This document shows, in pieces, positions 1 through 64,000 of a DNA stretch of 64,000 bases. The stretch spans positions 50,773 through 114,772 of the forward strand of contig JAFULF010000007.1 in NCBI GenBank assembly GCA_017483225.1, written 5' to 3'. Within the stretch, counting starts at the first letter, position 1, and each line of letters opens with the position of its first letter. The position numbers and the translations under genes are program-made. The DNA is from Alistipes sp. Lineage in GTDB: Bacteria > Bacteroidota > Bacteroidia > Bacteroidales > Rikenellaceae. The notes under the pieces were generated by a model. That model was not told the origin of the DNA, did not search any database, and saw only the letters and a program-made list of their open reading frames with translations.

Positions 1-700
1 GGAGGTCGTCCTCATATAGCGACATCAGCACGCTGCGACGGCGTGTCTGACCAAAGGCTGTGGTGTCACTGCCAAAGAGCGACTGCTCAAAGCTCTGCTG
101 CGGTTGCGGAGCAGGCTGTGGGGTAGGAACGGGTTGTGGCTCGGACTCTGCAACGTGCTGTGGCTCAGGCTCGATAATCGGCTCGGGCTCTGCAATGTGT
201 TGTGGCTCGGGCTCTGTGGCAGGCTCCGGTTTTGGTTCCGGTTGAGCCTCCTCTTCCTCGTCACCATCGTCATAGTCACCCTCTTCGTCATCCTCTTCTT
301 CGTCATCCTCCTCATCGTGCGAGTCGTCCTCGTCCTCGTCATCGTACTCCTCGTCATCCTCTTCTTCGTCGGGCATAATTAACTCTACTTCGATTTCGGG
401 TTCGTTCTCCTCGCTCTCCTTGTCGTCGTTGCACTCCTCTGCGGTGCACGGCTCCTCCTCTGTCGGGGTGATGTCGGCAACGGCTGCTACGGCGGTCGCT
501 ACGCCCTCTGAGCCTCCTGCATCGGCAGGCTCGTCGGATTGAGGTGCCTCGTGTAGGCCGAAGCGAAGCGTGTGGTATATCTCACGTAACCTTTCGAGGG
601 CGAGGTCACGCTCTATCTCTGCAATATTGCCCTCTGCCTGCCACACCTCAACGAGGGCGAGCAGTCTGGTAATCTCCTGTTTGAGTTGCTCCAAATTCAT
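1..700 (-). CDS. Acidic hypothetical protein, C-terminus cut by window edge
   Basis: The frame is open from an ATG down to the window edge, giving 233 visible residues. Residues 1-47 look like an amphipathic helix rich in Leu, Glu and Arg. Residues 111-151 are almost entirely Asp and Glu. Residues 152-202 form a Pro/Glu/Gln-rich low-complexity stretch with repeated PEP and EPEPQ units. A better-conserved looking segment follows, with SLFG, TRRRS and MSLYED. I recall similar acidic proteins with a conserved C-terminal domain in Bacteroidales, but know no function for them. There is no signal peptide, so it is probably cytoplasmic. It is transcribed divergently from the tetR operon. The start is the first ATG of the frame. 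Confidence 0.72.
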   Translation of the reverse strand, partial: MNLEQLKQEITRLLALVEVWQAEGNIAEIERDLALERLREIYHTLRFGLHEAPQSDEPADAGGSEGVATAVAAVADITPTEEEPCTAEECNDDKESEENEPEIEVELIMPDEEEDDEEYDDEDEDDSHDEEDDEEEDDEEGDYDDGDEEEEAQPEPKPEPATEPEPQHIAEPEPIIEPEPQHVAESEPQPVPTPQPAPQPQQSFEQSLFGSDTTAFGQTRRRSVLMSLYEDDL

Positions 701-888
701 TGCACGCTATATTATATTGTGTATAAACAAATCCTAACAATCTACAAATATAAGCAGAAATTGCCAAAAGTGCAATTTTCCCTCTGCGAAAGATTGCGAA
801 AAGTAAAATTGTGGGAGAAAATAGGATGTTTTGATTGTTTTGGCATAAAAAGAACACTTTTTGCATACAAAAAACCTATAAAACTTTT

Positions 889-917
889 TTTGTTTACATA
901 GTTTTCTGTTATCTTTG
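889..917 (+). promoter_or_regulatory. Promoter of the tetR-RND operon
   Basis: TTTG (889-892) and TATCTTTG (910-917) are 17 bp apart. They match the Bacteroidetes -33/-7 pattern, though the spacing is slightly short. The -7 box lies 26 bp before the tetR ATG. As is usual for autoregulated TetR systems, the regulator probably acts on this promoter. Confidence 0.6.
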
Positions 918-942
918 CACCCGAAAACAAGTAATGTAGAGT

Positions 943-1611
943 ATGTCACAGCGAGAACGCATCATAGAGAGGGCTGCGCAAATGTTTGCAGAGTCGGGTA
1001 TAAAGTCTATCCGAATGGATGATATTGCCCGTACGCTTGCTGTGTCGAAGCGCACGCTCTACGAGATGTTTGCCGACAAAGAGGAGCTGCTCTACCTCTG
1101 CATTCGCCACTTGCAGGACAGAAGGTCGGAGCGTGCCGAACGTATCTTTGAGCAGTATCTCGACAATATTGCAGGCATATTCGAGGTTATGCAGATGATG
1201 ATGAACGATGCCGACCACGTGATGCCTCGATTGATATCCAACCTGCGAAAGTTCTATCCCAATGTCTATACCCGTATCAGTGAGGAGGTTAAGGAGGAGA
1301 GCGGTCGCCGTCTATACTGTATCATCAAGCACTACGCCGAGCGAGGCCTTATCTCGCCGCACATAGATTTGAGACTGGCCGTGGCGATGCTCTACTATAC
1401 AACAACGACACTTGCTGCATCGATGGATAATATTTCACTACCTGCATCCGTTAATGCAAAGAGTGCATTGACCTATACGATAATAAACTCCTTCCGAGGT
1501 ATGGCTACCATCGAGGGAATACGACAGATAGATGCCTACTTTGCCGAGCGTAAAGAGCGCAAGGCGGCGCAGGATCACCCCGAAGAGAAGAACGTAATAG
1601 ATATAATATAA
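943..1611 (+). CDS. TetR/AcrR family transcriptional regulator
   Basis: This 222-residue protein has a typical TetR N-terminus. Helices 1-3 span about residues 4-48, with the recognition region MDDIARTLAVSKRTLYEMF and the usual DKEELL continuation. The rest is an all-helical ligand and dimer domain that names no ligand. It is the first gene of an efflux operon: tolC-like starts 12 bp downstream, followed by adaptor, pump and a PII-like gene. It most likely represses its own operon and is released by a pump substrate, which is inference from context. The C-terminal 20 residues are charged and probably flexible. Confidence 0.92.
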   Translation: MSQRERIIERAAQMFAESGIKSIRMDDIARTLAVSKRTLYEMFADKEELLYLCIRHLQDRRSERAERIFEQYLDNIAGIFEVMQMMMNDADHVMPRLISNLRKFYPNVYTRISEEVKEESGRRLYCIIKHYAERGLISPHIDLRLAVAMLYYTTTTLAASMDNISLPASVNAKSALTYTIINSFRGMATIEGIRQIDAYFAERKERKAAQDHPEEKNVIDII

Positions 1612-1623
1612 GGTAAGAAGAGT

Positions 1624-2973
1624 ATGAAAAAGTTGATTTTGATGTTAGGATTCTGTGTCGCAACCCTGACGCTCTCGGCGCAGGAGCAGCAGCAACCACA
1701 GACGTTGGTGCTGAACCTCGAACAGGCGTTGGAGATTGCCCTGAATGAGAATCCTACGATTAAGATTGCCGACAGTGAGATTGAGATTAAACGTTACGCC
1801 AAGCAGGGGACCTATTCGAGCCTCTATCCGAAGATTGACGCTACAGCGACCTATCAGCGAGTGATTGCCAAGCAGACTATGAGTATGGACTTCGGCGGTC
1901 AGACGCAGACGATTAAGGTCGGTAGTGACAACTCCTTCAATGGCGGTATCTCGGCTGCGATGCCTATTATCAATGCGCAGCTGTGGGAGAGTCTGAAAGT
2001 CTCGGCTCTCGATGTCGAGCTGGCCGTGGAGAAGGCTCGTGGCTCACGTATAGATATGATTGAGCAGGTGACCAATGCCTACTATATGGTGTTGCTTGCC
2101 AAAGAGTCCCGTGACCTCTACCAGAGGGTCTATGACAACGCCGTGGCAAACAACCGCAACGTCGTGAAGCGTTATGAGGTGGGCTCTGTGTCGGAGTACG
2201 ATTACATCACTTCGAATGTGATGGTGCAGAACGCCATCCCGAACCTTATCGAGGCGGAGAACAGCGTGGTGCTGAGCCTCTGGCAGTTGAAGGCACTGCT
2301 GGGCCTTGATCTTGAAAAGGATATCGACGTGGTGGGCTCGCTTATGGACTATGAGAGCGCTATGGCCTACGGATATGATATACAGAAACTCGATTTGAGC
2401 AACAACTCGACCCTCAAACAGTTGGAGTTGCAACAGGAGCAGCTGGACCGTGCGTTGCGCATCACCAAGTTGGCCAATGTGCCTACGCTGGCCATCAATG
2501 CCGCCTTCCTCTATACGGCTCTGGGCAACGACGGCAAGTTCTTCCGCAAGGAGGCGTGGAATCCATACGCATACGCAGGTCTTTCGCTCAATATCCCGAT
2601 TTTTGCGGGTAATGCCAAGCGTGCAGCCACCCGTCAGGCACGCCTGAATCAGGGCAACTTGGAGTTGCAGCGTGAGAATGTCGAGCGACAGATTCGTGTC
2701 GGCGTGGTGCAGTACCTGAACAATATGCAGACTTCGGTCAAGAAGTTCCACTCGTCGGCGGCTACGGTAGGCCAGGCACAGCGTGGCTACGATATCGCCG
2801 TGAAGCGTTACGAGGTGGGTAGCGGTACGCTTGTGGATGTGGACAACTCGCAGCTCTCGCTCACGCAGGCGGAGTTGAGCCGCAACCAATCCATCTTCAA
2901 CTTCCTCACTGCAAAGGTGGCGCTGGATAAGGTGCTTGGAAACTATGAGTATGAATATGTAAGAGAAAAATAG
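1624..2973 (+). CDS. TolC-family outer membrane efflux protein
   Basis: A 449-residue outer membrane factor. Residues 1-19 are a Sec signal peptide ending near LSAQ. The mature part shows the two internally repeated halves of TolC-type trimers, with long heptad-rich helices (for example EVGSVSEYDYITSNVMVQNA, echoed near the C-terminus by EVGSGTLVDVDNSQLSLTQA). It has no lipobox, unlike the outer membrane factor of the second pump in this window. It should form the periplasm-spanning exit duct for the pump encoded two genes downstream. The gaps to tetR (12 bp) and to the adaptor (11 bp) indicate one operon. Confidence 0.93.
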   Translation: MKKLILMLGFCVATLTLSAQEQQQPQTLVLNLEQALEIALNENPTIKIADSEIEIKRYAKQGTYSSLYPKIDATATYQRVIAKQTMSMDFGGQTQTIKVGSDNSFNGGISAAMPIINAQLWESLKVSALDVELAVEKARGSRIDMIEQVTNAYYMVLLAKESRDLYQRVYDNAVANNRNVVKRYEVGSVSEYDYITSNVMVQNAIPNLIEAENSVVLSLWQLKALLGLDLEKDIDVVGSLMDYESAMAYGYDIQKLDLSNNSTLKQLELQQEQLDRALRITKLANVPTLAINAAFLYTALGNDGKFFRKEAWNPYAYAGLSLNIPIFAGNAKRAATRQARLNQGNLELQRENVERQIRVGVVQYLNNMQTSVKKFHSSAATVGQAQRGYDIAVKRYEVGSGTLVDVDNSQLSLTQAELSRNQSIFNFLTAKVALDKVLGNYEYEYVREK

Positions 2974-2984
2974 ATAAAAGAGTT

Positions 2985-4013
2985 ATGAGAAAGATTTTTA
3001 ATTCACTGCTCATCGCAGGTGCGATGGCGGTAACGGCTTGTGGTGGCGGCAATGCTTCGGACAAGCAGCAGGCAGAGGAGGTACAAGTGCTTCCAAAGGT
3101 AGAGGTTGAGAAGGTGGAGCGCCGAGAGGTGACACAGCAGACCTCGTTCACGGGTACCGTAGAGGCTTGGATTGTGAATAACATCGCACCGCAGAGCCCC
3201 CGCCGTATCAAGGAGATTCGTTTCGATATCGGCGACCACGTGAAGAAGGGCGACCTGCTCGTGAGCCTCGACTCCTCGTCGCTGGCGCAGGCAAAGGCGC
3301 AGATGGAGAATGCCAAGACCGAGTATGAGCGTGCCAACGAGCTCTATCAGTTTGGTGGTGCCTCGAAGTCGGAGTGGGATGCACGCCGTCTGCAATATGA
3401 GGTTGCCAAGTCCTCGTATGAGAACCTGTTGGAGAATACGACACTCATCGCCCCCGTATCGGGCATCGTTACTGCACGCAACTACGACAATGGCGATATG
3501 TCGGGCGGACTGCCTATCCTTGTCGTGGAGCAGATTCGCCCCGTGAAGATTATGATTAACGTGTCGGAGTCGCTCTTTGCTAAGGTGCGCAAGGGTATGC
3601 GTGTGTTTGTTACCCTCGATGCTTACGGCGAGGAGGTCTTCAATGGCAGCATCTCCCGCATCTATCCTACCATCAACAACGCAACACGTACCTTCCAGGT
3701 TGAGGTGTCGCTGCCAAATACCGACGAGCGTGTTCGTCCGGGTATGTTCGCACGTGTGACCCTCCCGTATGGCAAGAAGAACAATGTGGTTATTCCTGAT
3801 CGCTCGGTAAATAAGCTGATGGGCTCGGGCGACCGCTACGTATATATCCTTAATAAGGAGAATAATACGGTGCGTTATAGCAAGGTGGAGCTTGGCCGCC
3901 GTATGAATGACGAGTACGAGATACTCTCCGGCGTTGAGCACGGCGACGAGGTTGTCGTAAAGGGTCAGGTGGCCCTCACGAATGGTTGCACCGTAGAGGT
4001 TGTGAGCAAGTAA
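2985..4013 (+). CDS. RND efflux periplasmic adaptor lipoprotein
   Basis: A 342-residue membrane fusion protein. The N-terminus is a lipoprotein signal with lipobox VTAC, Cys19 being the acylation site, so it is anchored in the membrane facing the periplasm. The family parts follow in order: a first lipoyl/barrel-sandwich half (about 45-85, with IGDHVKKGDLLVSLD), a helical hairpin (about 90-140), the second lipoyl half (TLIAPVSGIVTARNYDNGDM), a beta-barrel (about 180-255) and a membrane-proximal domain (about 260-342). It bridges the inner-membrane pump and the TolC-like duct, whose genes flank it. Confidence 0.93.
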   Translation: MRKIFNSLLIAGAMAVTACGGGNASDKQQAEEVQVLPKVEVEKVERREVTQQTSFTGTVEAWIVNNIAPQSPRRIKEIRFDIGDHVKKGDLLVSLDSSSLAQAKAQMENAKTEYERANELYQFGGASKSEWDARRLQYEVAKSSYENLLENTTLIAPVSGIVTARNYDNGDMSGGLPILVVEQIRPVKIMINVSESLFAKVRKGMRVFVTLDAYGEEVFNGSISRIYPTINNATRTFQVEVSLPNTDERVRPGMFARVTLPYGKKNNVVIPDRSVNKLMGSGDRYVYILNKENNTVRYSKVELGRRMNDEYEILSGVEHGDEVVVKGQVALTNGCTVEVVSK

Positions 4014-4041
4014 CAACACTTTCTGAAAGGAGAAACAGAGT

Positions 4042-7000
4042 ATGAATATCTATAAATCAGCTGTAAATAATCCGATAACGACGATACTCATCTTCGTCAC
4101 TATCTCGATACTCGGTATCTTCTCGTTGGTGAAACTGCCTATCGACTTTTTCCCGCACATCGAGACTACCAATATTATGGTCATCACGGCCTACCCGGGA
4201 GCGAGTGCTATCGACATTGAGGAGAATGTCACCCGCCCGCTGGAAAACAGCCTTAACAGTGTCGAGGATTTGAAGCACATCTCCTCGACATCGAAGGAGA
4301 ATATCTCTATCGTCAATTTGGAGTTCGAGTATGGTACCGATGTGGAGGTTGCCACAGCAAATATCCGAGACAAACTCGATATTGCAACCAACATCCTGCC
4401 TGACGATGTGGATAAGCCTATCATCTTCAAGTTCTCGACCGAGGAGATGCCTATCCTGCTGATGGCAATCAAGGCAAATGAGAGTTGGAGTGGTCTGTAT
4501 AAAATCATCGACGAGCGTGTGACTACGCCGCTGGCACGTGTTAGTGGTGTGGGTTCGGTGTCGGTGTCGGGTATTCCTGAACGACAGATTCAAATCTACT
4601 GCGACCCGTATAAACTCGAAGCCTATGGAATGACCATCGAGCAGATTGCGCAGATTGTAGCTGCCGAGAATGTCTCGGTGCCTGGCGGACAGATGGACGT
4701 GGGCTCCAACACCTACTCGTTGCGTGTTGACCACGAGTTCAACGCTGCGGAGGAGTTGCTCAATATCGTTGTGGGCAACCGTGGCGGAGCGAACATCTAC
4801 CTGCGTGACGTGGCAACGGTCAAGGATACGCAGCAGGAGCGTGCGCAAGAGTCCTTCAACAACGGTACCCGTAGCGGTATGATGATTGTGCAGAAACAGA
4901 CCGATGCCAACGCCGTAGAGATATCGAAGAAGGTGCACGAGAAGTTGGAGGAGCTGCGCAAGACGCTCCCTTCGGATGTCACCGTCGAACCATATATCGA
5001 TATGTCGGACAACATTATGGATACCGCCTCGTCGTTGATGGAGACCATTATGATTACCTTCATCGTGGTTATGGCGGTGGTGATGATGATGCTGGGCCGT
5101 TGGCGTGCGGTGTTTATCATTGTGCTGACCATACCTATCTCGATGCTCTCGTCGCTCATCTACCTGCTTGCGACCGATTCGACACTCAATATTATCACCA
5201 TGTCGGCCATCTCCATCTCTATCGGTATGGTCGTCGATAATGCTATCGTGGTGTTGGAGAATATCACCTCGCACGTTGACCGTGGTGCACGTGTTAAGCA
5301 GGCTGCAATCTTCGCAACAAAGGAGGTGGGAGTCTCGATTATCGCCTCGACGCTCACGACTCTGGCCGTGTTCCTCCCGCTGACGATGATTGATGGTATG
5401 GTGGGCGTGCTCTTCAAGCCTCTGGGTTGGATGGTGACCATCACGCTGACCGTATCTATGGCCGCTGCGCTTACCTTTACGCCGGTGCTCTGCTCGCTCA
5501 TTATGAAGCAGAAGCCGAAGAAGTCAAACTTGCAGAAATATGTTGATGGCGCAATGGGTTGGCTGGATGATGTGTACGAGGCGTCGTTGCGCTGGTGTGT
5601 AAACCACCGCAGAATCTTCGTTATCAGTTCCGTGATATTATTCGTAGGTGTTATTGTCGGACTCGGCCCGCATATCAAGACGGAGTTCTTCCCGGCGCAG
5701 GATAATGCCCGTATTGCCGTGAAGATTAAACTTCCGATGGGTACTCGTCAGGAGATTACACGTGATTTGGCGCTGCGTATCGACAGCCAGTTCCGTCAGG
5801 ACTATCCAGAGATTATCGCTATCGGTATGACTGAGGGTACGGCCGATACGGACAATACTTTCGCCTCGATGCAGGAGAATGGTACACACTATATTTCGAT
5901 GAATATCCGTCTTACCAAGAAGACCGAGCGTGAGCGTACGCTGACCGAGATTTGCGACCTTATGCGTAAGGATTTGGCCGAATATACGGAGATACGTACC
6001 TTCGAGGTCATCGAGACGGGACAGAAGGGTGGTGCCGGAGGTCAGTCGTCAGTAGATATTGAACTCTATGGCTACGACCTTGCGGAGACCGATCGTATCG
6101 CATTGCAAATCAAGGAGATGATGCTTCAAATTCCGGGTTGTACCGAGGCTATTATCTCTCGTGAGGAGTACACGCCTGAGTATCAGGTGGTCTTCGACCG
6201 TGAGAAGCTGGCTATGAATGGTCTGAATGTAGCTACGGCGGCGACCTACCTGCGTAACAGAGTAAATGGTGCCGTTGCCTCTTACTACCGTGAGGATGGT
6301 GAGGAGTACGATATTTTGGTGCGTTATCAGAAGCCGTTCCGTGAGTCGGTAGAGGAGTTGGAGAACGTGACGCTCTACAATAGTGCTACCGGCGCAGCCG
6401 TTAAGGTGCGTGACGTGGGCCACGTTATTGAGACCGAGGCCCCGCCTGCAATCCAGCGTATGGACCGCTCCCGCTATGTTAAGATTTCGGGCTCGGTGGG
6501 TCACGGTTACGCTATGTCGGATATCGTGGAAGGCTCGGTTGAGGGTATGAATAAGATGGAGTTGCCGGCAGGCATCACCTGGGAGCTTGGTGGCTCGTAT
6601 GAGGACCAACAAGACACCTTCCGTGACCTCTTCCTGCTACTTGCTCTGATGATTATTCTGGTCTTTGTGATTATGGCGTCGCAGTTTGAGTCGCTCACCT
6701 ATCCGTTTGTGATTATGTTCTCGCTGCCGTTTGCCCTTGTGGGTGTATTCCTCGGCCTGTGGCTCACGGGAACACCTCTCGGTGTGATGGGTCTGCTCGG
6801 TGTGCTGATGCTCGTGGGTATCGTTGTGAATAACGGTATCGTGCTTGTGGACTACAACCGTCTGGTTATCGGCCGTGGAGTGCCTATCGTCGAGTCGGCT
6901 GTCATTGCGGGTCGTTCACGTCTGCGTCCAATCCTGATGACCACGATGACTACCGTGCTCGGTATGGTGCCTATGGCGGTAGGTAGTGGTGTCGGCTCCG

Positions 7001-7158
7001 AGATGTGGAACTCGCTCGGTATGGTTGTGGCGTGGGGACTCTCCTTCTCGACCCTCGTAACCCTCTACCTTATCCCTGTGCTCTTCACTTCGTTTGCGTT
7101 GCGTGACCAGCGCCGCAAGGCGAAGAGAGCGGCACAACTTGCACAACAAAACGCTTAA
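4042..7158 (+). CDS. RND efflux transporter permease
   Basis: A full-length 1038-residue inner-membrane RND pump (AcrB/MexB type). TM1 lies at about residues 10-32, a large periplasmic porter loop follows, then a cluster of membrane segments from about 335 to 555, a second porter loop, and TM8-12 from about 865 to 1030. The TM4 proton-relay region reads IGMVVDNAIVVLENI: one of the two adjacent Asp residues typical of drug RND pumps is Asn here, whereas the second pump in this window keeps both. The substrate cannot be read from sequence. It is encoded with its adaptor, duct, TetR repressor and a downstream PII-like protein. Confidence 0.95.
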   Translation: MNIYKSAVNNPITTILIFVTISILGIFSLVKLPIDFFPHIETTNIMVITAYPGASAIDIEENVTRPLENSLNSVEDLKHISSTSKENISIVNLEFEYGTDVEVATANIRDKLDIATNILPDDVDKPIIFKFSTEEMPILLMAIKANESWSGLYKIIDERVTTPLARVSGVGSVSVSGIPERQIQIYCDPYKLEAYGMTIEQIAQIVAAENVSVPGGQMDVGSNTYSLRVDHEFNAAEELLNIVVGNRGGANIYLRDVATVKDTQQERAQESFNNGTRSGMMIVQKQTDANAVEISKKVHEKLEELRKTLPSDVTVEPYIDMSDNIMDTASSLMETIMITFIVVMAVVMMMLGRWRAVFIIVLTIPISMLSSLIYLLATDSTLNIITMSAISISIGMVVDNAIVVLENITSHVDRGARVKQAAIFATKEVGVSIIASTLTTLAVFLPLTMIDGMVGVLFKPLGWMVTITLTVSMAAALTFTPVLCSLIMKQKPKKSNLQKYVDGAMGWLDDVYEASLRWCVNHRRIFVISSVILFVGVIVGLGPHIKTEFFPAQDNARIAVKIKLPMGTRQEITRDLALRIDSQFRQDYPEIIAIGMTEGTADTDNTFASMQENGTHYISMNIRLTKKTERERTLTEICDLMRKDLAEYTEIRTFEVIETGQKGGAGGQSSVDIELYGYDLAETDRIALQIKEMMLQIPGCTEAIISREEYTPEYQVVFDREKLAMNGLNVATAATYLRNRVNGAVASYYREDGEEYDILVRYQKPFRESVEELENVTLYNSATGAAVKVRDVGHVIETEAPPAIQRMDRSRYVKISGSVGHGYAMSDIVEGSVEGMNKMELPAGITWELGGSYEDQQDTFRDLFLLLALMIILVFVIMASQFESLTYPFVIMFSLPFALVGVFLGLWLTGTPLGVMGLLGVLMLVGIVVNNGIVLVDYNRLVIGRGVPIVESAVIAGRSRLRPILMTTMTTVLGMVPMAVGSGVGSEMWNSLGMVVAWGLSFSTLVTLYLIPVLFTSFALRDQRRKAKRAAQLAQQNA

Positions 7159-7172
7159 AAGAACGAAAGAGT

Positions 7173-7466
7173 ATGAAAGCAATATTTTTGTCCTGCAATC
7201 AGGCACTCTATGAGGAGGTGCAGCAGGAGATGAAGAGATTGGGTGTGCGTGGATACACCGCTGTCGAGGAACTCATCGGCTGTGGTACCGCCACCGGAGA
7301 GCCTCACTTGGGCGATGCCGTATGGCCAACGCTCAACTCGGCCCTCATATCCATCGTTGAGGATGCGCAGTTGGAGCCTTTTATGGAGGCTATGCGTGCT
7401 CTCGATGCTGCCAACCCGCAGTTGGGCTTGCGAGCCTTCTGGTGGGAGGTAGGAGGTACGCTCTAA
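7173..7466 (+). CDS. Small PII-like protein of the efflux operon
   Basis: A 97-residue soluble protein, last gene of the tetR-RND operon, 14 bp after the pump. Its pattern (beta strand MKAIFLSCN, helix, strand VRGYTAVEELIGCG, a TGEPHLGDAVWP loop, strand ALISIVED, helix, strand GLRAFWWEV) suggests a ferredoxin-like fold of the nitrogen-regulatory PII superfamily. Similar short proteins next to RND genes are familiar from Bacteroidetes, but no biochemical role is known to me. It is too short for an enzyme, so a trimeric sensor or a modulator of the pump is plausible. A terminator follows, so it closes the operon. Confidence 0.7.
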   Translation: MKAIFLSCNQALYEEVQQEMKRLGVRGYTAVEELIGCGTATGEPHLGDAVWPTLNSALISIVEDAQLEPFMEAMRALDAANPQLGLRAFWWEVGGTL

Positions 7467-7488
7467 TAGAAAACAGACATAAGTAGAT

Positions 7489-7524
7489 GTTGCGGGGTGC
7501 TTTTGTGCTCCGCAACTTTTTTTT
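7489..7524 (+). terminator. Rho-independent terminator of the efflux operon
   Basis: A GTTGCGG / CCGCAAC stem, extended inward by G-T and G-C pairs to a TTTT loop, is followed directly by eight T. It lies 22 bp after the PII-like stop. Confidence 0.88.
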
Positions 7525-7553
7525 GTACGTTGCTCCGATTTTTTATATCTTTG
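7522..7553 (+). promoter_or_regulatory. Promoter of the symporter-flavoprotein pair
   Basis: TTTG (7522-7525) lies 20 bp upstream of TATCTTTG (7546-7553), a good match to the Bacteroidetes consensus. The -33 box is formed by the T-tract of the preceding terminator. Confidence 0.65.
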
Positions 7554-7590
7554 TTAAAATTAACGGAACTAACCTTAAAAACCAAACTCT

Positions 7591-9336
7591 ATGGTCGGTA
7601 TAGACTACATTGTAATTGTTATCTACTTCCTGGGACTTATCGGCGTCAGCGTGCTCGTGTCACGCAAGATTAACTCCTCGGAGGATATGTTTATTGCCGG
7701 TCGCAACTCTTCGTGGTGGTTGTCGGGTATGTCAACCTATATGACGCTCTTCTCGGCGAGCACCTTCGTCATCTGGGGAGGTGTCGCCTACCGCTCCGGC
7801 ATTGTTGCGGCACTCATTGGCAACATTTTGGGCTTTGCGAGCTTCCTCGTCGGCAAGTATCTGGCGGGTCGCTGGCGTGAGATGCAGATTAAGTCGCCGG
7901 GCGAGTTCCTGACGCTCCGCTTTGGTCGCCGCTCGCTCAACTTCTACACCCTGCTGGGCATTATCGGCCGAGGATTCCATACGGCGGTGGCCCTCTACGC
8001 TATCTCTGTCGTGATGGCTACGCTGATGTCGCTGCCTGAGGGACACTTTATGGCAGACCCTGCGACGGGACACCTCTCGGTAAGCTGGGGTATCGTCATT
8101 CTGGGTATCATCACGCTGATTTATACCGTTATGGGAGGCTTTCTGGCAGTGCTTATGACCGACGTTATCCAGTTCGGAGTGCTGATTGCGGTGGTTGTCT
8201 TTATGATTCCGCTCTCGATAGATGCCGTGGGAGGCCTTGGTAACTTTATCGCCTCGGCTCCCGAGGGGTACTTTACGCCTGTGAGTGCCGAGTATCCGTG
8301 GTTCTGGCTTATCCTGTGGGTCATAGTGAATAGCTTTACCATCGGCGGCGATTGGCCGTTCGTGCAGCGATATATCAGCGTGCCGACCAAGACGGATGCC
8401 CGCAAGAGCACCTATCTGGTAGGCGTGCTCTACCTCGTTACACCTATTATCTGGTACTTCCCCGCTATGGCATATCGGATGATTAACCCCGAGGCAAATC
8501 CGGAGCAGGCCTATATCCTTATGAGCGACCACGTGCTGATGAAGGGAATGCTCGGCGTTATGCTTGCGGCGATGGTCTCGGCAACGCTCTCTACGGTGTC
8601 GGGTACGCTCAACGTCTTTGCCAACGTCTTTACATACGACATCTACGGATATAAGCATCCGGAGGCCGGCGAGAAACGGCTGATACGTGTCGGAAGAGCC
8701 TTTACGCTCACCTTCGGCACGGCGATTATGCTCCTTGCGCTGCTTATTCCGTATGCAGGCGGTGCCGAGAAGGTGGTTGTCACGGTGCTGACGATGATTA
8801 TCGGGCCGCTCTATGTGCCGTCGGTGTGGGGTGTCTTCTCCAAGCGCCTTACGCAGTCGCACTTGCTGTGGGCTATGGGTATCACATACCTCTGCGGAGT
8901 CTTTGGTCTGGCCTTCAAGTTCAGCGACACGGTGCGCTCTATGTTCGAGTGGATTAATCCTAACGTCTTGGAGGCTACCATCGGAACCGTTGTGCCGATG
9001 GTGCTGCTCGCCGCTATGGAGTTGTGGGCCCGCCATAAGGGTACGATAGACGAGGGCTATGCCAAGATTCAGGCTATCATAGACCCCGATGCCGACAAGG
9101 AGCCTTCTGCGGAGATGCGCCGTGCGACGAAGCACTACTCGCATATGGCTGTCACCTGCTTTGTTGTGACGCTGCTCGCCATTGCGGCGTTGCTTCTGCT
9201 GCAACTCTTCCGTGAGGAGCATACGCAGGCGGTGGAGAGGATAATGATAGGAGGTATCGTCATAATGGTAGGTATCTCGATACTGTATGGCGTGTATAGA
9301 TATATAGATGCAAAGCGTGATGAGAGTAAATTGTAG
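7591..9336 (+). CDS. Sodium:solute symporter (SSS family)
   Basis: A 581-residue polytopic membrane protein beginning with a typical SSS start: TM1 at residues 5-23, then SRKINSSEDMFIAGRN and a Trp-rich turn (SSWWLSGMS). About 13-14 membrane segments are visible, the last being the IMIGGIVIMVGISILYGVY segment near the C-terminus. A basic/acidic cytoplasmic linker (about 485-520) precedes the last two. The family couples sodium entry to uptake of sugars, amino acids or organic acids; the substrate cannot be read here. The gene overlaps the start of a flavoprotein gene by 29 bp, suggesting translational coupling and a shared substrate. Confidence 0.9.
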   Translation: MVGIDYIVIVIYFLGLIGVSVLVSRKINSSEDMFIAGRNSSWWLSGMSTYMTLFSASTFVIWGGVAYRSGIVAALIGNILGFASFLVGKYLAGRWREMQIKSPGEFLTLRFGRRSLNFYTLLGIIGRGFHTAVALYAISVVMATLMSLPEGHFMADPATGHLSVSWGIVILGIITLIYTVMGGFLAVLMTDVIQFGVLIAVVVFMIPLSIDAVGGLGNFIASAPEGYFTPVSAEYPWFWLILWVIVNSFTIGGDWPFVQRYISVPTKTDARKSTYLVGVLYLVTPIIWYFPAMAYRMINPEANPEQAYILMSDHVLMKGMLGVMLAAMVSATLSTVSGTLNVFANVFTYDIYGYKHPEAGEKRLIRVGRAFTLTFGTAIMLLALLIPYAGGAEKVVVTVLTMIIGPLYVPSVWGVFSKRLTQSHLLWAMGITYLCGVFGLAFKFSDTVRSMFEWINPNVLEATIGTVVPMVLLAAMELWARHKGTIDEGYAKIQAIIDPDADKEPSAEMRRATKHYSHMAVTCFVVTLLAIAALLLLQLFREEHTQAVERIMIGGIVIMVGISILYGVYRYIDAKRDESKL

Positions 9337-10621
9337 TCGAGAGGTCGAGGTGCGAGGCACCTACGACGTTGTCGTTGCGGGCTCCGGCCCTGCCGGCATC
9401 TGCGCCGCCGTTGCTGCGGCACGTGAGGGGGCAAAGGTCGCCCTCGTGGAGCGTTATGGTGTTGTGGGAGGAAATCTCACGGTGGGCTACGTGGGCCCTA
9501 TCCTCGGTATGGTTGCCAAGGGTACGATGCGTGACGAACTGGTTGAACTGCTGGGCGTGGAGGAGAATGATATGATTGGCCGCACGGGCCGTGCGCACGA
9601 CTTCGAGCGTGCCAAGCGTGTGCTGGCGCAGTTTGTCGCCCACCCCAATATAGATGTCTATCTGCAAAGCAGCGTCTGCGACGTTGTGAAGGAGGGGGAT
9701 GCCCTGCGAGGTGTCGTGCTGGCGACCAACGAGGGACAGATTGCCCTGCTGGGCAAGGTCACGGTGGATGCTACGGGTGATGGCCTTGTGGCATATCTGG
9801 CCGGTGCGCCTACCGAGAAGGGGCGTGACGACGGGTTGATGCAGCCCGTGACGTTGGAGTTCACCATTGCGGGCGTGGACGAGAAGCAGGGCGTGATATG
9901 TATCGGCGATGTGGACGATGTGCGCCTTGGCGAGGAGCGATTCCTCGACTTCTGCAAGCGATGCGCCGACGAGGGCAAGCTGCCGCAGAAGCTGGCGGCT
10001 GTGCGCCTTCACCCTACGGTGCGAGAGGGCGAGCGTCAGGTGAACACCACGCAGGTCAATGGCGTGGATATGACCCGTGTCGAGCATATCTTTAAGGCGG
10101 ACCTCGAACTGCGTGAGCAGATTGCGCTGTTGGAGCAGTTCCTGCGTGAGAATCTGCCGGGCTATGGCGAGTGCCGCTGCATTGCCAGCGGAGCAACTAC
10201 GGGCGTAAGAGAGACTCGCCGAGTGATGGGCGACTATGTTATTACGGCGGAGGAGTTGGCCGTAGGCTGTCGCTTCGACGACGTGATAGTCCATAAGGCG
10301 GAGTTTATCGTCGATATACATAACCCTGCGGGGGCAGGTCAGGCCGAGGAGCATATCCAGTATTGCGACCCTTACGACCTTCCTTACCGATGCTTCACAC
10401 CACGAGGTGTCGAGAATCTCTATGTCGCCGGTCGTTGCATCTCGGGCACACACCGTGCTCACGCCTCCTACCGTGTGATGTCGATATGTATGGCTATGGG
10501 CGAGGCTGTGGGTATCGCCTCGGCGATGTGCGCCGAGCAGGGCTGCTCGCCTCGTACCCTTGATGTGAAGGCCCTCCAACAAAGGATGGCAGATAAGGGT
10601 ATTGACCTGTTCTCTAAATAA
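9308..10621 (+). CDS. FAD-dependent oxidoreductase
   Basis: A 437-residue flavoprotein. A dinucleotide-binding fold starts at about residue 18 (DVVVAGSGPAGICAAVAAA, GxGxxG) and ends with the acidic ribose-binding residue of VALVER. It resembles the FAD_oxidored family (PF12831), including the GGNLTVGYVGP segment after the first fold and the late VENLYVAGRCISGTHRAHASYR motif typical of the C-terminal FAD-contact region. There is no signal peptide or CxxC. Its start lies inside the symporter gene; a second ATG 12 bp later (giving MRVNC) is also possible. It probably oxidises the compound imported by the symporter. A strong terminator follows. Confidence 0.85.
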   Translation: MQSVMRVNCSREVEVRGTYDVVVAGSGPAGICAAVAAAREGAKVALVERYGVVGGNLTVGYVGPILGMVAKGTMRDELVELLGVEENDMIGRTGRAHDFERAKRVLAQFVAHPNIDVYLQSSVCDVVKEGDALRGVVLATNEGQIALLGKVTVDATGDGLVAYLAGAPTEKGRDDGLMQPVTLEFTIAGVDEKQGVICIGDVDDVRLGEERFLDFCKRCADEGKLPQKLAAVRLHPTVREGERQVNTTQVNGVDMTRVEHIFKADLELREQIALLEQFLRENLPGYGECRCIASGATTGVRETRRVMGDYVITAEELAVGCRFDDVIVHKAEFIVDIHNPAGAGQAEEHIQYCDPYDLPYRCFTPRGVENLYVAGRCISGTHRAHASYRVMSICMAMGEAVGIASAMCAEQGCSPRTLDVKALQQRMADKGIDLFSK

Positions 10622-10636
10622 GATATATGTATAAAG

Positions 10637-10679
10637 GAGAGGGCTGCCGAAGCAAATCGGCAGCCCTCTCTGTTGTTTT
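10637..10679. terminator. Bidirectional terminator between convergent genes
   Basis: A perfect 14-bp inverted repeat (GAGAGGGCTGCCGA / TCGGCAGCCCTCTC) with a 6-nt loop is followed by a T-rich stretch on the plus strand. It separates the flavoprotein gene from convergent gdhA and probably serves both. Confidence 0.88.
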
Positions 10680-10688
10680 GGAGTGTTG

Positions 10689-12029
10689 CTAAACCACGCC
10701 CTGTTCGAGCATCGCCTGTGCCACCTTCATAAAGCCTGCAATGTTGGCACCCTTGACGTAGTTTACGTAGCCGTCAGGCTGTGTGCCGTACTTTACACAC
10801 TGCTCGTGGATGCTGCGCATTATGTAGTGCAGCTTCTCATCTACCTCGGCAGCCGACCAGCAGATGTGCATCGCATTCTGTGTCATCTCCAAGCCCGATG
10901 TGGCCACGCCACCGGCATTCACCGCCTTGCCCGGAGCGAAGAGGATACCTGCCGCCTGGAACTCGGCGATAGACTCCGGCGTACATCCCATATTCGACAC
11001 CTCGGCAACACACCACGTGCCTGCGGCGAGCAGCTCCTTGGCATCCTCGCCGTTGAGCTCATTCTGGAAGGCACAAGGCAGGGCGATGTCGCACTTGATG
11101 CTCCACGCCTTCTTGCCCGGGATGAATGTCGTATCAGGGAAGCGCTCGGCAAATGGTGCAACGATGTTGCGGTTTGAGGCACGCAGTTGCAGCATAAACG
11201 CTATCTTCTCCTTCGTCATTCCGTTAGGGTTGTATATCACGCCGTCGGGGCCCGATATGGCGATAACCTTCGCACCCAGCTCGGTGGCCTTTGTAGCGGC
11301 TCCCCAAGCGACGTTGCCGAAGCCGGAGATTGCCACCGTGGCACCCTCTATCGAGCGGCCGGCACGTGAGAGCATATGCTCCACGAAGTAGAGTGCACCG
11401 AATCCCGTCGCCTCCGGACGTATCAGCGAGCCGCCCCACGTCATACCCTTGCCGGTAAGGACTCCCGTGTTGTACTCGCGAGCCAGCTTCTTGTACATTC
11501 CGTACATATATCCTATCTCACGACCGCCTACGCCCACATCTCCCGCAGGAATGTCGGTGTCGGGGCCTATGTTGTTCCACAGCTCCCACATAAAGGCTTG
11601 GCAGAAGCGCATAATCTCGCCGTCGGACTTACCCACGGGGTCGAAGTCCGAGCCACCCTTTGCACCGCCCATAGGCAGCGTGGTGAGGGAGTTCTTGAAG
11701 GTCTGCTCGAAGCCGAGGAATTTGAGCATCGAAGGGTTTACCGCCTTGTGGAAGCGGATGCCTCCCTTGTAAGGGCCTATTGCGCTGTTGAATTGTATGC
11801 GATAGCCGAGGTTGGTCTGAATCTCGCCACGGTCATCTACCCACGTCACACGGAAGGTGAAGATGCGGTCGGGCTCCACCATTCGCTCGACAATCTTTGC
11901 CTTCTCAAATTCGGGGTGCTCGTTGTATGTCTGCTCAATAGATTCGAGTACCTCTCGTACCGCCTGCAAATACTCGTTTTCACCCGGATGCTTACGCTCC
12001 AAATCCGCCATAATGTTGGTCACGTTCAT
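10689..12029 (-). CDS. gdhA: NADP-type glutamate dehydrogenase
   Basis: A 446-residue hexameric-type glutamate dehydrogenase, the usual length for the small bacterial enzymes. It interconverts 2-oxoglutarate plus ammonia and glutamate in the cytoplasm. Visible signatures are GPYKGGIRFH, the catalytic-lysine region LPMGGAKGGSDFDP, and the coenzyme fold at VAISGFGNVAWGAA. The C-terminus ends with a helix running to EQGVV. It is a single-gene unit flanked by the bidirectional terminator and its own upstream -7 box. Bacteroides are known to use GDH as a major ammonia-assimilation route. Confidence 0.96.
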   Translation of the reverse strand: MNVTNIMADLERKHPGENEYLQAVREVLESIEQTYNEHPEFEKAKIVERMVEPDRIFTFRVTWVDDRGEIQTNLGYRIQFNSAIGPYKGGIRFHKAVNPSMLKFLGFEQTFKNSLTTLPMGGAKGGSDFDPVGKSDGEIMRFCQAFMWELWNNIGPDTDIPAGDVGVGGREIGYMYGMYKKLAREYNTGVLTGKGMTWGGSLIRPEATGFGALYFVEHMLSRAGRSIEGATVAISGFGNVAWGAATKATELGAKVIAISGPDGVIYNPNGMTKEKIAFMLQLRASNRNIVAPFAERFPDTTFIPGKKAWSIKCDIALPCAFQNELNGEDAKELLAAGTWCVAEVSNMGCTPESIAEFQAAGILFAPGKAVNAGGVATSGLEMTQNAMHICWSAAEVDEKLHYIMRSIHEQCVKYGTQPDGYVNYVKGANIAGFMKVAQAMLEQGVV

Positions 12030-12104
12030 AGCAATTTTGGTTTTTAGTTGTTGTATATATTAAAAATTTTAAGGTATTAAGTCAGTTTTGTTAAAATCTT
12101 TACA

Positions 12105-12112
12105 CAAAGATA
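12105..12112 (-). promoter_or_regulatory. -7 box of gdhA
   Basis: TATCTTTG on the minus strand, about 75 bp before the gdhA ATG. No well-spaced TTG is clear upstream, so only the -7 element is called. Confidence 0.45.
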
Positions 12113-12209
12113 ACAAATTATTTGACAAACTGTAATTTTTGACAAATAATTTACACGGAAACAACTTCTAAAAAGTTTGGGGTGGGGTAGATGGGGCCTC
12201 CTTGCCCGC

Positions 12210-12857
12210 CTAAATCTCTACCAAGTGGTTCTTCATAGCATAGACCACGAGGCTGGCGGTGTTCTTGCAGCCGGTCTTTTCGAGGATGTTGGCACGGTGG
12301 GCATCGACCGTGCGCTTGGAGATGAAGAGTGAGTCGGCAATCTCCTGATTTGAAAGGCCTTGGCAGATGCCGAGCAGGATGTCGGACTCTCGCTCCGAGA
12401 GGGAGTCGCCCTCCGTCATGTCGCTCTTGCGCAGGCGGTGTGGCAACGACTCCAACAGTGCCTTGCTGAAATACTCCTCGCCCTCCACGATGGCATTTAT
12501 GGCCTCAAAGACCTCCTCTATATCCGAGTCTTTGAGCAGGAAACCCTTGGCTCCCGCCTCGACCATACGCTGGTAGTACTGCTCCTCGCCAAACATCGAG
12601 AGACAGACGATATGCAGTTCGGGTCGCTGTTGCAGGGCGAGGCGTGTCGCCTGCTCGCCACCCATCATCGGCATCGCTATATCCATAAATACGATATCCA
12701 CACTCTGCAACGAGGGGAGTGCGGCGATAAACTCCGAGCCATCGGAGTACTCGCCGACAACGTGACAGCCCCTTCGTCCGTTCAGCAGCCTCTTTAAGCC
12801 GTTGCGAAAGAGCGTGTGGTCATCCACCAAGACGATATTTTTCTCTGTCACAGCCAT
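12210..12857 (-). CDS. NarL/FixJ-family response regulator
   Basis: A 215-residue two-domain regulator. The receiver covers residues 1-125, with the acidic pocket VDDH near residue 12, phospho-acceptor Asp59 in DIVFMDIAMP, and the conserved Lys in GFLLKDSD. The C-terminal LuxR-type HTH begins at about 150 (LSERESDILLGICQGLSNQ) and contains the recognition helix SKRTVDAHRANIL. It binds DNA as a dimer on phosphorylation. It lies 15 bp downstream of a histidine kinase gene on the same strand, which is surely its partner. The stimulus and targets are not evident. Confidence 0.93.
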   Translation of the reverse strand: MAVTEKNIVLVDDHTLFRNGLKRLLNGRRGCHVVGEYSDGSEFIAALPSLQSVDIVFMDIAMPMMGGEQATRLALQQRPELHIVCLSMFGEEQYYQRMVEAGAKGFLLKDSDIEEVFEAINAIVEGEEYFSKALLESLPHRLRKSDMTEGDSLSERESDILLGICQGLSNQEIADSLFISKRTVDAHRANILEKTGCKNTASLVVYAMKNHLVEI

Positions 12858-12872
12858 CTCTTGCGGAGTTGT

Positions 12873-13817
12873 TTAGTGGTTATTGTCGATGTTTACGCTG
12901 ATGTCGGCACTCATACCCTTGCCCTTGCTGCTGCGGATGTCGAGCGAGCCGCTCAGCGAGCCTATGCGGGAGGCTATGTTGGAGAGCCCCATGCCGCAAT
13001 CTATCATCGCCTCCGGATTGAATCCTCGGCCGTTGTCGGTGTAGTTGAGCGAGAGGGCTGTGCCGTCGAAGTTGAGCGAGAGGGTTATGGCGGTACATCC
13101 GGAGTGTTTGAGTGAGTTGTTTATCAACTCGCAGACCACACGGTAGATGATAACCTCCACGTCGCTGTCGAAACGCTCGGCCCGCAGGTTGGTGTTCAGT
13201 CGGATGTTCACACCATGCAGGGCACTGCTGCGTGTGACGAAGTTGCGCACCGCCTGCGCCAGACCGAAGTCGATGAGAATCTGTGGCGACATATTGTTGG
13301 ATATCTCTCGCACGGAGCGTATCGCCTCGTCGATGACGTAGATGGTATTTTTCAGCAGCTCCTGCTGCTCCTCCTGGTTCTCGTTCTGCGATATCGCCGA
13401 CAGCGACATCTTCGCCGACGAGAGCAGTGGGCCGAGGCCGTCGTGCAGCTCCTTCGAGAAGTTCTGGCGGGCACGCTCCTCGGTGCGGAGTACGGCGGTC
13501 AGGATGCGCTTGTTGAAGAGGCTTCGCTGGCGGTCCACCCTATCCAGATAGTTTACCAGACGGTGCGCAAACAGGACGGCTACCGAGATACACAGCGACA
13601 CCACGCCTCCTAATATTATCAGCAGGTGGGGGTCGATGGGCTTGCCGTCGAGTATCATCAGATGGAGGATGCGCTCGGCGACCATCGTCGAGAAGGCGAT
13701 GATGCAGAGAATCCATATTGAGTTATACTTCGTGCGCCGTATAAGCCGTATGGCGAATATTGTCGCCAGCAGCTGCACCACAAGCGACACCACAAGTAGA
13801 ATCTTCAACCCTGTCAT
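12873..13817 (-). CDS. Membrane histidine kinase, HisKA_3 type
   Basis: A 314-residue sensor kinase. Three hydrophobic segments (about 3-25, 32-52 and 65-88) with very short loops make up the whole sensing part; there is no periplasmic ligand domain. The dimerisation and phospho-transfer domain starts at about 110, with His125 in KELHDGLGP, the HisKA_3 signature of NarX/DesK-type kinases. The ATPase domain follows: N box INNSLKHSG, G1 box DNGRGF, G2 box GMGLSNI. Kinase and regulator form a two-gene operon. The lack of a sensor loop suggests it reads the membrane itself or a protein partner, which is inference. Confidence 0.92.
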   Translation of the reverse strand: MTGLKILLVVSLVVQLLATIFAIRLIRRTKYNSIWILCIIAFSTMVAERILHLMILDGKPIDPHLLIILGGVVSLCISVAVLFAHRLVNYLDRVDRQRSLFNKRILTAVLRTEERARQNFSKELHDGLGPLLSSAKMSLSAISQNENQEEQQELLKNTIYVIDEAIRSVREISNNMSPQILIDFGLAQAVRNFVTRSSALHGVNIRLNTNLRAERFDSDVEVIIYRVVCELINNSLKHSGCTAITLSLNFDGTALSLNYTDNGRGFNPEAMIDCGMGLSNIASRIGSLSGSLDIRSSKGKGMSADISVNIDNNH

Positions 13818-13847
13818 AACTTCTCCTCTGAATATGTTACCTAAATA

Positions 13848-14624
13848 TTACTTAATGGCACCCTTCAAGCACTCTATTTGCTCGTGTGCCGTCATATCTG
13901 TCTGTACGGGTACCACCGACACGTAGCCGTTTGATAGTGCCCACTCGTCGCTCTGCTCCGCCTCCGGCTCGTGGTTGTTGAATGCGCCGGTCATCCAGTA
14001 GTAGTTGCGACCCGTCGGGTCCTCACGCTTGAAGAACTCCTCACGCCAGTAGCCTCTGGTTTGGCGGCAGATGCGTATTCCCCGAATCTGCTCAACGGGG
14101 AGCTTCGGAATGTTCACGTTGAGGCACAGCGGACGGGGCAGGCTCTCATCCTCAAATACCGCCTGCACAACTCGTGTTCCATACTCTATCGCAGCCTCGA
14201 AGTCTGCATCGGCAGCGTGGTCCAGAAGCGATAGTCCTACGGATGGGATGTTGTAGAATGCCGACTCTATGGCGGCACCCATAGTTCCGGAGTAGAGGAC
14301 ATTCACGGCGGAGTTGGAGCCGTGGTTCACGCCCGATATCGTGAGGTCTATATCCTTCGGGTCGAGGAAGTGGTCGAGTGCGAACTTCACGCAATCGACG
14401 GGCGTTCCCGACAGTGAATATACCTGCACGCCCTCCTCCTCGCGAATCTTGTTGAGGAATAGCGGGCTGAAAAGCGTAATCGCTTGGCTCATACCACTCT
14501 GTGGACGTTCCGGTGCAATGGCAATAACCTTGCCGAAGCGACGGGCAACCTCTATCGCCGCCGCAAACCCCTTCGATGTGTAGCTATCATCGTTGGTCAC
14601 GAGTATCAATCTTTCTCTCTTCAT
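13848..14624 (-). CDS. surE: 5'/3'-nucleotidase SurE
   Basis: A 258-residue SurE, a metal-dependent phosphatase acting on nucleoside monophosphates. The N-terminal metal site NDDS (Asp12-Asp13) follows the first strand LILVTND, and SGVNHGSNSAVNVLYSGTMGAA supplies the conserved Asn/His/Ser of the active site. The start was set at MKRERLILVTND because the family always begins a few residues before NDD; an upstream in-frame ATG would add 16 residues with no family match. It sits just upstream of the kinase-regulator pair on the same strand (30 bp) and is divergent from the zapA group. Confidence 0.93.
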   Translation of the reverse strand: MKRERLILVTNDDSYTSKGFAAAIEVARRFGKVIAIAPERPQSGMSQAITLFSPLFLNKIREEEGVQVYSLSGTPVDCVKFALDHFLDPKDIDLTISGVNHGSNSAVNVLYSGTMGAAIESAFYNIPSVGLSLLDHAADADFEAAIEYGTRVVQAVFEDESLPRPLCLNVNIPKLPVEQIRGIRICRQTRGYWREEFFKREDPTGRNYYWMTGAFNNHEPEAEQSDEWALSNGYVSVVPVQTDMTAHEQIECLKGAIK

Positions 14625-14772
14625 AATATGCAAAAATAGTAAAAAAAGTTTAGAAATTGCATAAAAAGGCAATGTAAATAAACTCTAAAAGTATGCAGGT
14701 GTCCAATCCCTGCCTGACCGCATCCCGAAAACGGTCAGGAAACGGGTAAATGTGAAAAAATGTTGCGTAAAG

Positions 14773-14804
14773 TTTCGTAATCTCAAAAAAAAACCATACC
14801 TTTG
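14773..14804 (+). promoter_or_regulatory. Putative promoter of the coiled-coil/zapA/6S group
   Basis: TACCTTTG (14797-14804) matches the -7 consensus and lies 30 bp before the ATG. A weak TTTCG lies 19 bp upstream. Confidence 0.48.
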
Positions 14805-14834
14805 GGTTGTTATATACGCATTTGAGAATAGAAT

Positions 14835-15125
14835 ATGGCCGATAAGGAGATAATAACAGCGCTCGAAGCGAATGTGCGCCGCCTGATGAAGCAGCACGCA
14901 GAGGCTGTGGAGCAACTCTCTGCGATGCAGCAGAAGAATGAGCAGCAGGCTGTTAAGATACGCTCCCTGCAACAGGAGGTAAAGTTGCAGAAGAATGAGC
15001 TCGCCCGACTCCGTCTTTCGGAGGCAATGGGCGGTAGCGGCGACAAGCGTGTAGCCAGAGCGCAGGTCAATCGTTTATTGCGGGAGATTGACAAGTGTAT
15101 AGCGTTGGTGTCGGCCAAAATATAG
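14835..15125 (+). CDS. Small coiled-coil protein upstream of zapA
   Basis: A 96-residue protein without signal peptide. Residues 5-62 form a continuous heptad-rich coiled coil (ALEANVRRLMKQHAEAVEQL, then QQEVKLQKNELARLRL), followed by a Gly-rich break (MGGSGDK) and a final helix RAQVNRLLREIDKCIALVSA. Its stop is 3 bp before the zapA ATG, so the two are co-transcribed. Position, size and coiled-coil character suggest a division-ring accessory comparable to E. coli ZapB, but I see no direct homology and give no symbol. Confidence 0.75.
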   Translation: MADKEIITALEANVRRLMKQHAEAVEQLSAMQQKNEQQAVKIRSLQQEVKLQKNELARLRLSEAMGGSGDKRVARAQVNRLLREIDKCIALVSAKI

Positions 15126-15128
15126 TGG

Positions 15129-15434
15129 ATGAAGAGTATGGGTGACGCAAAATTGGACATAAAGTTGAATATCGTAGGCAAGACCTACTCGATGAGAATC
15201 GACCCGGCAAAGGAGGAGGTATATCGTCTGGCCGAGCGTGAGGTAAATCGCTACGTCACCAAATTCCAGCAGAAGCGTATCGACGGATATGGCGTACAGG
15301 ACTATCTGGCGGTGGTGGCTCTGCAACTGGCAATGTCGAACATCCGACTTGCGCAGGATAGAGAGGTCGGCGATGAGGACCTGAAACGAATAGCACAGCT
15401 CTCCGAGCAACTCGAAGAGTATTTGTCGAAATAG
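15129..15434 (+). CDS. zapA: Cell division protein ZapA
   Basis: A 101-residue ZapA. The N-terminal globular half contains the family's LNIVGKTYSMRIDPAKEEVYR pattern of two strands and a helix; the C-terminal half (about 50-100) is the long dimerising coiled coil ending LSEQLEEYLSK. ZapA binds and cross-links FtsZ filaments at midcell. A second ATG three codons later (MGDAK) is an equally possible start. It overlaps nothing and is followed immediately by the 6S-like RNA region, the usual neighbour of zapA in many bacteria. Confidence 0.9.
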   Translation: MKSMGDAKLDIKLNIVGKTYSMRIDPAKEEVYRLAEREVNRYVTKFQQKRIDGYGVQDYLAVVALQLAMSNIRLAQDREVGDEDLKRIAQLSEQLEEYLSK

Positions 15435-15439
15435 ACCTC

Positions 15440-15690
15440 CGAAGGAGGCACACCTTGGGCCTTGCAGCGACTGCAACACCCCGAGAAACACGTTCTTTAT
15501 ATATATAAGGATATAGATTCCCGCATTAATTCCTTGTGCTTTGCGAAACTGAACATTTTTTACATTGGGGCAGTCTCAATTGTCAAAACCGGGCCTTGTA
15601 GCCGGCAACGGTGAGTACCGAGCGTACCGATGGAGGGTTGCGATTTTAAGTAGAACCCCACACATGACTTATCTTACAGATTCGTCAAAC
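15440..15690 (+). ncRNA. ssrS: Probable 6S RNA (Bacteroidales-1 type), bounds approximate
   Basis: This stretch has no ORF and lies between zapA and rny, where 6S RNA is found in Bacteroidales. The length (about 200-250 nt) fits. The segment from AAACTGAACATTTTTTACATTG through GGGCC, then a GC-rich part ending near AGGGTTGCGATTTT, looks like a structured RNA rather than spacer. Local hairpins are visible: CCTCC-GAA-GGAGG directly after zapA and TTGCAG-CGA-CTGCAA. 6S RNA binds housekeeping RNA polymerase and mimics an open promoter. I cannot fold the whole molecule here; the call rests mainly on position and length, and both ends are estimates. Confidence 0.6.
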
Positions 15691-15725
15691 TAAGTAAGGA
15701 ATTTTTGCGGTTTTTTTTGTTTTAT

Positions 15726-16048
15726 GCGGTAATTTCTGCGTTATACGTGTTATGTGCCGAAGGTCACATACGAGGAGTATGCTCCTTCCGCCACAAACAC
15801 GCAGGCCTTGAAATTCCTCGCCTAAAACAAAAAAACGAGATGTCGGTGCGGTAATTTCTGCGTTATACGTGTTATGTGCCGAAGGTCACATACGAGGAGT
15901 ATGCTCCCTCCGCCACAAACACGCAGGCCTTGAAATTCCTCGCCTAAAACAAAAAAACGAGATGTCGGTGCGGTAATTTCTGCGTTATACGTGTTATGTG
16001 CCGAAGGTCACATACGAGAAGTATGCTCCCTCCGTCACAAACACGCAA
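15726..16048 (+). repeat. Three tandem 122-bp hairpin repeats upstream of rny
   Basis: The units start at 15726, 15848 and 15970. The first two are nearly identical over their full 122 bp; the third diverges after about 80 bp. Each unit folds into an imperfect hairpin: GCGGTAATTTC pairs with GAAATTCCTCGC, CGTGTT-TGTG with CACAAACACG, and the apex is TCACATAC, 5 nt, GTATGCTCC. The apex is shared with three dispersed elements in the window. An A-rich leader of about 115 bp separates the array from rny. There are no spacers of CRISPR type and no ORF. Confidence 0.92.
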
Positions 16049-16163
16049 GATGCAGAAAAGCTGCAAAATAAAAATAAAGAGAAGATAAAAAGATAGATAA
16101 ACGAAAAAGAATAATAAACAGATAAACAACAAGTTAACCAAATTATAAACTATACAAACGATT

Positions 16164-17693
16164 ATGGAAATTATCACTATTGTAGCGATTGCCGCAGTCG
16201 TTTCCGCCATATCGGGTGCCGTGACCTATCTGGGAGTAAAGGCACGCTCAAAGGCTATAATTCAGGCCGCAGAGAGCGAGGGCGAGATGATTAAGAAGGA
16301 TAAGATTCTTCAGGCAAAGGAGAAGTTTATACAACTCAAAAGTGAGCACGACCGCAATGTCAATGAGCGCAATCAGCGCCTGAAAGAGAGCGAGCAGCGT
16401 GCCAAGCAGATTGAGTCACAACTTCAAAATCAGCAGCGTGAGTTGGAGCGCAAGGTGGCGGACAATGACCGCCTGAAAGAGAAGATGGAGGGGCAGATTC
16501 AGGCCCTCGACTCCAAGAAGGAGGAGTTGGCACGTCTGATGGCGGAGCAGAACTCCCGTTTGGAGCAAATCTCGGGTATGAGCTCGGAGGAGGCGAAGAA
16601 TATCCTCATCGAGAATATGAAGAACGAGGCGAAGAGCGAGGCTGCCGCCTACATCAACGAGACTGTCGAGGAGGCGAAACTCACGGCAACGAAGGAGGCT
16701 AAGCGTATCATCGTGGCCTCGATTCAGCGTGTAGCCACAGAGACCGCCATCGAGAACTCGGTGACCGTATTCAACATCGACTCCGACGAGGTGAAGGGCC
16801 GTATCATCGGCCGTGAGGGTCGTAACATCCGTGCCTTGGAGGCTGCCACGGGTATCGAAATCATCGTAGATGACACGCCGGAGGCTATCATCCTCAGCGG
16901 CTTCGACCCTGTGCGTCGAGAGATTGCACGTCTGGCACTGCACCAGCTCGTAACCGATGGCCGTATCCACCCGGCACGTATCGAGGAGGTGGTTGCCAAG
17001 GTCAAGAAGCAGATTGAGGAGGAGATTGTCGAGGTGGGTAAGCGTACCGCCATCGACCTCGGTATCCACGGCCTGCATCCGGAGCTTATCCGCCTGATAG
17101 GTAAGATGAAGTACCGCTCCTCGTATGGTCAGAACCTCTTGCAGCACGCACGTGAGACCGCCAATCTGGCAGGCATTATGGCGGCGGAGTTGGGCCTCAA
17201 CCCGAAGAACGCACGCCGAGCAGGTCTGCTCCACGATATCGGCAAGGTGCCTGATGATGAGCCGGAGTTGCCACACGCAATTATCGGTATGAAGCTCGCC
17301 GAGAAGTATAAGGAGAAGGCAGATGTTTGCAACGCCATCGGAGCGCACCACGACGAGGCGGAGATGACCTCGATGATTGCACCTATTATTCAGGTGTGCG
17401 ACGCTATCTCCGGAGCACGTCCGGGCGCACGTCGTGAGGTTATCGAGTCCTACATCAAGCGTTTGAAGGAGATGGAGGATATAGCACTCTCGTATGAGGG
17501 CGTGGTTAAGACCTATGCTATTCAGGCAGGTCGTGAGCTGCGTGTTATCGTAGGTGCCGACCGCCTCTCCGATGCAGAGTCCGAGTCGCTGTCGCACGAT
17601 ATTGCAAAGCGTATTCAGGATGAGATGACATATCCGGGACAGGTTAAGATTACCGTGATACGAGAGACTCGTTCCGTCTCCTACGCAAAATAA
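16164..17693 (+). CDS. rny: Ribonuclease Y
   Basis: A 509-residue endoribonuclease of the normal family length. A single N-terminal membrane anchor (residues 2-23) is followed by a long charged coiled coil (about 25-190), a KH RNA-binding domain (about 200-260, with [19 protein letters not shown]) and an HD metal-dependent phosphohydrolase domain whose motif is [12 protein letters not shown], with a second histidine cluster IGAHHDEAE. It starts mRNA decay at the inner membrane. It lies downstream of the tandem hairpin array and ends at a terminator that belongs to the same hairpin family. Confidence 0.96.
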
Positions 17694-17725
17694 GGCAAAT
17701 AGAGGGTGCTTTTGGCGCCTTGCTC

Positions 17726-17779
17726 AACACCCGAGGTGGTCACATACGTCAAGTATGCTCCCATCTCGGGTGTTTTTTT
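17726..17779 (+). terminator. rny terminator, a dispersed copy of the conserved-apex hairpin
   Basis: The stem AACACCCGAG / CTCGGGTGTT continues through TGG/CCA to the apex ACATAC-GTCAA-GTATG and is followed by seven T. The TCACATAC...GTATGCTCC apex is identical to that of the 15.7-16.0 kb array, while the outer stem differs. Confidence 0.85.
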
Positions 17780-17786
17780 GCGCAAC

Positions 17787-17937
17787 GATAAAGGTTGTTA
17801 AGGGTTATTAAAGGTTATTAAGGGTGGCGCAGGTGGTTGGGGCAAGGTCGTAAAGTCTGGCAACGTATTGCGCACCATTAACAACCCTTAATAGCCCTTA
17901 ATAGCCCTTAACTCCCTTAATAGGAGACCTTAAACTT
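17787..17937. repeat. TTAAGGG-unit inverted repeat element, copy 1
   Basis: The left arm has AAGG/AAGGG units separated by TTRTTA. The centre is GGTGGCGCA ... GGGGCAAGGTCGTAAAGT ... TTGCGCACC. The right arm has CCC runs at 17885, 17895, 17905 and 17914 with loops of 7, 7 and 6 nt. The arms pair into a very long imperfect stem, and the minus strand of the right arm fits a G-quadruplex motif. It lies between convergent rny and glf. The rest of the gap up to 17985 shows nothing else. Confidence 0.88.
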
Positions 17938-17985
17938 GTGCGCTCGACCTTGCCCAACCTTATATTGTGCCCTGAGGTCGCAGGT

Positions 17986-19095
17986 TCATTCATTCAGCAA
18001 CCTATCGGCTGTTGATAGGGCCGCATCGATGACTTGATGCATATCGTAGTAGCGGTACTCCGCCAGACGACCCCCGAAGATTACATCGGGCAGGCTGTCG
18101 GCCAGCGCACGATACTTGGCGTAGAGGTCGAGGTTGCGACTGTCGCCGATAGGGTAGTATGGTTCCATACCCTGTTGCCACTCCTGCGGGTACTCGTGTG
18201 TGATGACCGTATGAGGTCGCTCCACCCCGGAGAAGTGCTTATGCTCTATGATTCGTGTATATGGGGTCTCTCGGTCCGTGAAGTTCATCACCGCAACGCT
18301 CTGATAGTCGCTCTGCTCCAACCGCTGGTGCTCAAAGCGTAGCGAGCGGTACTCCAACGCCCCGAAGCGGTAGTCGAAGAGGCGGTCAATCTCTCCCGTA
18401 TAGACAATCTTATCCGCCAGAGGCTCCAACTCGGCACGGTGTCGGATGAAGTCGCATCCGAGGCGTACCTCCACGCCCTCCAACAACTTGTCTATAAGTG
18501 TGTTATATCCGCCGACGGGGATGCCTTGATAGGTGTCGTTGAAGTAGTTGTTGTCGAAGGTGAAGCGCACGGGCAGGCGGCGGATAATCGACGGCGGCAA
18601 CTCCGTGCAGGGGCGACCCCACTGCTTCTCGGTGTAGCCCTTGACAAGTATCTCGTATATGTCACGTCCCACGAGCGATATCGCCTGTTCTTCGAGGTTG
18701 CGTGGCTCTGTGATGCCACTCTCGGCCCGCTGCTCGGCGATGCGTGCCTGCGCCTGCTCGGGCGTGATGTCGCCCCACAGCTCGCAGAAGGTGTTCATAT
18801 TGAACGGCAGGTGGAAGAGCCGTCCCTTGTAGTTTGCTATTGGAGAGTTGATAAAGGGCGAAAACTCCACGAATGAGTTTACGAACTCCCAAATCTTGCG
18901 GTCGGAGGTGTGGAATATGTGGGCGCCGTAGCGATGTACGGCGATGCCGTCAGCATCCTCGCAGTGCACGTTGCCGCCCGTATGGTTGCGTCGCTCCACC
19001 ACAAGCACACGCTTGCCTGCCCGACGAGCCCGCCACGCTACGGTCGCACCATAGAGGCCCGCACCGACGATTATATAGTCATACTCGGCACCCAT
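17986..19095 (-). CDS. glf: UDP-galactopyranose mutase
   Basis: A 369-residue flavoenzyme that converts UDP-galactopyranose to UDP-galactofuranose for surface polysaccharides. The FAD fold is at residues 6-40 (YIIVGAGLYGATVAWRARR, then VLVVERR), followed by the family segment HTGGNVH and HRYGAHIFHTS. Later motifs typical of Glf include EKQWGRPCTELPPS and RIIEHKHF. Length matches bacterial Glf (about 365-390). It is cytoplasmic. It starts 21 bp after the stop of a DUF4837 lipoprotein gene on the same strand, but no other sugar-polymer genes are nearby, so it is an isolated glf rather than part of a capsule locus. Confidence 0.95.
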   Translation of the reverse strand: MGAEYDYIIVGAGLYGATVAWRARRAGKRVLVVERRNHTGGNVHCEDADGIAVHRYGAHIFHTSDRKIWEFVNSFVEFSPFINSPIANYKGRLFHLPFNMNTFCELWGDITPEQAQARIAEQRAESGITEPRNLEEQAISLVGRDIYEILVKGYTEKQWGRPCTELPPSIIRRLPVRFTFDNNYFNDTYQGIPVGGYNTLIDKLLEGVEVRLGCDFIRHRAELEPLADKIVYTGEIDRLFDYRFGALEYRSLRFEHQRLEQSDYQSVAVMNFTDRETPYTRIIEHKHFSGVERPHTVITHEYPQEWQQGMEPYYPIGDSRNLDLYAKYRALADSLPDVIFGGRLAEYRYYDMHQVIDAALSTADRLLNE

Positions 19096-19116
19096 CTCCC
19101 GTCGCTCTTGTGGTGG

Positions 19117-20160
19117 CTACTGTGCGCCTGCCGCCGCAGGTATCTTTATAAGGTGTACCAGATGCTCCAACGGACGGAGGAAGTTGCGCTTGCCGTACTT
19201 TGGCGAGTGTACGTAGCAGTCCAGCGTTACGACATTGCCCGAGGCGGCATCTATGGTCGTATAACTTACGAATGGGCCTCCCATAAAGTCGTTCTCCACA
19301 TCCCAGAAGCCTCGCAGCTCTATCCACTTGCGTCCCTTAATCTCCAATATTCGATGCTCGGGCATCATCCGTGTCGAGTGCAGGCCGTCGGCATCTGGAA
19401 TCTCCTCCACGGTAATCATATACGAGCCGTCGGATGGGCCGGGGATGCGCTTGGCGAACTTGTTGCGCATCGAGACCAGATACTCGACCGACAGCGACCC
19501 CTTGCTCTGATATGGGTATGTGTAGATGAAGAAGCCCTGACTTGCTGTCGGGTACTCGTGCGAGGCCCATACGAAGTGGTCGCTCTGCGCACGCAGGGCG
19601 TAACCCTGTGGCACTCGGAAATCTACGCCGGTGGCCTCCTTGATTATCTTCGATAGTGTGGTGTTGGCGTGCTGCTCGGCGTAGCGTACCGTGCGGTCAC
19701 GCTCGGCCATCTCCAACACCTGCAACAGCGACTCTCCATTCTCGGCCAGATACTCCACCATCGCTGCCTCGGTAGGCCCTTGCAGCGTGAGCACTATCTG
19801 CGGGGTGGCATCCACGTCGTACTGCGCCACGATTGCGGCACGTGTAGCCTTGGGCGACACCACCACTTTGAGGATGTTGCGATGCTGCACGAGCAGGTTC
19901 TTGAAGTCTCCCGCTGTTATGCGCAGCACGTTAAATAGCGGCTCCGCCTGGTTGAGCATCGGCACGGGTTGCTCCAACAGCGTGCGTAACGCCTCGCCGA
20001 CCTCGCCCTCCCACTCGGTGTTGTTGCATACGACGAGCAACTCGTATGGCGAGCCCTGCGTTGCCTTGTTGTTTCGGGAGAGTGTGTTGAAGCTGTCGCA
20101 CCCCGCCGCCACGATGCATACGAGCATCGCCACAAATATTGATTTTATACACCTTTTCAT
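19117..20160 (-). CDS. DUF4837 family lipoprotein
   Basis: 347 residues from the chosen start. The N-terminus (MKRCIKSIFVAMLVCIVAAGCDS) is a lipoprotein signal with lipobox AAGC, giving a lipid-anchored periplasmic or outer-membrane protein. The body matches what I know of DUF4837 (SPYELLVVCNNTEWEGEVGEALR near the N-terminus, a conserved FWDVENDFMGGPFVSY segment near residue 300). Function is unknown. An ATG 21 bp upstream is in frame, but the chosen one has the AGAGAGT context seen before many starts in this window and gives a normal signal peptide. Confidence 0.85.
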   Translation of the reverse strand: MKRCIKSIFVAMLVCIVAAGCDSFNTLSRNNKATQGSPYELLVVCNNTEWEGEVGEALRTLLEQPVPMLNQAEPLFNVLRITAGDFKNLLVQHRNILKVVVSPKATRAAIVAQYDVDATPQIVLTLQGPTEAAMVEYLAENGESLLQVLEMAERDRTVRYAEQHANTTLSKIIKEATGVDFRVPQGYALRAQSDHFVWASHEYPTASQGFFIYTYPYQSKGSLSVEYLVSMRNKFAKRIPGPSDGSYMITVEEIPDADGLHSTRMMPEHRILEIKGRKWIELRGFWDVENDFMGGPFVSYTTIDAASGNVVTLDCYVHSPKYGKRNFLRPLEHLVHLIKIPAAAGAQ

Positions 20161-20332
20161 ACTCTCTGCTTTGATTTTCAATCAACCTGTTAATACGTAC
20201 AAATGTAGATATAATTTGCGCAAATGCCAAACCGATTCGTTAATTTTGTTGCACCACTTGCGCAAAGTCCCTCAAATCAGAAGAAAATAGTTGCAAAAAA
20301 TGCGACAAAATAACTTCGTAAAGAAAATATTA

Positions 20333-20582
20333 TTAAATTTGTAGCAACATATTATGCGGAAAGTGTAAGTTTATTCTTGCAAATAGAATGTAGGAAGTTC
20401 TAAGCTGTGAAAGAGAATTTGCGAACACATCCTGCGTCGTACCTGTCTGGGTATCGGCGTGGGGCTGTTGCTTATTTTATTTCACGGGTCATCCTACAAC
20501 CTTATTTGCTAAAATGAGTATTCAGCACCACGCTTTCTTTGTATGATGTGCGAGGGTATAAAACAATAAAAACCATACTGCT
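20333..20582 (+). promoter_or_regulatory. Promoter and long 5' leader of the M64 lipoprotein gene
   Basis: TAAATTTG (20333-20340) fits the -7 consensus and is followed by about 240 nt before the ATG, unusually long for this window. The leader holds a possible 36-codon reading frame from GTG at 20407 to TGA at 20517. No clear terminator or known riboswitch is visible. The 170 bp upstream of the -7 box is AT-rich without other features. Confidence 0.4.
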
Positions 20583-23500
20583 ATGAAGAAAATTTTTGCG
20601 AACCTACTGCTTGTCGCTGCGCTGTTTGTTGCAGGTTGTAGCGATACGTTCGACGATTCGAGTATCTGGGATAAACTCGAAGACCACGAGAATCGTATCT
20701 CTTCGCTCGAAGAGCTGTGCGAACAACAGAATGCCAATATTTCGGCATTAAAGACGTTGCTCTTCTCCGTGAAGAATAACGATTATGTCACCGGTGTAAC
20801 GCCTGTAACCCAAGATGGCGAAACGATAGGCTATACTATCTCTTTCTCGAAGTTACAGCCCGTGACGATTTATCACGGACAAAATGGTCAAGACGGTAAG
20901 GATGGCTCGACACCCGTTATAGGTGTAAAAAAGGGCGATGATGCCATCTATTATTGGACTCTCAATGGCGAATGGTTGCTTGATGAAGGGGGCAATAAAA
21001 TCAAAGCAGAGGGTACCGATGGTCAGGATGGCCAAGGTGGTCAGGATGGCCAAAACGGAGAGAAGGAAGAAGATGGCATAACTCCTCAGCTGAAAATTGA
21101 GGATGGCTACTGGCATATCTCCTATGATAATGGGGCGACGTGGCAGTCGCTCGGCAAGGCAACCGGCGAGGATGGACAAGATGGAGATTCGTTCTTCCAA
21201 AGCGTGACGCAGGATGACAACAATGTCTGCTTGACGCTATCCGATGGTACGGTGATAATGTTGCCGAAGGTGTCGGGACTCAATATCCTGCTCGATGTTG
21301 AGGATGTGGCTGTTGTGCCGACCAATGCGACCATAGAGATTGGTTATGTCGTGACGGGTGCCACTGATGAGGTTGTGGTTGAGTGCCTTTCGTCGGCGGA
21401 TATTAAGGCAGAGGTGGTCAGCGATAATGCAACAACATTGAGTGGTAAGGTCGTTGTGCAGACCGCAGATGCGATAGATAAGTATAGCAAGGTTGTGCTC
21501 TTTGTTTCGGATGCAAGGAGGACTATTATGAAGAGCCTCTATTTTGAGGAGACCGGCCTTGAAGTATCTCCGGAGGTGCCGGCCGATATCGACTCGTTTG
21601 GCGGAGATGTTGCTCTGGCCTTCCTCTCAAATATCGAGTGTGAGGTGATTGTGCCTGATGAGGCGAAGGAGTGGATATCTGTTCCGGAGGCAACACGTGC
21701 TCTTGAAAATCAAACTGCGCTTATCCGTTTGACAAAGAACTTCAAGCAGGAGCGTTCGGCAACTCTGACAATCCGCACGAAGGATGGAGCAAAAAGCATC
21801 GATTATGTGGTTACTCAGCCGGAAATCAATGTGCCGGGAGATGAGTTGTGGTACACGACGTGTGATAATAAGAAAATCACCAAAGCAAATAGATTGGGAG
21901 CTACTCTTGATGCAAAGTTTGCGAAAACCGTTTTGTCACACACATACGAGAATGGCAAGGGTGTGGTTAAATTTGATGGCGATGTGACAAGGTTGTTGTC
22001 AAGTGCATTTCTGGGCAATGCAACATTGGAGACTGTGGCTCTTCCGAATACAATTAGAAGTTTTGCAGACGATGTCTTCTCCGAGTGCCCTGCTCTGAAA
22101 CATATTGTGCTGCCGGATGACCTTGGCACCTCCTCTTCGGGGGTAACCAATTATGTGACATTTGCCTATATAGCAAGATACTGTCCGAAACTCGAAGGTA
22201 TTTATGGTAACGATAATTACACGACGGAAGACAATAGGTGCTTTGTATTTTATAATAAGAACTCGGCTAACTATATGTTGGATGTGGTAGCAGGTGCCGG
22301 ACTGACCGAGTACACTATCCCGGAACATATTGCAGGGGTTCAAAATTACGCCTTCTCCGGAGCGAAGGAGATGACGACGGTATATATACCGGGCGAAAAA
22401 ACAAATGTCAATAGAACGACATTCGAGGGGTGTGATAAGTTGGAGGCAGTATATGGACCGAGAACAACGAGCGACCATAAGGGCGTGAAAAATGGAGATA
22501 CATATGTAGCATTTGTTGCTCGTACAGGCTACGACTCCCATTATGAGATACCTGACGATGTAACCGTTGTCGGGCGCAGGGCTTTCGAGAAGAGTGATTT
22601 TGAGAGTATCAGTATGGGTGACCAAATTGTGCGTATAGCCTCGTATGCATTTTCAGATTGCCCAAAACTTAAATCGGTAACACTCTCCGCAAATTTGGAA
22701 TCTATTGTCTGGGATAATACCACTTACTCTGTTGAACCTGCAAAACAGTCTAATTCATCATCTATTGGACGTAATCCGTTTTATGGTTCAAATGCTCTTG
22801 AAGCCATATATTGCAGAGCGGAGTTGCCTCCTTTCTATTTTGATTACCAGATGACTAACTTCCCGAATCTGAAATTTTACGTTCCTCGTCAATCATTTGA
22901 GGCGTATAAGAGAAATTGGGGATGGAGATGTTTTAGGGAGTTTATGCAGCCATATGACTATACCGACCTGCCGACGCAAACCCAATATATATCGACGGAC
23001 TATTCGCAGGATGGGGTTGTTACAACCATTCAGAAGGCCACAGAGGGCAATGGAATAGATGTGGTGCTTATGGGTGATGGCTATACCGACCAGCATATTG
23101 CCGATGGGACATATAAGCAGGTGATGGAGGCTGCTGCCGAGAAACTCTTTGTGGAGGAGCCATACAAGAGTTATCGCCACCTGTTCAACGTATATGCTGT
23201 TAATGCGGTATCTCCAACAGAGAGCGTTAGCAAGAGCCGTACAGCTTTTGATAGCTATTTGAGCGGAGGTACGCACGTGGAGGGAACGAATGACCACGTG
23301 ATAGAGTATGCATTGAAGGCGGTAGATGAAACACGTATTGACAACACGATGGCAATAGTTATGCTCAACTCGACCCGACGAGCAGGAACCTGCTATATGT
23401 ACTTCCCGGAGAGTGGTGATTATGGAGAGGGCCTCTCTATCTCTTACTTCCCGATAGGTAGCGACGAAACGCAACTGACGCAGGTGCTGAATCACGAGGC

Positions 23501-24008
23501 CTGCGGTCACGGCTTTGCAAAACTTGCGGATGAATATGCCTACGCATCGCAGGGAGAGATTCCTGCAAGCCAGAAGGCTGTCCGAGAACAGTATGAACCA
23601 TACGGCTGGTATAAGAATATTGACTTCACGAGCGACCCTGCCACGATAAAGTGGAGTAAGTTCCTCGCCGATGAGAGGTATGCATACGACGGATTGGGTG
23701 TATTCGAAGGTGGTGCGACATATATCAAGGGTGTCTGGCGCTCCACGGAGGATAGTATGATGTACAACAATGTTGAGGGCTTCAATGCCCCATCCAGAGA
23801 GGCAATATACTATCGTATTCATAAGTTGGCTTATGGTCAGACGTGGGAGTATGACTACGAGAAGTTTGTGGAGTATGATGCCGTGAACCGGAAGAGTGCG
23901 CCGGAGACAACACAGATGAGTCTGCCAATGGTGTTGCGTGAGGAGGAGCCATTCTCGCCACCTGTTGTTGTGGAGAGAAGTTGGCGAGAGACACGTGAAT
24001 GCAGATAA
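20583..24008 (+). CDS. Surface lipoprotein with DUF4988, BspA-type LRR and peptidase M64 domains
   Basis: A 1141-residue lipoprotein: signal peptide with lipobox VAGC (Cys19). Residues 25-200 resemble DUF4988, with a short coiled coil and a Gly-Gln-Asp collagen-like run at about 139-165. A beta-rich region with a BACON-like segment follows (to about 415). Residues 420-800 carry BspA-type leucine-rich repeats (for example YAFSDCPKLKSVTLS). Residues 815-1115 form a peptidase M64 (IgA-peptidase-like) domain with GDGYTD and the zinc motif HEACGHGFAKLADEY (His971, Glu972, His975). It is probably a cell-surface metalloprotease with an adhesive stalk; the target is unknown. It is a single gene with its own terminator. 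Confidence 0.88.
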   Translation: MKKIFANLLLVAALFVAGCSDTFDDSSIWDKLEDHENRISSLEELCEQQNANISALKTLLFSVKNNDYVTGVTPVTQDGETIGYTISFSKLQPVTIYHGQNGQDGKDGSTPVIGVKKGDDAIYYWTLNGEWLLDEGGNKIKAEGTDGQDGQGGQDGQNGEKEEDGITPQLKIEDGYWHISYDNGATWQSLGKATGEDGQDGDSFFQSVTQDDNNVCLTLSDGTVIMLPKVSGLNILLDVEDVAVVPTNATIEIGYVVTGATDEVVVECLSSADIKAEVVSDNATTLSGKVVVQTADAIDKYSKVVLFVSDARRTIMKSLYFEETGLEVSPEVPADIDSFGGDVALAFLSNIECEVIVPDEAKEWISVPEATRALENQTALIRLTKNFKQERSATLTIRTKDGAKSIDYVVTQPEINVPGDELWYTTCDNKKITKANRLGATLDAKFAKTVLSHTYENGKGVVKFDGDVTRLLSSAFLGNATLETVALPNTIRSFADDVFSECPALKHIVLPDDLGTSSSGVTNYVTFAYIARYCPKLEGIYGNDNYTTEDNRCFVFYNKNSANYMLDVVAGAGLTEYTIPEHIAGVQNYAFSGAKEMTTVYIPGEKTNVNRTTFEGCDKLEAVYGPRTTSDHKGVKNGDTYVAFVARTGYDSHYEIPDDVTVVGRRAFEKSDFESISMGDQIVRIASYAFSDCPKLKSVTLSANLESIVWDNTTYSVEPAKQSNSSSIGRNPFYGSNALEAIYCRAELPPFYFDYQMTNFPNLKFYVPRQSFEAYKRNWGWRCFREFMQPYDYTDLPTQTQYISTDYSQDGVVTTIQKATEGNGIDVVLMGDGYTDQHIADGTYKQVMEAAAEKLFVEEPYKSYRHLFNVYAVNAVSPTESVSKSRTAFDSYLSGGTHVEGTNDHVIEYALKAVDETRIDNTMAIVMLNSTRRAGTCYMYFPESGDYGEGLSISYFPIGSDETQLTQVLNHEACGHGFAKLADEYAYASQGEIPASQKAVREQYEPYGWYKNIDFTSDPATIKWSKFLADERYAYDGLGVFEGGATYIKGVWRSTEDSMMYNNVEGFNAPSREAIYYRIHKLAYGQTWEYDYEKFVEYDAVNRKSAPETTQMSLPMVLREEEPFSPPVVVERSWRETRECR

Positions 24009-24041
24009 TTCAACGTCGAAGATTGGTGCGTAGAGTATAGA

Positions 24042-24090
24042 AACGTCCCCAAAGGTTTGAAACAGAAACTTTTGGGGACGCTTCGTTTTT
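24042..24090 (+). terminator. Terminator of the M64 lipoprotein gene
   Basis: The stem AACGTCCCCAAAGGTTT / AAACTTTTGGGGACG has a 7-nt loop; CTTCGTTTTT follows. Confidence 0.85.
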
Positions 24091-24173
24091 GATGTCGGGC
24101 GGGGCGATGTGCTGCACCTTTTTTTGAGAAACGATAAGGAAGCGATGTTTGTTGATAAAACATAGGTTATATG

Positions 24174-24204
24174 TTGTAAAAACGGGATAAAATAGATATC
24201 TTTG
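24174..24204 (+). promoter_or_regulatory. pflB promoter
   Basis: TTG (24174-24176) is 20 bp from TATCTTTG (24197-24204), which lies 34 bp before the pflB ATG. Confidence 0.62.
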
Positions 24205-24238
24205 CGGCCGATTAGGACAAAAGTTAGATTAGAGAAAT

Positions 24239-26467
24239 ATGGAGTTGAATAAAATCTTTATTGATGGGCTTTGGAGCAGAGAGATTAACGTAAGAGATTT
24301 TGTCAGTTGCAATATCGCACCTTACACCGGAGATGCATCCTTCCTGCAAGGCCCGACCGAGCGTACTACACGCCTTTGGAACCGTTGCCTTGAATATATT
24401 GAGGAGGAGCGTGCCTCGAATGGTGTTCGAGCACTGGATAATGTTACGGTATCTACAATCACATCCCACAAAGCGGGATATATCGACCGTGAGAATGAGC
24501 TTATCGTGGGCTTGCAGACCGATGAGCCGCTCAAACGTGCCATCAAGCCGTTTGGTGGTATCAACGTGGTGATGAAGGCTTGCCGTGAGAATGGTGTAGA
24601 GGTTGATGAGCGAGTAAAGGATATATTTACACACTACCGCAAGACTCACAACGACGGCGTATTTGATGCCTACACGGAGGAGATTCGTACCTTCCGCTCG
24701 TTGGGATTCTTGACCGGTCTGCCTGATAACTATGCACGTGGTCGTGTCATTGGCGACTACCGCCGTCTGGCACTCTACGGCATCGACCGCCTGATTGAGG
24801 CGAAGCAGGAGGATTTGCGAGCCCTCACTGGCCCGATGACCGATGCACGCATACGTCTGCGTGAGGAGGTTGCCGAGCAGATTAAGGCGTTGAAGGATAT
24901 GAAAATTATGGGCGAGTACTACGGTCTGGATTTGAGCCGCCCTGCAACCTCGGCACAGGAGGCTGTGCAGTGGGTCTATATGGCATATCTGGCAGCAATC
25001 AAGGAGCAGGATGGTGCAGCGATGTCGCTGGGTAACGTCTCCTCGTTCCTCGATATCTTCATCGAGTATGATTTGGCACACGGCAAGATTAACGAGACCT
25101 TTGCACAGGAGCTTATCGACCAGTTTGTAATCAAGCTGCGTATGGTGCGCCACCTGCGTATGAGCTCCTACAACGACATCTTCGCCGGCGACCCTACGTG
25201 GATTACCGAGGCTATCGGTGGCCGCTTCAACGATGGCCGCACGAAGGTTACCAAGACCTCGTTCCGCTTCTTGCAGACGCTCTACAACCTCGGCCCTTCG
25301 CCGGAGCCAAATATGACGGTGCTGTGGAGCCCGCAGTTGCCACAGGGCTTCAAGGAGTTTTGTGCAAAGGTTTCGGTCGATACCTCGTCAATTCAGTACG
25401 AGAACGACAACCTGATGCGTGAGGTGCGCAATGGCGACGACTACGGTATCGCCTGCTGCGTATCCTATCAGGAGATTGGTAAGCAGATTCAGTTCTTCGG
25501 CGCACGTGCCAACCTCGCCAAGGCGTTGTTGCTCGCCATCAACGGCGGACGTTGCGAGAATACCGGCACGGTTATCGTCAAGGGTATTCCGGTGCTCACG
25601 TCCGACACGTTGAAGTTCGAGGAGGTTATGAGCAACTATAAGAAGGTGCTCTCGGAGGTCGCACGAGTATATAACGAGGTGATGAACATCATCCACTATA
25701 TGCACGACAAGTACTACTACGAGAAGGCGCAGATGGCGTTGGTGGATACCGACCCGCGCATCAACCTCGCTTATGGTGTTGCGGGCCTCTCGATTGTGCT
25801 CGACTCCCTCTCGGCGATTCGCTATGCGCAGGTTACTGCCAAGCGTAACGATATCGGCCTGACCGAAGGATTTGATATTCAGGGCGACTTCCCTTGCTTC
25901 GGTAATAACGACGACCGTGTTGACCAGCTGGGTGTCGATTTGGTATATTACTTCAACGAGGAGTTGAAGAAGTTGCCGGTATATAAGAATGCGGCACCTA
26001 CGCTCTCGTTGCTCACCATCACCTCGAATGTGATGTATGGTAAGAAGACGGGTGCAACGCCTGATGGCCGTGCCAAGGGTGTAGCCTTCGCTCCGGGAGC
26101 CAACCCAATGCACGGACGTGACAAGAAGGGTGCTATCGCATCGCTCTCGTCGGTTGCCAAGTTGCGCTATCGTGACTCGCAGGATGGTATCAGCAACACC
26201 TTCTCCATCGTTCCGAAGTCGCTCGGTCCGACTGTCGAGGAGCGTGTCGAGAATCTGGTGACGATGATTGACGGTTACTTCACCAAGGGTGCGCACCACT
26301 TGAACGTAAACGTTCTCAATCGTGAGATGTTGGAGGATGCTATGGAGCATCCGGAGAAGTATCCGCAGCTGACAATTCGTGTCTCGGGCTACGCCGTGAA
26401 CTTTGTCAAGTTGAGCCGTGAGCACCAGTTGGAGGTTATCAGCCGCTCGTTCCACGAGAGAATGTAA
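24239..26467 (+). CDS. pflB: Formate C-acetyltransferase (pyruvate formate-lyase)
   Basis: A 742-residue glycyl-radical enzyme splitting pyruvate with CoA into acetyl-CoA and formate during anaerobic growth. The two catalytic cysteines are adjacent (Cys406-Cys407 in [10 protein letters not shown]), and the radical glycine is Gly717 in RVSGYAVNF, the right distance from the C-terminus. Adjacent cysteines distinguish true PFL from related glycerol, choline or benzylsuccinate radical enzymes, which have one. Length fits PflB (about 740-760). The activase gene follows 119 bp downstream with its own -7 box. Confidence 0.97.
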
Positions 26468-26526
26468 GGAGAGCGAGATTAACAAGTCTTAAACAGACTA
26501 TATCGCAAACAAGCAGGGTAGCGGGT

Positions 26527-26566
26527 AATATGCGTAACGGGAAGTAGCATATTGCCCCTATCTTTG
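26527..26566 (+). promoter_or_regulatory. pflA promoter with overlapping inverted repeat
   Basis: TATCTTTG (26559-26566) is a perfect -7 box 20 bp before the pflA ATG. The inverted repeat AATATGC / GCATATT (26527-26533 and 26547-26553) covers the -33 position, where no TTG is present. This suggests an operator for an activator or repressor. Confidence 0.5.
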
Positions 26567-26586
26567 TATATAATATAGGTATTCAG

Positions 26587-27321
26587 ATGTCAAAATTACT
26601 CAACATACACTCCTACGAGAGTATGGGCACCTTCGACGGGCCGGGTCTGCGACTTGTTGTCTTCTTGCAGGGCTGCCCCTTTCGATGCCTCTACTGCGCC
26701 AATCCCGACACGATAGAGGCGCAGGGTGGCGAGGCGACACCTCTGCAAGAGGTTGTCTATTTGGCGGTGAGCCAGAAACCCTTCTTCGGTCGCCGTGGAG
26801 GTGTGACCTTCTCCGGCGGGGAGCCTACGGTGCAGGCCGAGACGCTCATTCCGCTCTTTGAGCAGCTGCGGGCGCAGGAGATACATATCTGCCTCGATAC
26901 CAATGGAAGCATCTGGAATGAGCACGTCGAGCGGTTGCTGTCGCTTACCGACCTTGTGCTGCTCGATATCAAGCAGTTTAACGCAGAGCGTCACCGTGCC
27001 CTCACGGGGCGAAGCAACGAGCAGGTGCTGCGCACGGCGGCGTGGTTGGAGCAGAACAACCGCCCGTTCTGGTTGCGCTATGTGCTTGTGCCGGGGTATA
27101 GCGACGATGAGCAGGATATACGTGCGCTGGGCGAGGCACTGGGCGGATATAGAAATATCGAGAGGGTGGAGATTCTGCCGTATCACCGCCTCGGGGTACA
27201 TAAGTACGAGGCTATGGGGCTCTCATACGCCCTGCCTGATGTGAAGGAGAATACGCCGCAGCAGACAGAGCGTGCAGAAAAACTCTTTAAGGAGTATTTT
27301 GGCACGGTCATAGTAAATTAA
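26587..27321 (+). CDS. pflA: Pyruvate formate-lyase activating enzyme
   Basis: A 244-residue radical-SAM enzyme. The iron-sulfur cluster is bound by Cys30, Cys34 and Cys37 (GCPFRCLYCANPDT, CX3CX2C); GVTFSGGEPTVQ and LDTNGS are the SAM-binding segments. It generates the glycyl radical on PflB. There is no ferredoxin-like insert, so it is the short type specific for PFL. The order pflB-pflA is the usual one. Its own promoter with an inverted repeat suggests expression partly independent of pflB. Confidence 0.95.
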   Translation: MSKLLNIHSYESMGTFDGPGLRLVVFLQGCPFRCLYCANPDTIEAQGGEATPLQEVVYLAVSQKPFFGRRGGVTFSGGEPTVQAETLIPLFEQLRAQEIHICLDTNGSIWNEHVERLLSLTDLVLLDIKQFNAERHRALTGRSNEQVLRTAAWLEQNNRPFWLRYVLVPGYSDDEQDIRALGEALGGYRNIERVEILPYHRLGVHKYEAMGLSYALPDVKENTPQQTERAEKLFKEYFGTVIVN

Positions 27322-27362
27322 TTTGTATATTTGCATACTTGCATAGACGAAAATAGTTTCAG

Positions 27363-27971
27363 ATGAAAATCAAACCGCCGAAATTCATACGCCGCCTTAT
27401 GCCCGACCTGATTTGGGAGATTGAGGATGAGCAGGGGGTATTCCTGACCTTCGACGACGGCCCTACGCCCGGAGTTACGGAGTGGATACTCGCCACTCTG
27501 GCCAAGTATGATGCCAAGGCGACCTTCTTCGTGCTGGGCAAGAATGTGGAGATGTACCCCGACCTCTACCAGAAGATTCTGGATGCGGGGCATAAGGTTG
27601 GCAACCACACCTACTCGCACCAGAAGGGGTGGGGAATGTCGCTGGAACGCTACTTGGAGGATGTTGATTTTGCGGGGGATATCGTACACTCCGAGCTGTT
27701 CAGGCCCCCCTATGCACGTGTCACCGCCTCGCAGATGAGTGCCGTGGGCAAGCGTTATAAGATTGTGATGTGGGATATCGTATCTCGTGACTACAACCGT
27801 GCGCTCTCGCCGGAGCGTTGCCTGCTCAATGTGACGAAGTATCTCGCCCCCGGTTCAATCGTGGTGTTCCACGACAGCGAGAAGGCCTTTAAGAATATGA
27901 GTTATGCCCTGCCTCGAACCTTGGAGTTCATCAAGGAGAGGGGGCTTCAATGTAAGATAATAGAGTTGTAG
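27363..27971 (+). CDS. Polysaccharide deacetylase family protein
   Basis: A 202-residue NodB-fold protein. FLTFDDGPTPGVTEW carries the catalytic and metal-binding Asp31-Asp32, and HKVGNHTYSHQKGW the metal histidines; RPPYARVTASQ and IVVFHDSEKAF are the later motifs, including the catalytic histidine. No signal peptide or membrane anchor is visible, so a cytoplasmic place or unconventional export must be assumed. It is probably a carbohydrate esterase 4-like deacetylase; the substrate is unknown. It is 2 bp upstream of ubiX and 41 bp after pflA, so it may be co-transcribed with both. Confidence 0.9.
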   Translation: MKIKPPKFIRRLMPDLIWEIEDEQGVFLTFDDGPTPGVTEWILATLAKYDAKATFFVLGKNVEMYPDLYQKILDAGHKVGNHTYSHQKGWGMSLERYLEDVDFAGDIVHSELFRPPYARVTASQMSAVGKRYKIVMWDIVSRDYNRALSPERCLLNVTKYLAPGSIVVFHDSEKAFKNMSYALPRTLEFIKERGLQCKIIEL

Positions 27972-27973
27972 GT

Positions 27974-28525
27974 ATGAAGATTGTCGTTGCCGTAACCGCA
28001 GCAAGCGGCTCGTTGTACGCCTCGCTGCTGCTCGAACAGCTTGCCGGATGCGGGCAGGTCGAGCAGGTCGCCCTTATTTGGAGTGCCAATGCACGTGCCG
28101 TAGCGGAGCACGAGGGGGTGGAGATGCCACGCCACGCCAAGATTGTGGAGTATGACAACGACGATATGTTCGGCTCGCCTGCCAGCGGCTCTGCCGATTG
28201 GGACGCTATGGTGGTCATCCCGTCGAGTGTCGGTACCGTGGGTCGTGTCGCCTCCGGCGTGTCGCAGACCCTTATCGAGCGTGCTGCGGATGTGATGCTC
28301 AAAGAGCGCCGCCGCCTGATATTTGTCGTGAGGGAGACACCGCTGTCGCTGATTCATCTGCGCAATATGACTGCGCTCACGGAGGCGGGTGCCGTGATTC
28401 TGCCCGCCGCACCATCGTTCTACTCCCGCCCCGCCGATATCAGGACTCTCTGTATGACGGTCGTGGAGAGGGTAGTGGCCCTTCTGGGAATAGAGGCTCC
28501 ACACTATAAGTGGGGCGATTGCTAA
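27974..28525 (+). CDS. ubiX: UbiX-type flavin prenyltransferase
   Basis: A 183-residue UbiX/Pad1 protein. The start KIVVAVTAASGSLYASLLLEQL gives the FMN-binding Rossmann segment; VVIPSSVGTVGRVASGVSQTL and ERRRLIFVVRETPLSLIHLRNM are the family's phosphate-binding and prenyl-site segments. It attaches a dimethylallyl group to reduced FMN, making the cofactor of UbiD-type decarboxylases. No ubiD-like gene lies in the window. It is probably in one unit with the deacetylase gene. Confidence 0.93.
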   Translation: MKIVVAVTAASGSLYASLLLEQLAGCGQVEQVALIWSANARAVAEHEGVEMPRHAKIVEYDNDDMFGSPASGSADWDAMVVIPSSVGTVGRVASGVSQTLIERAADVMLKERRRLIFVVRETPLSLIHLRNMTALTEAGAVILPAAPSFYSRPADIRTLCMTVVERVVALLGIEAPHYKWGDC

Positions 28526-28584
28526 TTAGTGCTAATCTCTAAATTCGGGAGCGTTTGAGGTTCGAAAGCCCCCTAATCCTATAA

Positions 28585-30012
28585 TCAGATCTCTTTGCGA
28601 AGTCGGGCGACGGGTATCGAGAGCATCTCTCGGTATTTGGCCACCGTGCGACGTGCTATCTTGTACCCTTTGGCATTGAGTATATCCATCAGTTGCTCGT
28701 CGGTCAGCGGGTGGCGCTTGTCCTCCTCCTCGATACACTCTTGCAGGATGTTCTTTATCTCGTAACTCGAAACCTCCTCGCCGCTTATGGTCTGCATAGC
28801 CTCCGAGAAGAGCGATTTCAGGAGGATGATGCCGAAGGTGGTCTGTACGTACTTGCTGTTTACCACACGTGATATGGTCGAGACGTCGAGCCCCGTGCGG
28901 TCGGCGATATCTTTGAGAATCATCGGGCGCAGGCGGCTGCGGTCGCCATCCTTGAAGTACTCGTGCTGATAGTCGAGGATGGTCTGCATCGTGCGCATCA
29001 GCGTATCGTGACGCTGCTTGATGGCCGACATAAACCACTTGGCCGAGTCAATCTTGCTCTTGACGAAGGCTATCGCCTCCTTCTCCTGCTCGCTGATGTG
29101 TCCGTCGGCACCCGCCATACGGCGTATGATGTCGAGGTAGTGTCGGTTAATCTTCAACTCGGGGATGTTGTACGAGTTGAGCGACAGGTCGAACTGCCCG
29201 TCGTGGTAGTCGAGCAGGAAGTCGGGGATGATGTATGGTGCGCCCTCGCCACTCTCCTCCGTGAAGAGGTTGCCCGGCTTGGGCGAGAGGTGCTGAATCT
29301 CCTGCACCGCCTCACGGAACATATCCTCGCTTATGGAGAGGCGATACATCAGCTTCTCGTAGTGCTTCTTGACGAACTCCTCGAAGTGGGAGTCAAGAAT
29401 CTTGTGCGCCAACTGCTTGGAGGGGGTGTCGAGCCCCTGATTCTCGATTTGCAGCAGCAGCGACTCACGCAGGTTGCGGGCACCAACGCCCACCGGCTCC
29501 AAGTGCTGGATGATGTGGAGCAGACGCTCCAACTCCTGCTCCGAGGCCTCGATGCCGAGCGAGAAGGCTATGTCGTCGGATACGGATTGCAGGTCACGGC
29601 GCAGGTAGCCATCGCCGTCGATACTGCCGACAAGGAATGTCGCCAACTGCATCTCTCGCTCCGAGAGGTTGCGGAAGCCGAGCTGCTCGACGAGCGACTC
29701 GCCGAGGGAGCGGCCTCCCGATATCTGCACGTTTCGTGGGCGGTCATCCTTCGAGAAGTTGTTGATACGGCTCTTGTATGATGGGGTGTCATCCTCACGC
29801 AGGTACTCCTCCACGGAGATTTGTTTCGGCTGCTCGTCGGCATTCTCCTCCGAGAGAGGCTCCTCCTCCAAGACGATATTCTCCTCTATCTCCTGCTTGA
29901 TGCGCTGTTCGAGCAACGTGGTAGGCAGCTCCAACAGCTTTATCATCTGAATCTGCTGGGGCGAGAGCTTTTGTTGTTGTAAAAGCGACTGTGTCTGTCC
30001 AAGTAGTGCCAT
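28585..30012 (-). CDS. rpoN: RNA polymerase sigma-54 factor
   Basis: A 475-residue sigma-54. Region I (residues 1-50) is Gln- and Leu-rich (QTQSLLQQQKLSPQQIQMIK), an acidic region II follows, and the core-binding domain starts at about 120. The C-terminal HTH ends in the RpoN box ARRTVAKYRE close to residue 458. It directs polymerase to -24/-12 promoters and needs NtrC-type activators, one of which is encoded at 59.4 kb in this window. It is downstream of asnS on the same strand, 148 bp apart. Confidence 0.95.
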   Translation of the reverse strand: MALLGQTQSLLQQQKLSPQQIQMIKLLELPTTLLEQRIKQEIEENIVLEEEPLSEENADEQPKQISVEEYLREDDTPSYKSRINNFSKDDRPRNVQISGGRSLGESLVEQLGFRNLSEREMQLATFLVGSIDGDGYLRRDLQSVSDDIAFSLGIEASEQELERLLHIIQHLEPVGVGARNLRESLLLQIENQGLDTPSKQLAHKILDSHFEEFVKKHYEKLMYRLSISEDMFREAVQEIQHLSPKPGNLFTEESGEGAPYIIPDFLLDYHDGQFDLSLNSYNIPELKINRHYLDIIRRMAGADGHISEQEKEAIAFVKSKIDSAKWFMSAIKQRHDTLMRTMQTILDYQHEYFKDGDRSRLRPMILKDIADRTGLDVSTISRVVNSKYVQTTFGIILLKSLFSEAMQTISGEEVSSYEIKNILQECIEEEDKRHPLTDEQLMDILNAKGYKIARRTVAKYREMLSIPVARLRKEI

Positions 30013-30103
30013 AGGTCCTGTTTAAGTTAAAAACACTGCTTTTATGTTGTGACAATCTCTTCCTGCGTTGGGTCGGTTAGGGTAAATCGGGTATCTCTTA
30101 AAC

Positions 30104-30137
30104 GACGGCGGCCCTCGTTGAGAGAACCGCCGCCGAG
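30104..30137 (-). terminator. Possible asnS terminator or attenuating hairpin
   Basis: On the minus strand, CGGCGGCGGTTCTC folds with GAGGGCCGCCG, followed only by GTTTAAG. The stem is strong, the T-tract poor, so read-through into rpoN is likely. Confidence 0.4.
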
Positions 30138-30160
30138 AGTGTTCTCCTGATTCGTCGGGA

Positions 30161-31540
30161 TTAGAACTCTGCGTTCTTTGGTGTGCGTGGGAACGGAATC
30201 ACATCACGGATGTTGCCCATACCCGTCACAAAGAGGAGCAGACGCTCAAATCCGAGGCCGAAGCCGGAGTGCGGAGCCGAGCCCCAACGACGTGTGTCGA
30301 GGTACCACCACATATCCTTCTCCGGAATCTGCAACTCCTCGATTCTTGCACGAAGTTTGCCATAGTCTGCCTCACGCTCCGAACCGCCGATAATCTCGCC
30401 GATTTTCGGGAACAAAACATCCATAGCACGTACCGTCTTGCCATCCTCGTTCTGCTTCATGTAGAAGGCCTTAATCTCCTTCGGATAGTTGATGAGGATT
30501 ACAGGACGCTTGAAGTGCTCCTCTACGAGGTAGCGCTCGTGCTCACTTTGCAGGTCGCAGCCCCAGTCGCAAGGGAACTCGAACTTGCGGCCCGACTCTT
30601 TGAGGATACGGATACCCTCGGTGTAGTCCAGACGAACAAAGTCGTTCTCCACGACGAAGTTCAGACGCTCGATAAGCTCCTTGTCCCACATCTTGTTCAT
30701 AAACTCCAAGTCCTCACGGCAGTTCTCCAAGGCGTAGCGGATGAGGTATTTGAGAAAATCCTCCGCCAGAGCCATATTGTCCTCCAACTCATAGAAGGCC
30801 ATCTCCGGCTCAATCATCCAGAACTCGGCAAGGTGGCGAGGGGTGTTGGAGTTCTCGGCACGGAAGGTAGGGCCGAAGGTGTAAATCTGTCCGAGCGACA
30901 GTGCACCCAGCTCACCCTCCAACTGACCCGACACGGTGAGGCTGCAAGGCTTGCCGAAGAAGTCCTGCGAGTAATCTACCTTGCCCTCCTCGTTCTTTGG
31001 CAGGTTGTTCATATCGAGGGTTGTCACCTGGAACATTGCACCTGCGCCCTCGCAGTCGGATGCTGTGATGAGCGGAGTGTGGAGGTAGTAGAAGCCACGG
31101 TCGTTGAAGTACTTGTGGATGGCGAATGCCATAGCGTGGCGGATACGCAGCACGGCGCCAAAGGTGTTGGTGCGAGGTCGCAGGTAGGCGATGTCACGCA
31201 GGAACTCCAACGAGTGGCCCTTCTTCTGCAAAGGGTAGCTCTCGGGGTCGGCGGTGCCATAGACCTCGATGCTCGTCGCCTGAACCTCTACGCCCTGACC
31301 GGCTCCGAGGCTCTCCACGAGTGTTCCGTGAACACATACGCAGGCACCCGTAGTCACGAGTTTGAGCGACTCCTCGGCGATTTTCTGCAAATCTACCACA
31401 ATCTGAATGTTGGCAACGCAGGAGCCATCGTTCAGAGCGATGAAGGCTACATTCTTGTTGCCACGTTTTGTTCTTACCCAGCCCTTTACAACGACTTCGC
31501 TGTTGTAGGCTGTGGACTTCAATAATTCGGCTATACGCAT
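30161..31540 (-). CDS. asnS: Asparagine--tRNA ligase
   Basis: A 459-residue class IIb aminoacyl-tRNA synthetase charging tRNA-Asn. The N-terminal OB-fold anticodon-binding domain covers residues 1-110 ([20 protein letters not shown]). The catalytic domain shows motif 2 around [21 protein letters not shown] and motif 3 [17 protein letters not shown]. The motif 2 wording FWMIEPE with few Asp-specific residues favours AsnRS over AspRS. Length fits AsnS (about 465). Confidence 0.96.
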
Positions 31541-31596
31541 ATTGTTATATCTTGTTTTTGTTTGTCAAACTTGGTGGAAGGTGCGCTTCCAAACTG

Positions 31597-31604
31597 CAAA
31601 TTTA
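31597..31604 (-). promoter_or_regulatory. -7 box of asnS
   Basis: TAAATTTG on the minus strand, 57 bp before the asnS ATG. No convincing -33 box was found. Confidence 0.35.
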
Positions 31605-31642
31605 TAAAATAAATTTCGATATGTCGCCATTTTGCGCTCATT

Positions 31643-31675
31643 TTTGAATTTTGTTGTAAATTTGCACTATCTTCG
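31643..31675 (+). promoter_or_regulatory. Promoter of the GH2-like/rlmH/birA unit
   Basis: TTTG (31643-31646) is 21 bp from TATCTTCG (31668-31675), one mismatch from consensus. An overlapping TAAATTTG (31657-31664) is an alternative. The transcript would start about 15 nt before the ATG. Confidence 0.5.
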
Positions 31676-31697
31676 CATAACGTAAAACAAATTTGGG

Positions 31698-33008
31698 ATG
31701 AGAAAGATATGCGTAATTATATTGGCTCTGCTTGTGGTGTCGGGAGCGACGGCACAGCCGCTCTGCCGCACGGAGTTCGCTCCGTTTGATACCCGAGAGG
31801 ATGCCTTGGAGCGTGACTACTCCCGCACGGTGAACCATATCCTGTACCGTCCGGTGGCGCTGGGCGTGTCGGGCTCGATGGAGATGTTCGGACGTGTGGT
31901 CAGCGTGCCGGCGGCGTGGAACGACTACTCGGTATATCTGCACGTGGAGAATACAATCAAGGCCTACGATGTGGCTGTCAACGGGGTGGTTGTCGCCTCG
32001 ACGAATGACCCCTATACGCCTGCCGACTATCTGCTCTCGCCATACCTGCGACAGGGCGATAATGAGGTCGTGCTGCTGCTGCGTGTGGCATCCGGCGGAG
32101 AGTTGAATATTGGGGCACAATGCCCTCTGCGTGAGCAGTTTGAGAATTGCTATATCTATACGCAGTATCGTGCCGGCATATATGACTACGAGGCCAAAAT
32201 TTTGCACGAGCCGTCGGATAATACCCTGCGCCTTGCGCTTGATGTTGTGGCTCGCAACGACTTCAACAGCACGGAGGCTGTGTCGATAGGTTACGACATC
32301 TACTCGCCCGAGAATAAGTTGATAGACTACGGCGTGCGCACGCTGGATGTTCCGGGCCGAGGTTGCGACACCCTGCGTGTGGCGGTGAACCTCGGGGCGG
32401 AGAGCCGCAACCTGTGGCGTGCCGGCAAGCCTTCGCTCTACCGAATGACGCTCTATGTCAAGCGAGGCAGCAAGCCTACGGAGTACATACCGTTCCAGAT
32501 TGGTGCCGGCCAGACCACCTTCGCCGACGGGCGCATAGTGCGCAATGGTACCCCGATAAGCATAAAGAGTGCACGATATAACGCCCGCACATCGTATCAG
32601 GAGGCGTATCGAGATATACAGACGTTGAAGAAGCAGGGGGTGAATACGCTGCTACCGGATGCTCCGCAGCCGGCGTGGTTCTATCGTCTGTGTGACCGTC
32701 TGGGGGTGTATGTTGTTGAGCGTGCGAATATTAACCCTACGAAGCAGAGCGACAATCGCAAGGTGGGCGGCACGCTGTCGAATAACCCGCAGCTGCTCGA
32801 CGAGTACCTCTCCCGTGTGAAGGCGATGTACTACCGCACACGCAATCACGCCTGCATTATCGCCTACGCTCTGGGTGGCGACCTTGCCGGCAACGGCTAC
32901 TGTATGTATAAGGCCTACGAGTGGCTCAAAGGTGTCGAGAAGAGTCGTGCCGTGATATGCACCTCGGCAGAGGGGGAGTGGAATACAGACCTTGATAAGA
33001 TAGAGTAG
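31698..33008 (+). CDS. Truncated GH2-like protein, probably non-catalytic
   Basis: A 436-residue exported protein: Sec signal (residues 1-20, cut near ATAQ). It follows the layout of glycoside hydrolase family 2: an N-terminal jelly-roll (about 50-165, WNDYSVYLHVENTIKAYDVAVNG and LSPYLRQGDNEVVL), an immunoglobulin-like domain (about 175-285) and the start of a TIM barrel. The barrel stops early. Where GH2 enzymes have SLGNE with the acid/base Glu, it reads ALGGDLAGNG, and the nucleophile region is missing altogether. Hence a sugar-binding or scaffold role is more likely than catalysis. Its stop is 2 bp before the rlmH start. Confidence 0.75.
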   Translation: MRKICVIILALLVVSGATAQPLCRTEFAPFDTREDALERDYSRTVNHILYRPVALGVSGSMEMFGRVVSVPAAWNDYSVYLHVENTIKAYDVAVNGVVVASTNDPYTPADYLLSPYLRQGDNEVVLLLRVASGGELNIGAQCPLREQFENCYIYTQYRAGIYDYEAKILHEPSDNTLRLALDVVARNDFNSTEAVSIGYDIYSPENKLIDYGVRTLDVPGRGCDTLRVAVNLGAESRNLWRAGKPSLYRMTLYVKRGSKPTEYIPFQIGAGQTTFADGRIVRNGTPISIKSARYNARTSYQEAYRDIQTLKKQGVNTLLPDAPQPAWFYRLCDRLGVYVVERANINPTKQSDNRKVGGTLSNNPQLLDEYLSRVKAMYYRTRNHACIIAYALGGDLAGNGYCMYKAYEWLKGVEKSRAVICTSAEGEWNTDLDKIE

Positions 33009-33010
33009 CG

Positions 33011-33484
33011 ATGAACATAGACCTTATAGTTGTAGGCAAGACCGACTCTCGGGAGGTGGATGCGCTGGTGGAGATATACTCCCGCCGCATCTCGTTCTAC
33101 ACGAAGTTTTCGATAACATACCTCCCCGACATCAAGAATACGAAGAAGCTCTCGGAGGCGCAGCAGAAGAGTGCCGAGGGGGAGGCTATCCTGCGACAGG
33201 TGTCGGATGGCGACCGCCTTGTCCTGCTGGATGAGCACGGCGAGGAGCGTCGCTCGGTGGAGTTTGCCGAGTGGCTGCAAAAGCGTATGAATAGCGGGGT
33301 GCGCCGACTCGTCTTTGTCATCGGAGGGCCGTATGGCTTCTCGGATGCGGTCTATGACCGTGCCGACGAGTTGATTTCCCTATCGAAGATGACCTTCTCG
33401 CACCAGATTGTGCGTGCTATATTTACCGAGCAACTATACCGTGGCTTCTCGATAATCCGCAACGAGCCATACCACCACGAATAA
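33011..33484 (+). CDS. rlmH: 23S rRNA pseudouridine-1915 methyltransferase RlmH
   Basis: A 157-residue SPOUT methyltransferase of the standard length. Motifs include LLDEHGEERRSVEFAEWL, the SAM-binding loop FVIGGPYGFS and the C-terminal knot segment MTFSHQIVRAIFTEQLYRGF. It methylates pseudouridine 1915 in helix 69 of 23S rRNA, using whole ribosomes as substrate. Tight spacing (2 bp upstream, 10 bp downstream) places it in an operon with the GH2-like gene and birA. Confidence 0.96.
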   Translation: MNIDLIVVGKTDSREVDALVEIYSRRISFYTKFSITYLPDIKNTKKLSEAQQKSAEGEAILRQVSDGDRLVLLDEHGEERRSVEFAEWLQKRMNSGVRRLVFVIGGPYGFSDAVYDRADELISLSKMTFSHQIVRAIFTEQLYRGFSIIRNEPYHHE

Positions 33485-33494
33485 CCCTGCGACA

Positions 33495-34214
33495 ATGATT
33501 TACCACCTATCCTCCACCACCTCGACCAACGACGATGCCAAGAGTGAGCGCTATCGTGACGGAGATATAGTCTGGGCCGACTTTCAGAGTGCGGGCCGTG
33601 GACAGCGTGGCCATCAGTGGGAGAGTCGTGCAGGTGAAAATCTCACCTTCTCGGTGGTCTTGGAGCCCCGCTTTCTGCCCGTGGTGGAGCAGTTCCTGCT
33701 CTCGGAGGCCGTTGCCCTCTCGCTCGTCGATTTGCTCGCCCTCTACGGCATTGATGCCCGCATAAAGTGGACCAACGATATATATGTTGGCGACTCGAAG
33801 ATAGTGGGCATCCTTATCGAACATATCTACTCGGGCAGCAACCTCGCCCGCACGGTGGTCGGCATAGGTATCAACGTGAACCAGAGCGAGTTCTCGCCAC
33901 TGCTGCCAAACCCTACGTCGATGGCATTGCTCACCGCCCGACGCTTTGATACGGAGCGTGTGCTGCACGACTTCGAGCAGTGTCTGCACCGATGCTATGC
34001 ACTGCTGCGTGAGGGTGAGAAGCAGGCGTTGCAGAGTCGCTATAATTCGCTCCTCTACCGCCTCGATGAGCCGCACACCTTTGCCCTGCCGGATGGCACC
34101 CGATTTACGGGCACGATTCGTGGCGTGAAGCCTATGGGTGACCTGCTCGTGGAGGATGAAAATGGGGTCGTAAAAGGGTATCTTTTCAAAGAAATTGAGT
34201 TTGTTATCAGGTAA
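33495..34214 (+). CDS. birA: Biotin--[acetyl-CoA-carboxylase] ligase
   Basis: A 239-residue biotin protein ligase without the N-terminal DNA-binding domain of E. coli BirA, so a pure ligase that does not regulate biotin genes. The biotin- and AMP-binding loop is seen as SAGRGQRGHQWES (GRGRxGR type), and KWTNDIYVGDSKIVGILIE is the central family motif with the catalytic Lys. A small SH3-like C-terminal domain follows (about 190-239). It attaches biotin to acetyl-CoA carboxylase or other biotin carriers. Confidence 0.94.
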   Translation: MIYHLSSTTSTNDDAKSERYRDGDIVWADFQSAGRGQRGHQWESRAGENLTFSVVLEPRFLPVVEQFLLSEAVALSLVDLLALYGIDARIKWTNDIYVGDSKIVGILIEHIYSGSNLARTVVGIGINVNQSEFSPLLPNPTSMALLTARRFDTERVLHDFEQCLHRCYALLREGEKQALQSRYNSLLYRLDEPHTFALPDGTRFTGTIRGVKPMGDLLVEDENGVVKGYLFKEIEFVIR

Positions 34215-34260
34215 TTTCACGAAAATTGTTATAATGATAACAAAGAATAGAAAATTTTTA

Positions 34261-34268
34261 TATCTTTG
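34261..34268 (+). promoter_or_regulatory. -7 box of gcvH
   Basis: TATCTTTG, 52 bp before the gcvH ATG. A matching -33 TTG at the right distance is lacking. Confidence 0.48.
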
Positions 34269-34320
34269 TAGGGATAAATAGTGCAATCACGTTAAAAAAT
34301 TACATAAACAACAATTCTGT

Positions 34321-34704
34321 ATGGCAAACGTACCAGCAAATTTGAAGTACTCTGACGACCACGAGTGGTGTCGTGTAGAGGGCGAGTATGCCTATGTGGG
34401 CATTACCGATTTCGCACAAAGCGAGTTAGGCGATATCGTTTTTGTGGACATCCCAACCGAGGGCGAGGAACTTGCAGCCGGCGATATCTTCGGCTCTATC
34501 GAGGCGGTTAAGACCGTGTCGGATGCCTTTATCCCTGTGTCGGGTGTTGTCGAGGAGGTGAACGGCGCTATCGACGCAGACCCTTCGTTGGTGAACACGG
34601 ACCCTTATGGCGAGGGCTGGATGATTAAGGTTAAGATGACGGCTCCGGAGGAGGTTGACTCCCTGCTTACCGCCGAGCAGTACACTGCCCTGATTGCAAA
34701 ATAG
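34321..34704 (+). CDS. gcvH: Glycine cleavage system H protein
   Basis: A 127-residue lipoyl carrier. The lipoylated lysine is Lys64 in GSIEAVKTVSDAF; the start KYSDDHEWCRVEG and the end DPYGEGWMIKVK are typical. It shuttles the aminomethyl group between the P, T and L proteins of glycine cleavage. None of those partners is in the window. It precedes mdh by 39 bp with no terminator between, so the two may be co-transcribed. Confidence 0.96.
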   Translation: MANVPANLKYSDDHEWCRVEGEYAYVGITDFAQSELGDIVFVDIPTEGEELAAGDIFGSIEAVKTVSDAFIPVSGVVEEVNGAIDADPSLVNTDPYGEGWMIKVKMTAPEEVDSLLTAEQYTALIAK

Positions 34705-34743
34705 TGAGAGTTTTAGTTTCAATAATTTAATACATTAACAATT

Positions 34744-35697
34744 ATGTCAAAAGTTACAGTTGTAGGCGCAGGTATGGTTGGTGCAACCTGTGCAAACGTA
34801 TTGGCTTGCCGTGGTGTGGCAAGTGAGGTTGTCCTTGTGGATATCAAGGAGGGTTTGTCAGAGGGTAAGATGCTCGATATGTTCCAGGCATCTGCTACTC
34901 AGGGCTACAAGACCAAGCTCGTAGGCGTTACCGCTACCGATGCAGAGGGCTACAAGCCAACTGCAAACTCGGACGTTGTGGTTATCACTTCGGGTATCCC
35001 TCGTAAGCCGGGTATGACTCGCGAGGAGCTCATCGGTATCAACGCAAAAATCGTTAAGGGTGTTGTTGAGAACGCTCTCCGTTGGTCGCCAAAGGCTCTG
35101 TTCGTAATCATCTCGAACCCTATGGATACAATGACATACCTCACCTTGAAGGCTACCGGCTTGAAGAAGAACCGTGTAATCGGTATGGGTGGTGCTCTCG
35201 ACTCTTCCCGTTTCCGTTGCTACCTCTCGAAGGCTTCGGGCGCAGGTATTCAGGATATCGACGGTATGGTAATCGGCGGTCACGGCGATACCACTATGAT
35301 TCCGCTCGTATCGAAGGCCTCTATCAAGGGTGTGCCTGTAACTCAGCTCCTCTCGAAGAAGAAGTTGGAGAAGGTTGCTGCCGACACTATGGTTGGCGGT
35401 GCAACCCTGACCGGTATGCTCGGCACATCGGCTTGGTACGCTCCGGGTGCTGCGGGAGCATCTGTTGTTGATGCCATCATCAACGACACCAAGGCTATCG
35501 TTCCTTGCTCCGTATTGCTCGAAGGCGAGTATGGTCAGGAGGATATCTGCCTCGGCGTTCCTGTTGTCCTCGGCAAGAAGGGTGTTGAGAAGATTGTCAA
35601 GATTGACCTCAACAAGGATGAGCAGGCTAAGTTCGTTGCATCGGCTGACGCTGTACGCAAGGTGAATGGTGCCCTCTACGAGATTGGCGCATTGTAG
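34744..35697 (+). CDS. mdh: Malate dehydrogenase, LDH-like type
   Basis: A 317-residue NAD-dependent dehydrogenase. VTVVGAGMVGATCANVLA is the nucleotide fold, SGIPRKPGMTREEL the substrate loop with two arginines (malate-type, not lactate-type) and GGHGDTTMIPL contains the catalytic histidine. It belongs to the tetrameric MDH group found in Bacteroidetes. It reduces oxaloacetate to malate in the reductive branch toward fumarate and succinate, which fits the pflB/pflA fermentative setting. A terminator follows. Confidence 0.95.
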   Translation: MSKVTVVGAGMVGATCANVLACRGVASEVVLVDIKEGLSEGKMLDMFQASATQGYKTKLVGVTATDAEGYKPTANSDVVVITSGIPRKPGMTREELIGINAKIVKGVVENALRWSPKALFVIISNPMDTMTYLTLKATGLKKNRVIGMGGALDSSRFRCYLSKASGAGIQDIDGMVIGGHGDTTMIPLVSKASIKGVPVTQLLSKKKLEKVAADTMVGGATLTGMLGTSAWYAPGAAGASVVDAIINDTKAIVPCSVLLEGEYGQEDICLGVPVVLGKKGVEKIVKIDLNKDEQAKFVASADAVRKVNGALYEIGAL

Positions 35698-35716
35698 TCT
35701 ATACTATATATGTGAA

Positions 35717-35754
35717 AGTGCCGCTTTGCCATCGTGCGAGGCGGCACTCTTTTC
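35717..35754 (+). terminator. mdh terminator
   Basis: The stem AGTGCCGC / GCGGCACT has a 16-nt loop that can pair further; CTTTTC follows. Confidence 0.8.
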
Positions 35755-35791
35755 TATATTTGGAAATTGAGAGAAGCAAAGTGACCTAAAA

Positions 35792-35823
35792 TTTGGTTTT
35801 CCGAAAAAGAATATTTACCTTTG
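35792..35823 (+). promoter_or_regulatory. greA promoter
   Basis: TTTG (35792-35795), a 20-bp spacer and TACCTTTG (35816-35823) fit the consensus well. The 5' leader is about 85-90 nt long. Confidence 0.65.
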
Positions 35824-35917
35824 CGTAGCAAATAAGTAAGATTATGGGGTTCCGACTGCAAAGGTTGGGATTCTTTATTTTTTGTTATGTCTGAAAAATA
35901 TAAAAACTAAAAATATT

Positions 35918-36394
35918 ATGGCACAAGAGATTATCTACTTAACCGCAGAGGGTTATAAAAAATTGAAGGACGAACTCGACCATATGCGTTCCGTGGAGCG
36001 TCCTGCGGCAGCAGCGGCTATCGCCGAGGCTCGTGACAAGGGCGACCTCTCCGAGAATGCCGAGTACGATGCAGCACGTGAGGCACAGGGCCTGTTGGAG
36101 ATGCGTATCGCAAACCTCGAACACACACTCACCAACTCACGCATCATCGACGAGACCAAAATCGACAAGAGCAAGGTGCAGATTCTCAGCAAGGTAACAC
36201 TGCTCAACCACAACAATAACCGTCAGGTGGTATATACCCTTGTGGCGGAGCACGAGGCCAACCTGCGTGAGGGTAAGCTCGCAATCGGCACCCCTATTGC
36301 CAAGGCTATCCTCGGCAAGAAGAAGGGAGAGGTTGTTGAGGTGACTGTTCCTGCGGGGGTATTGAAGTTTGAGATTCTTGACATATCTATCTAA
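35918..36394 (+). CDS. greA: Transcription elongation factor GreA
   Basis: A 158-residue factor of standard length. An N-terminal coiled-coil finger (residues 1-75; the tip includes DKGDLSENAEYDAAREAQ with the acidic tip residues) is followed by a FKBP-like C-terminal domain (about 85-158). It enters the polymerase secondary channel and promotes cleavage of backtracked RNA. The start was placed at MAQEIIYLT, the family start; an in-frame ATG 36 bp upstream would add an unrelated Lys/Asn-rich extension. It ends 3 bp before a conserved-apex hairpin. Confidence 0.95.
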   Translation: MAQEIIYLTAEGYKKLKDELDHMRSVERPAAAAAIAEARDKGDLSENAEYDAAREAQGLLEMRIANLEHTLTNSRIIDETKIDKSKVQILSKVTLLNHNNNRQVVYTLVAEHEANLREGKLAIGTPIAKAILGKKKGEVVEVTVPAGVLKFEILDISI

Positions 36395-36397
36395 AAC

Positions 36398-36514
36398 CAA
36401 ATAGAGCGGATATTTTGGCGTCTGCCTCGCCTTTCGAGATAGTCACATACGCTCAGTATGCTCCTACCTCGAAAGCCTCGGGCAGCCTCAAAATCTCTCG
36501 CTCTATTTGATTTT
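36398..36514 (+). repeat. Conserved-apex hairpin after greA (also its terminator)
   Basis: A hairpin of about 112 nt: CAAATAGAGCG pairs with CGCTCTATTTG, ATTTTG with CAAAAT, CTGCC with GGCAG, CTTTCGAG with CTCGAAAG, and the apex is TCACATAC-GCTCA-GTATGCTCC. A short T-tract (ATTTTA) follows. The stem sequence is quite unlike the other copies while the apex is the same. Confidence 0.88.
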
Positions 36515-36529
36515 AGAAGTGCGAATATG

Positions 36530-36561
36530 AGCGGTGTGGCGAAGGCTACGCCGCTTTTTTT
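36530..36561 (+). terminator. Second terminator downstream of greA
   Basis: AGCGG / CCGCT with inner GT/AC pairs, followed by seven T. Confidence 0.6.
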
Positions 36562-36603
36562 GTGCCCCAACTGCTTGTGTGGGCGCAAAAGATGGCGCAC
36601 GAG

Positions 36604-36735
36604 TTTAAGGGTTGTTAAGGGAGTTAAGGGCTATTAAGGGTTATTAATGGTGCGCAATATGCTGGTGTACTTTGCCGCCTTGCCCCAAACGCTTGCGTTC
36701 CCCTTAATAACCTTTAACAACCTTTTCGTTGCGCT
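36604..36735. repeat. TTAAGGG-unit inverted repeat element, copy 2 (inverted)
   Basis: The left arm has GGG runs at 36609, 36619, 36628 and 36638, with loops of 7, 6 and 7 nt. The centre TGGTGCGCAATATGC ... CTTTGCCGCCTTGCCCC is the reverse complement of the centre of copy 1. The right arm is CCCCTTAATAACCTTTAACAACC. From 36736 to 36981 the gap is C-rich and then AT-rich, with a short CCATT-ACA-AATGG palindrome (36882-36894) and no ORF. Confidence 0.87.
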
Positions 36736-36981
36736 CTCCCTAAACTCCCTAATCACCTTAACTTCCCTAATGTTGCGCCCTGCCCCCCCCCTCAACCTAT
36801 CATTCTCCTGCGTTGCCCCCACGGACACCCTTCTGAAACTCACCTTCTTTGTGTCATTTCACCCCTGAATATTGCCGTTTCGCCATTACAAATGGTGAAT
36901 ATTGTCCAAAAAATATTAACTTCGTAGCGGTTTTTACCCAAAGGGTAAATTTAGACGGGAATAACAATAAAACCAAAATCT

Positions 36982-38106
36982 ATGATACGTTCAAAAATTT
37001 TTGCGACGCTCCTCTGCATTGCTGCCGTGACGATGCTCTCCGGCTGCGAGGAGGAGACGACAACCAAGCGCACCCGTGAGTACGAGGTGATGATTCTCAA
37101 ACCTACATCCCGCAAGCTCTCGTCGGTCTATTCGGCGACCATTCGAGGTAAGCAGGATATCGACATCCGCCCGAAGGTGCAGGGCTACATCACCGACATC
37201 TACGTCAAGGAGGGCTCGCTCGTGAAGAACGGGCAGACGCTCTTCGTTATCGACCAAGTGCCTTACGAGGCGGCGTTGCAGACGGCCATAGCTAACGTGG
37301 ATGTGGCGCAGGCGGCTGTGGATGCGGCGGAGCTTACGACCACAAGTAAGGAGCAGCTCTACAAGCAGAACATCATCTCGGAGTTCGACCTCAATATGGC
37401 CCGAACACAACTTGCCAGCGAGCGTGCACAGTTGGCGCAGGCGAAGGCCAACGAGGTAAATGCCCGCAACAACCTCTCCTATACTATGGTCAAGAGCCCG
37501 GTGGATGGCGTGGTGGGTACGCTGCCGTTCCGTGTGGGTACGTTGGTGAGTCCGTCGGACTCTACGCCTATGACCTCGGTGTCGGACAACTCGGAGATGT
37601 ACGTCTATTTCTCGATGACCGAGTCGCAGGTGCTCTCGCTGACACGTCAGCACGGCTCGTTGGAGAATGCTCTGCAATCTATGCCATCCATCGAGTTGCA
37701 GCTCAGCGACGGTACCATATATAAAGAGAAGGGTCGTATCGAGGCCATAAGCGGTATCATCGACCCGACGACAGGTTCGGTTACCGTGCGTGCCAAGTTC
37801 CCTAACTCACGTCGTCTGCTGCTCTCGGGAGGCTCGGGTAACATCATCCTGCCTCACAAGGCGGAGGGCTGCATTGTGATTCCGCAGTCGGCGACCTACG
37901 AGATTCAGGATAAGGTCTATGTATATACCGTGAAGGGTGGCGTGGCCAAGTCGAAGATTATCGGCGTGTTCAACATCAGCAACGGCAAGGAGTACGTCGT
38001 GGAGTCGGGCTTGGAGCAGGGCGACACGATTGTTGTTGAGGGTGTGGGTCTGCTGCGTGATGACCAGACGGTGAAGATTAAGCGCATAGTTGAGGGCGAG
38101 AAATAG
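36982..38106 (+). CDS. RND efflux periplasmic adaptor lipoprotein (second pump)
   Basis: A 374-residue membrane fusion protein of the AcrA/MexA subgroup. Signal peptide with lipobox LSGC (Cys22). The order is: first lipoyl half (about 60-95, DIRPKVQGYITDIYVKEGSLVKNGQTLF), alpha-helical hairpin (about 100-165), second lipoyl half (VKSPVDGVVGTLPFRVGTLV), beta-barrel (about 205-290) and membrane-proximal domain ending at VEGEK. It is about 30 residues longer than the adaptor at 3 kb and only distantly similar. It heads a three-gene unit without a regulator gene. Confidence 0.93.
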   Translation: MIRSKIFATLLCIAAVTMLSGCEEETTTKRTREYEVMILKPTSRKLSSVYSATIRGKQDIDIRPKVQGYITDIYVKEGSLVKNGQTLFVIDQVPYEAALQTAIANVDVAQAAVDAAELTTTSKEQLYKQNIISEFDLNMARTQLASERAQLAQAKANEVNARNNLSYTMVKSPVDGVVGTLPFRVGTLVSPSDSTPMTSVSDNSEMYVYFSMTESQVLSLTRQHGSLENALQSMPSIELQLSDGTIYKEKGRIEAISGIIDPTTGSVTVRAKFPNSRRLLLSGGSGNIILPHKAEGCIVIPQSATYEIQDKVYVYTVKGGVAKSKIIGVFNISNGKEYVVESGLEQGDTIVVEGVGLLRDDQTVKIKRIVEGEK

Positions 38107-38119
38107 AGGAGGATAGACA

Positions 38120-41100
38120 ATGAATATCAGAACATTCATCGAAAGACCTGTACTCTCGTCGGTAATATCCATCGTGATAGTCATCGGTGGACTTATCGGA
38201 CTGGCGGTGCTGCCTATCGAGCGTTATCCGAATATCGCTCCGCCGACTATTCGTGTGCAGGCAAACTATAACGGCGCAAGTGCCGAGACGGTGCAGAAGA
38301 GTGTGGTAGTGCCGTTGGAGGAGGCTATCAACGGTGTCGAGAATATGACCTATATGACCTCCTCGGCATCCAATAACGGTAGTGCAAGCATCAGCGTCTT
38401 CTTCAAGCAGGGCACCAACCCCGATATGGCGGCGGTCAATGTGCAGAACTGTGTCTCCCGTGCAACACGTCAGTTGCCGTCGGAGGTTACGGATGTGGGT
38501 GTGACGGTCAAGAAGCGACAGACCAACATCTTGGAGCAGATAGCGCTGTATAGCCCTAACGGAACCTACGACCGTACCTTCATCGTAAACTATATCAAGA
38601 TTAACCTTGTGCCGGCCATCTCACGTATCGCCGGCGTGGGAGATATCGAGGTGCGAGGTGCCGACTACTCGATGCGTATCTGGCTCAAACCCGATGTTAT
38701 GGCGCAGTATAAGCTCATCCCCGCCGATATTTCGGCGGCTCTGGGCGAGCAGAATATCGAGGCGGCAACGGGCTCTCTGGGCGAAAACTCCGACCAGACC
38801 TTCCAGTATGCGATGCGCTACAAGGGTCGTTTGGAGAAGCCGGAGGAGTTCCAAAATATCGTCATCCGAGCCTTGTCGAATGGTGAGGTGCTGCGATTGA
38901 AGGATGTTGCCGACATCGAGTTGGGTACACAGTCCTACCTCTACCTTGGAGAGGTCAATGGTTGTCCGGGAACCTCGTTCAACATCTACCAGACTCCGGG
39001 CTCGAATGCTACGGAGGTTATCAACCGCATCGACGAGTATATGGCACAGGCGCAGGAGGACTTCCCTGCCGACTTGGAGATGGTTGTGCTGTCGAGTGCC
39101 AACGACTTCCTCTACGCCTCGATTAAGAATGTGGTTCGCACGCTGTTGGAGGCGATTCTGCTCGTTACGCTGGTGGTGTTTGTCTTCCTGCGCTCGCTGC
39201 GCTCGACACTCATCCCGCTTATTGCGACCATCGTCTCTATCGTGGGAACATTCCTGTTCCTCTACCTGCTGGGATTCAGTATCAACCTGCTCACGCTCTT
39301 TGCGCTGGTGCTCTCGATTGGTGTCGTGGTCGATGATGCCATCATCGTCGTTGAGGCGGTGCACTCCAAGTTCGATATCGGCTATAAGTCGCCGATGAAG
39401 GCGGCGATAGATGCTATGGATGGTATTACCACGGCGGTAGTGACCTCCACTTTGGTATTTATGGCGGTGTTTATTCCGGTGTCGCTCATGGGCGGAACGT
39501 CGGGTATCTTCTATACGCAGTTTGGTCTGACGATGGCCGTGGCTGTGGGTATCTCCGCAATCAACGCCTTGACGCTCAGTCCGGCGCTGTGTGCTATGAT
39601 GCTCAAACCGAAGGATGAGAAGGGCAACGCTGTGAAACGCTCTTTCGTATCCCGTTTGAGTGACTCCTTCGAGAGTGCCTTCAACGCCTTGACCGCCCGC
39701 TACTTGAAGGGGGTGAGGTTCTTCCTGAACCACCGCTGGCTCTCGGGCGTATGGGTAGTGCTGGGTGTGGTGCTGCTGCTCTACTTTATGCAGACCACCA
39801 AGACGGGACTTATCCCTCGTGAGGATATCGGAACGGTGCGTATCGACGTATCGACGGCTCCGGGTAGCACGCTCGCACATACCAAGTCGGTTATGGACCG
39901 TATCGACCGTGATATCGTGCAGAATATCGACGAGTGCCACGCCTACCTCAATATGGCGGGCTTCGGTATGACCTCCGGTGCAGGCTCCTCGTATGGTAAC
40001 TTTACCCTGCGATTGAAGCACTGGGATGAGCGTCCGGGTAAGGAGCACAGCGTGTTCGATATTATGGAGCGAGTGAAGGAGTACTCGACCTATGTCAATG
40101 ATGCAACGCTCTTTGCGACCTCGCCGGCGATGATTCCGGGTTACGGCTCGACCAACGGCTTCGAGCTGCACATACAGGATAGAAAGGGTGGCACGATTGA
40201 GGACTTGGCGGAGGTTACCAACGAGTTTATCAAGGTGCTTGAAGAGCGCTCGGAGATAGGCTCCGTGCGTACCTCGTTCAACCCGAGATTCCCGCAGTAC
40301 CAGATAGATGTCGATGCCGTGAAGTGTAAGCGTGCCGGCACCTCGCCGAAGGAGGTGCTCAGCGTGCTGAACGGCTACTATGGAGGCTCGCTCTCCACCC
40401 GCTTCAACCGCTTCACCAAGCTCTATCAGGTGATGGTGCAGGCCGACCCTAAATATCGTGTCGATAAGCAGACACTCAACAATATCTTCGTGCGCATCGG
40501 TGGCGAGATGGCCCCTATCAGCCAGTTCGTGACCTTGAAGAAGATTTATGCGCCGGAGAACCTCGCCCGCTTCAATATGTTCCCGTCAATCAGCGTGAAC
40601 GGTCGTGCTGCCGACGGCTACTCCTCCGGAGATGCCATCCGTGCCGTGCGAGAGGCTGCACGTGAGGTGCTGCCTATCGGTTATGGTTACGACTTTGGCG
40701 GTATTGCCCGTGAGGAGGCTACGAGCGGCAACAATACGGCGATTATCTTCGTGATATGTATCCTGCTCATATATCTGATACTCTGTGCTTTGTACGAGAG
40801 TTTCGTCGTGCCGTTTGCCGTTATTCTGGCAGTGCCTTTCGGTCTGTTCGGCAGCTTTGCTTTCGCACGAATGATGGGGTTGGAGAATAACATCTACCTG
40901 CAAACGGGTCTTATTATGCTTATCGGTCTGCTCTCCAAGACCGCCATCCTGATTACGGAGTTCGCCGTGGAGCGCCGCCGTGCAGGGTTGTCGCTTTTGG
41001 ATGCTGCCTATGAGGCCACCAGAGAGCGTTTCCGTCCGATTATGATGACCGTGCTGACGATGGTCTTCGGTATGATTCCGCTGATGTTCTCCAATGGCGT

Positions 41101-41257
41101 TGGTGCCAATGGTAACAACACCCTCGGCGCAGGTGTCGTGGGCGGTATGATTATCGGAACCATCGGACTGCTCTTCCTGGTGCCGTCGCTCTTTATCGTA
41201 TTCCAGAAGTTGCAGGAGAAGATTGTCCCACTCAAAATAAAGGAGGAGGTAGAGTAA
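38120..41257 (+). CDS. RND multidrug efflux permease, HAE1 type (second pump)
   Basis: A 1045-residue inner-membrane pump. The start MNIRTFIERPVLSSVISIVIVIGG is TM1; porter loops lie at about 35-330 and 560-870. The TM4 proton relay keeps both aspartates (GVVVDDAIIVVEAV), and the GGTSGIFYTQFGLTMAVAVGISAINALTLSPALCAMML block is typical of AcrB/MexB homologues. It likely exports hydrophobic drugs, bile salts or dyes; bile resistance would suit a gut Bacteroidales, which is inference. It lies 13 bp after the adaptor and overlaps the outer membrane factor gene by 1 bp. Confidence 0.95.
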   Translation: MNIRTFIERPVLSSVISIVIVIGGLIGLAVLPIERYPNIAPPTIRVQANYNGASAETVQKSVVVPLEEAINGVENMTYMTSSASNNGSASISVFFKQGTNPDMAAVNVQNCVSRATRQLPSEVTDVGVTVKKRQTNILEQIALYSPNGTYDRTFIVNYIKINLVPAISRIAGVGDIEVRGADYSMRIWLKPDVMAQYKLIPADISAALGEQNIEAATGSLGENSDQTFQYAMRYKGRLEKPEEFQNIVIRALSNGEVLRLKDVADIELGTQSYLYLGEVNGCPGTSFNIYQTPGSNATEVINRIDEYMAQAQEDFPADLEMVVLSSANDFLYASIKNVVRTLLEAILLVTLVVFVFLRSLRSTLIPLIATIVSIVGTFLFLYLLGFSINLLTLFALVLSIGVVVDDAIIVVEAVHSKFDIGYKSPMKAAIDAMDGITTAVVTSTLVFMAVFIPVSLMGGTSGIFYTQFGLTMAVAVGISAINALTLSPALCAMMLKPKDEKGNAVKRSFVSRLSDSFESAFNALTARYLKGVRFFLNHRWLSGVWVVLGVVLLLYFMQTTKTGLIPREDIGTVRIDVSTAPGSTLAHTKSVMDRIDRDIVQNIDECHAYLNMAGFGMTSGAGSSYGNFTLRLKHWDERPGKEHSVFDIMERVKEYSTYVNDATLFATSPAMIPGYGSTNGFELHIQDRKGGTIEDLAEVTNEFIKVLEERSEIGSVRTSFNPRFPQYQIDVDAVKCKRAGTSPKEVLSVLNGYYGGSLSTRFNRFTKLYQVMVQADPKYRVDKQTLNNIFVRIGGEMAPISQFVTLKKIYAPENLARFNMFPSISVNGRAADGYSSGDAIRAVREAAREVLPIGYGYDFGGIAREEATSGNNTAIIFVICILLIYLILCALYESFVVPFAVILAVPFGLFGSFAFARMMGLENNIYLQTGLIMLIGLLSKTAILITEFAVERRRAGLSLLDAAYEATRERFRPIMMTVLTMVFGMIPLMFSNGVGANGNNTLGAGVVGGMIIGTIGLLFLVPSLFIVFQKLQEKIVPLKIKEEVE

Positions 41258-42705
41258 TGAAAAAGTTGTTGATACTAATGGTCGTAGCCGTGTTGAGCGG
41301 CAGTTGCTCGGTCTATCAGAAATATTCACGTCCCCAGAGCATCTCCACCGAGGGCCTTTATGGCGAGGGTGTTCCCGCGGCCGATACCGTGACGGTTGCG
41401 GATGTCTGCTGGCGTGACTTCTTCACCGATACGCACCTGCAACGTCTTATAGAGCAGGGTCTGGCAAACAATGCCGATATGCAGATTGCAGCCCAGCGCA
41501 TTGTGGAGTCGGAGGCTGCACTGCGTACCGCACGCCTCTCGTTCTACCCGTCGTTTGCCTTCGAGCCGAGCTTCTCGACGACAAACCGCTTTGGCAAGGC
41601 CTCCACTTCGTCGCACTCTTACACGATACCCGTAGCGGCAAGTTGGGAGATAGATGTGGCGGGTCGCCTGCTCAACTCGAAGCGTAAGGCGGAGTCGGTC
41701 TATGAGCAGAGTAAACTCTACCGCCGTAGCGTGCAGACCAACCTCATAGCCTCGATTGCCAACTGCTACTATACACTGCTGATGCTCGATGCGCAGCTGC
41801 ACGTGTCACGCACCACGGCTGCCTCGTGGAAGGAGAATGTCCGCATTATGAAGGCGATGAAGCAGGCGGGTATGACCAACGAGGCTTCGGTGTCGCAGAC
41901 CGAGGCGAATAGCTGTTCGATTGATGCATCGCTCTTCGACTTGGAGTATGATATCATTCAGGTAGAGAATACGTTAGCACTGCTGCTGGGTACCACGCCA
42001 CAGCACTTCGAGCGTGGAGATATCTACAACCAGAGCGTGCGCCGTGATATGATGATAGGCGTGCCGATGCAGCTCCTCTCACGTCGCCCTGATGTGCAGA
42101 GTGCGGAGCGGGCGTTGGAGCAGGCCTTCTACAATACGAACCTTGCCCGTGCCGCCTTCTATCCGTCGCTCTCCATCGGTGCCGACTTCGGGTGGACGGA
42201 GCAGTTGGGTGCGATGATTTCCTCGCCGGGGGCGTGGCTTGTGTCGGCGGTTGCCAAACTTGCAGCCCCAATCTTCAATGCGGGTAGAAATCGGGCGAAC
42301 CTCAAAATCGCCAAGGCGCAGCAGGAGGAGGCTCTGATAGCCTTCCGACAGACGCTGTTGCAGGCGGGTAGCGAGGTCAATGATGCGCTGGCGCAGTGCC
42401 GTGCCGCACGCAATAAGACCGATATCCGTCAGCGTCAGATTGCCGCCTTGGAGAGTGCCGTGAATAGTACCCGTCAGTTGATGAGTCACTCGGAGTCCAC
42501 CTACTTGGAGGTGCTCACGGCGCAGCAGGCTCTCTTGTCGGCGCAGTTGTCGCAGATTGCCGACCGCTTTGCGGCCATTCAGGGCTCCATTAACCTCTAC
42601 CACGCTCTGGGCGGAGGTGCCGAGGAGCCGGAGGTGGCGAGCGACGAGAGTGGTGAGGAGGATGCAAAGGGTGCCAAAAAGGCCAAGAGGAGTCGCAAGA
42701 AGTAG
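41257..42705 (+). CDS. Outer membrane efflux lipoprotein, NodT/OprM type
   Basis: A 482-residue outer membrane factor with a lipoprotein signal (Cys17 after LSGS), then the family start YQKYSRP and WRDFFTDTHLQRLIEQGLANNADMQ. Two repeated halves carry the long helices of the duct. The OprM/NodT subgroup feature LLSRRPDVQSAERALE is present. The C-terminus is a charged Glu/Lys tail (KGAKKAKRSRKK) not usual for the family and probably disordered. The start codon overlaps the pump stop (TAATG), indicating translational coupling. A terminator follows. Confidence 0.93.
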   Translation: MKKLLILMVVAVLSGSCSVYQKYSRPQSISTEGLYGEGVPAADTVTVADVCWRDFFTDTHLQRLIEQGLANNADMQIAAQRIVESEAALRTARLSFYPSFAFEPSFSTTNRFGKASTSSHSYTIPVAASWEIDVAGRLLNSKRKAESVYEQSKLYRRSVQTNLIASIANCYYTLLMLDAQLHVSRTTAASWKENVRIMKAMKQAGMTNEASVSQTEANSCSIDASLFDLEYDIIQVENTLALLLGTTPQHFERGDIYNQSVRRDMMIGVPMQLLSRRPDVQSAERALEQAFYNTNLARAAFYPSLSIGADFGWTEQLGAMISSPGAWLVSAVAKLAAPIFNAGRNRANLKIAKAQQEEALIAFRQTLLQAGSEVNDALAQCRAARNKTDIRQRQIAALESAVNSTRQLMSHSESTYLEVLTAQQALLSAQLSQIADRFAAIQGSINLYHALGGGAEEPEVASDESGEEDAKGAKKAKRSRKK

Positions 42706-42723
42706 GCTCCTACGGTGCAGTAT

Positions 42724-42757
42724 AGAGGCTTTCGCAGTTGCGGGAGCCTCTTTTTTG
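42724..42757 (+). terminator. Terminator of the second RND operon
   Basis: AGAGGCT / AGCCTCT stem followed by TTTTTTG. Confidence 0.8.
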
Positions 42758-42811
42758 TCGATATATATACGATTCTCGGGCAGTTACGATATGTTCTTCG
42801 GGAAATTTTAC

Positions 42812-42819
42812 TAACTTTG
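42812..42819 (+). promoter_or_regulatory. -7 box of ileS
   Basis: TAACTTTG, 30 bp before the ileS ATG. The -33 region (ATGTTC) is weak. Confidence 0.5.
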
Positions 42820-42849
42820 CAAGTTAGAAACGATTAAAACAATGATATA

Positions 42850-45800
42850 ATGAAATTCAAGGAGTACAAAAATCTCGATTTGGCCTCTGTTGCCGAGAGC
42901 GTTCTGCGTGAGTGGGATGCCGAAGGAACCTTCGACAAGAGCCTCTCCACACGTGAGGGTCATCCGGCTTTCGTCTTCTATGAGGGCCCACCATCGGCAA
43001 ACGGTATGCCGGGCATTCACCACGTTATGGCTCGTACCATCAAGGATATCATCTGCCGCTACAAGACGCAGCAGGGCTATCAGGTGCATCGTAAGGCGGG
43101 TTGGGATACTCACGGCCTGCCTGTGGAGCTGGGTGTCGAGAAGACCCTCGGCATCACCAAGGAGGATATCGGCAAGAAGATTACCGTGGAGGAGTACAAC
43201 CGTCGCTGCCGTGAGGATGTGATGAAATATACGGATGTGTGGAGCCGCCTGACACGCCAGATGGGCTATTGGGTGAACCTCGACGACCCATATATCACAT
43301 ACGACAACAAGTATATCGAGACGCTGTGGCACCTGCTCAAACGCCTCTTCGACAAGGGGTTGCTCTATAAGGGCTATACCATCCAGCCATATTCGCCGGC
43401 TGCCGGTACGGGCCTTTCGACCCACGAGTTGAACCAGCCGGGCTGCTATCGTGATGTGAAGGATACCACCTGCACGGCGCAGTTCCGTGTGGTGCGAAAT
43501 GAGAAGAGCGAGCATCTGTTTGCCGATGTGCAGGGAGAGCTCTTCTTCTTGGCTTGGACCACTACGCCTTGGACTCTGCCGTCAAATACGGCACTCTGCG
43601 TAGGCCCTTCGATTGAGTATGTGAAGGTCAAGTGTCTCAATCCATATACCGAGACCCCGCAGACTATCATTATGGCGAAGGATTTGGTTCCGACATACTT
43701 CGGAAAGAAGCAGGAGGGTACGTTCACCCTCTGCGAGCAGACCTATAAGGGCAAGGAGTTGGAGGGTGTGCGCTACGAGCAGCTGATTCCGTGGGTTAAG
43801 CCTTTGGAGCAGTACGGCGATGCCTTCCGTGTTATTGTCGGCGACTATGTAACCACCTCCGATGGTACGGGTATCGTACATATTGCACCAACCTTCGGTG
43901 CGGATGACGACCGTGTGGCTCGTGCCGCAGGTATCGCACCGCTCTTTATGGTCGATACGGCGGGTAAGACCTGCCCGATGGTGGACCGCTCCGGCCGTTT
44001 CTTCCGCTTGGAGGATTTGGATGCGGAGTTTGTCAGGAGCAACGTGGATGTTGAGGCCTACTCGCAGTGGGCGGGCCGCTACGTCAAGAATGCCTTCGAC
44101 GAGGCGTTGAAGGATAGCGACACCACACTCGACATTGATATTGCCGTGACACTCAAAGGCGAGAATAAGGCCTTCAAGATAGAGAAACATACCCACTCGT
44201 ACCCACACTGCTGGCGCACGGACAAGCCGGTGCTTTACTACCCGCTCGACTCGTGGTTTGTGAAGGTTACGGCTCTGCGTGAGCGTATGATTGAGCTGAA
44301 CAAGACCATCAAGTGGCAGCCGGAATCTACCGGTACGGGCCGTTTCGGCAAGTGGCTCGAAGGCTTGGCCGACTGGAACCTCTCTCGCTCCCGCTTCTGG
44401 GGTACTCCGCTACCAATCTGGGCTACGGAGGACTACTCGGAGATGAAGTGTATCGGCTCGGTTGAGGAGCTGATGGCCGAGATTGAGAAGGCCGTTGCGG
44501 CGGGCGTGATGAAGGAGAACCCGTACAAGAACTTTGTCGTTGGCGATATGTCGAAGGAGAACTACTCGACCGAGCGTATCGACCTGCACAAGCCGTATGT
44601 TGACTCCATCGTGCTGCTGTCGTCAAAGGGCGAGCCTATGCGCCGTGAGAGCGACCTTATCGACGTTTGGTTTGACTCGGGAGCGATGCCTTATGCGCAG
44701 CTGCACTATCCGTTTGAGAATGCGGATAAGTTCGACAAGGTCTTCCCTGCGGACTTCATCGCCGAGGGTGTGGACCAGACCAGAGGTTGGTTCTACACGC
44801 TGCACGCCATTGCTGCGATGCTCTTCGACTCGGTGGCATTCCGCAATATCATCTCCAATGGTCTGGTGCTGGATAAGAACGGTAACAAGATGTCGAAGCG
44901 TCTTGGCAATGCCGTTGACCCATTCGAGGTGCTCGACAAGTATGGTGCAGATGCTACCCGCTGGTATATGATTTCCAACTCGCAGCCGTGGGATAACCTC
45001 AAATTTGACGTTGAGGGTGTGGATGAGGTGCGCCGTAAGTTCTTCGGCACGCTCTATAACACATACTCCTTCTTCGCCCTCTATGCCAATATCGACGGCT
45101 TCACGGGCAAGGAGCCGCAGGTTCCTGTCGAGAAGCGTCCGGAGATTGACCGCTGGATTATCTCGCTGCTCAACACGCTGGTCAAGGATGTTACGGCGGC
45201 GTTGGAGAACTACGACCCGACACCTGCTGCTCGTGCTATCTCGGAGTTCGTTGGCGAGAATCTGAGTAACTGGTACGTGCGCCTGAACCGTAAACGCTTC
45301 TGGGGTGGTGAGATGAACGAGGATAAGCTCTCGGCATATCAGACCCTTTATACCTGCTTGGAGACCGTGGCCAAGTTGTCGGCTCCGTTTGCGCCGTTCA
45401 TCTCGGAGCGTATCTTCCGTGACCTGAACTCCGTGAGCGGTAACTGCGCCGAGGAGTCCGTGCACCTCGCCTCGTTCCCTGTGTGTGACGACTCGTTGGT
45501 TGATACGGATTTGGAGCAGATGATGGAGATTGCACAGCGACTCTCCTCGATGGTGCTCGCACTGCGCCGCAAGGTCAATATCAAGGTGCGTCAGCCGCTG
45601 ACCAAGATTCTGGTGCCGGTGCTTGATGCTGCCACCGAGCGACATATCGAGGCGGTAAGGAGCCTTGTTATGGGTGAGGTGAATGTCAAGGAGGTACAGC
45701 TTATCCACGACACTACGGGCCTGATTACCAAGCGTATCAAGCCTAACTTCAAGACCCTCGGCCCGAAGTATGGTAAGTATATGAAGCAGATTGCTGCTAT

Positions 45801-46254
45801 GACGGCGACGTTCTCGCAGGAGAAGATTGCCGAGATTGAGCAGTCGGAGAGTGTGGTGCTGGATATGGGTGCCGAGCAGATTACCGTTACGCCTGCCGAC
45901 TTCGAGATTACCTCGGAGGATATGCCGGGTTGGCTGGTTACGAGCGAGGGCAAACTCACCGTGGCACTCGATATCACGGTAACTCCGGAGTTGCAGCGTG
46001 AGGGTGTGGCACGTGAGTTGATAAACCGCATCCAGAATATACGTAAGGATTCCGGTTTCGAGGTTACCGATAAGATTGTTGTGGAGATTGAGGATATGCC
46101 GCTCGTGCACGATGCCGTGGAGGAGTTTGCCGCATATATCGGTCAGCAGACCCTTGCTACCTCGGTGCGCACGTCGGCAGAGCCGAAGGGCGACTTTGTG
46201 GTAGATTCGGATGTGAATGATTCTCCGTTGAAGATTGCCGTTTCAAAGATGTAA
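42850..46254 (+). CDS. ileS: Isoleucine--tRNA ligase
   Basis: A 1134-residue class I synthetase. The HIGH-type site reads PPSANGMPGIHH (about residues 47-58) and the second ATP motif is KMSKRLGN. An editing (CP1) domain lies between (about 200-410, including TTPWTLPSNTALCVG). The anticodon-binding part and a long C-terminal extension follow. The length and the KMSKR form resemble the eukaryote-like IleS2 type, which in other bacteria is insensitive to mupirocin; that property is inferred only. It is a monocistronic gene with its own terminator. Confidence 0.96.
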   Translation: MKFKEYKNLDLASVAESVLREWDAEGTFDKSLSTREGHPAFVFYEGPPSANGMPGIHHVMARTIKDIICRYKTQQGYQVHRKAGWDTHGLPVELGVEKTLGITKEDIGKKITVEEYNRRCREDVMKYTDVWSRLTRQMGYWVNLDDPYITYDNKYIETLWHLLKRLFDKGLLYKGYTIQPYSPAAGTGLSTHELNQPGCYRDVKDTTCTAQFRVVRNEKSEHLFADVQGELFFLAWTTTPWTLPSNTALCVGPSIEYVKVKCLNPYTETPQTIIMAKDLVPTYFGKKQEGTFTLCEQTYKGKELEGVRYEQLIPWVKPLEQYGDAFRVIVGDYVTTSDGTGIVHIAPTFGADDDRVARAAGIAPLFMVDTAGKTCPMVDRSGRFFRLEDLDAEFVRSNVDVEAYSQWAGRYVKNAFDEALKDSDTTLDIDIAVTLKGENKAFKIEKHTHSYPHCWRTDKPVLYYPLDSWFVKVTALRERMIELNKTIKWQPESTGTGRFGKWLEGLADWNLSRSRFWGTPLPIWATEDYSEMKCIGSVEELMAEIEKAVAAGVMKENPYKNFVVGDMSKENYSTERIDLHKPYVDSIVLLSSKGEPMRRESDLIDVWFDSGAMPYAQLHYPFENADKFDKVFPADFIAEGVDQTRGWFYTLHAIAAMLFDSVAFRNIISNGLVLDKNGNKMSKRLGNAVDPFEVLDKYGADATRWYMISNSQPWDNLKFDVEGVDEVRRKFFGTLYNTYSFFALYANIDGFTGKEPQVPVEKRPEIDRWIISLLNTLVKDVTAALENYDPTPAARAISEFVGENLSNWYVRLNRKRFWGGEMNEDKLSAYQTLYTCLETVAKLSAPFAPFISERIFRDLNSVSGNCAEESVHLASFPVCDDSLVDTDLEQMMEIAQRLSSMVLALRRKVNIKVRQPLTKILVPVLDAATERHIEAVRSLVMGEVNVKEVQLIHDTTGLITKRIKPNFKTLGPKYGKYMKQIAAMTATFSQEKIAEIEQSESVVLDMGAEQITVTPADFEITSEDMPGWLVTSEGKLTVALDITVTPELQREGVARELINRIQNIRKDSGFEVTDKIVVEIEDMPLVHDAVEEFAAYIGQQTLATSVRTSAEPKGDFVVDSDVNDSPLKIAVSKM

Positions 46255-46276
46255 ATCACGCTTTGAGAGATATATC

Positions 46277-46312
46277 AAGGGGCTTCGAGGAGTATCGAAG
46301 CCCCTTATTTTT
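46277..46312 (+). terminator. ileS terminator
   Basis: GGGGCTTCG / CGAAGCCCC with a loop of about 8 nt, followed by TTATTTTT. Confidence 0.88.
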
Positions 46313-46342
46313 CCCTATTCGTATAGGAGAAGAGAACATTTA

Positions 46343-46374
46343 TTTGGAAGTATGAAATATTATTCATATCTTTA
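46343..46374 (+). promoter_or_regulatory. Promoter of the DksA-like gene
   Basis: TTTG (46343-46346), a 20-bp spacer and TATCTTTA (46367-46374), one mismatch from consensus. Confidence 0.6.
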
Positions 46375-46410
46375 CTAACACGATTGGTATAAATTATAAT
46401 AATTGCAACT

Positions 46411-46794
46411 ATGGCAGAGAACGTAAAAACCCGATACAGCGATGCTGAATTGGCGGAGTTTAAGGAGTTGATTTTATCGAAACTCGCAACCGCACGTCAC
46501 GACTACGAGTTGCTGCGTGCCTCCATAACACACAGTGCTGATAACGATACAGAGGATACTTCGCCGACATTTAAGGTGTTGGAGGAGGGTGCTGCTACGC
46601 TCTCGAAAGAGGAGAGTGAGCGTCTGGCTGCGCACCAACTCAAATTTATCAAGAACCTCGAACTTGCATTGGTGCGTATCGAGCATAAGACCTACGGAAT
46701 TTGTAAGACGACGGGCAAGCTGATTCCTCGTGAGCGTCTGCTGCGTGTGCCTCACGCAACGGAGTGCATCGAGGCTAAGGAGGCTCGCCGATAA
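46411..46794 (+). CDS. TraR/DksA-family protein with altered zinc finger
   Basis: A 127-residue DksA-like protein. Residues 8-80 form the coiled-coil hairpin (with an acidic DNDTEDTSPT tip), and the C-terminal globular part ends in the family pattern YGICKTTGKLIPRERLLRVPHA. Of the four cysteines of a classical DksA zinc finger only the first of the CxxC pair (Cys in GICKTT) and one Cys in TECIEAK remain; Thr and Ala take the others. So zinc binding is doubtful, as in other cysteine-poor DksA proteins. It should act in the polymerase secondary channel with or without ppGpp. Confidence 0.88.
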   Translation: MAENVKTRYSDAELAEFKELILSKLATARHDYELLRASITHSADNDTEDTSPTFKVLEEGAATLSKEESERLAAHQLKFIKNLELALVRIEHKTYGICKTTGKLIPRERLLRVPHATECIEAKEARR

Positions 46795-46814
46795 TCGCCC
46801 TCTCGTAAATAGAT

Positions 46815-46858
46815 TACGCCACGATGGAGATACCGAGTATCTGCCATCGTGGCGTTTC
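46815..46858. terminator. Bidirectional terminator between convergent genes
   Basis: ACGCCACGATGG / CCATCGTGGCGT, a perfect 12-bp stem, then TTTCCT. It lies between the DksA-like gene and the convergent DUF4465 gene. Confidence 0.85.
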
Positions 46859-46882
46859 CTGTGCCCTTTATTGCCTATATAC

Positions 46883-47755
46883 CTATTTATATACCTGTAT
46901 GTCGTCCATCGCCAGGTAGGTAGGGTAGTTCAGATACGGGAGTTCGCTCTTGACGCACTCGCCGTTGACGATTGTGCCCTCCTCCATCGTGAAGCGCACA
47001 CCCTTGACTTCGCCCAGTGGCGAGAGGTCCCACTTACGCCACGAGGCCAAGGTCGATACCTCGGTACGCTTGATGTAGGTCTCCACCGAGCCTGTTGTTG
47101 CGCCATTTGCGTCGTAGCCGGTGGCGATAACCTTCATATATCCATCCTTCGGCAATGCCGGGATTTGATAGCCCGGGCCTGCGTAGCCGTTCTGCAAAAC
47201 ATCCAACGTATAGCGTGTTCCCAAGATGTAGATATGCTCAATGATACCCGTGGAGTATTTGAACTCGATAAACGGCGGAACATCATTCGAGGCAACGTAG
47301 CATACGAGGAAGTTGTTGCCACTATGCGCACGGTCGGCCGTGAGCTGTTGTTCGTAGGTGTAGTGTCCATTTGCCACTGAGCCGTCGGGGTTGTAGTTCG
47401 ATACCGCTATGCCGCCACCCGAGAAGGTGTAGTTGTCGAAGGCACCCACCAACTCGCTCCATAGGTCGGTGCGGATGTCGTACCAAGCGTATGGCTTGTC
47501 GGGGTTGCCGAGGTAGAAGCCTTGACCGTCGGGCTCGCCGTAGAGCAGCGGGCCACCATACTGCTTCGAGTCGATGAGCGATGCCCACCAACGGTTGGTG
47601 ACGGTGTTGCCGGGGTTCTCGGTGTCGCCGGTAGAGTAGGAGCTATCCTCGAAGTCGGCAGTGTAGTGCTTGCGTATGCGATTGTCATCGCCCCCGTCGT
47701 TGTTGCAGCCCGCAAGCAGTGCGGCAGTGATAAGAATCAAAAAAGTCTTTCTCAT
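46883..47755 (-). CDS. DUF4465 domain lipoprotein
   Basis: 290 residues. A lipoprotein signal (MRKTFLILITAALLAGCNN, lipobox LAGC) is followed by a short Gly/Asp linker and one DUF4465 domain (about 35-290, beta-rich; DFEDSSYS, WWASLIDSKQYGG, FSGGGIAVSNY). The function is not known; the domain is predicted as a secreted carbohydrate-binding-like beta sandwich in Bacteroidetes. An in-frame ATG 9 bp upstream is possible, but the chosen start gives a clean signal. It is just downstream of rodA (12 bp) on the same strand, perhaps read from the mre operon. Confidence 0.85.
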   Translation of the reverse strand: MRKTFLILITAALLAGCNNDGGDDNRIRKHYTADFEDSSYSTGDTENPGNTVTNRWWASLIDSKQYGGPLLYGEPDGQGFYLGNPDKPYAWYDIRTDLWSELVGAFDNYTFSGGGIAVSNYNPDGSVANGHYTYEQQLTADRAHSGNNFLVCYVASNDVPPFIEFKYSTGIIEHIYILGTRYTLDVLQNGYAGPGYQIPALPKDGYMKVIATGYDANGATTGSVETYIKRTEVSTLASWRKWDLSPLGEVKGVRFTMEEGTIVNGECVKSELPYLNYPTYLAMDDIQVYK

Positions 47756-47767
47756 ATCTCTCATTTT

Positions 47768-49243
47768 TTATAATCTGCTATATGTTGGCAGCCCCTTGCG
47801 TGTCGAGGCATCGAGCGCAAAGGCTATAAATATCATTATGGTATATGCCAGCAGTGAGGAGCCTCCGTAACTTATCAGCGGCAGAGGTATTCCCATCACG
47901 GGCATCACACCCATAGTCATACCGATATTGACCCATACGTGGAACAGCAACATCGAGGCGACGGCATAGCAATAGACCCTGCCGAAGCTCTCCTGTTGTC
48001 GGTCGCCCATCTTCATCAGTCGCAGAATGAAGGCCCCGAAGAGGCCGAGCAGCACCAGCGCACCCATAAAGCCGAACTCTTCGCCTATGGCGCAGAAGAT
48101 GAAGTCGGTATGGCGCTCCGGCACCAATCCGTAGCGCACCTGCGACCCTTGCAGGTACCCCTTGCCGAAGATGCCTCCGGAGCCGATGGCTATCTTCGCC
48201 TGATTGACGTTGTAGTCGGCATCAGGGTCCTCCTCAATGCCGAGGAAGGTCTGTATTCGCTGCTGCTGGTGGTGTTTAAGACGGCTGAATGCCAAGTCGG
48301 AGGATGGCGGTATCATCACCGCCGCAAAGAATATCGCCACAACGATAATCAGCGGGCGCAGGTTCTCTCGGATGGCATATATAACTACGACGACCACGGA
48401 TGCGAGGGTCGTAGCGAGTAGGCTGATATAGTAGGAGGCGTTGCCCTTGGAGATGAGGCCCCAGAGCAGGAAGACGATGATGCTCACGAGCAGCAACGAG
48501 GCTACATACGTGACACATATACGCCAGCGGCCCCGCATCATCATCGCCGCCGAGAGGGTGAAGATGGCGATGAGCGAGAATAACAGCGTGATGGGCGTGA
48601 AGATGAACGAGAGGATAAAGAGCGCAGCGACAAAGAGTATCGGTACACAAATCCAGTTGTTCAGCCCCTCACGATAGAACATAAAGAGGAACGAGCAGAG
48701 TACCAATCCGGAGCCGGTGTCGTTCTGCAATACGGCGATGCCCATAGGCACGAGGAGTATCGCCGCCACTCGGAACAGGTCGCCCACCTTGTTGATTGAG
48801 AAGTTGTACTCGCTCATTATGCGTGCCGTGGCAAGTGCGATGGTAATCTTGGCCAGCTCCATAGGCTGCAAGCGGAAGCCGCCGATGTCGAGCCACGCTC
48901 GGGCGCCATTAACCTCCGTGCCAAGCCCCGGTATAAATGTCAGGAGCAGGGCGAGGATGCCTGCGCCGTAGAAGAAGTACGCCCCCTTATGCCATACGCT
49001 GCTGTCGAGCAGCAGGATGAAGAGAGCCACAACCCACGATATGCCGAGCCATACTGCCTGCTTCATATAGTTGTGCGAGAAGGAGAGCGGAGCTTCGCTC
49101 GTGGAGTCCCACGATGCGGAGAATATCGCCATCAGGCCAACCATAGTCAGCGCAACGTAGAGCATAACCGCCCATATATCAAGCCCCTCGAACAGAGCGG
49201 CACTATTTCTTCTTCTTGCGGTCATAGGCGTTGTAGTAATCAA
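47768..49243 (-). CDS. rodA: Rod-shape peptidoglycan polymerase RodA
   Basis: A 491-residue SEDS-family glycosyltransferase with about 10 or more membrane segments (residues 25-470). The conserved PSDLAFSRLKHHQQQRIQTFL segment, SGGIFGKGYLQGSQVRYG and ERHTDFIFCAIGEEFGF (with the catalytic-region Asp and Glu) are present, as is MGIPLPLISYGGSSLLAYTI near the end. It is longer than E. coli RodA (370), with extra transmembrane segments in the middle, common in Bacteroidetes. It polymerises lipid II with PBP2. It overlaps mrdA by 41 bp; a second ATG 18 bp later is possible. Confidence 0.94.
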   Translation of the reverse strand: MITTTPMTARRRNSAALFEGLDIWAVMLYVALTMVGLMAIFSASWDSTSEAPLSFSHNYMKQAVWLGISWVVALFILLLDSSVWHKGAYFFYGAGILALLLTFIPGLGTEVNGARAWLDIGGFRLQPMELAKITIALATARIMSEYNFSINKVGDLFRVAAILLVPMGIAVLQNDTGSGLVLCSFLFMFYREGLNNWICVPILFVAALFILSFIFTPITLLFSLIAIFTLSAAMMMRGRWRICVTYVASLLLVSIIVFLLWGLISKGNASYYISLLATTLASVVVVVIYAIRENLRPLIIVVAIFFAAVMIPPSSDLAFSRLKHHQQQRIQTFLGIEEDPDADYNVNQAKIAIGSGGIFGKGYLQGSQVRYGLVPERHTDFIFCAIGEEFGFMGALVLLGLFGAFILRLMKMGDRQQESFGRVYCYAVASMLLFHVWVNIGMTMGVMPVMGIPLPLISYGGSSLLAYTIMIFIAFALDASTRKGLPTYSRL

Positions 49244-51047
49244 TCTTTTTGTTCTTTATGTACTCGACGAGCCACGGACGGGTGATGGTGTCCGTCAGGT
49301 AGAACTCTTCGAGCAGTGATGCCACGGGAACGGCCGCCGAGGCGCCGAAGCCTCCGTGCTCGACATATACGGCGATGGCAATCTTCGGGTTGTTGCGTGG
49401 CGCAAAGGAGATGAAGGTCGAGTGGTCGTCGCCCTTCGGGTTCTGCACCGTGCCGGTCTTGCCACACACGTCCAACCCCGGGAGCATTGCGCCCTGTGCC
49501 GTACCATCAACATTGACCGCTCGCCACATCCCCTTGACGATGGTCTCGAAGTGCTTGGTATCTACCTTCGTATAGTTTTTGCGGTAGAAGCGGGCATCGA
49601 GCGAGTCCTGCCCCTCCACACTGCGTACAATGTGCGGGATGTAGTAGTAGCCACGGTTGGCAATCGTGGCGGCGAGGTTGGCAAGTTGCAGAGGCGTAAC
49701 GCCCAACTCGCCCTGACCGATGGAGAGTGAGAGCACGGTCAGCGCATTCCACGAGCGACGATACAGCTTGTCGTAGAAGGCTCTGTCGGGGAGGTAGCCG
49801 CCACTCTCCCTCGCAAGGTCGATATCCAGACGGCGGCCAAAGCCGAAGCTCTCGACGTACTCCCGCCATACCTCGTAGGCATCTTTGGCGGAGTCGTAGC
49901 GTTTGTTCTCCAAGATGTTGCGGAAGACCTCGCAGAAGTATGCGTTGCACGAGGTGGCAATGGCATAGTCGAGGTTCAGCGGCGAGGCGTGCTCGTGACA
50001 GCCGAGCTTCTTGCCGTTTGCGTAGTGGTAGCCCTTGTGGCACTGGTAGCGGTAGTGAGGCTTCAACACCCCCTCCTGCAATCCGATAAGTCCGTTTACG
50101 AGCTTGAAGGTTGAGCCCGGAGGGGTATATTTCGGGTAGAGCGCACGGTTGTAGAGTGGCTCACGTGGCTCACGCAGCAGGCGCACGTAGTTGTTGCCTC
50201 GGTCACGACCTACCATATCGTCGGGGTCGAAGGTCGGCGAGGATACCAACGCCAGAATCTCTCCCGTGGCAGGCTCAATGGCTACCACGGCACCCACCTT
50301 GCCCTCCATTAACTCCTCGGCATAGGCTTGCAGGCGGGCGTCAATCGTGCAGATGAGCCGCTTGCCCGCCACCGGCTCCCTCAGTATCTCGTCACTATCT
50401 TCGTTGCGGGTGCGGATGTTGCGCAGCAGCAACCCCTTCTCGCCTCGCAGTTCCTTCTCGTAGGCCAGCTCCAAGCCATCGACACCGATATAGTCGCCCA
50501 TAGCGTAGTACCCCTCGTCGTCATTTTTGAGCTGTCGCTCGTTTATCTCGCCCAGACTGCCGAGCAGGTTGCCTCCAATCTTGCGAGGGTAGTTGCGCAC
50601 GGTGCGTGGCACGGTGTAGAAGCCGCTGATGCCCAACTCGTCCATACGCAGCTTATCCTCCACGGTGAGGTATTTGGCTATCAGCGAGCCTTGTCGGGAG
50701 TTCTGCCGTGCCTCGGAGAGAGCTCGTCGGATGCGTTTGGGCGAGAGTCCAGTGATGTCGCAGAGCAGCGTCGTGTCGAGCCCCTCTTTCGGCAGGTCAC
50801 GCCATACCGCCATAAGGTCGTAGCACTCCTTGCTCTGAATCAAATACTCGCCATTGCGGTCGAAGACTTCGCCTCGTGGCGGATATGTCCTGACGTAGCG
50901 GAGATAGTTGTCGGCGGCACGTCCCTCGTACTCGTTGTCGAAGAGTTGCAGGTAGCCGGCACGCAGCAGCAGCACACCAAAGATGATGAGCACTACCACT
51001 CGTGGCGCCACCACTCGCCAGTGGAATTTATCTCCGTAGCCGTTCAT
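49203..51047 (-). CDS. mrdA: Penicillin-binding protein 2
   Basis: A 614-residue class B PBP. One N-terminal membrane anchor (about residues 10-30), a non-catalytic pedestal domain (about 50-230), then the transpeptidase domain: SxxK in PGSTFKLVNGLIG, SCN in ATSCNAYFCE and KTG in DVCGKTGTVQNP. The charged C-terminus ends in KKKK. It cross-links the glycan made by RodA during elongation. Its start overlaps the mreD stop by 1 bp (TAATG) and it overlaps rodA, so the cluster is translationally coupled. Confidence 0.95.
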   Translation of the reverse strand: MNGYGDKFHWRVVAPRVVVLIIFGVLLLRAGYLQLFDNEYEGRAADNYLRYVRTYPPRGEVFDRNGEYLIQSKECYDLMAVWRDLPKEGLDTTLLCDITGLSPKRIRRALSEARQNSRQGSLIAKYLTVEDKLRMDELGISGFYTVPRTVRNYPRKIGGNLLGSLGEINERQLKNDDEGYYAMGDYIGVDGLELAYEKELRGEKGLLLRNIRTRNEDSDEILREPVAGKRLICTIDARLQAYAEELMEGKVGAVVAIEPATGEILALVSSPTFDPDDMVGRDRGNNYVRLLREPREPLYNRALYPKYTPPGSTFKLVNGLIGLQEGVLKPHYRYQCHKGYHYANGKKLGCHEHASPLNLDYAIATSCNAYFCEVFRNILENKRYDSAKDAYEVWREYVESFGFGRRLDIDLARESGGYLPDRAFYDKLYRRSWNALTVLSLSIGQGELGVTPLQLANLAATIANRGYYYIPHIVRSVEGQDSLDARFYRKNYTKVDTKHFETIVKGMWRAVNVDGTAQGAMLPGLDVCGKTGTVQNPKGDDHSTFISFAPRNNPKIAIAVYVEHGGFGASAAVPVASLLEEFYLTDTITRPWLVEYIKNKKIDYYNAYDRKKKK

Positions 51048-51568
51048 TACTTTTGCGTCGTCAGTTTAGGTGTGAAGATGATAAGCATCAGATATACAAG
51101 CACAAGCGTCGCAATGGTGCTGCACGCAAGGCGTGAGAGGAAGAAACCAAAGTTGCTCAGCGACAGGTGCTCAAACCCGAAGAAGAGCAGCGAGTGCAGC
51201 GTCACGATGGTTATGATGTAGCGATGAAAGCGGAATCGGCCGAGTCGCTTGACGCTCGGGATGTCGCCCTCGTTGTCGAAGTCGGAGAAGCCGGCGGTGA
51301 GGTGCAGCAGCGAGCGACGGAAGAAGGCTATGGGGAGTGTGGTCAGCGTATTCAGACCGCAGGTGCCCATCGTGATATCCATCAGCACGCCCACGGCCAG
51401 ACCTGCGAAGAGAATCTTCACGGGCGAGGTGTCGAGCGGCATCAGCACTATGCAGAGGATGTATAGCGTCGGCGCTACAAGGGTGGTGAAGGTGAGGTTG
51501 TTGAGCAGGAAAATCTGCAAGAGCAACACCACCGTCACGAAGGTTATATAGTGAACTTTTGACCTCAT
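51047..51568 (-). CDS. mreD: Rod-shape determining protein MreD
   Basis: A 173-residue membrane protein with five or six hydrophobic segments and few loops. Sequence identity in MreD is low across bacteria, so the call rests on size, topology and place: 10 bp after mreC and overlapping mrdA. The segment DTSPVKILFAGLAVGVLMDITMG has the Gly/Asp pattern of the family. It is part of the membrane complex that links MreB to wall synthesis. Confidence 0.85.
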   Translation of the reverse strand: MRSKVHYITFVTVVLLLQIFLLNNLTFTTLVAPTLYILCIVLMPLDTSPVKILFAGLAVGVLMDITMGTCGLNTLTTLPIAFFRRSLLHLTAGFSDFDNEGDIPSVKRLGRFRFHRYIITIVTLHSLLFFGFEHLSLSNFGFFLSRLACSTIATLVLVYLMLIIFTPKLTTQK

Positions 51569-51578
51569 CTTTTCGCTT

Positions 51579-52400
51579 CTAATGTTTTGGGGTTGAGTCG
51601 AGAGATTGCGCCTCGTCGGCCATATTGTTGCTCACGAGTATTACGTTACTCAGGCGTGAGAAGTCGGCCGCAAGCCGCACACGGCAGTCGTATGTGGTGC
51701 GGTTCTCCGGAAACTCGACACTCTCGATGGTGCCGATGATGACCTCCGGCGGGAAGTAGTAGGAGAATCCCGATGCCACGACCATATCTCCCTCGTTGAT
51801 GTTGGCATACTTCGACACCTCGTCGAATATCGCCATCTGCGCATCGCCCCCGTTCCAGTGCAGGGTGCCGATGCTTCCATCCTCCGACAGACGACCTCCG
51901 ACCTTGAAGGTGTTGTTGAGCAACGACTTGGCTATCGAGAAGTTCTCGGAGCAGTTCACGATGCTTCCTACGGCGTATCCCTCAGGCGAGAGTACCGCCA
52001 TATTGAGCTTCACGCCATCGTTCAGTCCCTTGTCTATCGTGATGAAGTTCTGCGGACGGTTTATGGAGTTTGATACCACACGGGCAGCAATATAGTCGTA
52101 GCGGTGCATCGCCGTCACCTCAAACTCGATGTCGGGGTTGGCACTCTCTATGGCATCGAGCCGGTTCTCCAACTCGGCGATACGCTCCGTCAGCATGATG
52201 TTCTGGCGGCGCAGTGAAAAGTACTCGCCAACACCCTGTATGGCACTGTGCATCCCTCGCACAACACTGTGGGAGGCTTTCAGCAGGCGTGCCTGCGTGT
52301 AGGGCGTGGAGTAGGCATAGGAACGTATGGCGATAATCTCCAATATCACGAAGATTATCGCTACGTAGGTCTTGCGTATGAAATACAATAATTTATGCAT
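51579..52400 (-). CDS. mreC: Rod-shape determining protein MreC
   Basis: A 273-residue bitopic protein. A membrane anchor (about residues 8-27) is followed by a periplasmic coiled coil (about 65-90, LTERIAELENRLDAIES) and the MreC beta-barrel core (about 105-265; QNFITIDKGLNDGVKLNMAV, EGYAVGSIVN, GDMVVASGFSYYFPPEVIIG). It dimerises through the coiled coil and activates PBP2. It lies 132 bp after mreB, the only real gap in the operon, which contains strong hairpins. Confidence 0.92.
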   Translation of the reverse strand: MHKLLYFIRKTYVAIIFVILEIIAIRSYAYSTPYTQARLLKASHSVVRGMHSAIQGVGEYFSLRRQNIMLTERIAELENRLDAIESANPDIEFEVTAMHRYDYIAARVVSNSINRPQNFITIDKGLNDGVKLNMAVLSPEGYAVGSIVNCSENFSIAKSLLNNTFKVGGRLSEDGSIGTLHWNGGDAQMAIFDEVSKYANINEGDMVVASGFSYYFPPEVIIGTIESVEFPENRTTYDCRVRLAADFSRLSNVILVSNNMADEAQSLDSTPKH

Positions 52401-52421
52401 TGCCGCTCGGATGATAAAAGA

Positions 52422-52516
52422 GTTCGGGCAGGGTGTCTTGGTTGCCTCTCCCTGCCTCGAACCTCTAAACTCTCTCTATGTGCTACTCAATCTGTGCGGG
52501 GGGGGTGCCCCCCCCC
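52422..52516 (-). other. Two strong hairpins in the mreB-mreC gap
   Basis: One hairpin (52422-52462) pairs GTTCGGGCAGGG with CCCTGCCTCGAAC apart from one bulged T. The other (52498-52516) is eight G, TG and nine C on the plus strand, a nearly loop-free pure G/C stem in the transcript. Neither has a T-tract on the minus strand. They may mark RNA processing or attenuation that makes mreB more abundant than mreC. Confidence 0.5.
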
Positions 52517-52532
52517 TCCCTATATCGGGCAA

Positions 52533-53552
52533 TTATCGCAACAGGAATGAGAAGTGGTTGATGTTCTTCAAGGCGATGTTTGTTCCTCGCACAATCGCAC
52601 GCAGTGGGTCCTCGGCGATATGTACCGGAATGCCTGTCTTGTCGGAGAGGCGCTTGTTCAGACCCTTGATGAGTGCACCACCACCTGCCAGATAGATGCC
52701 GTTGCGAACTACGTCGGAGTAGAGCTCGGCAGGCATATCGGTCAGCACCTGCATCAGTGCCTCGTCCAGCTTCGAGAGCGAGGAGTCGAGAGCATAGGCA
52801 ATCTCGCTGTAATTGAGGGTCACGGTCTGTGGCAGTGATGTGAGCACGCTCGGTCCTGTCACAACGAAATCCTCGGGCTCGACCTCCAACTCAGGCAGGG
52901 CGGCACCCACCTTGCACTTAATCTCCTCGGCAGTACGCTCGCCGATGCGGATGTTGTGCTGCTGGCGGATGTAGTTGATGATGTCGGTGGTGAATACGTC
53001 ACCGGCAACATTTATGGACTTCGAGGTCACGATACCGCCCAGTGATATGCAGGCAATCTCCGATGTGCCGCCACCTATGTCGATAATCATATTTCCCTCC
53101 GGAGCCTCGACGTCGATGCCGGCACCCAGAGCCGCAGCCATAGGCTCGAAAATCATCGCCACCTCACGTGCTCCGGCGTGCTCGGCCGAGTCACGCACGG
53201 CACGAATCTCTACGTTGGTGGAGCCCGACGGTATGCAGATTACCATTTTGAGCGATGGCGAGAAGAGTGAGCCGGAGGTGTGAATCTTGCGAATCAGACC
53301 TTTGAGCATCAACTCCGTGGCGTTGAAGTCCGCAATCACGCCATCCTTCAACGGACGAATGGTGCGCAGGTTGTTCGGAGTACGGCCGATGTAAGGCTTT
53401 GCGGCGTGTCCGAGGGCGTGTAGCTGATTTGTCTGTATATCAATAGCAATCACCGACGGCTCATCAACCACAACCTCGTCATTATAGACAATCAACGTGT
53501 TGGCTGTGCCAAGGTCGATTGCCAAGTCCTGTGTGAATGAAAAAAGTCCCAT
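52533..53552 (-). CDS. mreB: Rod-shape determining protein MreB
   Basis: A 339-residue actin homologue. Phosphate-binding loops are DLGTANTLIVYN near the N-terminus and IDIGGGTSEIACISLGGIV at about 155; the adenosine motif GIYLAGGGALIKGL lies at about 285. It polymerises on ATP under the inner membrane and guides elongation. It is the first gene of the mreB-mreC-mreD-mrdA-rodA cluster and has its own upstream -7 box. Confidence 0.96.
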   Translation of the reverse strand: MGLFSFTQDLAIDLGTANTLIVYNDEVVVDEPSVIAIDIQTNQLHALGHAAKPYIGRTPNNLRTIRPLKDGVIADFNATELMLKGLIRKIHTSGSLFSPSLKMVICIPSGSTNVEIRAVRDSAEHAGAREVAMIFEPMAAALGAGIDVEAPEGNMIIDIGGGTSEIACISLGGIVTSKSINVAGDVFTTDIINYIRQQHNIRIGERTAEEIKCKVGAALPELEVEPEDFVVTGPSVLTSLPQTVTLNYSEIAYALDSSLSKLDEALMQVLTDMPAELYSDVVRNGIYLAGGGALIKGLNKRLSDKTGIPVHIAEDPLRAIVRGTNIALKNINHFSFLLR

Positions 53553-53622
53553 AGTATCTTATCTTTTTATAATTTTCTTACCGCAAAAAGTGGGTTAGCA
53601 ACGTAGTTGCTGTACGTTTTTG

Positions 53623-53630
53623 CAAAGATA
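53623..53630 (-). promoter_or_regulatory. -7 box of the mre operon
   Basis: TATCTTTG on the minus strand, 70 bp before the mreB ATG. The nearest TTG is too close to be a proper -33 box. Confidence 0.48.
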
Positions 53631-53676
53631 AACAAAAGATTGACAAGTTTTATTATTTTTTATTGAAAAAATTTTA

Positions 53677-53684
53677 TATCTTTG
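53677..53684 (+). promoter_or_regulatory. -7 box of pgi
   Basis: TATCTTTG, 90 bp before the pgi ATG, back-to-back with the mreB promoter (46 bp between the two boxes). Confidence 0.5.
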
Positions 53685-53774
53685 ATGTTTGGAAGGCGGG
53701 GCGAAGCAGGCTCCGTCGAAAGATGTGACGGAATATAAAAACTAACAACATAACAATAAATAAATCAGTAGATT

Positions 53775-55106
53775 ATGGAATTGATTAAACTCGACACCCG
53801 CAAGTGCGGAATCGAAATCTCGGAAGAGTTGAAGAATGAGGCTTTGGCTGCTAATGCTCTGTTGCACGCCGGCGAGGGCAAGGGTAGCGACTTCTTGGGC
53901 TGGATTACCCTGCCATCCGACATTGATGCCGCCCACTTGGAGGCTATCAACAAGCAGGCTGCTGCGCTGCGTGCAAAGGCCGATGTCATCATCTGTATCG
54001 GCATCGGAGGCTCGTACCTCGGCGCAAAGGCTGTTATTGACGCTATGACCAACTCGTTTGAGTTGTTGCACAAGGAGCACAAGAACCCTATCGTGCTCTT
54101 CGCAGGTCAGAATATCTCGGAGGACTATCTGGGCGAGATGTTGGAGGCGTTGAAGGATTACTCGATTGCTACCATCGTAGCCTCTAAGTCGGGTACTACC
54201 ACCGAGCCTGCCATCGCCTTCCGTATCATCAAGGAGGAGATTGAGCGCCGCTATGGTAAGGAGGATGCCAAGGAGCGTATCGTTGCCGTTACCGACAAGG
54301 CTCGTGGTGCACTCAAAACCCTCGCTACGCAGGAGGGCTATCCTACATTCGTGATTCCTGACAATGTGGGAGGTCGTTTCTCTGTGCTCTCTCCGGTAGG
54401 TCTGCTTCCGCTGGCCGCAGGTGGCGTGGATATCTGCGCACTCGTCGAGGGTGCACGTGCTGTGGAGGAGGCTACTCGTCCGGGCGTGGCTTACGAGGAT
54501 AATATCTCGGCACAGTATGCTGCCGTGCGCAACGCACTCTATCGTGCCGGCAAGAAGATTGAGATTTTGGGCTCATACGAGCCTAAGCTGATGAATATCA
54601 ACGAGTGGTGGAAGCAGCTCTATGGCGAGAGCGAGGGTAAGGACGGCAAGGGTATCTACCCTGCATCGGTAACTCTTACCGCCGACCTGCACTCTATGGG
54701 TCAGTATATTCAGGATGGTGAGCGTACCCTCTTCGAGACCATCATCTCGGTAGGCGCTCCTAAGTATGACGTGCGTGTATGCTCGGACGCAGAGAACCTC
54801 GATGGCCTGAACTACTTGGCAGGTCGTCGTCTGCACGACATCAACCGTATGGCGGAGCTGGGCGTTCAGATTGCCCACGTGGATGGTGGCGTGCCTAACC
54901 TCCGTGTAGAGATTCCGACCATCGACGAGCGCACCCTCGGTGCTCTGATTTACTTTTTCGAGAAGGCTTGCGGTATCAGCGGCTATATGCTGGGTGTCAA
55001 TCCGTTTGACCAGCCAGGCGTTGAGGCTTACAAGAAGAATATGTTTGCTCTTCTGGAAAAGCCGGGCTACGAGGAGGAGACCAAAGCAATCAAGGCTCGT
55101 CTGTAA
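53775..55106 (+). CDS. pgi: Glucose-6-phosphate isomerase
   Basis: A 443-residue isomerase of the shorter bacterial type (E. coli 549, Bacillus about 450). [17 protein letters not shown] and [17 protein letters not shown] are the sugar-phosphate binding loops (SIS-like fold), and the C-terminal lysine motif is at [21 protein letters not shown]. It interconverts glucose-6-phosphate and fructose-6-phosphate in the cytoplasm. It is a single gene, convergent with folA; a small inverted-repeat element separates them. Confidence 0.96.
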
Positions 55107-55127
55107 TACACTTATAACGTAGCAGAA

Positions 55128-55220
55128 GCTGTCTAACAAGGCTAATTTTTAACGATTTTACCCCCGCCAGAAGTGCATCTGACGGGGGTGATTTTCATTT
55201 TTGAGGACTTGTTAGACAGC
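55128..55220. repeat. 93-bp MITE-like inverted-repeat element
   Basis: Perfect 13-bp terminal inverted repeats GCTGTCTAACAAG / CTTGTTAGACAGC enclose an inner hairpin CCCCCG-C-CAGA / TCTG-A-CGGGGG (55161-55188). No target-site duplication is obvious. It stands in the gap between convergent pgi and folA, and the inner hairpin may end both transcripts. Confidence 0.75.
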
Positions 55221-55256
55221 CCCGTTTGTTTGTCTATATAATTTTGTATGCTCTGT

Positions 55257-55742
55257 TTATCGAATACGTTCCAGGTCGAGGAATGTGAACGGCGCATCGA
55301 AGCTCTCGCCTGAGGCGTACTCCGTGCGGGAGAGCTCTCGCCACTGCGAGTAGTCAATCTCGGGGAAGGAGGCATCGCCCTCGTATGGGCGGTGTACGAT
55401 GGTGAGATAGAGGCGGTCGGCATACTCCATCGCCTGCGTATATATCTGCGTGCCGCCGATGATAAAGACCTCCTCATCGCTCGGAAAGAGCGATATGGCC
55501 TCCTGCAAGGAGTGTACGACGGTGCACCCCTCGATTTGCAGGGCGGCATCTCGGGTGATGACGACATTTGTGCGCTTGGGCAGTGGTCGCCCTATCGAGT
55601 CGTAGGTCTTGCGACCCATCACAACGGGGTGGCCCGAGGTGGTGGTGCGGAAGCGCACCATATCCTCCCGAATATGCCAGAGCAGGGTGTTCTTGTCGCC
55701 GATAACGCCATTCTCGGCTATTGCTACGATGATGCTGACCAT
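55257..55742 (-). CDS. folA: Dihydrofolate reductase
   Basis: A 161-residue DHFR of normal length. MVSIIVAIAENGVIGDKNTLLWH carries the substrate-binding start and the Trp; the acidic catalytic residue is Glu in REDMVRFR (Asp in E. coli). GRKTYDSIGRPLPKRTNVV and FIIGGTQIYTQAM are the NADPH-binding motifs. The start was chosen at MVSII by family comparison; the frame is open far upstream into thyA without family match. It is 1 bp after thyA, so it is co-translated. It regenerates tetrahydrofolate used by ThyA. Confidence 0.95.
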   Translation of the reverse strand: MVSIIVAIAENGVIGDKNTLLWHIREDMVRFRTTTSGHPVVMGRKTYDSIGRPLPKRTNVVITRDAALQIEGCTVVHSLQEAISLFPSDEEVFIIGGTQIYTQAMEYADRLYLTIVHRPYEGDASFPEIDYSQWRELSRTEYASGESFDAPFTFLDLERIR

Positions 55743-55743
55743 A

Positions 55744-56643
55744 TTAGAATGACATTGGGGCTTTGATGGTTGGGTATGGGTCGTAATCCTCCAAGGTGAA
55801 GTCCTCGTAGCGGAAGTCGAACACCGACGTAACCTGCGGGTTGAGGCGCATACGTGGCAGCTTGCGAGGTGTGCGTGACAGCTGCTCGTGTGCCTGCTCC
55901 AAGTGGTTGAGGTAGAGATGGGTATCGCCCGTGGTGTGGACAAACTCGCCCGGCTCCAAGCCACACACCTGCGCAATCATCATCGTAAGCAGGGCGTAGG
56001 AGGCGATGTTGAACGGCACGCCGAGGAAGGTGTCGGCACTGCGCTGGTAGAGTTGGCACGAGAGGCGGCCATTGGCTACGTAGAACTGGAAGAGCACGTG
56101 GCACGGAGGCAGGGCCATCTCATCCACGTCGGCAACATTCCACGCCGAGACAATCATTCGGCGGGAGTCGGGGTTGCGGCGTATGGTATCCACGACCTGC
56201 TGTATCTGGTCGATGCTCTCGCCGTTAGGGCGGCCCCACGAGCGCCACTGATAGCCGTACACGTGGTTGAGGTCGCCAAATCGGTACCCCTCGATAGGGG
56301 AGTCGATGCTCTGCTGCGCAGCCGCAAGGAAGGTGTCCATATCTACGGGCAGAACGCCGTGGCGGGCGCACAACTCGTTGTAGTAGCGGTACGCATCGTT
56401 GTCCCAAATGTGCACGCCATTATCTACGAGGTACTTGATGTTGGTGTCGCCGTTGAGGAACCACAGCAACTCGTGGATGATACCCTTCAAGAAGACTTTC
56501 TTGGTTGTCAGCAGAGGAAAGCCCTCCGCCAAATCAAAACGCATCTGGTGGCCGAACACGCTCTTTGTGCCGGTGCCGGTGCGGTCGCTTTTGACAACGC
56601 CCTCGGTGTCGATACGGCGCAGTAAATCAAGATATTGTCGCAT
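55744..56643 (-). CDS. thyA: Thymidylate synthase
   Basis: A 299-residue ThyA making dTMP from dUMP with methylenetetrahydrofolate. The nucleophile is Cys in [21 protein letters not shown], the phosphate-binding arginines of [13 protein letters not shown] and [11 protein letters not shown] are typical. It is about 35 residues longer than E. coli ThyA through an insert in the small domain (about 90-120), as in Lactobacillus-type enzymes. It directly precedes folA, completing the folate cycle, and follows lpxH by 1 bp. Confidence 0.96.
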
Positions 56644-56644
56644 A

Positions 56645-57367
56645 TTACTCTAATATTTTCTGTGTAATCTCTCCCTCGTCGTTCATAACGAGGCAGTTTG
56701 GCGCATAGTGCCAATCGCCCATAAAGAGCAGGTGTTGAGGCTCACGCACCTCGTGCGTGATGTGCATATGTCCGAAGATGAAGCACTCCGCCTCGCCTTG
56801 GTGCTTGCGGGCATACTCCACGAGTGGCTCCAAGAAACGGAGGTCACGCTCCTGTCCGTGTGCCTTGCGGGATGAGCCGCTCCACCAACGTCCGAAGCTG
56901 ACAAAGAGGTCGGGATGGATAAGCCACGAGGCCAGAAAGCGCAGCACCCGAGAGCGGAATATGCCGTTCATAAGGCGCAACATCGGCGCCCCCTTGATGC
57001 CGAGGTTGTCGCCGTGTGCGAGCATCAGCCGTCGGCCTGCCACCTCGAAGAGTTGAGGGCGGGTATATACCTCGATGCCGCACTCCTCGTGCAGGTAGTT
57101 GCGCACCCACATATCGTGGTTGCCCGTGAGCATAACGACACGTATGCCTCGGTCAGTCATTCGGGCCAGCTGTCCGAGTGTGCGGACAAACCCCTTTGGC
57201 ACCACCTTGCCATACTCGAACCAAAAGTCGAAGATGTCGCCCAGCAGAAACAGCGCCTCGGCATCGGACTCAATCTCGGTCAGCCACCTTACAAAGCGCT
57301 GCTCCGTGCTCCGTGCCGTGGCCGTATCGCCGGCCCCTAAGTGTATGTCGGATGCGAAGTAATACAT
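56645..57367 (-). CDS. lpxH: UDP-2,3-diacylglucosamine diphosphatase
   Basis: A 240-residue metallophosphoesterase. The metal ligands are seen in [11 protein letters not shown] (Asp and His), [22 protein letters not shown] and the late [20 protein letters not shown] and the length of about 240 point to LpxH rather than a general phosphoesterase. It cleaves UDP-diacylglucosamine to lipid X in lipid A synthesis, at the cytoplasmic face of the inner membrane. It lies between the thioredoxin-fold lipoprotein gene and thyA in a tight operon. Confidence 0.9.
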
Positions 57368-57377
57368 CGTCTATATG

Positions 57378-58502
57378 CTATAAAATCTCCTCCAACTTCT
57401 TGGATAACTCCTCGCCATAGAGGTCCTTGCCCAGAATCTTTCCGTCACGGCCTATGAGATAGTTGGCCGGCAGCTTATGTACGTTGTAGAGCCCGAGCAT
57501 CGGCGATGCCTGACCTCGGAAGTCGCACACCGACACCCACGGCAGACGCTGTGACTGCACGGCATTTATCCACGTGGCCTTCGAGGTGTCGATGCCAACC
57601 TGATAGATGCGGAAGCCTCGGCCTTCGTACTCGTTGTAAATCTCTTTGAGGTCGGCATTCAGGGCGTTGCTGCTACCCAGCTCCGCAGACCAGAAATCGA
57701 CGAGTATCACATTGCCGTCAAGCGACGAGAGTTTGATGCTGTTGCCATACATATCGAAGGCCTCCAAGTCGGGGTAGTTGCGCTGCTCGATGGTCTTCAT
57801 CAGCGATATCTGCGCCTCCATACGTGCCACGTCGTTGCGCAGCGAGAGCAGGAATGGCGATGTCGGATAGCTCTTCGAGATGGCATCTGCAACGGTGCGG
57901 AAGTAGATGATGTCGGAGTCGGCACCCACGAGGTACTGCTCGCCCGGCAGTCGCTGGTAGAGAGCATATACGGCAGCCAGGCGGCTCTTGTTGGAGACGA
58001 TGAACGAAATCTGCTTGCGCTTAATCTCACGATATTTCGCCGTGTACTCCTGCGCTATGGTGCGACGCTCTTGCTCGTCGGCCTGCGCATAGTTGCTCAT
58101 CTTCTTGGTGAGGGCCAAGGCGCCACTCACGTAGTCGGCCGTAAATTGGCGCAACAGCTCCGACTCCTCCGAGCCGCTCACGGTGTAGTTTGCCAGAGGC
58201 GAGCCTAACGAGTTTACGGTAACCTTATCCCCCTTGCAGAGCAGCAGAGGCACACGCTCGCTGCAATATACGAGGTTATACATAGCGGGTGTTGCCGGCA
58301 CATTGTCTATTTCGAAGCGGTACGAGCCGTCGGCGGCAAGCGCAACCGAGTCTATCAGCATCTTGCCCGATGCAGAGCTCTGCTCCAAATATACGGTTTT
58401 AGGGCAGAGGCCGAGCAACTTGCCCGAAATCTCCACCTTCGAGGAGGTACAACTGCAAAGTGCAGCCACTGCAACAACTACTGAAAAAAGGGTTTTCTTC
58501 AT
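57378..58502 (-). CDS. Thioredoxin-fold lipoprotein lacking the CxxC site
   Basis: 374 residues from the chosen start. The lipoprotein signal (MKKTLFSVVVAVAALCSCTSS) has Cys in LCSC. Residues about 22-110 resemble the DUF4369 domain common in Bacteroidetes TlpA/ResA-like proteins (VEISGKLLGLCPKTVYLEQ), a helical linker follows, then a thioredoxin fold (about 240-374). The active site, normally WCGPC or similar, reads VDFWSAELGSSNALN with no cysteine, so it cannot do thiol-disulfide chemistry. An in-frame ATG 15 bp upstream is possible. It heads the lpxH-thyA-folA run with its own -7 box. Confidence 0.87.
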   Translation of the reverse strand: MKKTLFSVVVAVAALCSCTSSKVEISGKLLGLCPKTVYLEQSSASGKMLIDSVALAADGSYRFEIDNVPATPAMYNLVYCSERVPLLLCKGDKVTVNSLGSPLANYTVSGSEESELLRQFTADYVSGALALTKKMSNYAQADEQERRTIAQEYTAKYREIKRKQISFIVSNKSRLAAVYALYQRLPGEQYLVGADSDIIYFRTVADAISKSYPTSPFLLSLRNDVARMEAQISLMKTIEQRNYPDLEAFDMYGNSIKLSSLDGNVILVDFWSAELGSSNALNADLKEIYNEYEGRGFRIYQVGIDTSKATWINAVQSQRLPWVSVCDFRGQASPMLGLYNVHKLPANYLIGRDGKILGKDLYGEELSKKLEEIL

Positions 58503-58525
58503 ATGGTTCACATCCAATTATTACG

Positions 58526-58533
58526 TAAAGATA
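58526..58533 (-). promoter_or_regulatory. -7 box upstream of the thioredoxin-fold lipoprotein
   Basis: TATCTTTA on the minus strand, 23 bp before the chosen ATG and just after the DUF4290 stop; one mismatch from consensus. Confidence 0.4.
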
Positions 58534-58558
58534 GCAAAATTATATTAAAAACGCACTT

Positions 58559-59239
58559 TTATTTCTGGCTATTGTGTCGGGCGACGTTTTTGTTGCGCTT
58601 CTGCTGCTGGGAGTGGGTGCCCTTTCCCTTCTGCCCCTGACGTGCGTTGTTTTTGCCCTGACGCTGATACGGCGTATGGAAGAGTTTGTACTCCGGACGG
58701 GTATTATTTAGGACATCCTCGCTAATCTCGATGTTGTAATCGGACATTCGGCGTATATCTTTTGTGATAATCTCATTGCTCGGATGCTCCTGATTGTACT
58801 CGAAGCTCTTGTAGCGCATAAATACGGCAATCTTGTGTACCTCGCCACCAATCTGCTCCTCGCCCCCCTTCTCCGAGAGCTGCTTGATGAAGCGGGTCAC
58901 ATACTTGCCGTAGTGCTTGTATGGAATGTAGCTCTGCGGATAGTCCAGCCGCTTGGGCTTAATCATCAAGTCCTGACGAGACGGGAGTGGGTATGGGCTA
59001 TCCACATCTAACTGAAAATCAGACATTATAAAGAGGTGGTCCCAGAGCTTGTGGGTGAAGTCTGCCGTATCTCGCAGCAGCGGATTAAGGTTGCCCATTA
59101 CGGCGATTACGGCCTTTGCCTGACGGGTGCGCTCGGTGCGGTCTTCAATCTCAAACAGAGAGTCCACCATCTCCTGAATATGGCGACCATATTCAGGCAA
59201 ATAGAGTTTGCGACGTGTGTAATTATAGTTCTTTTTCAT
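58559..59239 (-). CDS. DUF4290 family protein
   Basis: A 226-residue soluble protein found almost only in Bacteroidetes; function unknown. The conserved part is residues 5-175 (LYLPEYGRHIQEMV, NLNPLLRDTADFTHKLWDHL, the IKPKRLDYPQSYIPYKHYGK block). The last 45 residues are Lys/Gln/Arg-rich and probably disordered, perhaps nucleic-acid binding. The start MKKNYNYT was chosen by family and codon context; the frame stays open 201 bp upstream, but that part is Lys/Arg-rich leader without a domain and overlaps the promoter region. Confidence 0.85.
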   Translation of the reverse strand: MKKNYNYTRRKLYLPEYGRHIQEMVDSLFEIEDRTERTRQAKAVIAVMGNLNPLLRDTADFTHKLWDHLFIMSDFQLDVDSPYPLPSRQDLMIKPKRLDYPQSYIPYKHYGKYVTRFIKQLSEKGGEEQIGGEVHKIAVFMRYKSFEYNQEHPSNEIITKDIRRMSDYNIEISEDVLNNTRPEYKLFHTPYQRQGKNNARQGQKGKGTHSQQQKRNKNVARHNSQK

Positions 59240-59398
59240 ACGTTTATAGAGATACTTTTTGTCACAAGTCAATCGCCCGTTTGGACCGGCTGACGATTTT
59301 TTCGGACTTCGGCAATACCTCTTTCGGATTGGTTTTATACACTTGTTCTCCCCTCGCTGTGCAATCTCAATCAATAGGCTTTTACGAGAGTAAAACAC

Positions 59399-59417
59399 TA
59401 ACTTTGATGCAAAAGTA
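59399..59417. promoter_or_regulatory. Overlapping divergent -7 boxes
   Basis: On the plus strand TAACTTTG (59399-59406) serves the NtrC-like gene 37 bp downstream. On the minus strand TACTTTTG (59417 down to 59410) points to DUF4290 about 170 bp away. The two cannot easily be used at once. Confidence 0.5.
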
Positions 59418-59442
59418 ACAATTTTTTTAACTTTAAGCAACT

Positions 59443-60594
59443 ATGGCAAAAGTTTTAGTTCTGGAACAATCAAAAAGTGTGCGAAACAACCTGCGGGAGC
59501 GTTTGGAATTTGAGGGCTACTCGACCGAGGTGGCCGAGAGTGCCGATAGTGCGGCGGCGATGTGTAGCCATATCCCCTTCGATGTAATCTTGGCGGATGA
59601 TGCCTCGGCGGTGCCGCAGACCGACACCCCCTTTATCGTTCTCTCCTCGGTGGCCTCCATAGAGTCGGCGGTTGAGGCGTTGCGACGGGGTGCCGCCGAC
59701 TTCCTCACCAAGCCGATAGATATGAATCGTCTGCTCGCCTCCCTGCGGCGTGTGCTGCCGGCCGAGCAGGGTGGCGACACACCCCAGCCACCGACTCGCC
59801 GCACAGCACCACGCTCCAAGCGGTCGTCACCCTCCGCCACCCCGACCATAGAGCCTATAATCGGAGCCTCCGAGGAGATTACGCACGTGCGTGAATTAAT
59901 AGACAAGGTGGCCCCGTCGGAGGCGAGGGTGCTGATTACGGGCGAGAATGGCACGGGCAAGGAGCTCGTAGCCCGCTCCCTCCACGCCAAGAGCCCCCGC
60001 TCGGAGGCCCCCTTTGTGGAGGTGAACTGCGCAGCAATACCCTCGGAGCTCATCGAGAGCGAACTCTTCGGCCACGAGCGAGGAGCCTTCACCTCCGCCG
60101 TCAAGCAGCGCAAGGGTAAGTTCGAGCAGGCGGACGGAGGCACACTCTTTATGGACGAGATTGGCGATATGTCGCTCTCGGCGCAGGCGAAGGTGCTCCG
60201 GGCGTTGCAGGAACGCAAGATTTCCAGAGTGGGCAGCGACCGTGATATTGATGTCGATGTGAGGGTCATAGCCGCCACCAACAAGAACCTTCGTGACGAG
60301 ATTGCCAAGGGCAACTTCCGTGAGGACCTCTTTCACCGCATAAGCGTCATCCTTATAAGCGTGCCGCCACTACGCTCCCGTCGGGGCGATGTCCCTATGC
60401 TTATAGACTACTTCATAGGCCGCATTTGTGAGGAGTACAACATCCCCCGCAAGCCCATTGAGGCGGAGGCGGTAGAGGCTCTCTCCAAACTCCGTTGGAG
60501 TGGCAATATTCGAGAGCTCCGCAACGTCATCGAGCGTCTTATCATATTGAGCGGGAGCAGGATAACTGTTCAGGATATTCACCTCTACTGTTAA
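59443..60594 (+). CDS. NtrC-type sigma-54 activator without C-terminal HTH
   Basis: 383 residues. The receiver (1-115) is shortened; DVILADDASA holds the expected phospho-acceptor region and FLTKPIDMN the conserved Lys. The AAA+ domain (about 140-375) has Walker A GENGTGKE, the sigma-54 contact loop GAFTSA (consensus GAFTGA), Walker B GGTLFMDEIGD, and the arginine-finger region ending RWSGNIRELRNVIERL. The Fis-type DNA-binding domain that normally follows is absent: the protein ends ITVQDIHLYC. It may act without specific DNA binding. Its stop codon lies in the first arm of the hairpin repeat that follows. Confidence 0.87.
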   Translation: MAKVLVLEQSKSVRNNLRERLEFEGYSTEVAESADSAAAMCSHIPFDVILADDASAVPQTDTPFIVLSSVASIESAVEALRRGAADFLTKPIDMNRLLASLRRVLPAEQGGDTPQPPTRRTAPRSKRSSPSATPTIEPIIGASEEITHVRELIDKVAPSEARVLITGENGTGKELVARSLHAKSPRSEAPFVEVNCAAIPSELIESELFGHERGAFTSAVKQRKGKFEQADGGTLFMDEIGDMSLSAQAKVLRALQERKISRVGSDRDIDVDVRVIAATNKNLRDEIAKGNFREDLFHRISVILISVPPLRSRRGDVPMLIDYFIGRICEEYNIPRKPIEAEAVEALSKLRWSGNIRELRNVIERLIILSGSRITVQDIHLYC

Positions 60595-60717
60595 AAATCG
60601 TTTTGGCGGGAGATTTTGGCGTCTGCCTCGTTTGTGCTGATGGTCACATACTAACGGTATGCTCCCACCAGCCCAATCTTCGAGCAGCCCCAAAATCTCC
60701 ACGCCAAAACGATTTTT
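60593..60717 (+). repeat. Conserved-apex hairpin after the NtrC-like gene
   Basis: AAAAATCGTTTTGGCG pairs with CGCCAAAACGATTTTT, GGAGATTTTGG with CCAAAATCTCC, and the apex is TCACATAC-TAACG-GTATGCTCC. The inner arms share GTCTGCCTCG with the copy after greA. It overlaps the end of the gene and probably ends its transcript. Confidence 0.9.
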
Positions 60718-60761
60718 ATTGCAGAGAGGAAGAGAGAGGCGGCATTCACTTTTGCGCAACG

Positions 60762-60895
60762 GTAAGGGGTGTTAAAGGTAATTAAAGGTGATTAAGGGGA
60801 ACGCAGGTGATTTGAGGCAAGGTCGCAAGAATCCGCAACCTCTCGGCCACCCTTAACAACCCTTAATACCCCTTAACTCCCTTAATAACCCTTAT
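60762..60895. repeat. TTAAGGG-unit inverted repeat element, copy 3
   Basis: The left arm is GTAAGGGG-TGTTAAAGG-TAATTAAAGG-TGATTAAGGGG, the centre AACGCAGGTGATTTGAGGCAAGGTCGCAAG (as in copy 1). The right arm has CCC runs at 60850, 60860, 60869, 60879 and 60889 with loops of 7, 6, 6 and 7 nt, so the minus strand fits a G-quadruplex motif. A further CCTTACCCGACCTTACC tract follows. There is no ORF. Confidence 0.87.
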
Positions 60896-60953
60896 CTTTG
60901 CGCCTAACCTTACCCGACCTTACCGTTGCGCCTATGCCTGCACCACCCCCCCC

Positions 60954-60994
60954 CAAAAAAAAATCGGTTGTCTGCAACCTGCGGACAACCGATT
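60954..60994 (-). terminator. Terminator of the 61.0-kb FKBP gene
   Basis: On the minus strand, AATCGGTTGTC / GACAACCGATT with inner GC pairs is followed by nine T. It is 18 bp after the stop. Confidence 0.88.
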
Positions 60995-61012
60995 CTTGTA
61001 TCGACTCTCTAT

Positions 61013-62089
61013 TTACTCGGCAGGGGTTGTCTCACCCTCTGCTGCCGGCTCCTCAAAACGAGTTACCTCCAAGAGCTCAACCTCAAATTCGAGAGCTGCG
61101 TTAGGGCCGATTTCGTTGCCGGCACCACGGCTGCCATAAGCGAGCGAGGATGGGATGTAGAGTACAATCTTACCACCGGGGCCGATGAGCTTCATACCCT
61201 CGGTCCAACCCTTGATAACACGGTTGAGAGGGAACTCGATAGGCTCGTTGCTCTTGATGTTGCCATCCTCGTCGAAGAGGTCAGGACGGTGCTCACGCAT
61301 CATCTGCTGCTGCTCCTTCGTGCGGTTCTCGAAGATAGAGGTGTCGAAGACCTTACCCTCGATGGTACGACCCGTGTAGTGTACCTTTACAACGTCACGG
61401 TCGTCGGTAGCCGCCTTCTCCATATCGCCGGCGTTGATAACCTTGTAGAGCAGGCCGCTCTCGGTCTTCTCTACGCCCGACTTGCGAGCCTGACGCTCCA
61501 ACCACGCTGCCGACTTCTCTGCCTCCTGTGCCGGACGAACTACGGTAAAGTAGTTTTGCAGGTAGTCACGCACGGCCACCTCGTCGAGGTTAGCCTCGCC
61601 CTGACGAGCCTGGCTGAATCCCTTGATTACCGAAGCCATTTTGAGTGGGAGCTTGCTTGCACGCAGGTTGCAGCCGATATCGTTACCGAATGCATACGAG
61701 ATGCTGTCGCACTCACCCTCGCTTGCGAACATTGGCAGAGGCTCACCGACAGCGAGTGAATCCGCTGCGAGCTCCTCGTTGTGTGCACGACGCTCACGGA
61801 GTTTGTTCACGAAGTAGTCACGCAGAAGGTCGATAGCCTCCTCCTGAGTCTGCTTCGCTGTTTCGAGAGCACCCTCGGTCATACCCTTCTCGACACGCTC
61901 GTAGTCGAAAGGAATCTCTACCATCTCTGCGCTCACGCCGTAGCCGATGTTTGCGCCGAGGCAGTAGGAGAGTGAATCAACACCGAAGAGGGTGCAACCC
62001 TTTGAAATGGTACCGCTCTGCTTGCAACCGCAGAGGGCGAAAACCGCAACGCAGGCAACTGCGGCAACGGTCATAATACTCTTTTTCAT
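61013..62089 (-). CDS. FKBP-type peptidyl-prolyl isomerase lipoprotein
   Basis: A 358-residue lipoprotein (lipobox in FALCGC). The N-terminal half (about 30-190) is the helical dimerisation domain of FkpA/Mip-type proteins, seemingly duplicated (LSYCLGANIGYGVSAEM and ISYAFGNDIGCNLRASK). The C-terminal FKBP domain (about 220-335) has VKVHYTGRTIEGKVFDTS and the active-site tail IPSSLAYGSRGAGNEIGPNAALEFEVELL, with an unusual insert of about 30 residues after FDTS (KEQQQMMREHRPDLFDEDG). It is probably an active folding helper in the periplasm. A second, degenerate FKBP lies upstream on the same strand. Confidence 0.92.
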   Translation of the reverse strand: MKKSIMTVAAVACVAVFALCGCKQSGTISKGCTLFGVDSLSYCLGANIGYGVSAEMVEIPFDYERVEKGMTEGALETAKQTQEEAIDLLRDYFVNKLRERRAHNEELAADSLAVGEPLPMFASEGECDSISYAFGNDIGCNLRASKLPLKMASVIKGFSQARQGEANLDEVAVRDYLQNYFTVVRPAQEAEKSAAWLERQARKSGVEKTESGLLYKVINAGDMEKAATDDRDVVKVHYTGRTIEGKVFDTSIFENRTKEQQQMMREHRPDLFDEDGNIKSNEPIEFPLNRVIKGWTEGMKLIGPGGKIVLYIPSSLAYGSRGAGNEIGPNAALEFEVELLEVTRFEEPAAEGETTPAE

Positions 62090-62135
62090 CTTCTTTTGTA
62101 TTAGTTATTGTGTTAATAATTTGCAATTTGCGTGG

Positions 62136-62143
62136 CAAAGGTA
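62136..62143 (-). promoter_or_regulatory. -7 box of the 61.0-kb FKBP gene
   Basis: TACCTTTG on the minus strand, 46 bp before the ATG. The -33 box is unclear. Confidence 0.45.
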
Positions 62144-62209
62144 ATAAAATAATCCGAAGATGGAATATTTTTATACAATATTTGCATATTGTATTCGGAG
62201 TAACGCCAC

Positions 62210-62890
62210 TTATCGTTTTTTATTGCGCAGCTCGATATCCAGAATGCTTATCTCGAAGTTGAGCAACTGGTCGGGAGCGATACCCTTCTCGGCATCTCCC
62301 TGCGAGCCGTAGGCCTCCTCGGATGGTATCCAGGCATCAACCTTGCCACCCTTGCCTGCTATGCGGACCAACTCACGCATACCGGAGAGCAGCTCTCGGA
62401 ATGAGGAGCGAACGGTGTCCTGCTCGGCCACAACGTCGCCCTTCTCGTTGCGAATCGTGTAGGCGAGGCGCACGGTATCACGAGAACCGAGCGACTGTAT
62501 GCTCTGGTCGCCTAACTCTAAAATCTTGTAGGTCACGCCGTTGCGAAGGCGCACGTAGGAACGCTCCTTTTTGCTCAAATCGGACATAAATTGCTCCTGA
62601 TAGGCTATCGCCTTCTCGTGTACGAAGTAGGTTTTTTGGCCCAGATAGTAGTCACGGGCATCCTCCATCGTCATCTTCGGCGTGCCGCTATATACATCCC
62701 TGATTGCGGCACATACAGCCTCGACATTCAGCGTGGAGTCCATCTTCAAGAGGTTGTGTCCCACGTTGAGTCCTACTATGTAGGAGAGGGAGTCCGCCTC
62801 GCCCGAAATCTGACGTGTACCCTTGTTGCATCCGGGTATCATCCCGAGCAGGATGGTGGCAACTACTATGTATGTGAGAGTGCGTTTCAT
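62210..62890 (-). CDS. FKBP-like lipoprotein with degenerate active site
   Basis: 226 residues: signal peptide with lipobox IPGC (MKRTLTYIVVATILLGMIPGC), a helical dimerisation-like part (LSYIVGLNVGHNLLKMD), and a C-terminal FKBP-like domain (about 120-222). The VHYTG motif is LAYTI, the FDSS segment is missing, and the Trp-containing floor is replaced by SSFRELLSGM; only the tail WIPSEEAYGSQGD and LLNFEISILDI keep the family look. So isomerase activity is doubtful. The start was chosen at the ATG giving the signal peptide; MVDM 9 bp upstream is an alternative, and longer frames add an unrelated extension. Confidence 0.85.
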   Translation of the reverse strand: MKRTLTYIVVATILLGMIPGCNKGTRQISGEADSLSYIVGLNVGHNLLKMDSTLNVEAVCAAIRDVYSGTPKMTMEDARDYYLGQKTYFVHEKAIAYQEQFMSDLSKKERSYVRLRNGVTYKILELGDQSIQSLGSRDTVRLAYTIRNEKGDVVAEQDTVRSSFRELLSGMRELVRIAGKGGKVDAWIPSEEAYGSQGDAEKGIAPDQLLNFEISILDIELRNKKR

Positions 62891-62916
62891 ATCAACCATT
62901 CTTTTATAATTTGCCA

Positions 62917-62924
62917 CAAAAATA
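62917..62924 (-). promoter_or_regulatory. -7 box of the 62.2-kb FKBP-like gene
   Basis: TATTTTTG on the minus strand, 26 bp before the ATG. Confidence 0.4.
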
Positions 62925-62998
62925 CAAAGAACTTGCGTAATAATGGCAGGATGAGGGCAAAATTTGATAAGTGGTTGGTACATATATCATTTTTGTGT

Positions 62999-63048
62999 TA
63001 CCTCACCATATTATTAATTTCGGCAGAAGGAGCCGTATATGGTGGGTA
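62999..63048. repeat. Inverted repeat near the element edge
   Basis: TACC-T-CACCATAT and ATATGGTGGGTA are inverted over 12 bp with a 25-nt spacer. The DNA from here to the integrase is markedly AT-richer than the rest and has no convincing gene. It may be an integrase or regulator binding site; the att core itself cannot be told from one end. Confidence 0.5.
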
Positions 63049-63294
63049 TTAGAGAAAGAAATGCTACCTATCCGTTGCCTTTTTATGGAAGGGAAAGTTG
63101 GTAGAAAAAGCATCTTTAATCTCTTGCACATACCCTACAACAGCCACAAAGAACGCTTGTTTTTCTATCATTGCACTGACAAAGGTAATCATTTTTTCTC
63201 GTTGGAAGAAAAATACGGGAATGAGATTCTGTGTCAAGTACTTGTTGCCTTGTTCCGCTACATTCTACATGCCGTTCATTAACTCTGTAAAATT

Positions 63295-63302
63295 TATTTT
63301 TG
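63295..63302 (+). promoter_or_regulatory. -7 box of the integrase gene
   Basis: TATTTTTG, 18 bp before the ATG. The -33 region (TTC) is poor. Confidence 0.4.
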
Positions 63303-63320
63303 CAACCAAAGGAAAGAGTT

Positions 63321-64000
63321 ATGAATCAGGTAGATGTAAAGGTGTCGTTCTACCTCAAAAAGAGCGAAGCAGATGTCAAGGGAAATTGTCCCGTAATGGC
63401 AAGGTTGAATGTCGGCAAGTATTCAGAGGCGGCATTCAGTGTTAAGATGTCGGTACCACATACGATGTGGTACTCCGGTCGTGCTACGGGTAAGAGTGTC
63501 GCAGCACGCGAAATCAATCGTCAGTTAGACGAGATTAGAGCCTCGGCTCTACATATCTATCAAGAACAATCGGCAATACGAGAAGGAGTAACTGCCGAAG
63601 ATGTCAAGTGCCTGCTTTTGGGTATGGCTTCGGGGCAGCAGACCTTGATGAGTTATTTCCGCACCTTCATCAAGAACTTCGAGAAGCGTGTAGGTGTGAA
63701 CCGTGTCGCAGGTTCTCTTCGTGCTTACAAGTACGCCTATATGCATGTAGAGAAATTCCTCAATGAGAAATACAAATTGACCGATATTCCCTTTACGGCA
63801 TTGGATCGTTCGTTTATCGAGAAATATGATCTTCACTTACGAACAGACTGCCATTTGGCTCTTGGTACGATAGTCCATCTTACGACCTCTTTTAGAACCA
63901 TTATCAATGAAGCCGTAGCAGACGGTATTCTTACTTTCAATCCATTCTGGGGTTACGAGCCTGAACGCCCACAGCGTGAACAGAAGTATCTCACGGCAGA
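63321..64000 (+). CDS. Tyrosine-recombinase integrase, N-terminal part
   Basis: The frame is open from ATG (GGAAAGAGTT just before it) to the window edge, giving 226 residues. Residues 1-90 resemble the arm-binding domain of Bacteroidales integrases (VKVSFYLKKSE, NCPVMARLNVGKYSEAAFSVKM, LDEIRASALHIYQEQ). Residues 105-220 form the SAM-like core-binding domain (LMSYFRTFIKNFEKRVGV, LTTSFRTIINEAVADGILTFNPF). The catalytic domain with Arg and Tyr lies beyond the window. Codon use is AT-richer than in neighbours, suggesting the edge of an integrative or conjugative element. Confidence 0.88.
   Translation, partial: MNQVDVKVSFYLKKSEADVKGNCPVMARLNVGKYSEAAFSVKMSVPHTMWYSGRATGKSVAAREINRQLDEIRASALHIYQEQSAIREGVTAEDVKCLLLGMASGQQTLMSYFRTFIKNFEKRVGVNRVAGSLRAYKYAYMHVEKFLNEKYKLTDIPFTALDRSFIEKYDLHLRTDCHLALGTIVHLTTSFRTIINEAVADGILTFNPFWGYEPERPQREQKYLTA

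Follow-up and report, generated by a model that had tools for sequence, protein, structure and literature searches.

We read six hairpins in a stretch of Alistipes DNA, with moderate confidence, as ERIC-type mobile palindromes: MITE-like elements of about 126 nucleotides with no gene of their own, for which the hairpin of the GGAG strand would be the working form and which would insert preferentially at stop codons. The evidence comes from the window, that is, the whole stretch of 64,000 nucleotides analysed here, from the rest of the genome, and from related copies in Rikenellaceae and in other phyla.

Six palindromes in the window

The window holds six exact matches to the apex TCACATAC-N5-GTATGCTCC, all six on the + strand (Table 1), while shuffled windows gave a mean of 0.14 matches and none of 100 shuffles reached six. 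By this measure the six copies described in the first-pass annotation are genuine, and each does carry the apex at the top of a hairpin whose outer stems diverge yet stay paired. The palindromes are larger than had been reported, at 120-129 nucleotides, and the base of three of the six lies at a stop codon. In the whole genome the exact apex occurs 27 times.

The upstream genes had been named correctly as far as RNase Y, GreA and the sigma-54 response regulator are concerned, all recognised by Pfam; the '6S-like RNA' has no Rfam match, and the triplet follows zapA. Rfam 15 returned no match at the gathering score, either in the window or in loci L179, L182, L305 and L322.

Table 1. ERIC-type palindromes and an associated hairpin in the window, with matches to covariance model R1
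Feature	Position	Strand	Apex	R1 match	E-value	Basis
ERIC-type palindrome, tandem triplet copy 1, 3' of zapA	15710..15837	+	15764-15785	C39:66482-66609	1.2e-23	
ERIC-type palindrome, triplet copy 2	15832..15959	+	15886-15907	C39:66604-66731	1.7e-15	
ERIC-type palindrome, triplet copy 3, altered 3' arm	15959..16078	+	16008-16029	C39:66731-66850	1.5e-8	
Degenerate copy overlapping rny TAA stop (17691-17693)	17689..17812	+	17740-17761	C39:68461-68584	6e-7	
ERIC-type palindrome from greA TAA stop (36392-36394)	36390..36517	+	36443-36464	C39:87162-87289	2.2e-25	
Terminator-like hairpin + T-run, 3' of greA element	36533..36560	+				sequence
ERIC-type palindrome from TAA stop of sigma-54 response-regulator gene	60591..60719	+	60644-60665	C39:111363-111491	1.3e-22	

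Two copies have particular features. In the rny copy a T-run follows a short inner hairpin, an arrangement resembling a terminator; this is the only copy in the window with the more stable fold on the TCAC strand. The greA copy has TA at both its 5' and 3' ends, and the separate hairpin downstream of it is, we infer, probably the older greA terminator. Judged from the T-runs, a terminator action of the hairpins is plausible.

A conserved centre within covarying stems

Covariance model R1 (126 positions) was built from 66 Rikenellaceae copies only. Across these copies 32 of 38 stem pairs show changes on both sides, although such counts are biased toward the 38-pair structure because it was drawn from the column statistics of alignment A1, the very alignment in which the pairs were counted; RNAalifold recovers only 10 pairs from it. 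The covariation score is 0.581, compared with 0.187 in shuffles. Covariation across genomes had been proposed at the outset as a check on the stems, and it indicates conserved pairing, not drift.

The copies share a layout: a palindrome of about 126 nucleotides, an apex TCANNTAC-N4/5-GTANNCTSC, and internal loops GCGTT and GCCTTG. The NN positions of the apex are complementary in 43 of 45, 25 of 25 and 35 of 35 copies in three copy sets. The apex is not invariant, as had been claimed, since the same genome carries TCATTTAC/GTAAACTGC and fully paired GGGCAGTAC/GTACAGCCC versions and the NN covaries elsewhere. A covarying pair (columns 32-102: GC 25, CG 20, AU 15) is flanked by internal loops that remain mismatched. 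Against this conserved centre the ends vary freely, and no terminal consensus was seen. Several near-identical copies occur in unrelated flanks within one genome.

Relationship to ERIC and spread across phyla

The first-pass annotation knew no family name for the hairpins; a near relative does have one, ERIC (IRU, RU-1, also MITEEc1, and MITEPlu5 in Photorhabdus). ERIC is likewise a palindrome of about 126 nucleotides, with the apex TCAC-NTAC..GTAN-GCTCC and GCGTY and GCCTTY loops. It is also multi-copy and intergenic, with TA at the element start, and an E. coli copy begins just 3' of the ybhI stop codon in the same orientation. Run against 99,802 bases of E. coli, R1 returned two matches at E<=10, both of them ERICs and both spanning model positions 1-126, with rough E-values of 3.7e-4 and 0.0031. 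A sequence-only model, R2, did not reach E. coli ERIC; it reached Providencia loci, but those had been chosen for their apex. Providencia copies carry the exact apex, and the apex stem of E. coli ERIC differs from that of Rikenellaceae by compensated pairs.

There are differences as well. The ends and stems of the Rikenellaceae elements have no sequence in common with E. coli ERIC, and, unlike ERIC, these elements come in several apex types within one genome, together with a composite subfamily that has an added terminator hairpin. Their hosts also extend beyond Enterobacteriaceae and Vibrionaceae, the only ERIC hosts named in the accessible text of a 2024 review.

Multi-copy relatives are present in genomes labelled Providencia, Legionella, Nitrosomonas, Desulfobacterales, Myxococcales and Clostridia, and the apex and its spacing recur across phyla. 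A family restricted to Alistipes is ruled out, the exact apex occurring far outside this genus. At least 113 stretches carry it, about 30 of which are estimated to be chance matches (17 fixed bases, 2 x 257 Gb). Loci L161, L170, L172 and L174-L177 have the exact apex but do not form a long hairpin; the final five of these represent a single viral locus, repeated. Our literature search, which was not exhaustive, brought up no published account of ERIC outside gammaproteobacteria; at least two of four 8-9-mers of the apex occur together in 57 papers, and the titles of the 20 listed suggest no relation to it.

Integron attC sites are strand-specific folded palindromes with variable stems and a conserved structure, all of which applies to the elements described here. 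However, no attC core sites are visible by eye at the ends, and the conserved part is the apex, the reverse of attC. QMITE2 of Coxiella, according to the available part of its description, is a MITE of 150-190 bp found mainly in gene 3' regions, but it contains a GTAG REP, has direct repeats of 7-11 nucleotides and is a target of IS1111.

The constrained strand

The strand kept foldable is the complement, 5'-GSAG-NNTAC-N4/5-GTANN-TGA-3', as shown statistically by tests that are not fully independent, because the copies are related and have a motif in common. Isolated stem mismatches on the TCAC strand are A.C in 242 cases versus G.U in 81, and C.T in 355 versus G.A in 39; on the GSAG strand, stem mismatches turn into G.T/G.U wobbles and the internal loops into G.A/A.G pairs. 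With motif-like positions removed, the A.C:G.T and C.T:G.A ratios are 77:20 and 92:20 in Rikenellaceae, and 44:20 and 42:10 in other lineages. The complement gives the more stable fold in 197 of 213 untied elements versus 93 of 202 controls, and in 206 of 215 versus 92 of 203 with DNA folding parameters. The asymmetry belongs to the element, since it persists in copies with no adjoining sense stop codon (87:36 and 131:18). At the phylum-scan loci the excess of A.C over G.T is weak (17:12), and the TCAC strand folds better in 4 of 20.

These results divide the earlier proposal of an RNA function: compensated pairing is indeed conserved across genomes, but an RNA in the sense of the upstream gene is not supported as the conserved molecule, the complement strand being constrained instead.

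Position and orientation relative to genes

Gene context was tabulated for 71 elements, that is, 76 model matches minus two of about 207 nucleotides, two of 73-78 nucleotides and one opposite-strand duplicate; the last shows that model matches to a long palindrome can arise on either strand, which is why apices were checked. By a home-made gene caller, and with separate counts for tandem copies and for one duplicated contig pair, 52 of the 71 have a sense upstream neighbour and 19 have none, 24 of the 52 lying in convergent gaps, where either orientation counts. In co-directional gaps the orientation is the same in 22 of 38 cases and antisense in 16. The statement that the hairpins always read with the upstream transcript holds for the window and, mostly, for stop-abutting copies; genome-wide, orientation is mixed.

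At stop codons the picture is more regular. Stop-abutting copies mostly take one orientation, their TCAC strand having the same sense as the preceding gene, and ERIC copies at stop codons in Yersinia reportedly show such a preference too. Among other Rikenellaceae copies, 60 of 79 have the stop 40-62 nucleotides from the apex, and among copies from other phyla 24 of 59 have it at 42-65 nucleotides. Antisense genes end at 40-69 nucleotides in just 4 of 57 and 8 of 42 cases, respectively. The 5' end of many copies falls on the upstream stop codon, and the TA at the element start is often within it. Some copies besides that of greA have TA at both ends; a 3' TA is absent from many.

Occupancy changes between orthologous genes, where elements are replaced or missing; by eye, 26 of 30 greA loci have none. 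An empty site for locus L245 could not be aligned, the relatives' matches to its flanking genes lying on different contigs. No recurrent neighbour gene emerged from the 25 largest clusters listed, which comprised ABC ATPases, the repeated viral locus and orthologous sites. Two reverse transcriptases are encoded in this genome, with no connection to the hairpins seen; one beside a formylglycine-enzyme-like protein looks like part of a diversity-generating retroelement.

Alternative explanations

Could the hairpin function within the upstream mRNA, in its 3' end, with compensation preserving that RNA as a terminator, as 3'-end protection or for control by RNase, a role put forward for Yersinia ERIC? 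The sense orientation of stop-abutting copies, the T-runs after several hairpins and the effects of ERIC orientation on mRNA described in the accessible text of the review agree with this. We nevertheless find such a host-selected RNA unlikely, given that the conserved strand is the complement, that 16 of the 38 elements in co-directional gaps are antisense and that elements turn over at orthologous genes. Quite unlikely, and already disfavoured in Rikenellaceae, is a classical MITE mobilised in trans through its terminal repeats by an IS630-type, TA-targeting transposase, the centre being conserved by descent only. This has been proposed for MITEPlu5, with IS630 CCC-type ends according to the part of that account available, and it fits the TA at the element start, often in a stop codon. 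However, the IS630 transposase profile DDE_3 (PF13358) has no match in this genome and exceeds its cut-off in only 3 of 150 family genomes, none of which has an exact-apex copy, and free variation affects the ends rather than the centre.

DNA template switching at palindromes would keep stems complementary with no selection on a folded molecule, and compensated changes are found even between orthologous copies (L049 and L146, in a cluster whose upstream proteins average 97.8% identity). The loops that remain mismatched around a covarying pair, the strand asymmetry and the recurrence of apex and spacing across phyla make this reading, already disfavoured, very improbable. REP/REPIN elements mobilised by a Y1 (RAYT) transposase are an explanation to which we give hardly any credence. 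The complement does have GGAG directly before a small hairpin, CATAC-N5-GTATG, but there is one central apex in a 126-nucleotide palindrome instead of paired short REPs, and Y1_Tnp (PF01797) has no match in this genome, the assembly being 90% complete.

A possible mode of movement

For ERIC-type elements of the kind we favour, the GSAG strand, as single-stranded DNA or RNA (both are compatible), would be the form recognised by a putative mobility enzyme, whose binding site would be the conserved centre and not the freely varying ends. Insertion would take place at TA, often that of a stop codon, and would leave the TCAC strand reading in the direction of the preceding gene. The inserted palindrome may then work as a 3'-end structure or terminator; it may be retained, or it may decay, as the rny copy may be doing. 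Stem pairing would be maintained by selection for movement and not for the host transcript, effects on which would be secondary and are unproven.

A broader proposal can be made only tentatively. ERIC may be the enterobacterial tip of a bacteria-wide superfamily with an unrecognised single-strand mechanism, in which a protein, perhaps with reverse transcription, would bind the GSAG..TGA hairpin, whose internal loops are G.A-rich, as single-stranded DNA or RNA and insert it one-way at stop codons. The ends of such elements would vary freely because they are not the recognised part.

Significance

ERIC has been a strain-typing tool for decades. How ERIC-like elements move is an open question according to the review, as far as its text is accessible. 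ERIC has so far been described from E. coli and its relatives; going by sequence, ERIC-type palindromes are present in many phyla, often directly behind stop codons. From compensated stems 3' of stop codons an mRNA function need not follow: the other strand can be the one whose fold is conserved. A cross-phylum family for which the working strand, a short recognition motif and the favoured insertion point are defined would make the question of mobility testable.

Identity and distribution of the element

As the first-pass annotation had it, the window holds six copies of the apex TCACATAC-N5-GTATGCTCC; all are on the plus strand, and 0.14 would be expected. Genome-wide there are 27 exact copies (18 on the plus and 9 on the minus strand) and no match to the control pattern, and the exact apex is present in 35 of 150 genomes of the family Rikenellaceae. 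The apex had also been called invariant, but it varies, the exact pattern itself selecting for one version: R1, a covariance model of Rikenellaceae copies only, found the further versions TCATTTAC/GTAAACTGC and GGGCAGTAC/GTACAGCCC in the same genome, and loci with TCACGTAC/GTACGCTCC or TCATGTAC/GTACACTCC in other Bacteroidota. R1 marks the same six places inside the window, each of 120-129 nt; genome-wide, scoring 150 out of 539 candidates gave at least 75 places with E<=0.01. The two apex positions left free are complementary in 43 of 45, 25 of 25 and 35 of 35 copies.

The layout of the element is that of ERIC; the first-pass annotation had known no such family by name. The E. coli ERIC apex, TCACTTAC-TTAT-GTAAGCTCC, and its loops are arranged alike, and Providencia copies carry an apex identical to the Alistipes apex in every letter. 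Run against 99,802 E. coli bases, R1 returned two matches at E<=10, and both are ERICs that span the whole model (E-values 3.7e-4 and 0.0031, rough given the short calibration); R2, a sequence-only model, reached Providencia but not E. coli. No Rfam model matches the window or the tested loci. A relaxed apex pattern gave 7 to 133 matches per genome in six outside genomes, against one in total for its reversed control. All 33 outside genomes reached via exact-apex loci have R1 matches, 1-74 each, the copy numbers being more telling than the share since these genomes were selected for the apex. Among 247 Bacteroidota genomes sampled irrespective of apex, 26 have matches (E<=1e-6, strict filters): the window's genome, 24 of one family (f18) and one of another (f24).

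Compensated changes in the hairpin

The outer stems are compensated, as initially proposed. In a 38-pair hairpin drawn on an alignment of 66 Rikenellaceae copies, 83.2% of cells pair and 32 of the 38 pairs have both partners changed. Covariation scores 0.581, compared with 0.187 for shuffles and 0.101-0.211 for slid partners; these figures are biased towards the structure, which was derived from the same alignment. RNAalifold drew only 10 pairs, 5 with both-sided changes. Within the stem lies an internal loop, 5' C-N-T and 3' C-N'-T, whose N and N' covary (columns 32-102: GC 25, CG 20, AU 15, other 6). A strict hairpin test was passed by 111 of 171 exact-apex copies, among which C[CG]TT ends 19-21 nt 5' of the apex in 54 and GC[CG]TTG starts 18-19 nt 3' of it in 43. 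Compensated pairs distinguish orthologous copies, such as L049 and L146 (GAGG/CCTC to GTGG/CCAC); elsewhere the same gene is followed by different elements (L041 versus L101; L139 versus L038, L060 and L159).

Location of the element and associated features (L numbers denote loci, G000 the window's own genome)
Feature	Location	Description
Window copies, plus strand	15710-15837, 15832-15959, 15959-16078	triplet behind zapA
	17689-17812	behind rny
	36390-36517	behind greA
	60591-60719	behind sigma-54 regulator
zapA to triplet	15435-15710	place where 6S RNA follows zapA in E. coli
Tandem arrays	window 15710-16078; L050, L063, L111, L124, L164, L169, L217	spacing ~108-160 nt; repeat unit takes in spacer; first copy often at stop codon
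Second repeat kind	window 17795-17930, 36610-36780, 60760-60910	after the same genes; GGTTGTTAAGGGTTATTAAAGG-like runs, inverted counterpart CCCTTAATAACCC ~100 nt further, near GCGCAA..AGGTCG
Composite subfamily	G000 L214, L216, L223, L230, L237-L241, L245-L248, L250, L254	apex TCATTTAC/GTAAACTGC; AAAGAAA and then another hairpin, GAGCGTGTCC..GGACACGCTC, extend many copies; ~83-nt extra insert in 3' arm of some; DNA relatives at many sites in several genomes of the genus
Class C palindromes at greA stop	L270, L271, L273	three other species; apex GGGACGTAC/GTACTACCC and like
Reverse transcriptase 1	L354, G000 C31:13702-17283	adjoins formylglycine-enzyme-like protein, as in diversity-generating retroelements
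Reverse transcriptase 2	L355, G000 C9:12760-15271	

Position at stop codons

The rny, greA and regulator copies start at the stop codon of the upstream gene, and in this genome the TA in the element's first bases is often that of TAA or TAG. Where a sense gene ends within 400 nt, the apex lies 40-62 nt from the stop in 60 of 79 copies of other Rikenellaceae, 35-70 nt in 18 of 41 of the own genome and 42-65 nt in 24 of 59 of other phyla; antisense gene ends fall at 40-69 nt in 4 of 57, 4 of 26 and 8 of 42, respectively. One of the two E. coli ERICs begins 2 nt 3' of the stop codon of ybhI and is oriented like that gene; the other is antisense, between pgk and fbaA. The suggestion that the element always reads with the upstream transcript does not hold genome-wide, co-directional gaps containing 22 elements in the same orientation and 16 in the opposite one. 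Yersinia ERICs near stop codons reportedly follow an orientation rule, by the 2005 account of De Gregorio et al.

Thirty greA loci were compared by eye: the window's genome has the exact-apex element, three others a class C palindrome, and 26 have none. All four elements begin at the greA stop codon, and this exact start in three other species is repeated use of one insertion point. A terminator-like hairpin remains 3' of the greA element in the window's genome. The stretch between zapA and the triplet, where a 6S-like RNA had been suggested, matches no Rfam model.

The conserved strand and its implications

Were an mRNA-sense hairpin selected, G.U should exceed A.C among isolated stem mismatches; the reverse is observed. 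On the strand of the TCAC apex (the sense of the upstream gene at stop-abutting copies), 189 elements have A.C 242 versus G.T 81 and C.T 355 versus G.A 39, counts from related copies with a motif in common, so that p-values of the strand tests are not literal. Copies that adjoin no sense stop codon show the asymmetry too (87:36 and 131:18), as do those with antisense neighbours only (17:6 and 25:4), and it persists after removal of frequent motif-like mismatch positions (Rikenellaceae 77:20 and 92:20; elsewhere 44:20 and 42:10). In phylum-scan loci it is strong for C.T over G.A (42 versus 1) and weak for A.C over G.T (17 versus 12). A coding-strand bias towards C-to-T change would shift it the opposite way.

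Folding energy agrees: of 216 elements 213 are untied, and in 197 of these the complementary strand folds better (mean 9.3 kcal/mol), whereas for control segments 400 nt upstream the figure is 93 of 202. DNA parameters give 206 of 215 for the elements and 92 of 203 for the controls. By group, the counts are 5/6 in the window (the rny copy being the sole exception), 30/34 in the own genome, 17/18 in Providencia, 6/7 in Legionella, 16/16 in the Desulfobacterales type, 16/20 in phylum-scan loci and 1/1 distinct copy in E. coli. Seen from this strand, TCA/CTCC of the apex loop becomes GAG/TGA, and the internal C-N-T becomes A-N-G, which amounts to G.A pairs.

What would act on such a hairpin? Neither a Y1 transposase nor DDE_3 (IS630) was found in the own genome, an absence that is no proof in an assembly 90% complete; of the 150 genomes of the family, three exceed the DDE_3 cut-off, and all three lack exact-apex copies. 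Further literature consulted comprised PMC6267812 (MITEPlu5 and IS630 ends), PMC2759123, PMC3733652 and PMC5896051 (QMITE2). The element may affect the upstream transcript, as PMC2229807 and the review PMC10969869 report for Yersinia ERIC, but such effects leave the choice of conserved strand unexplained. The conserved centre and free ends point to recognition of the hairpin centre in single-stranded form, as RNA or ssDNA, rather than of double-stranded terminal repeats.
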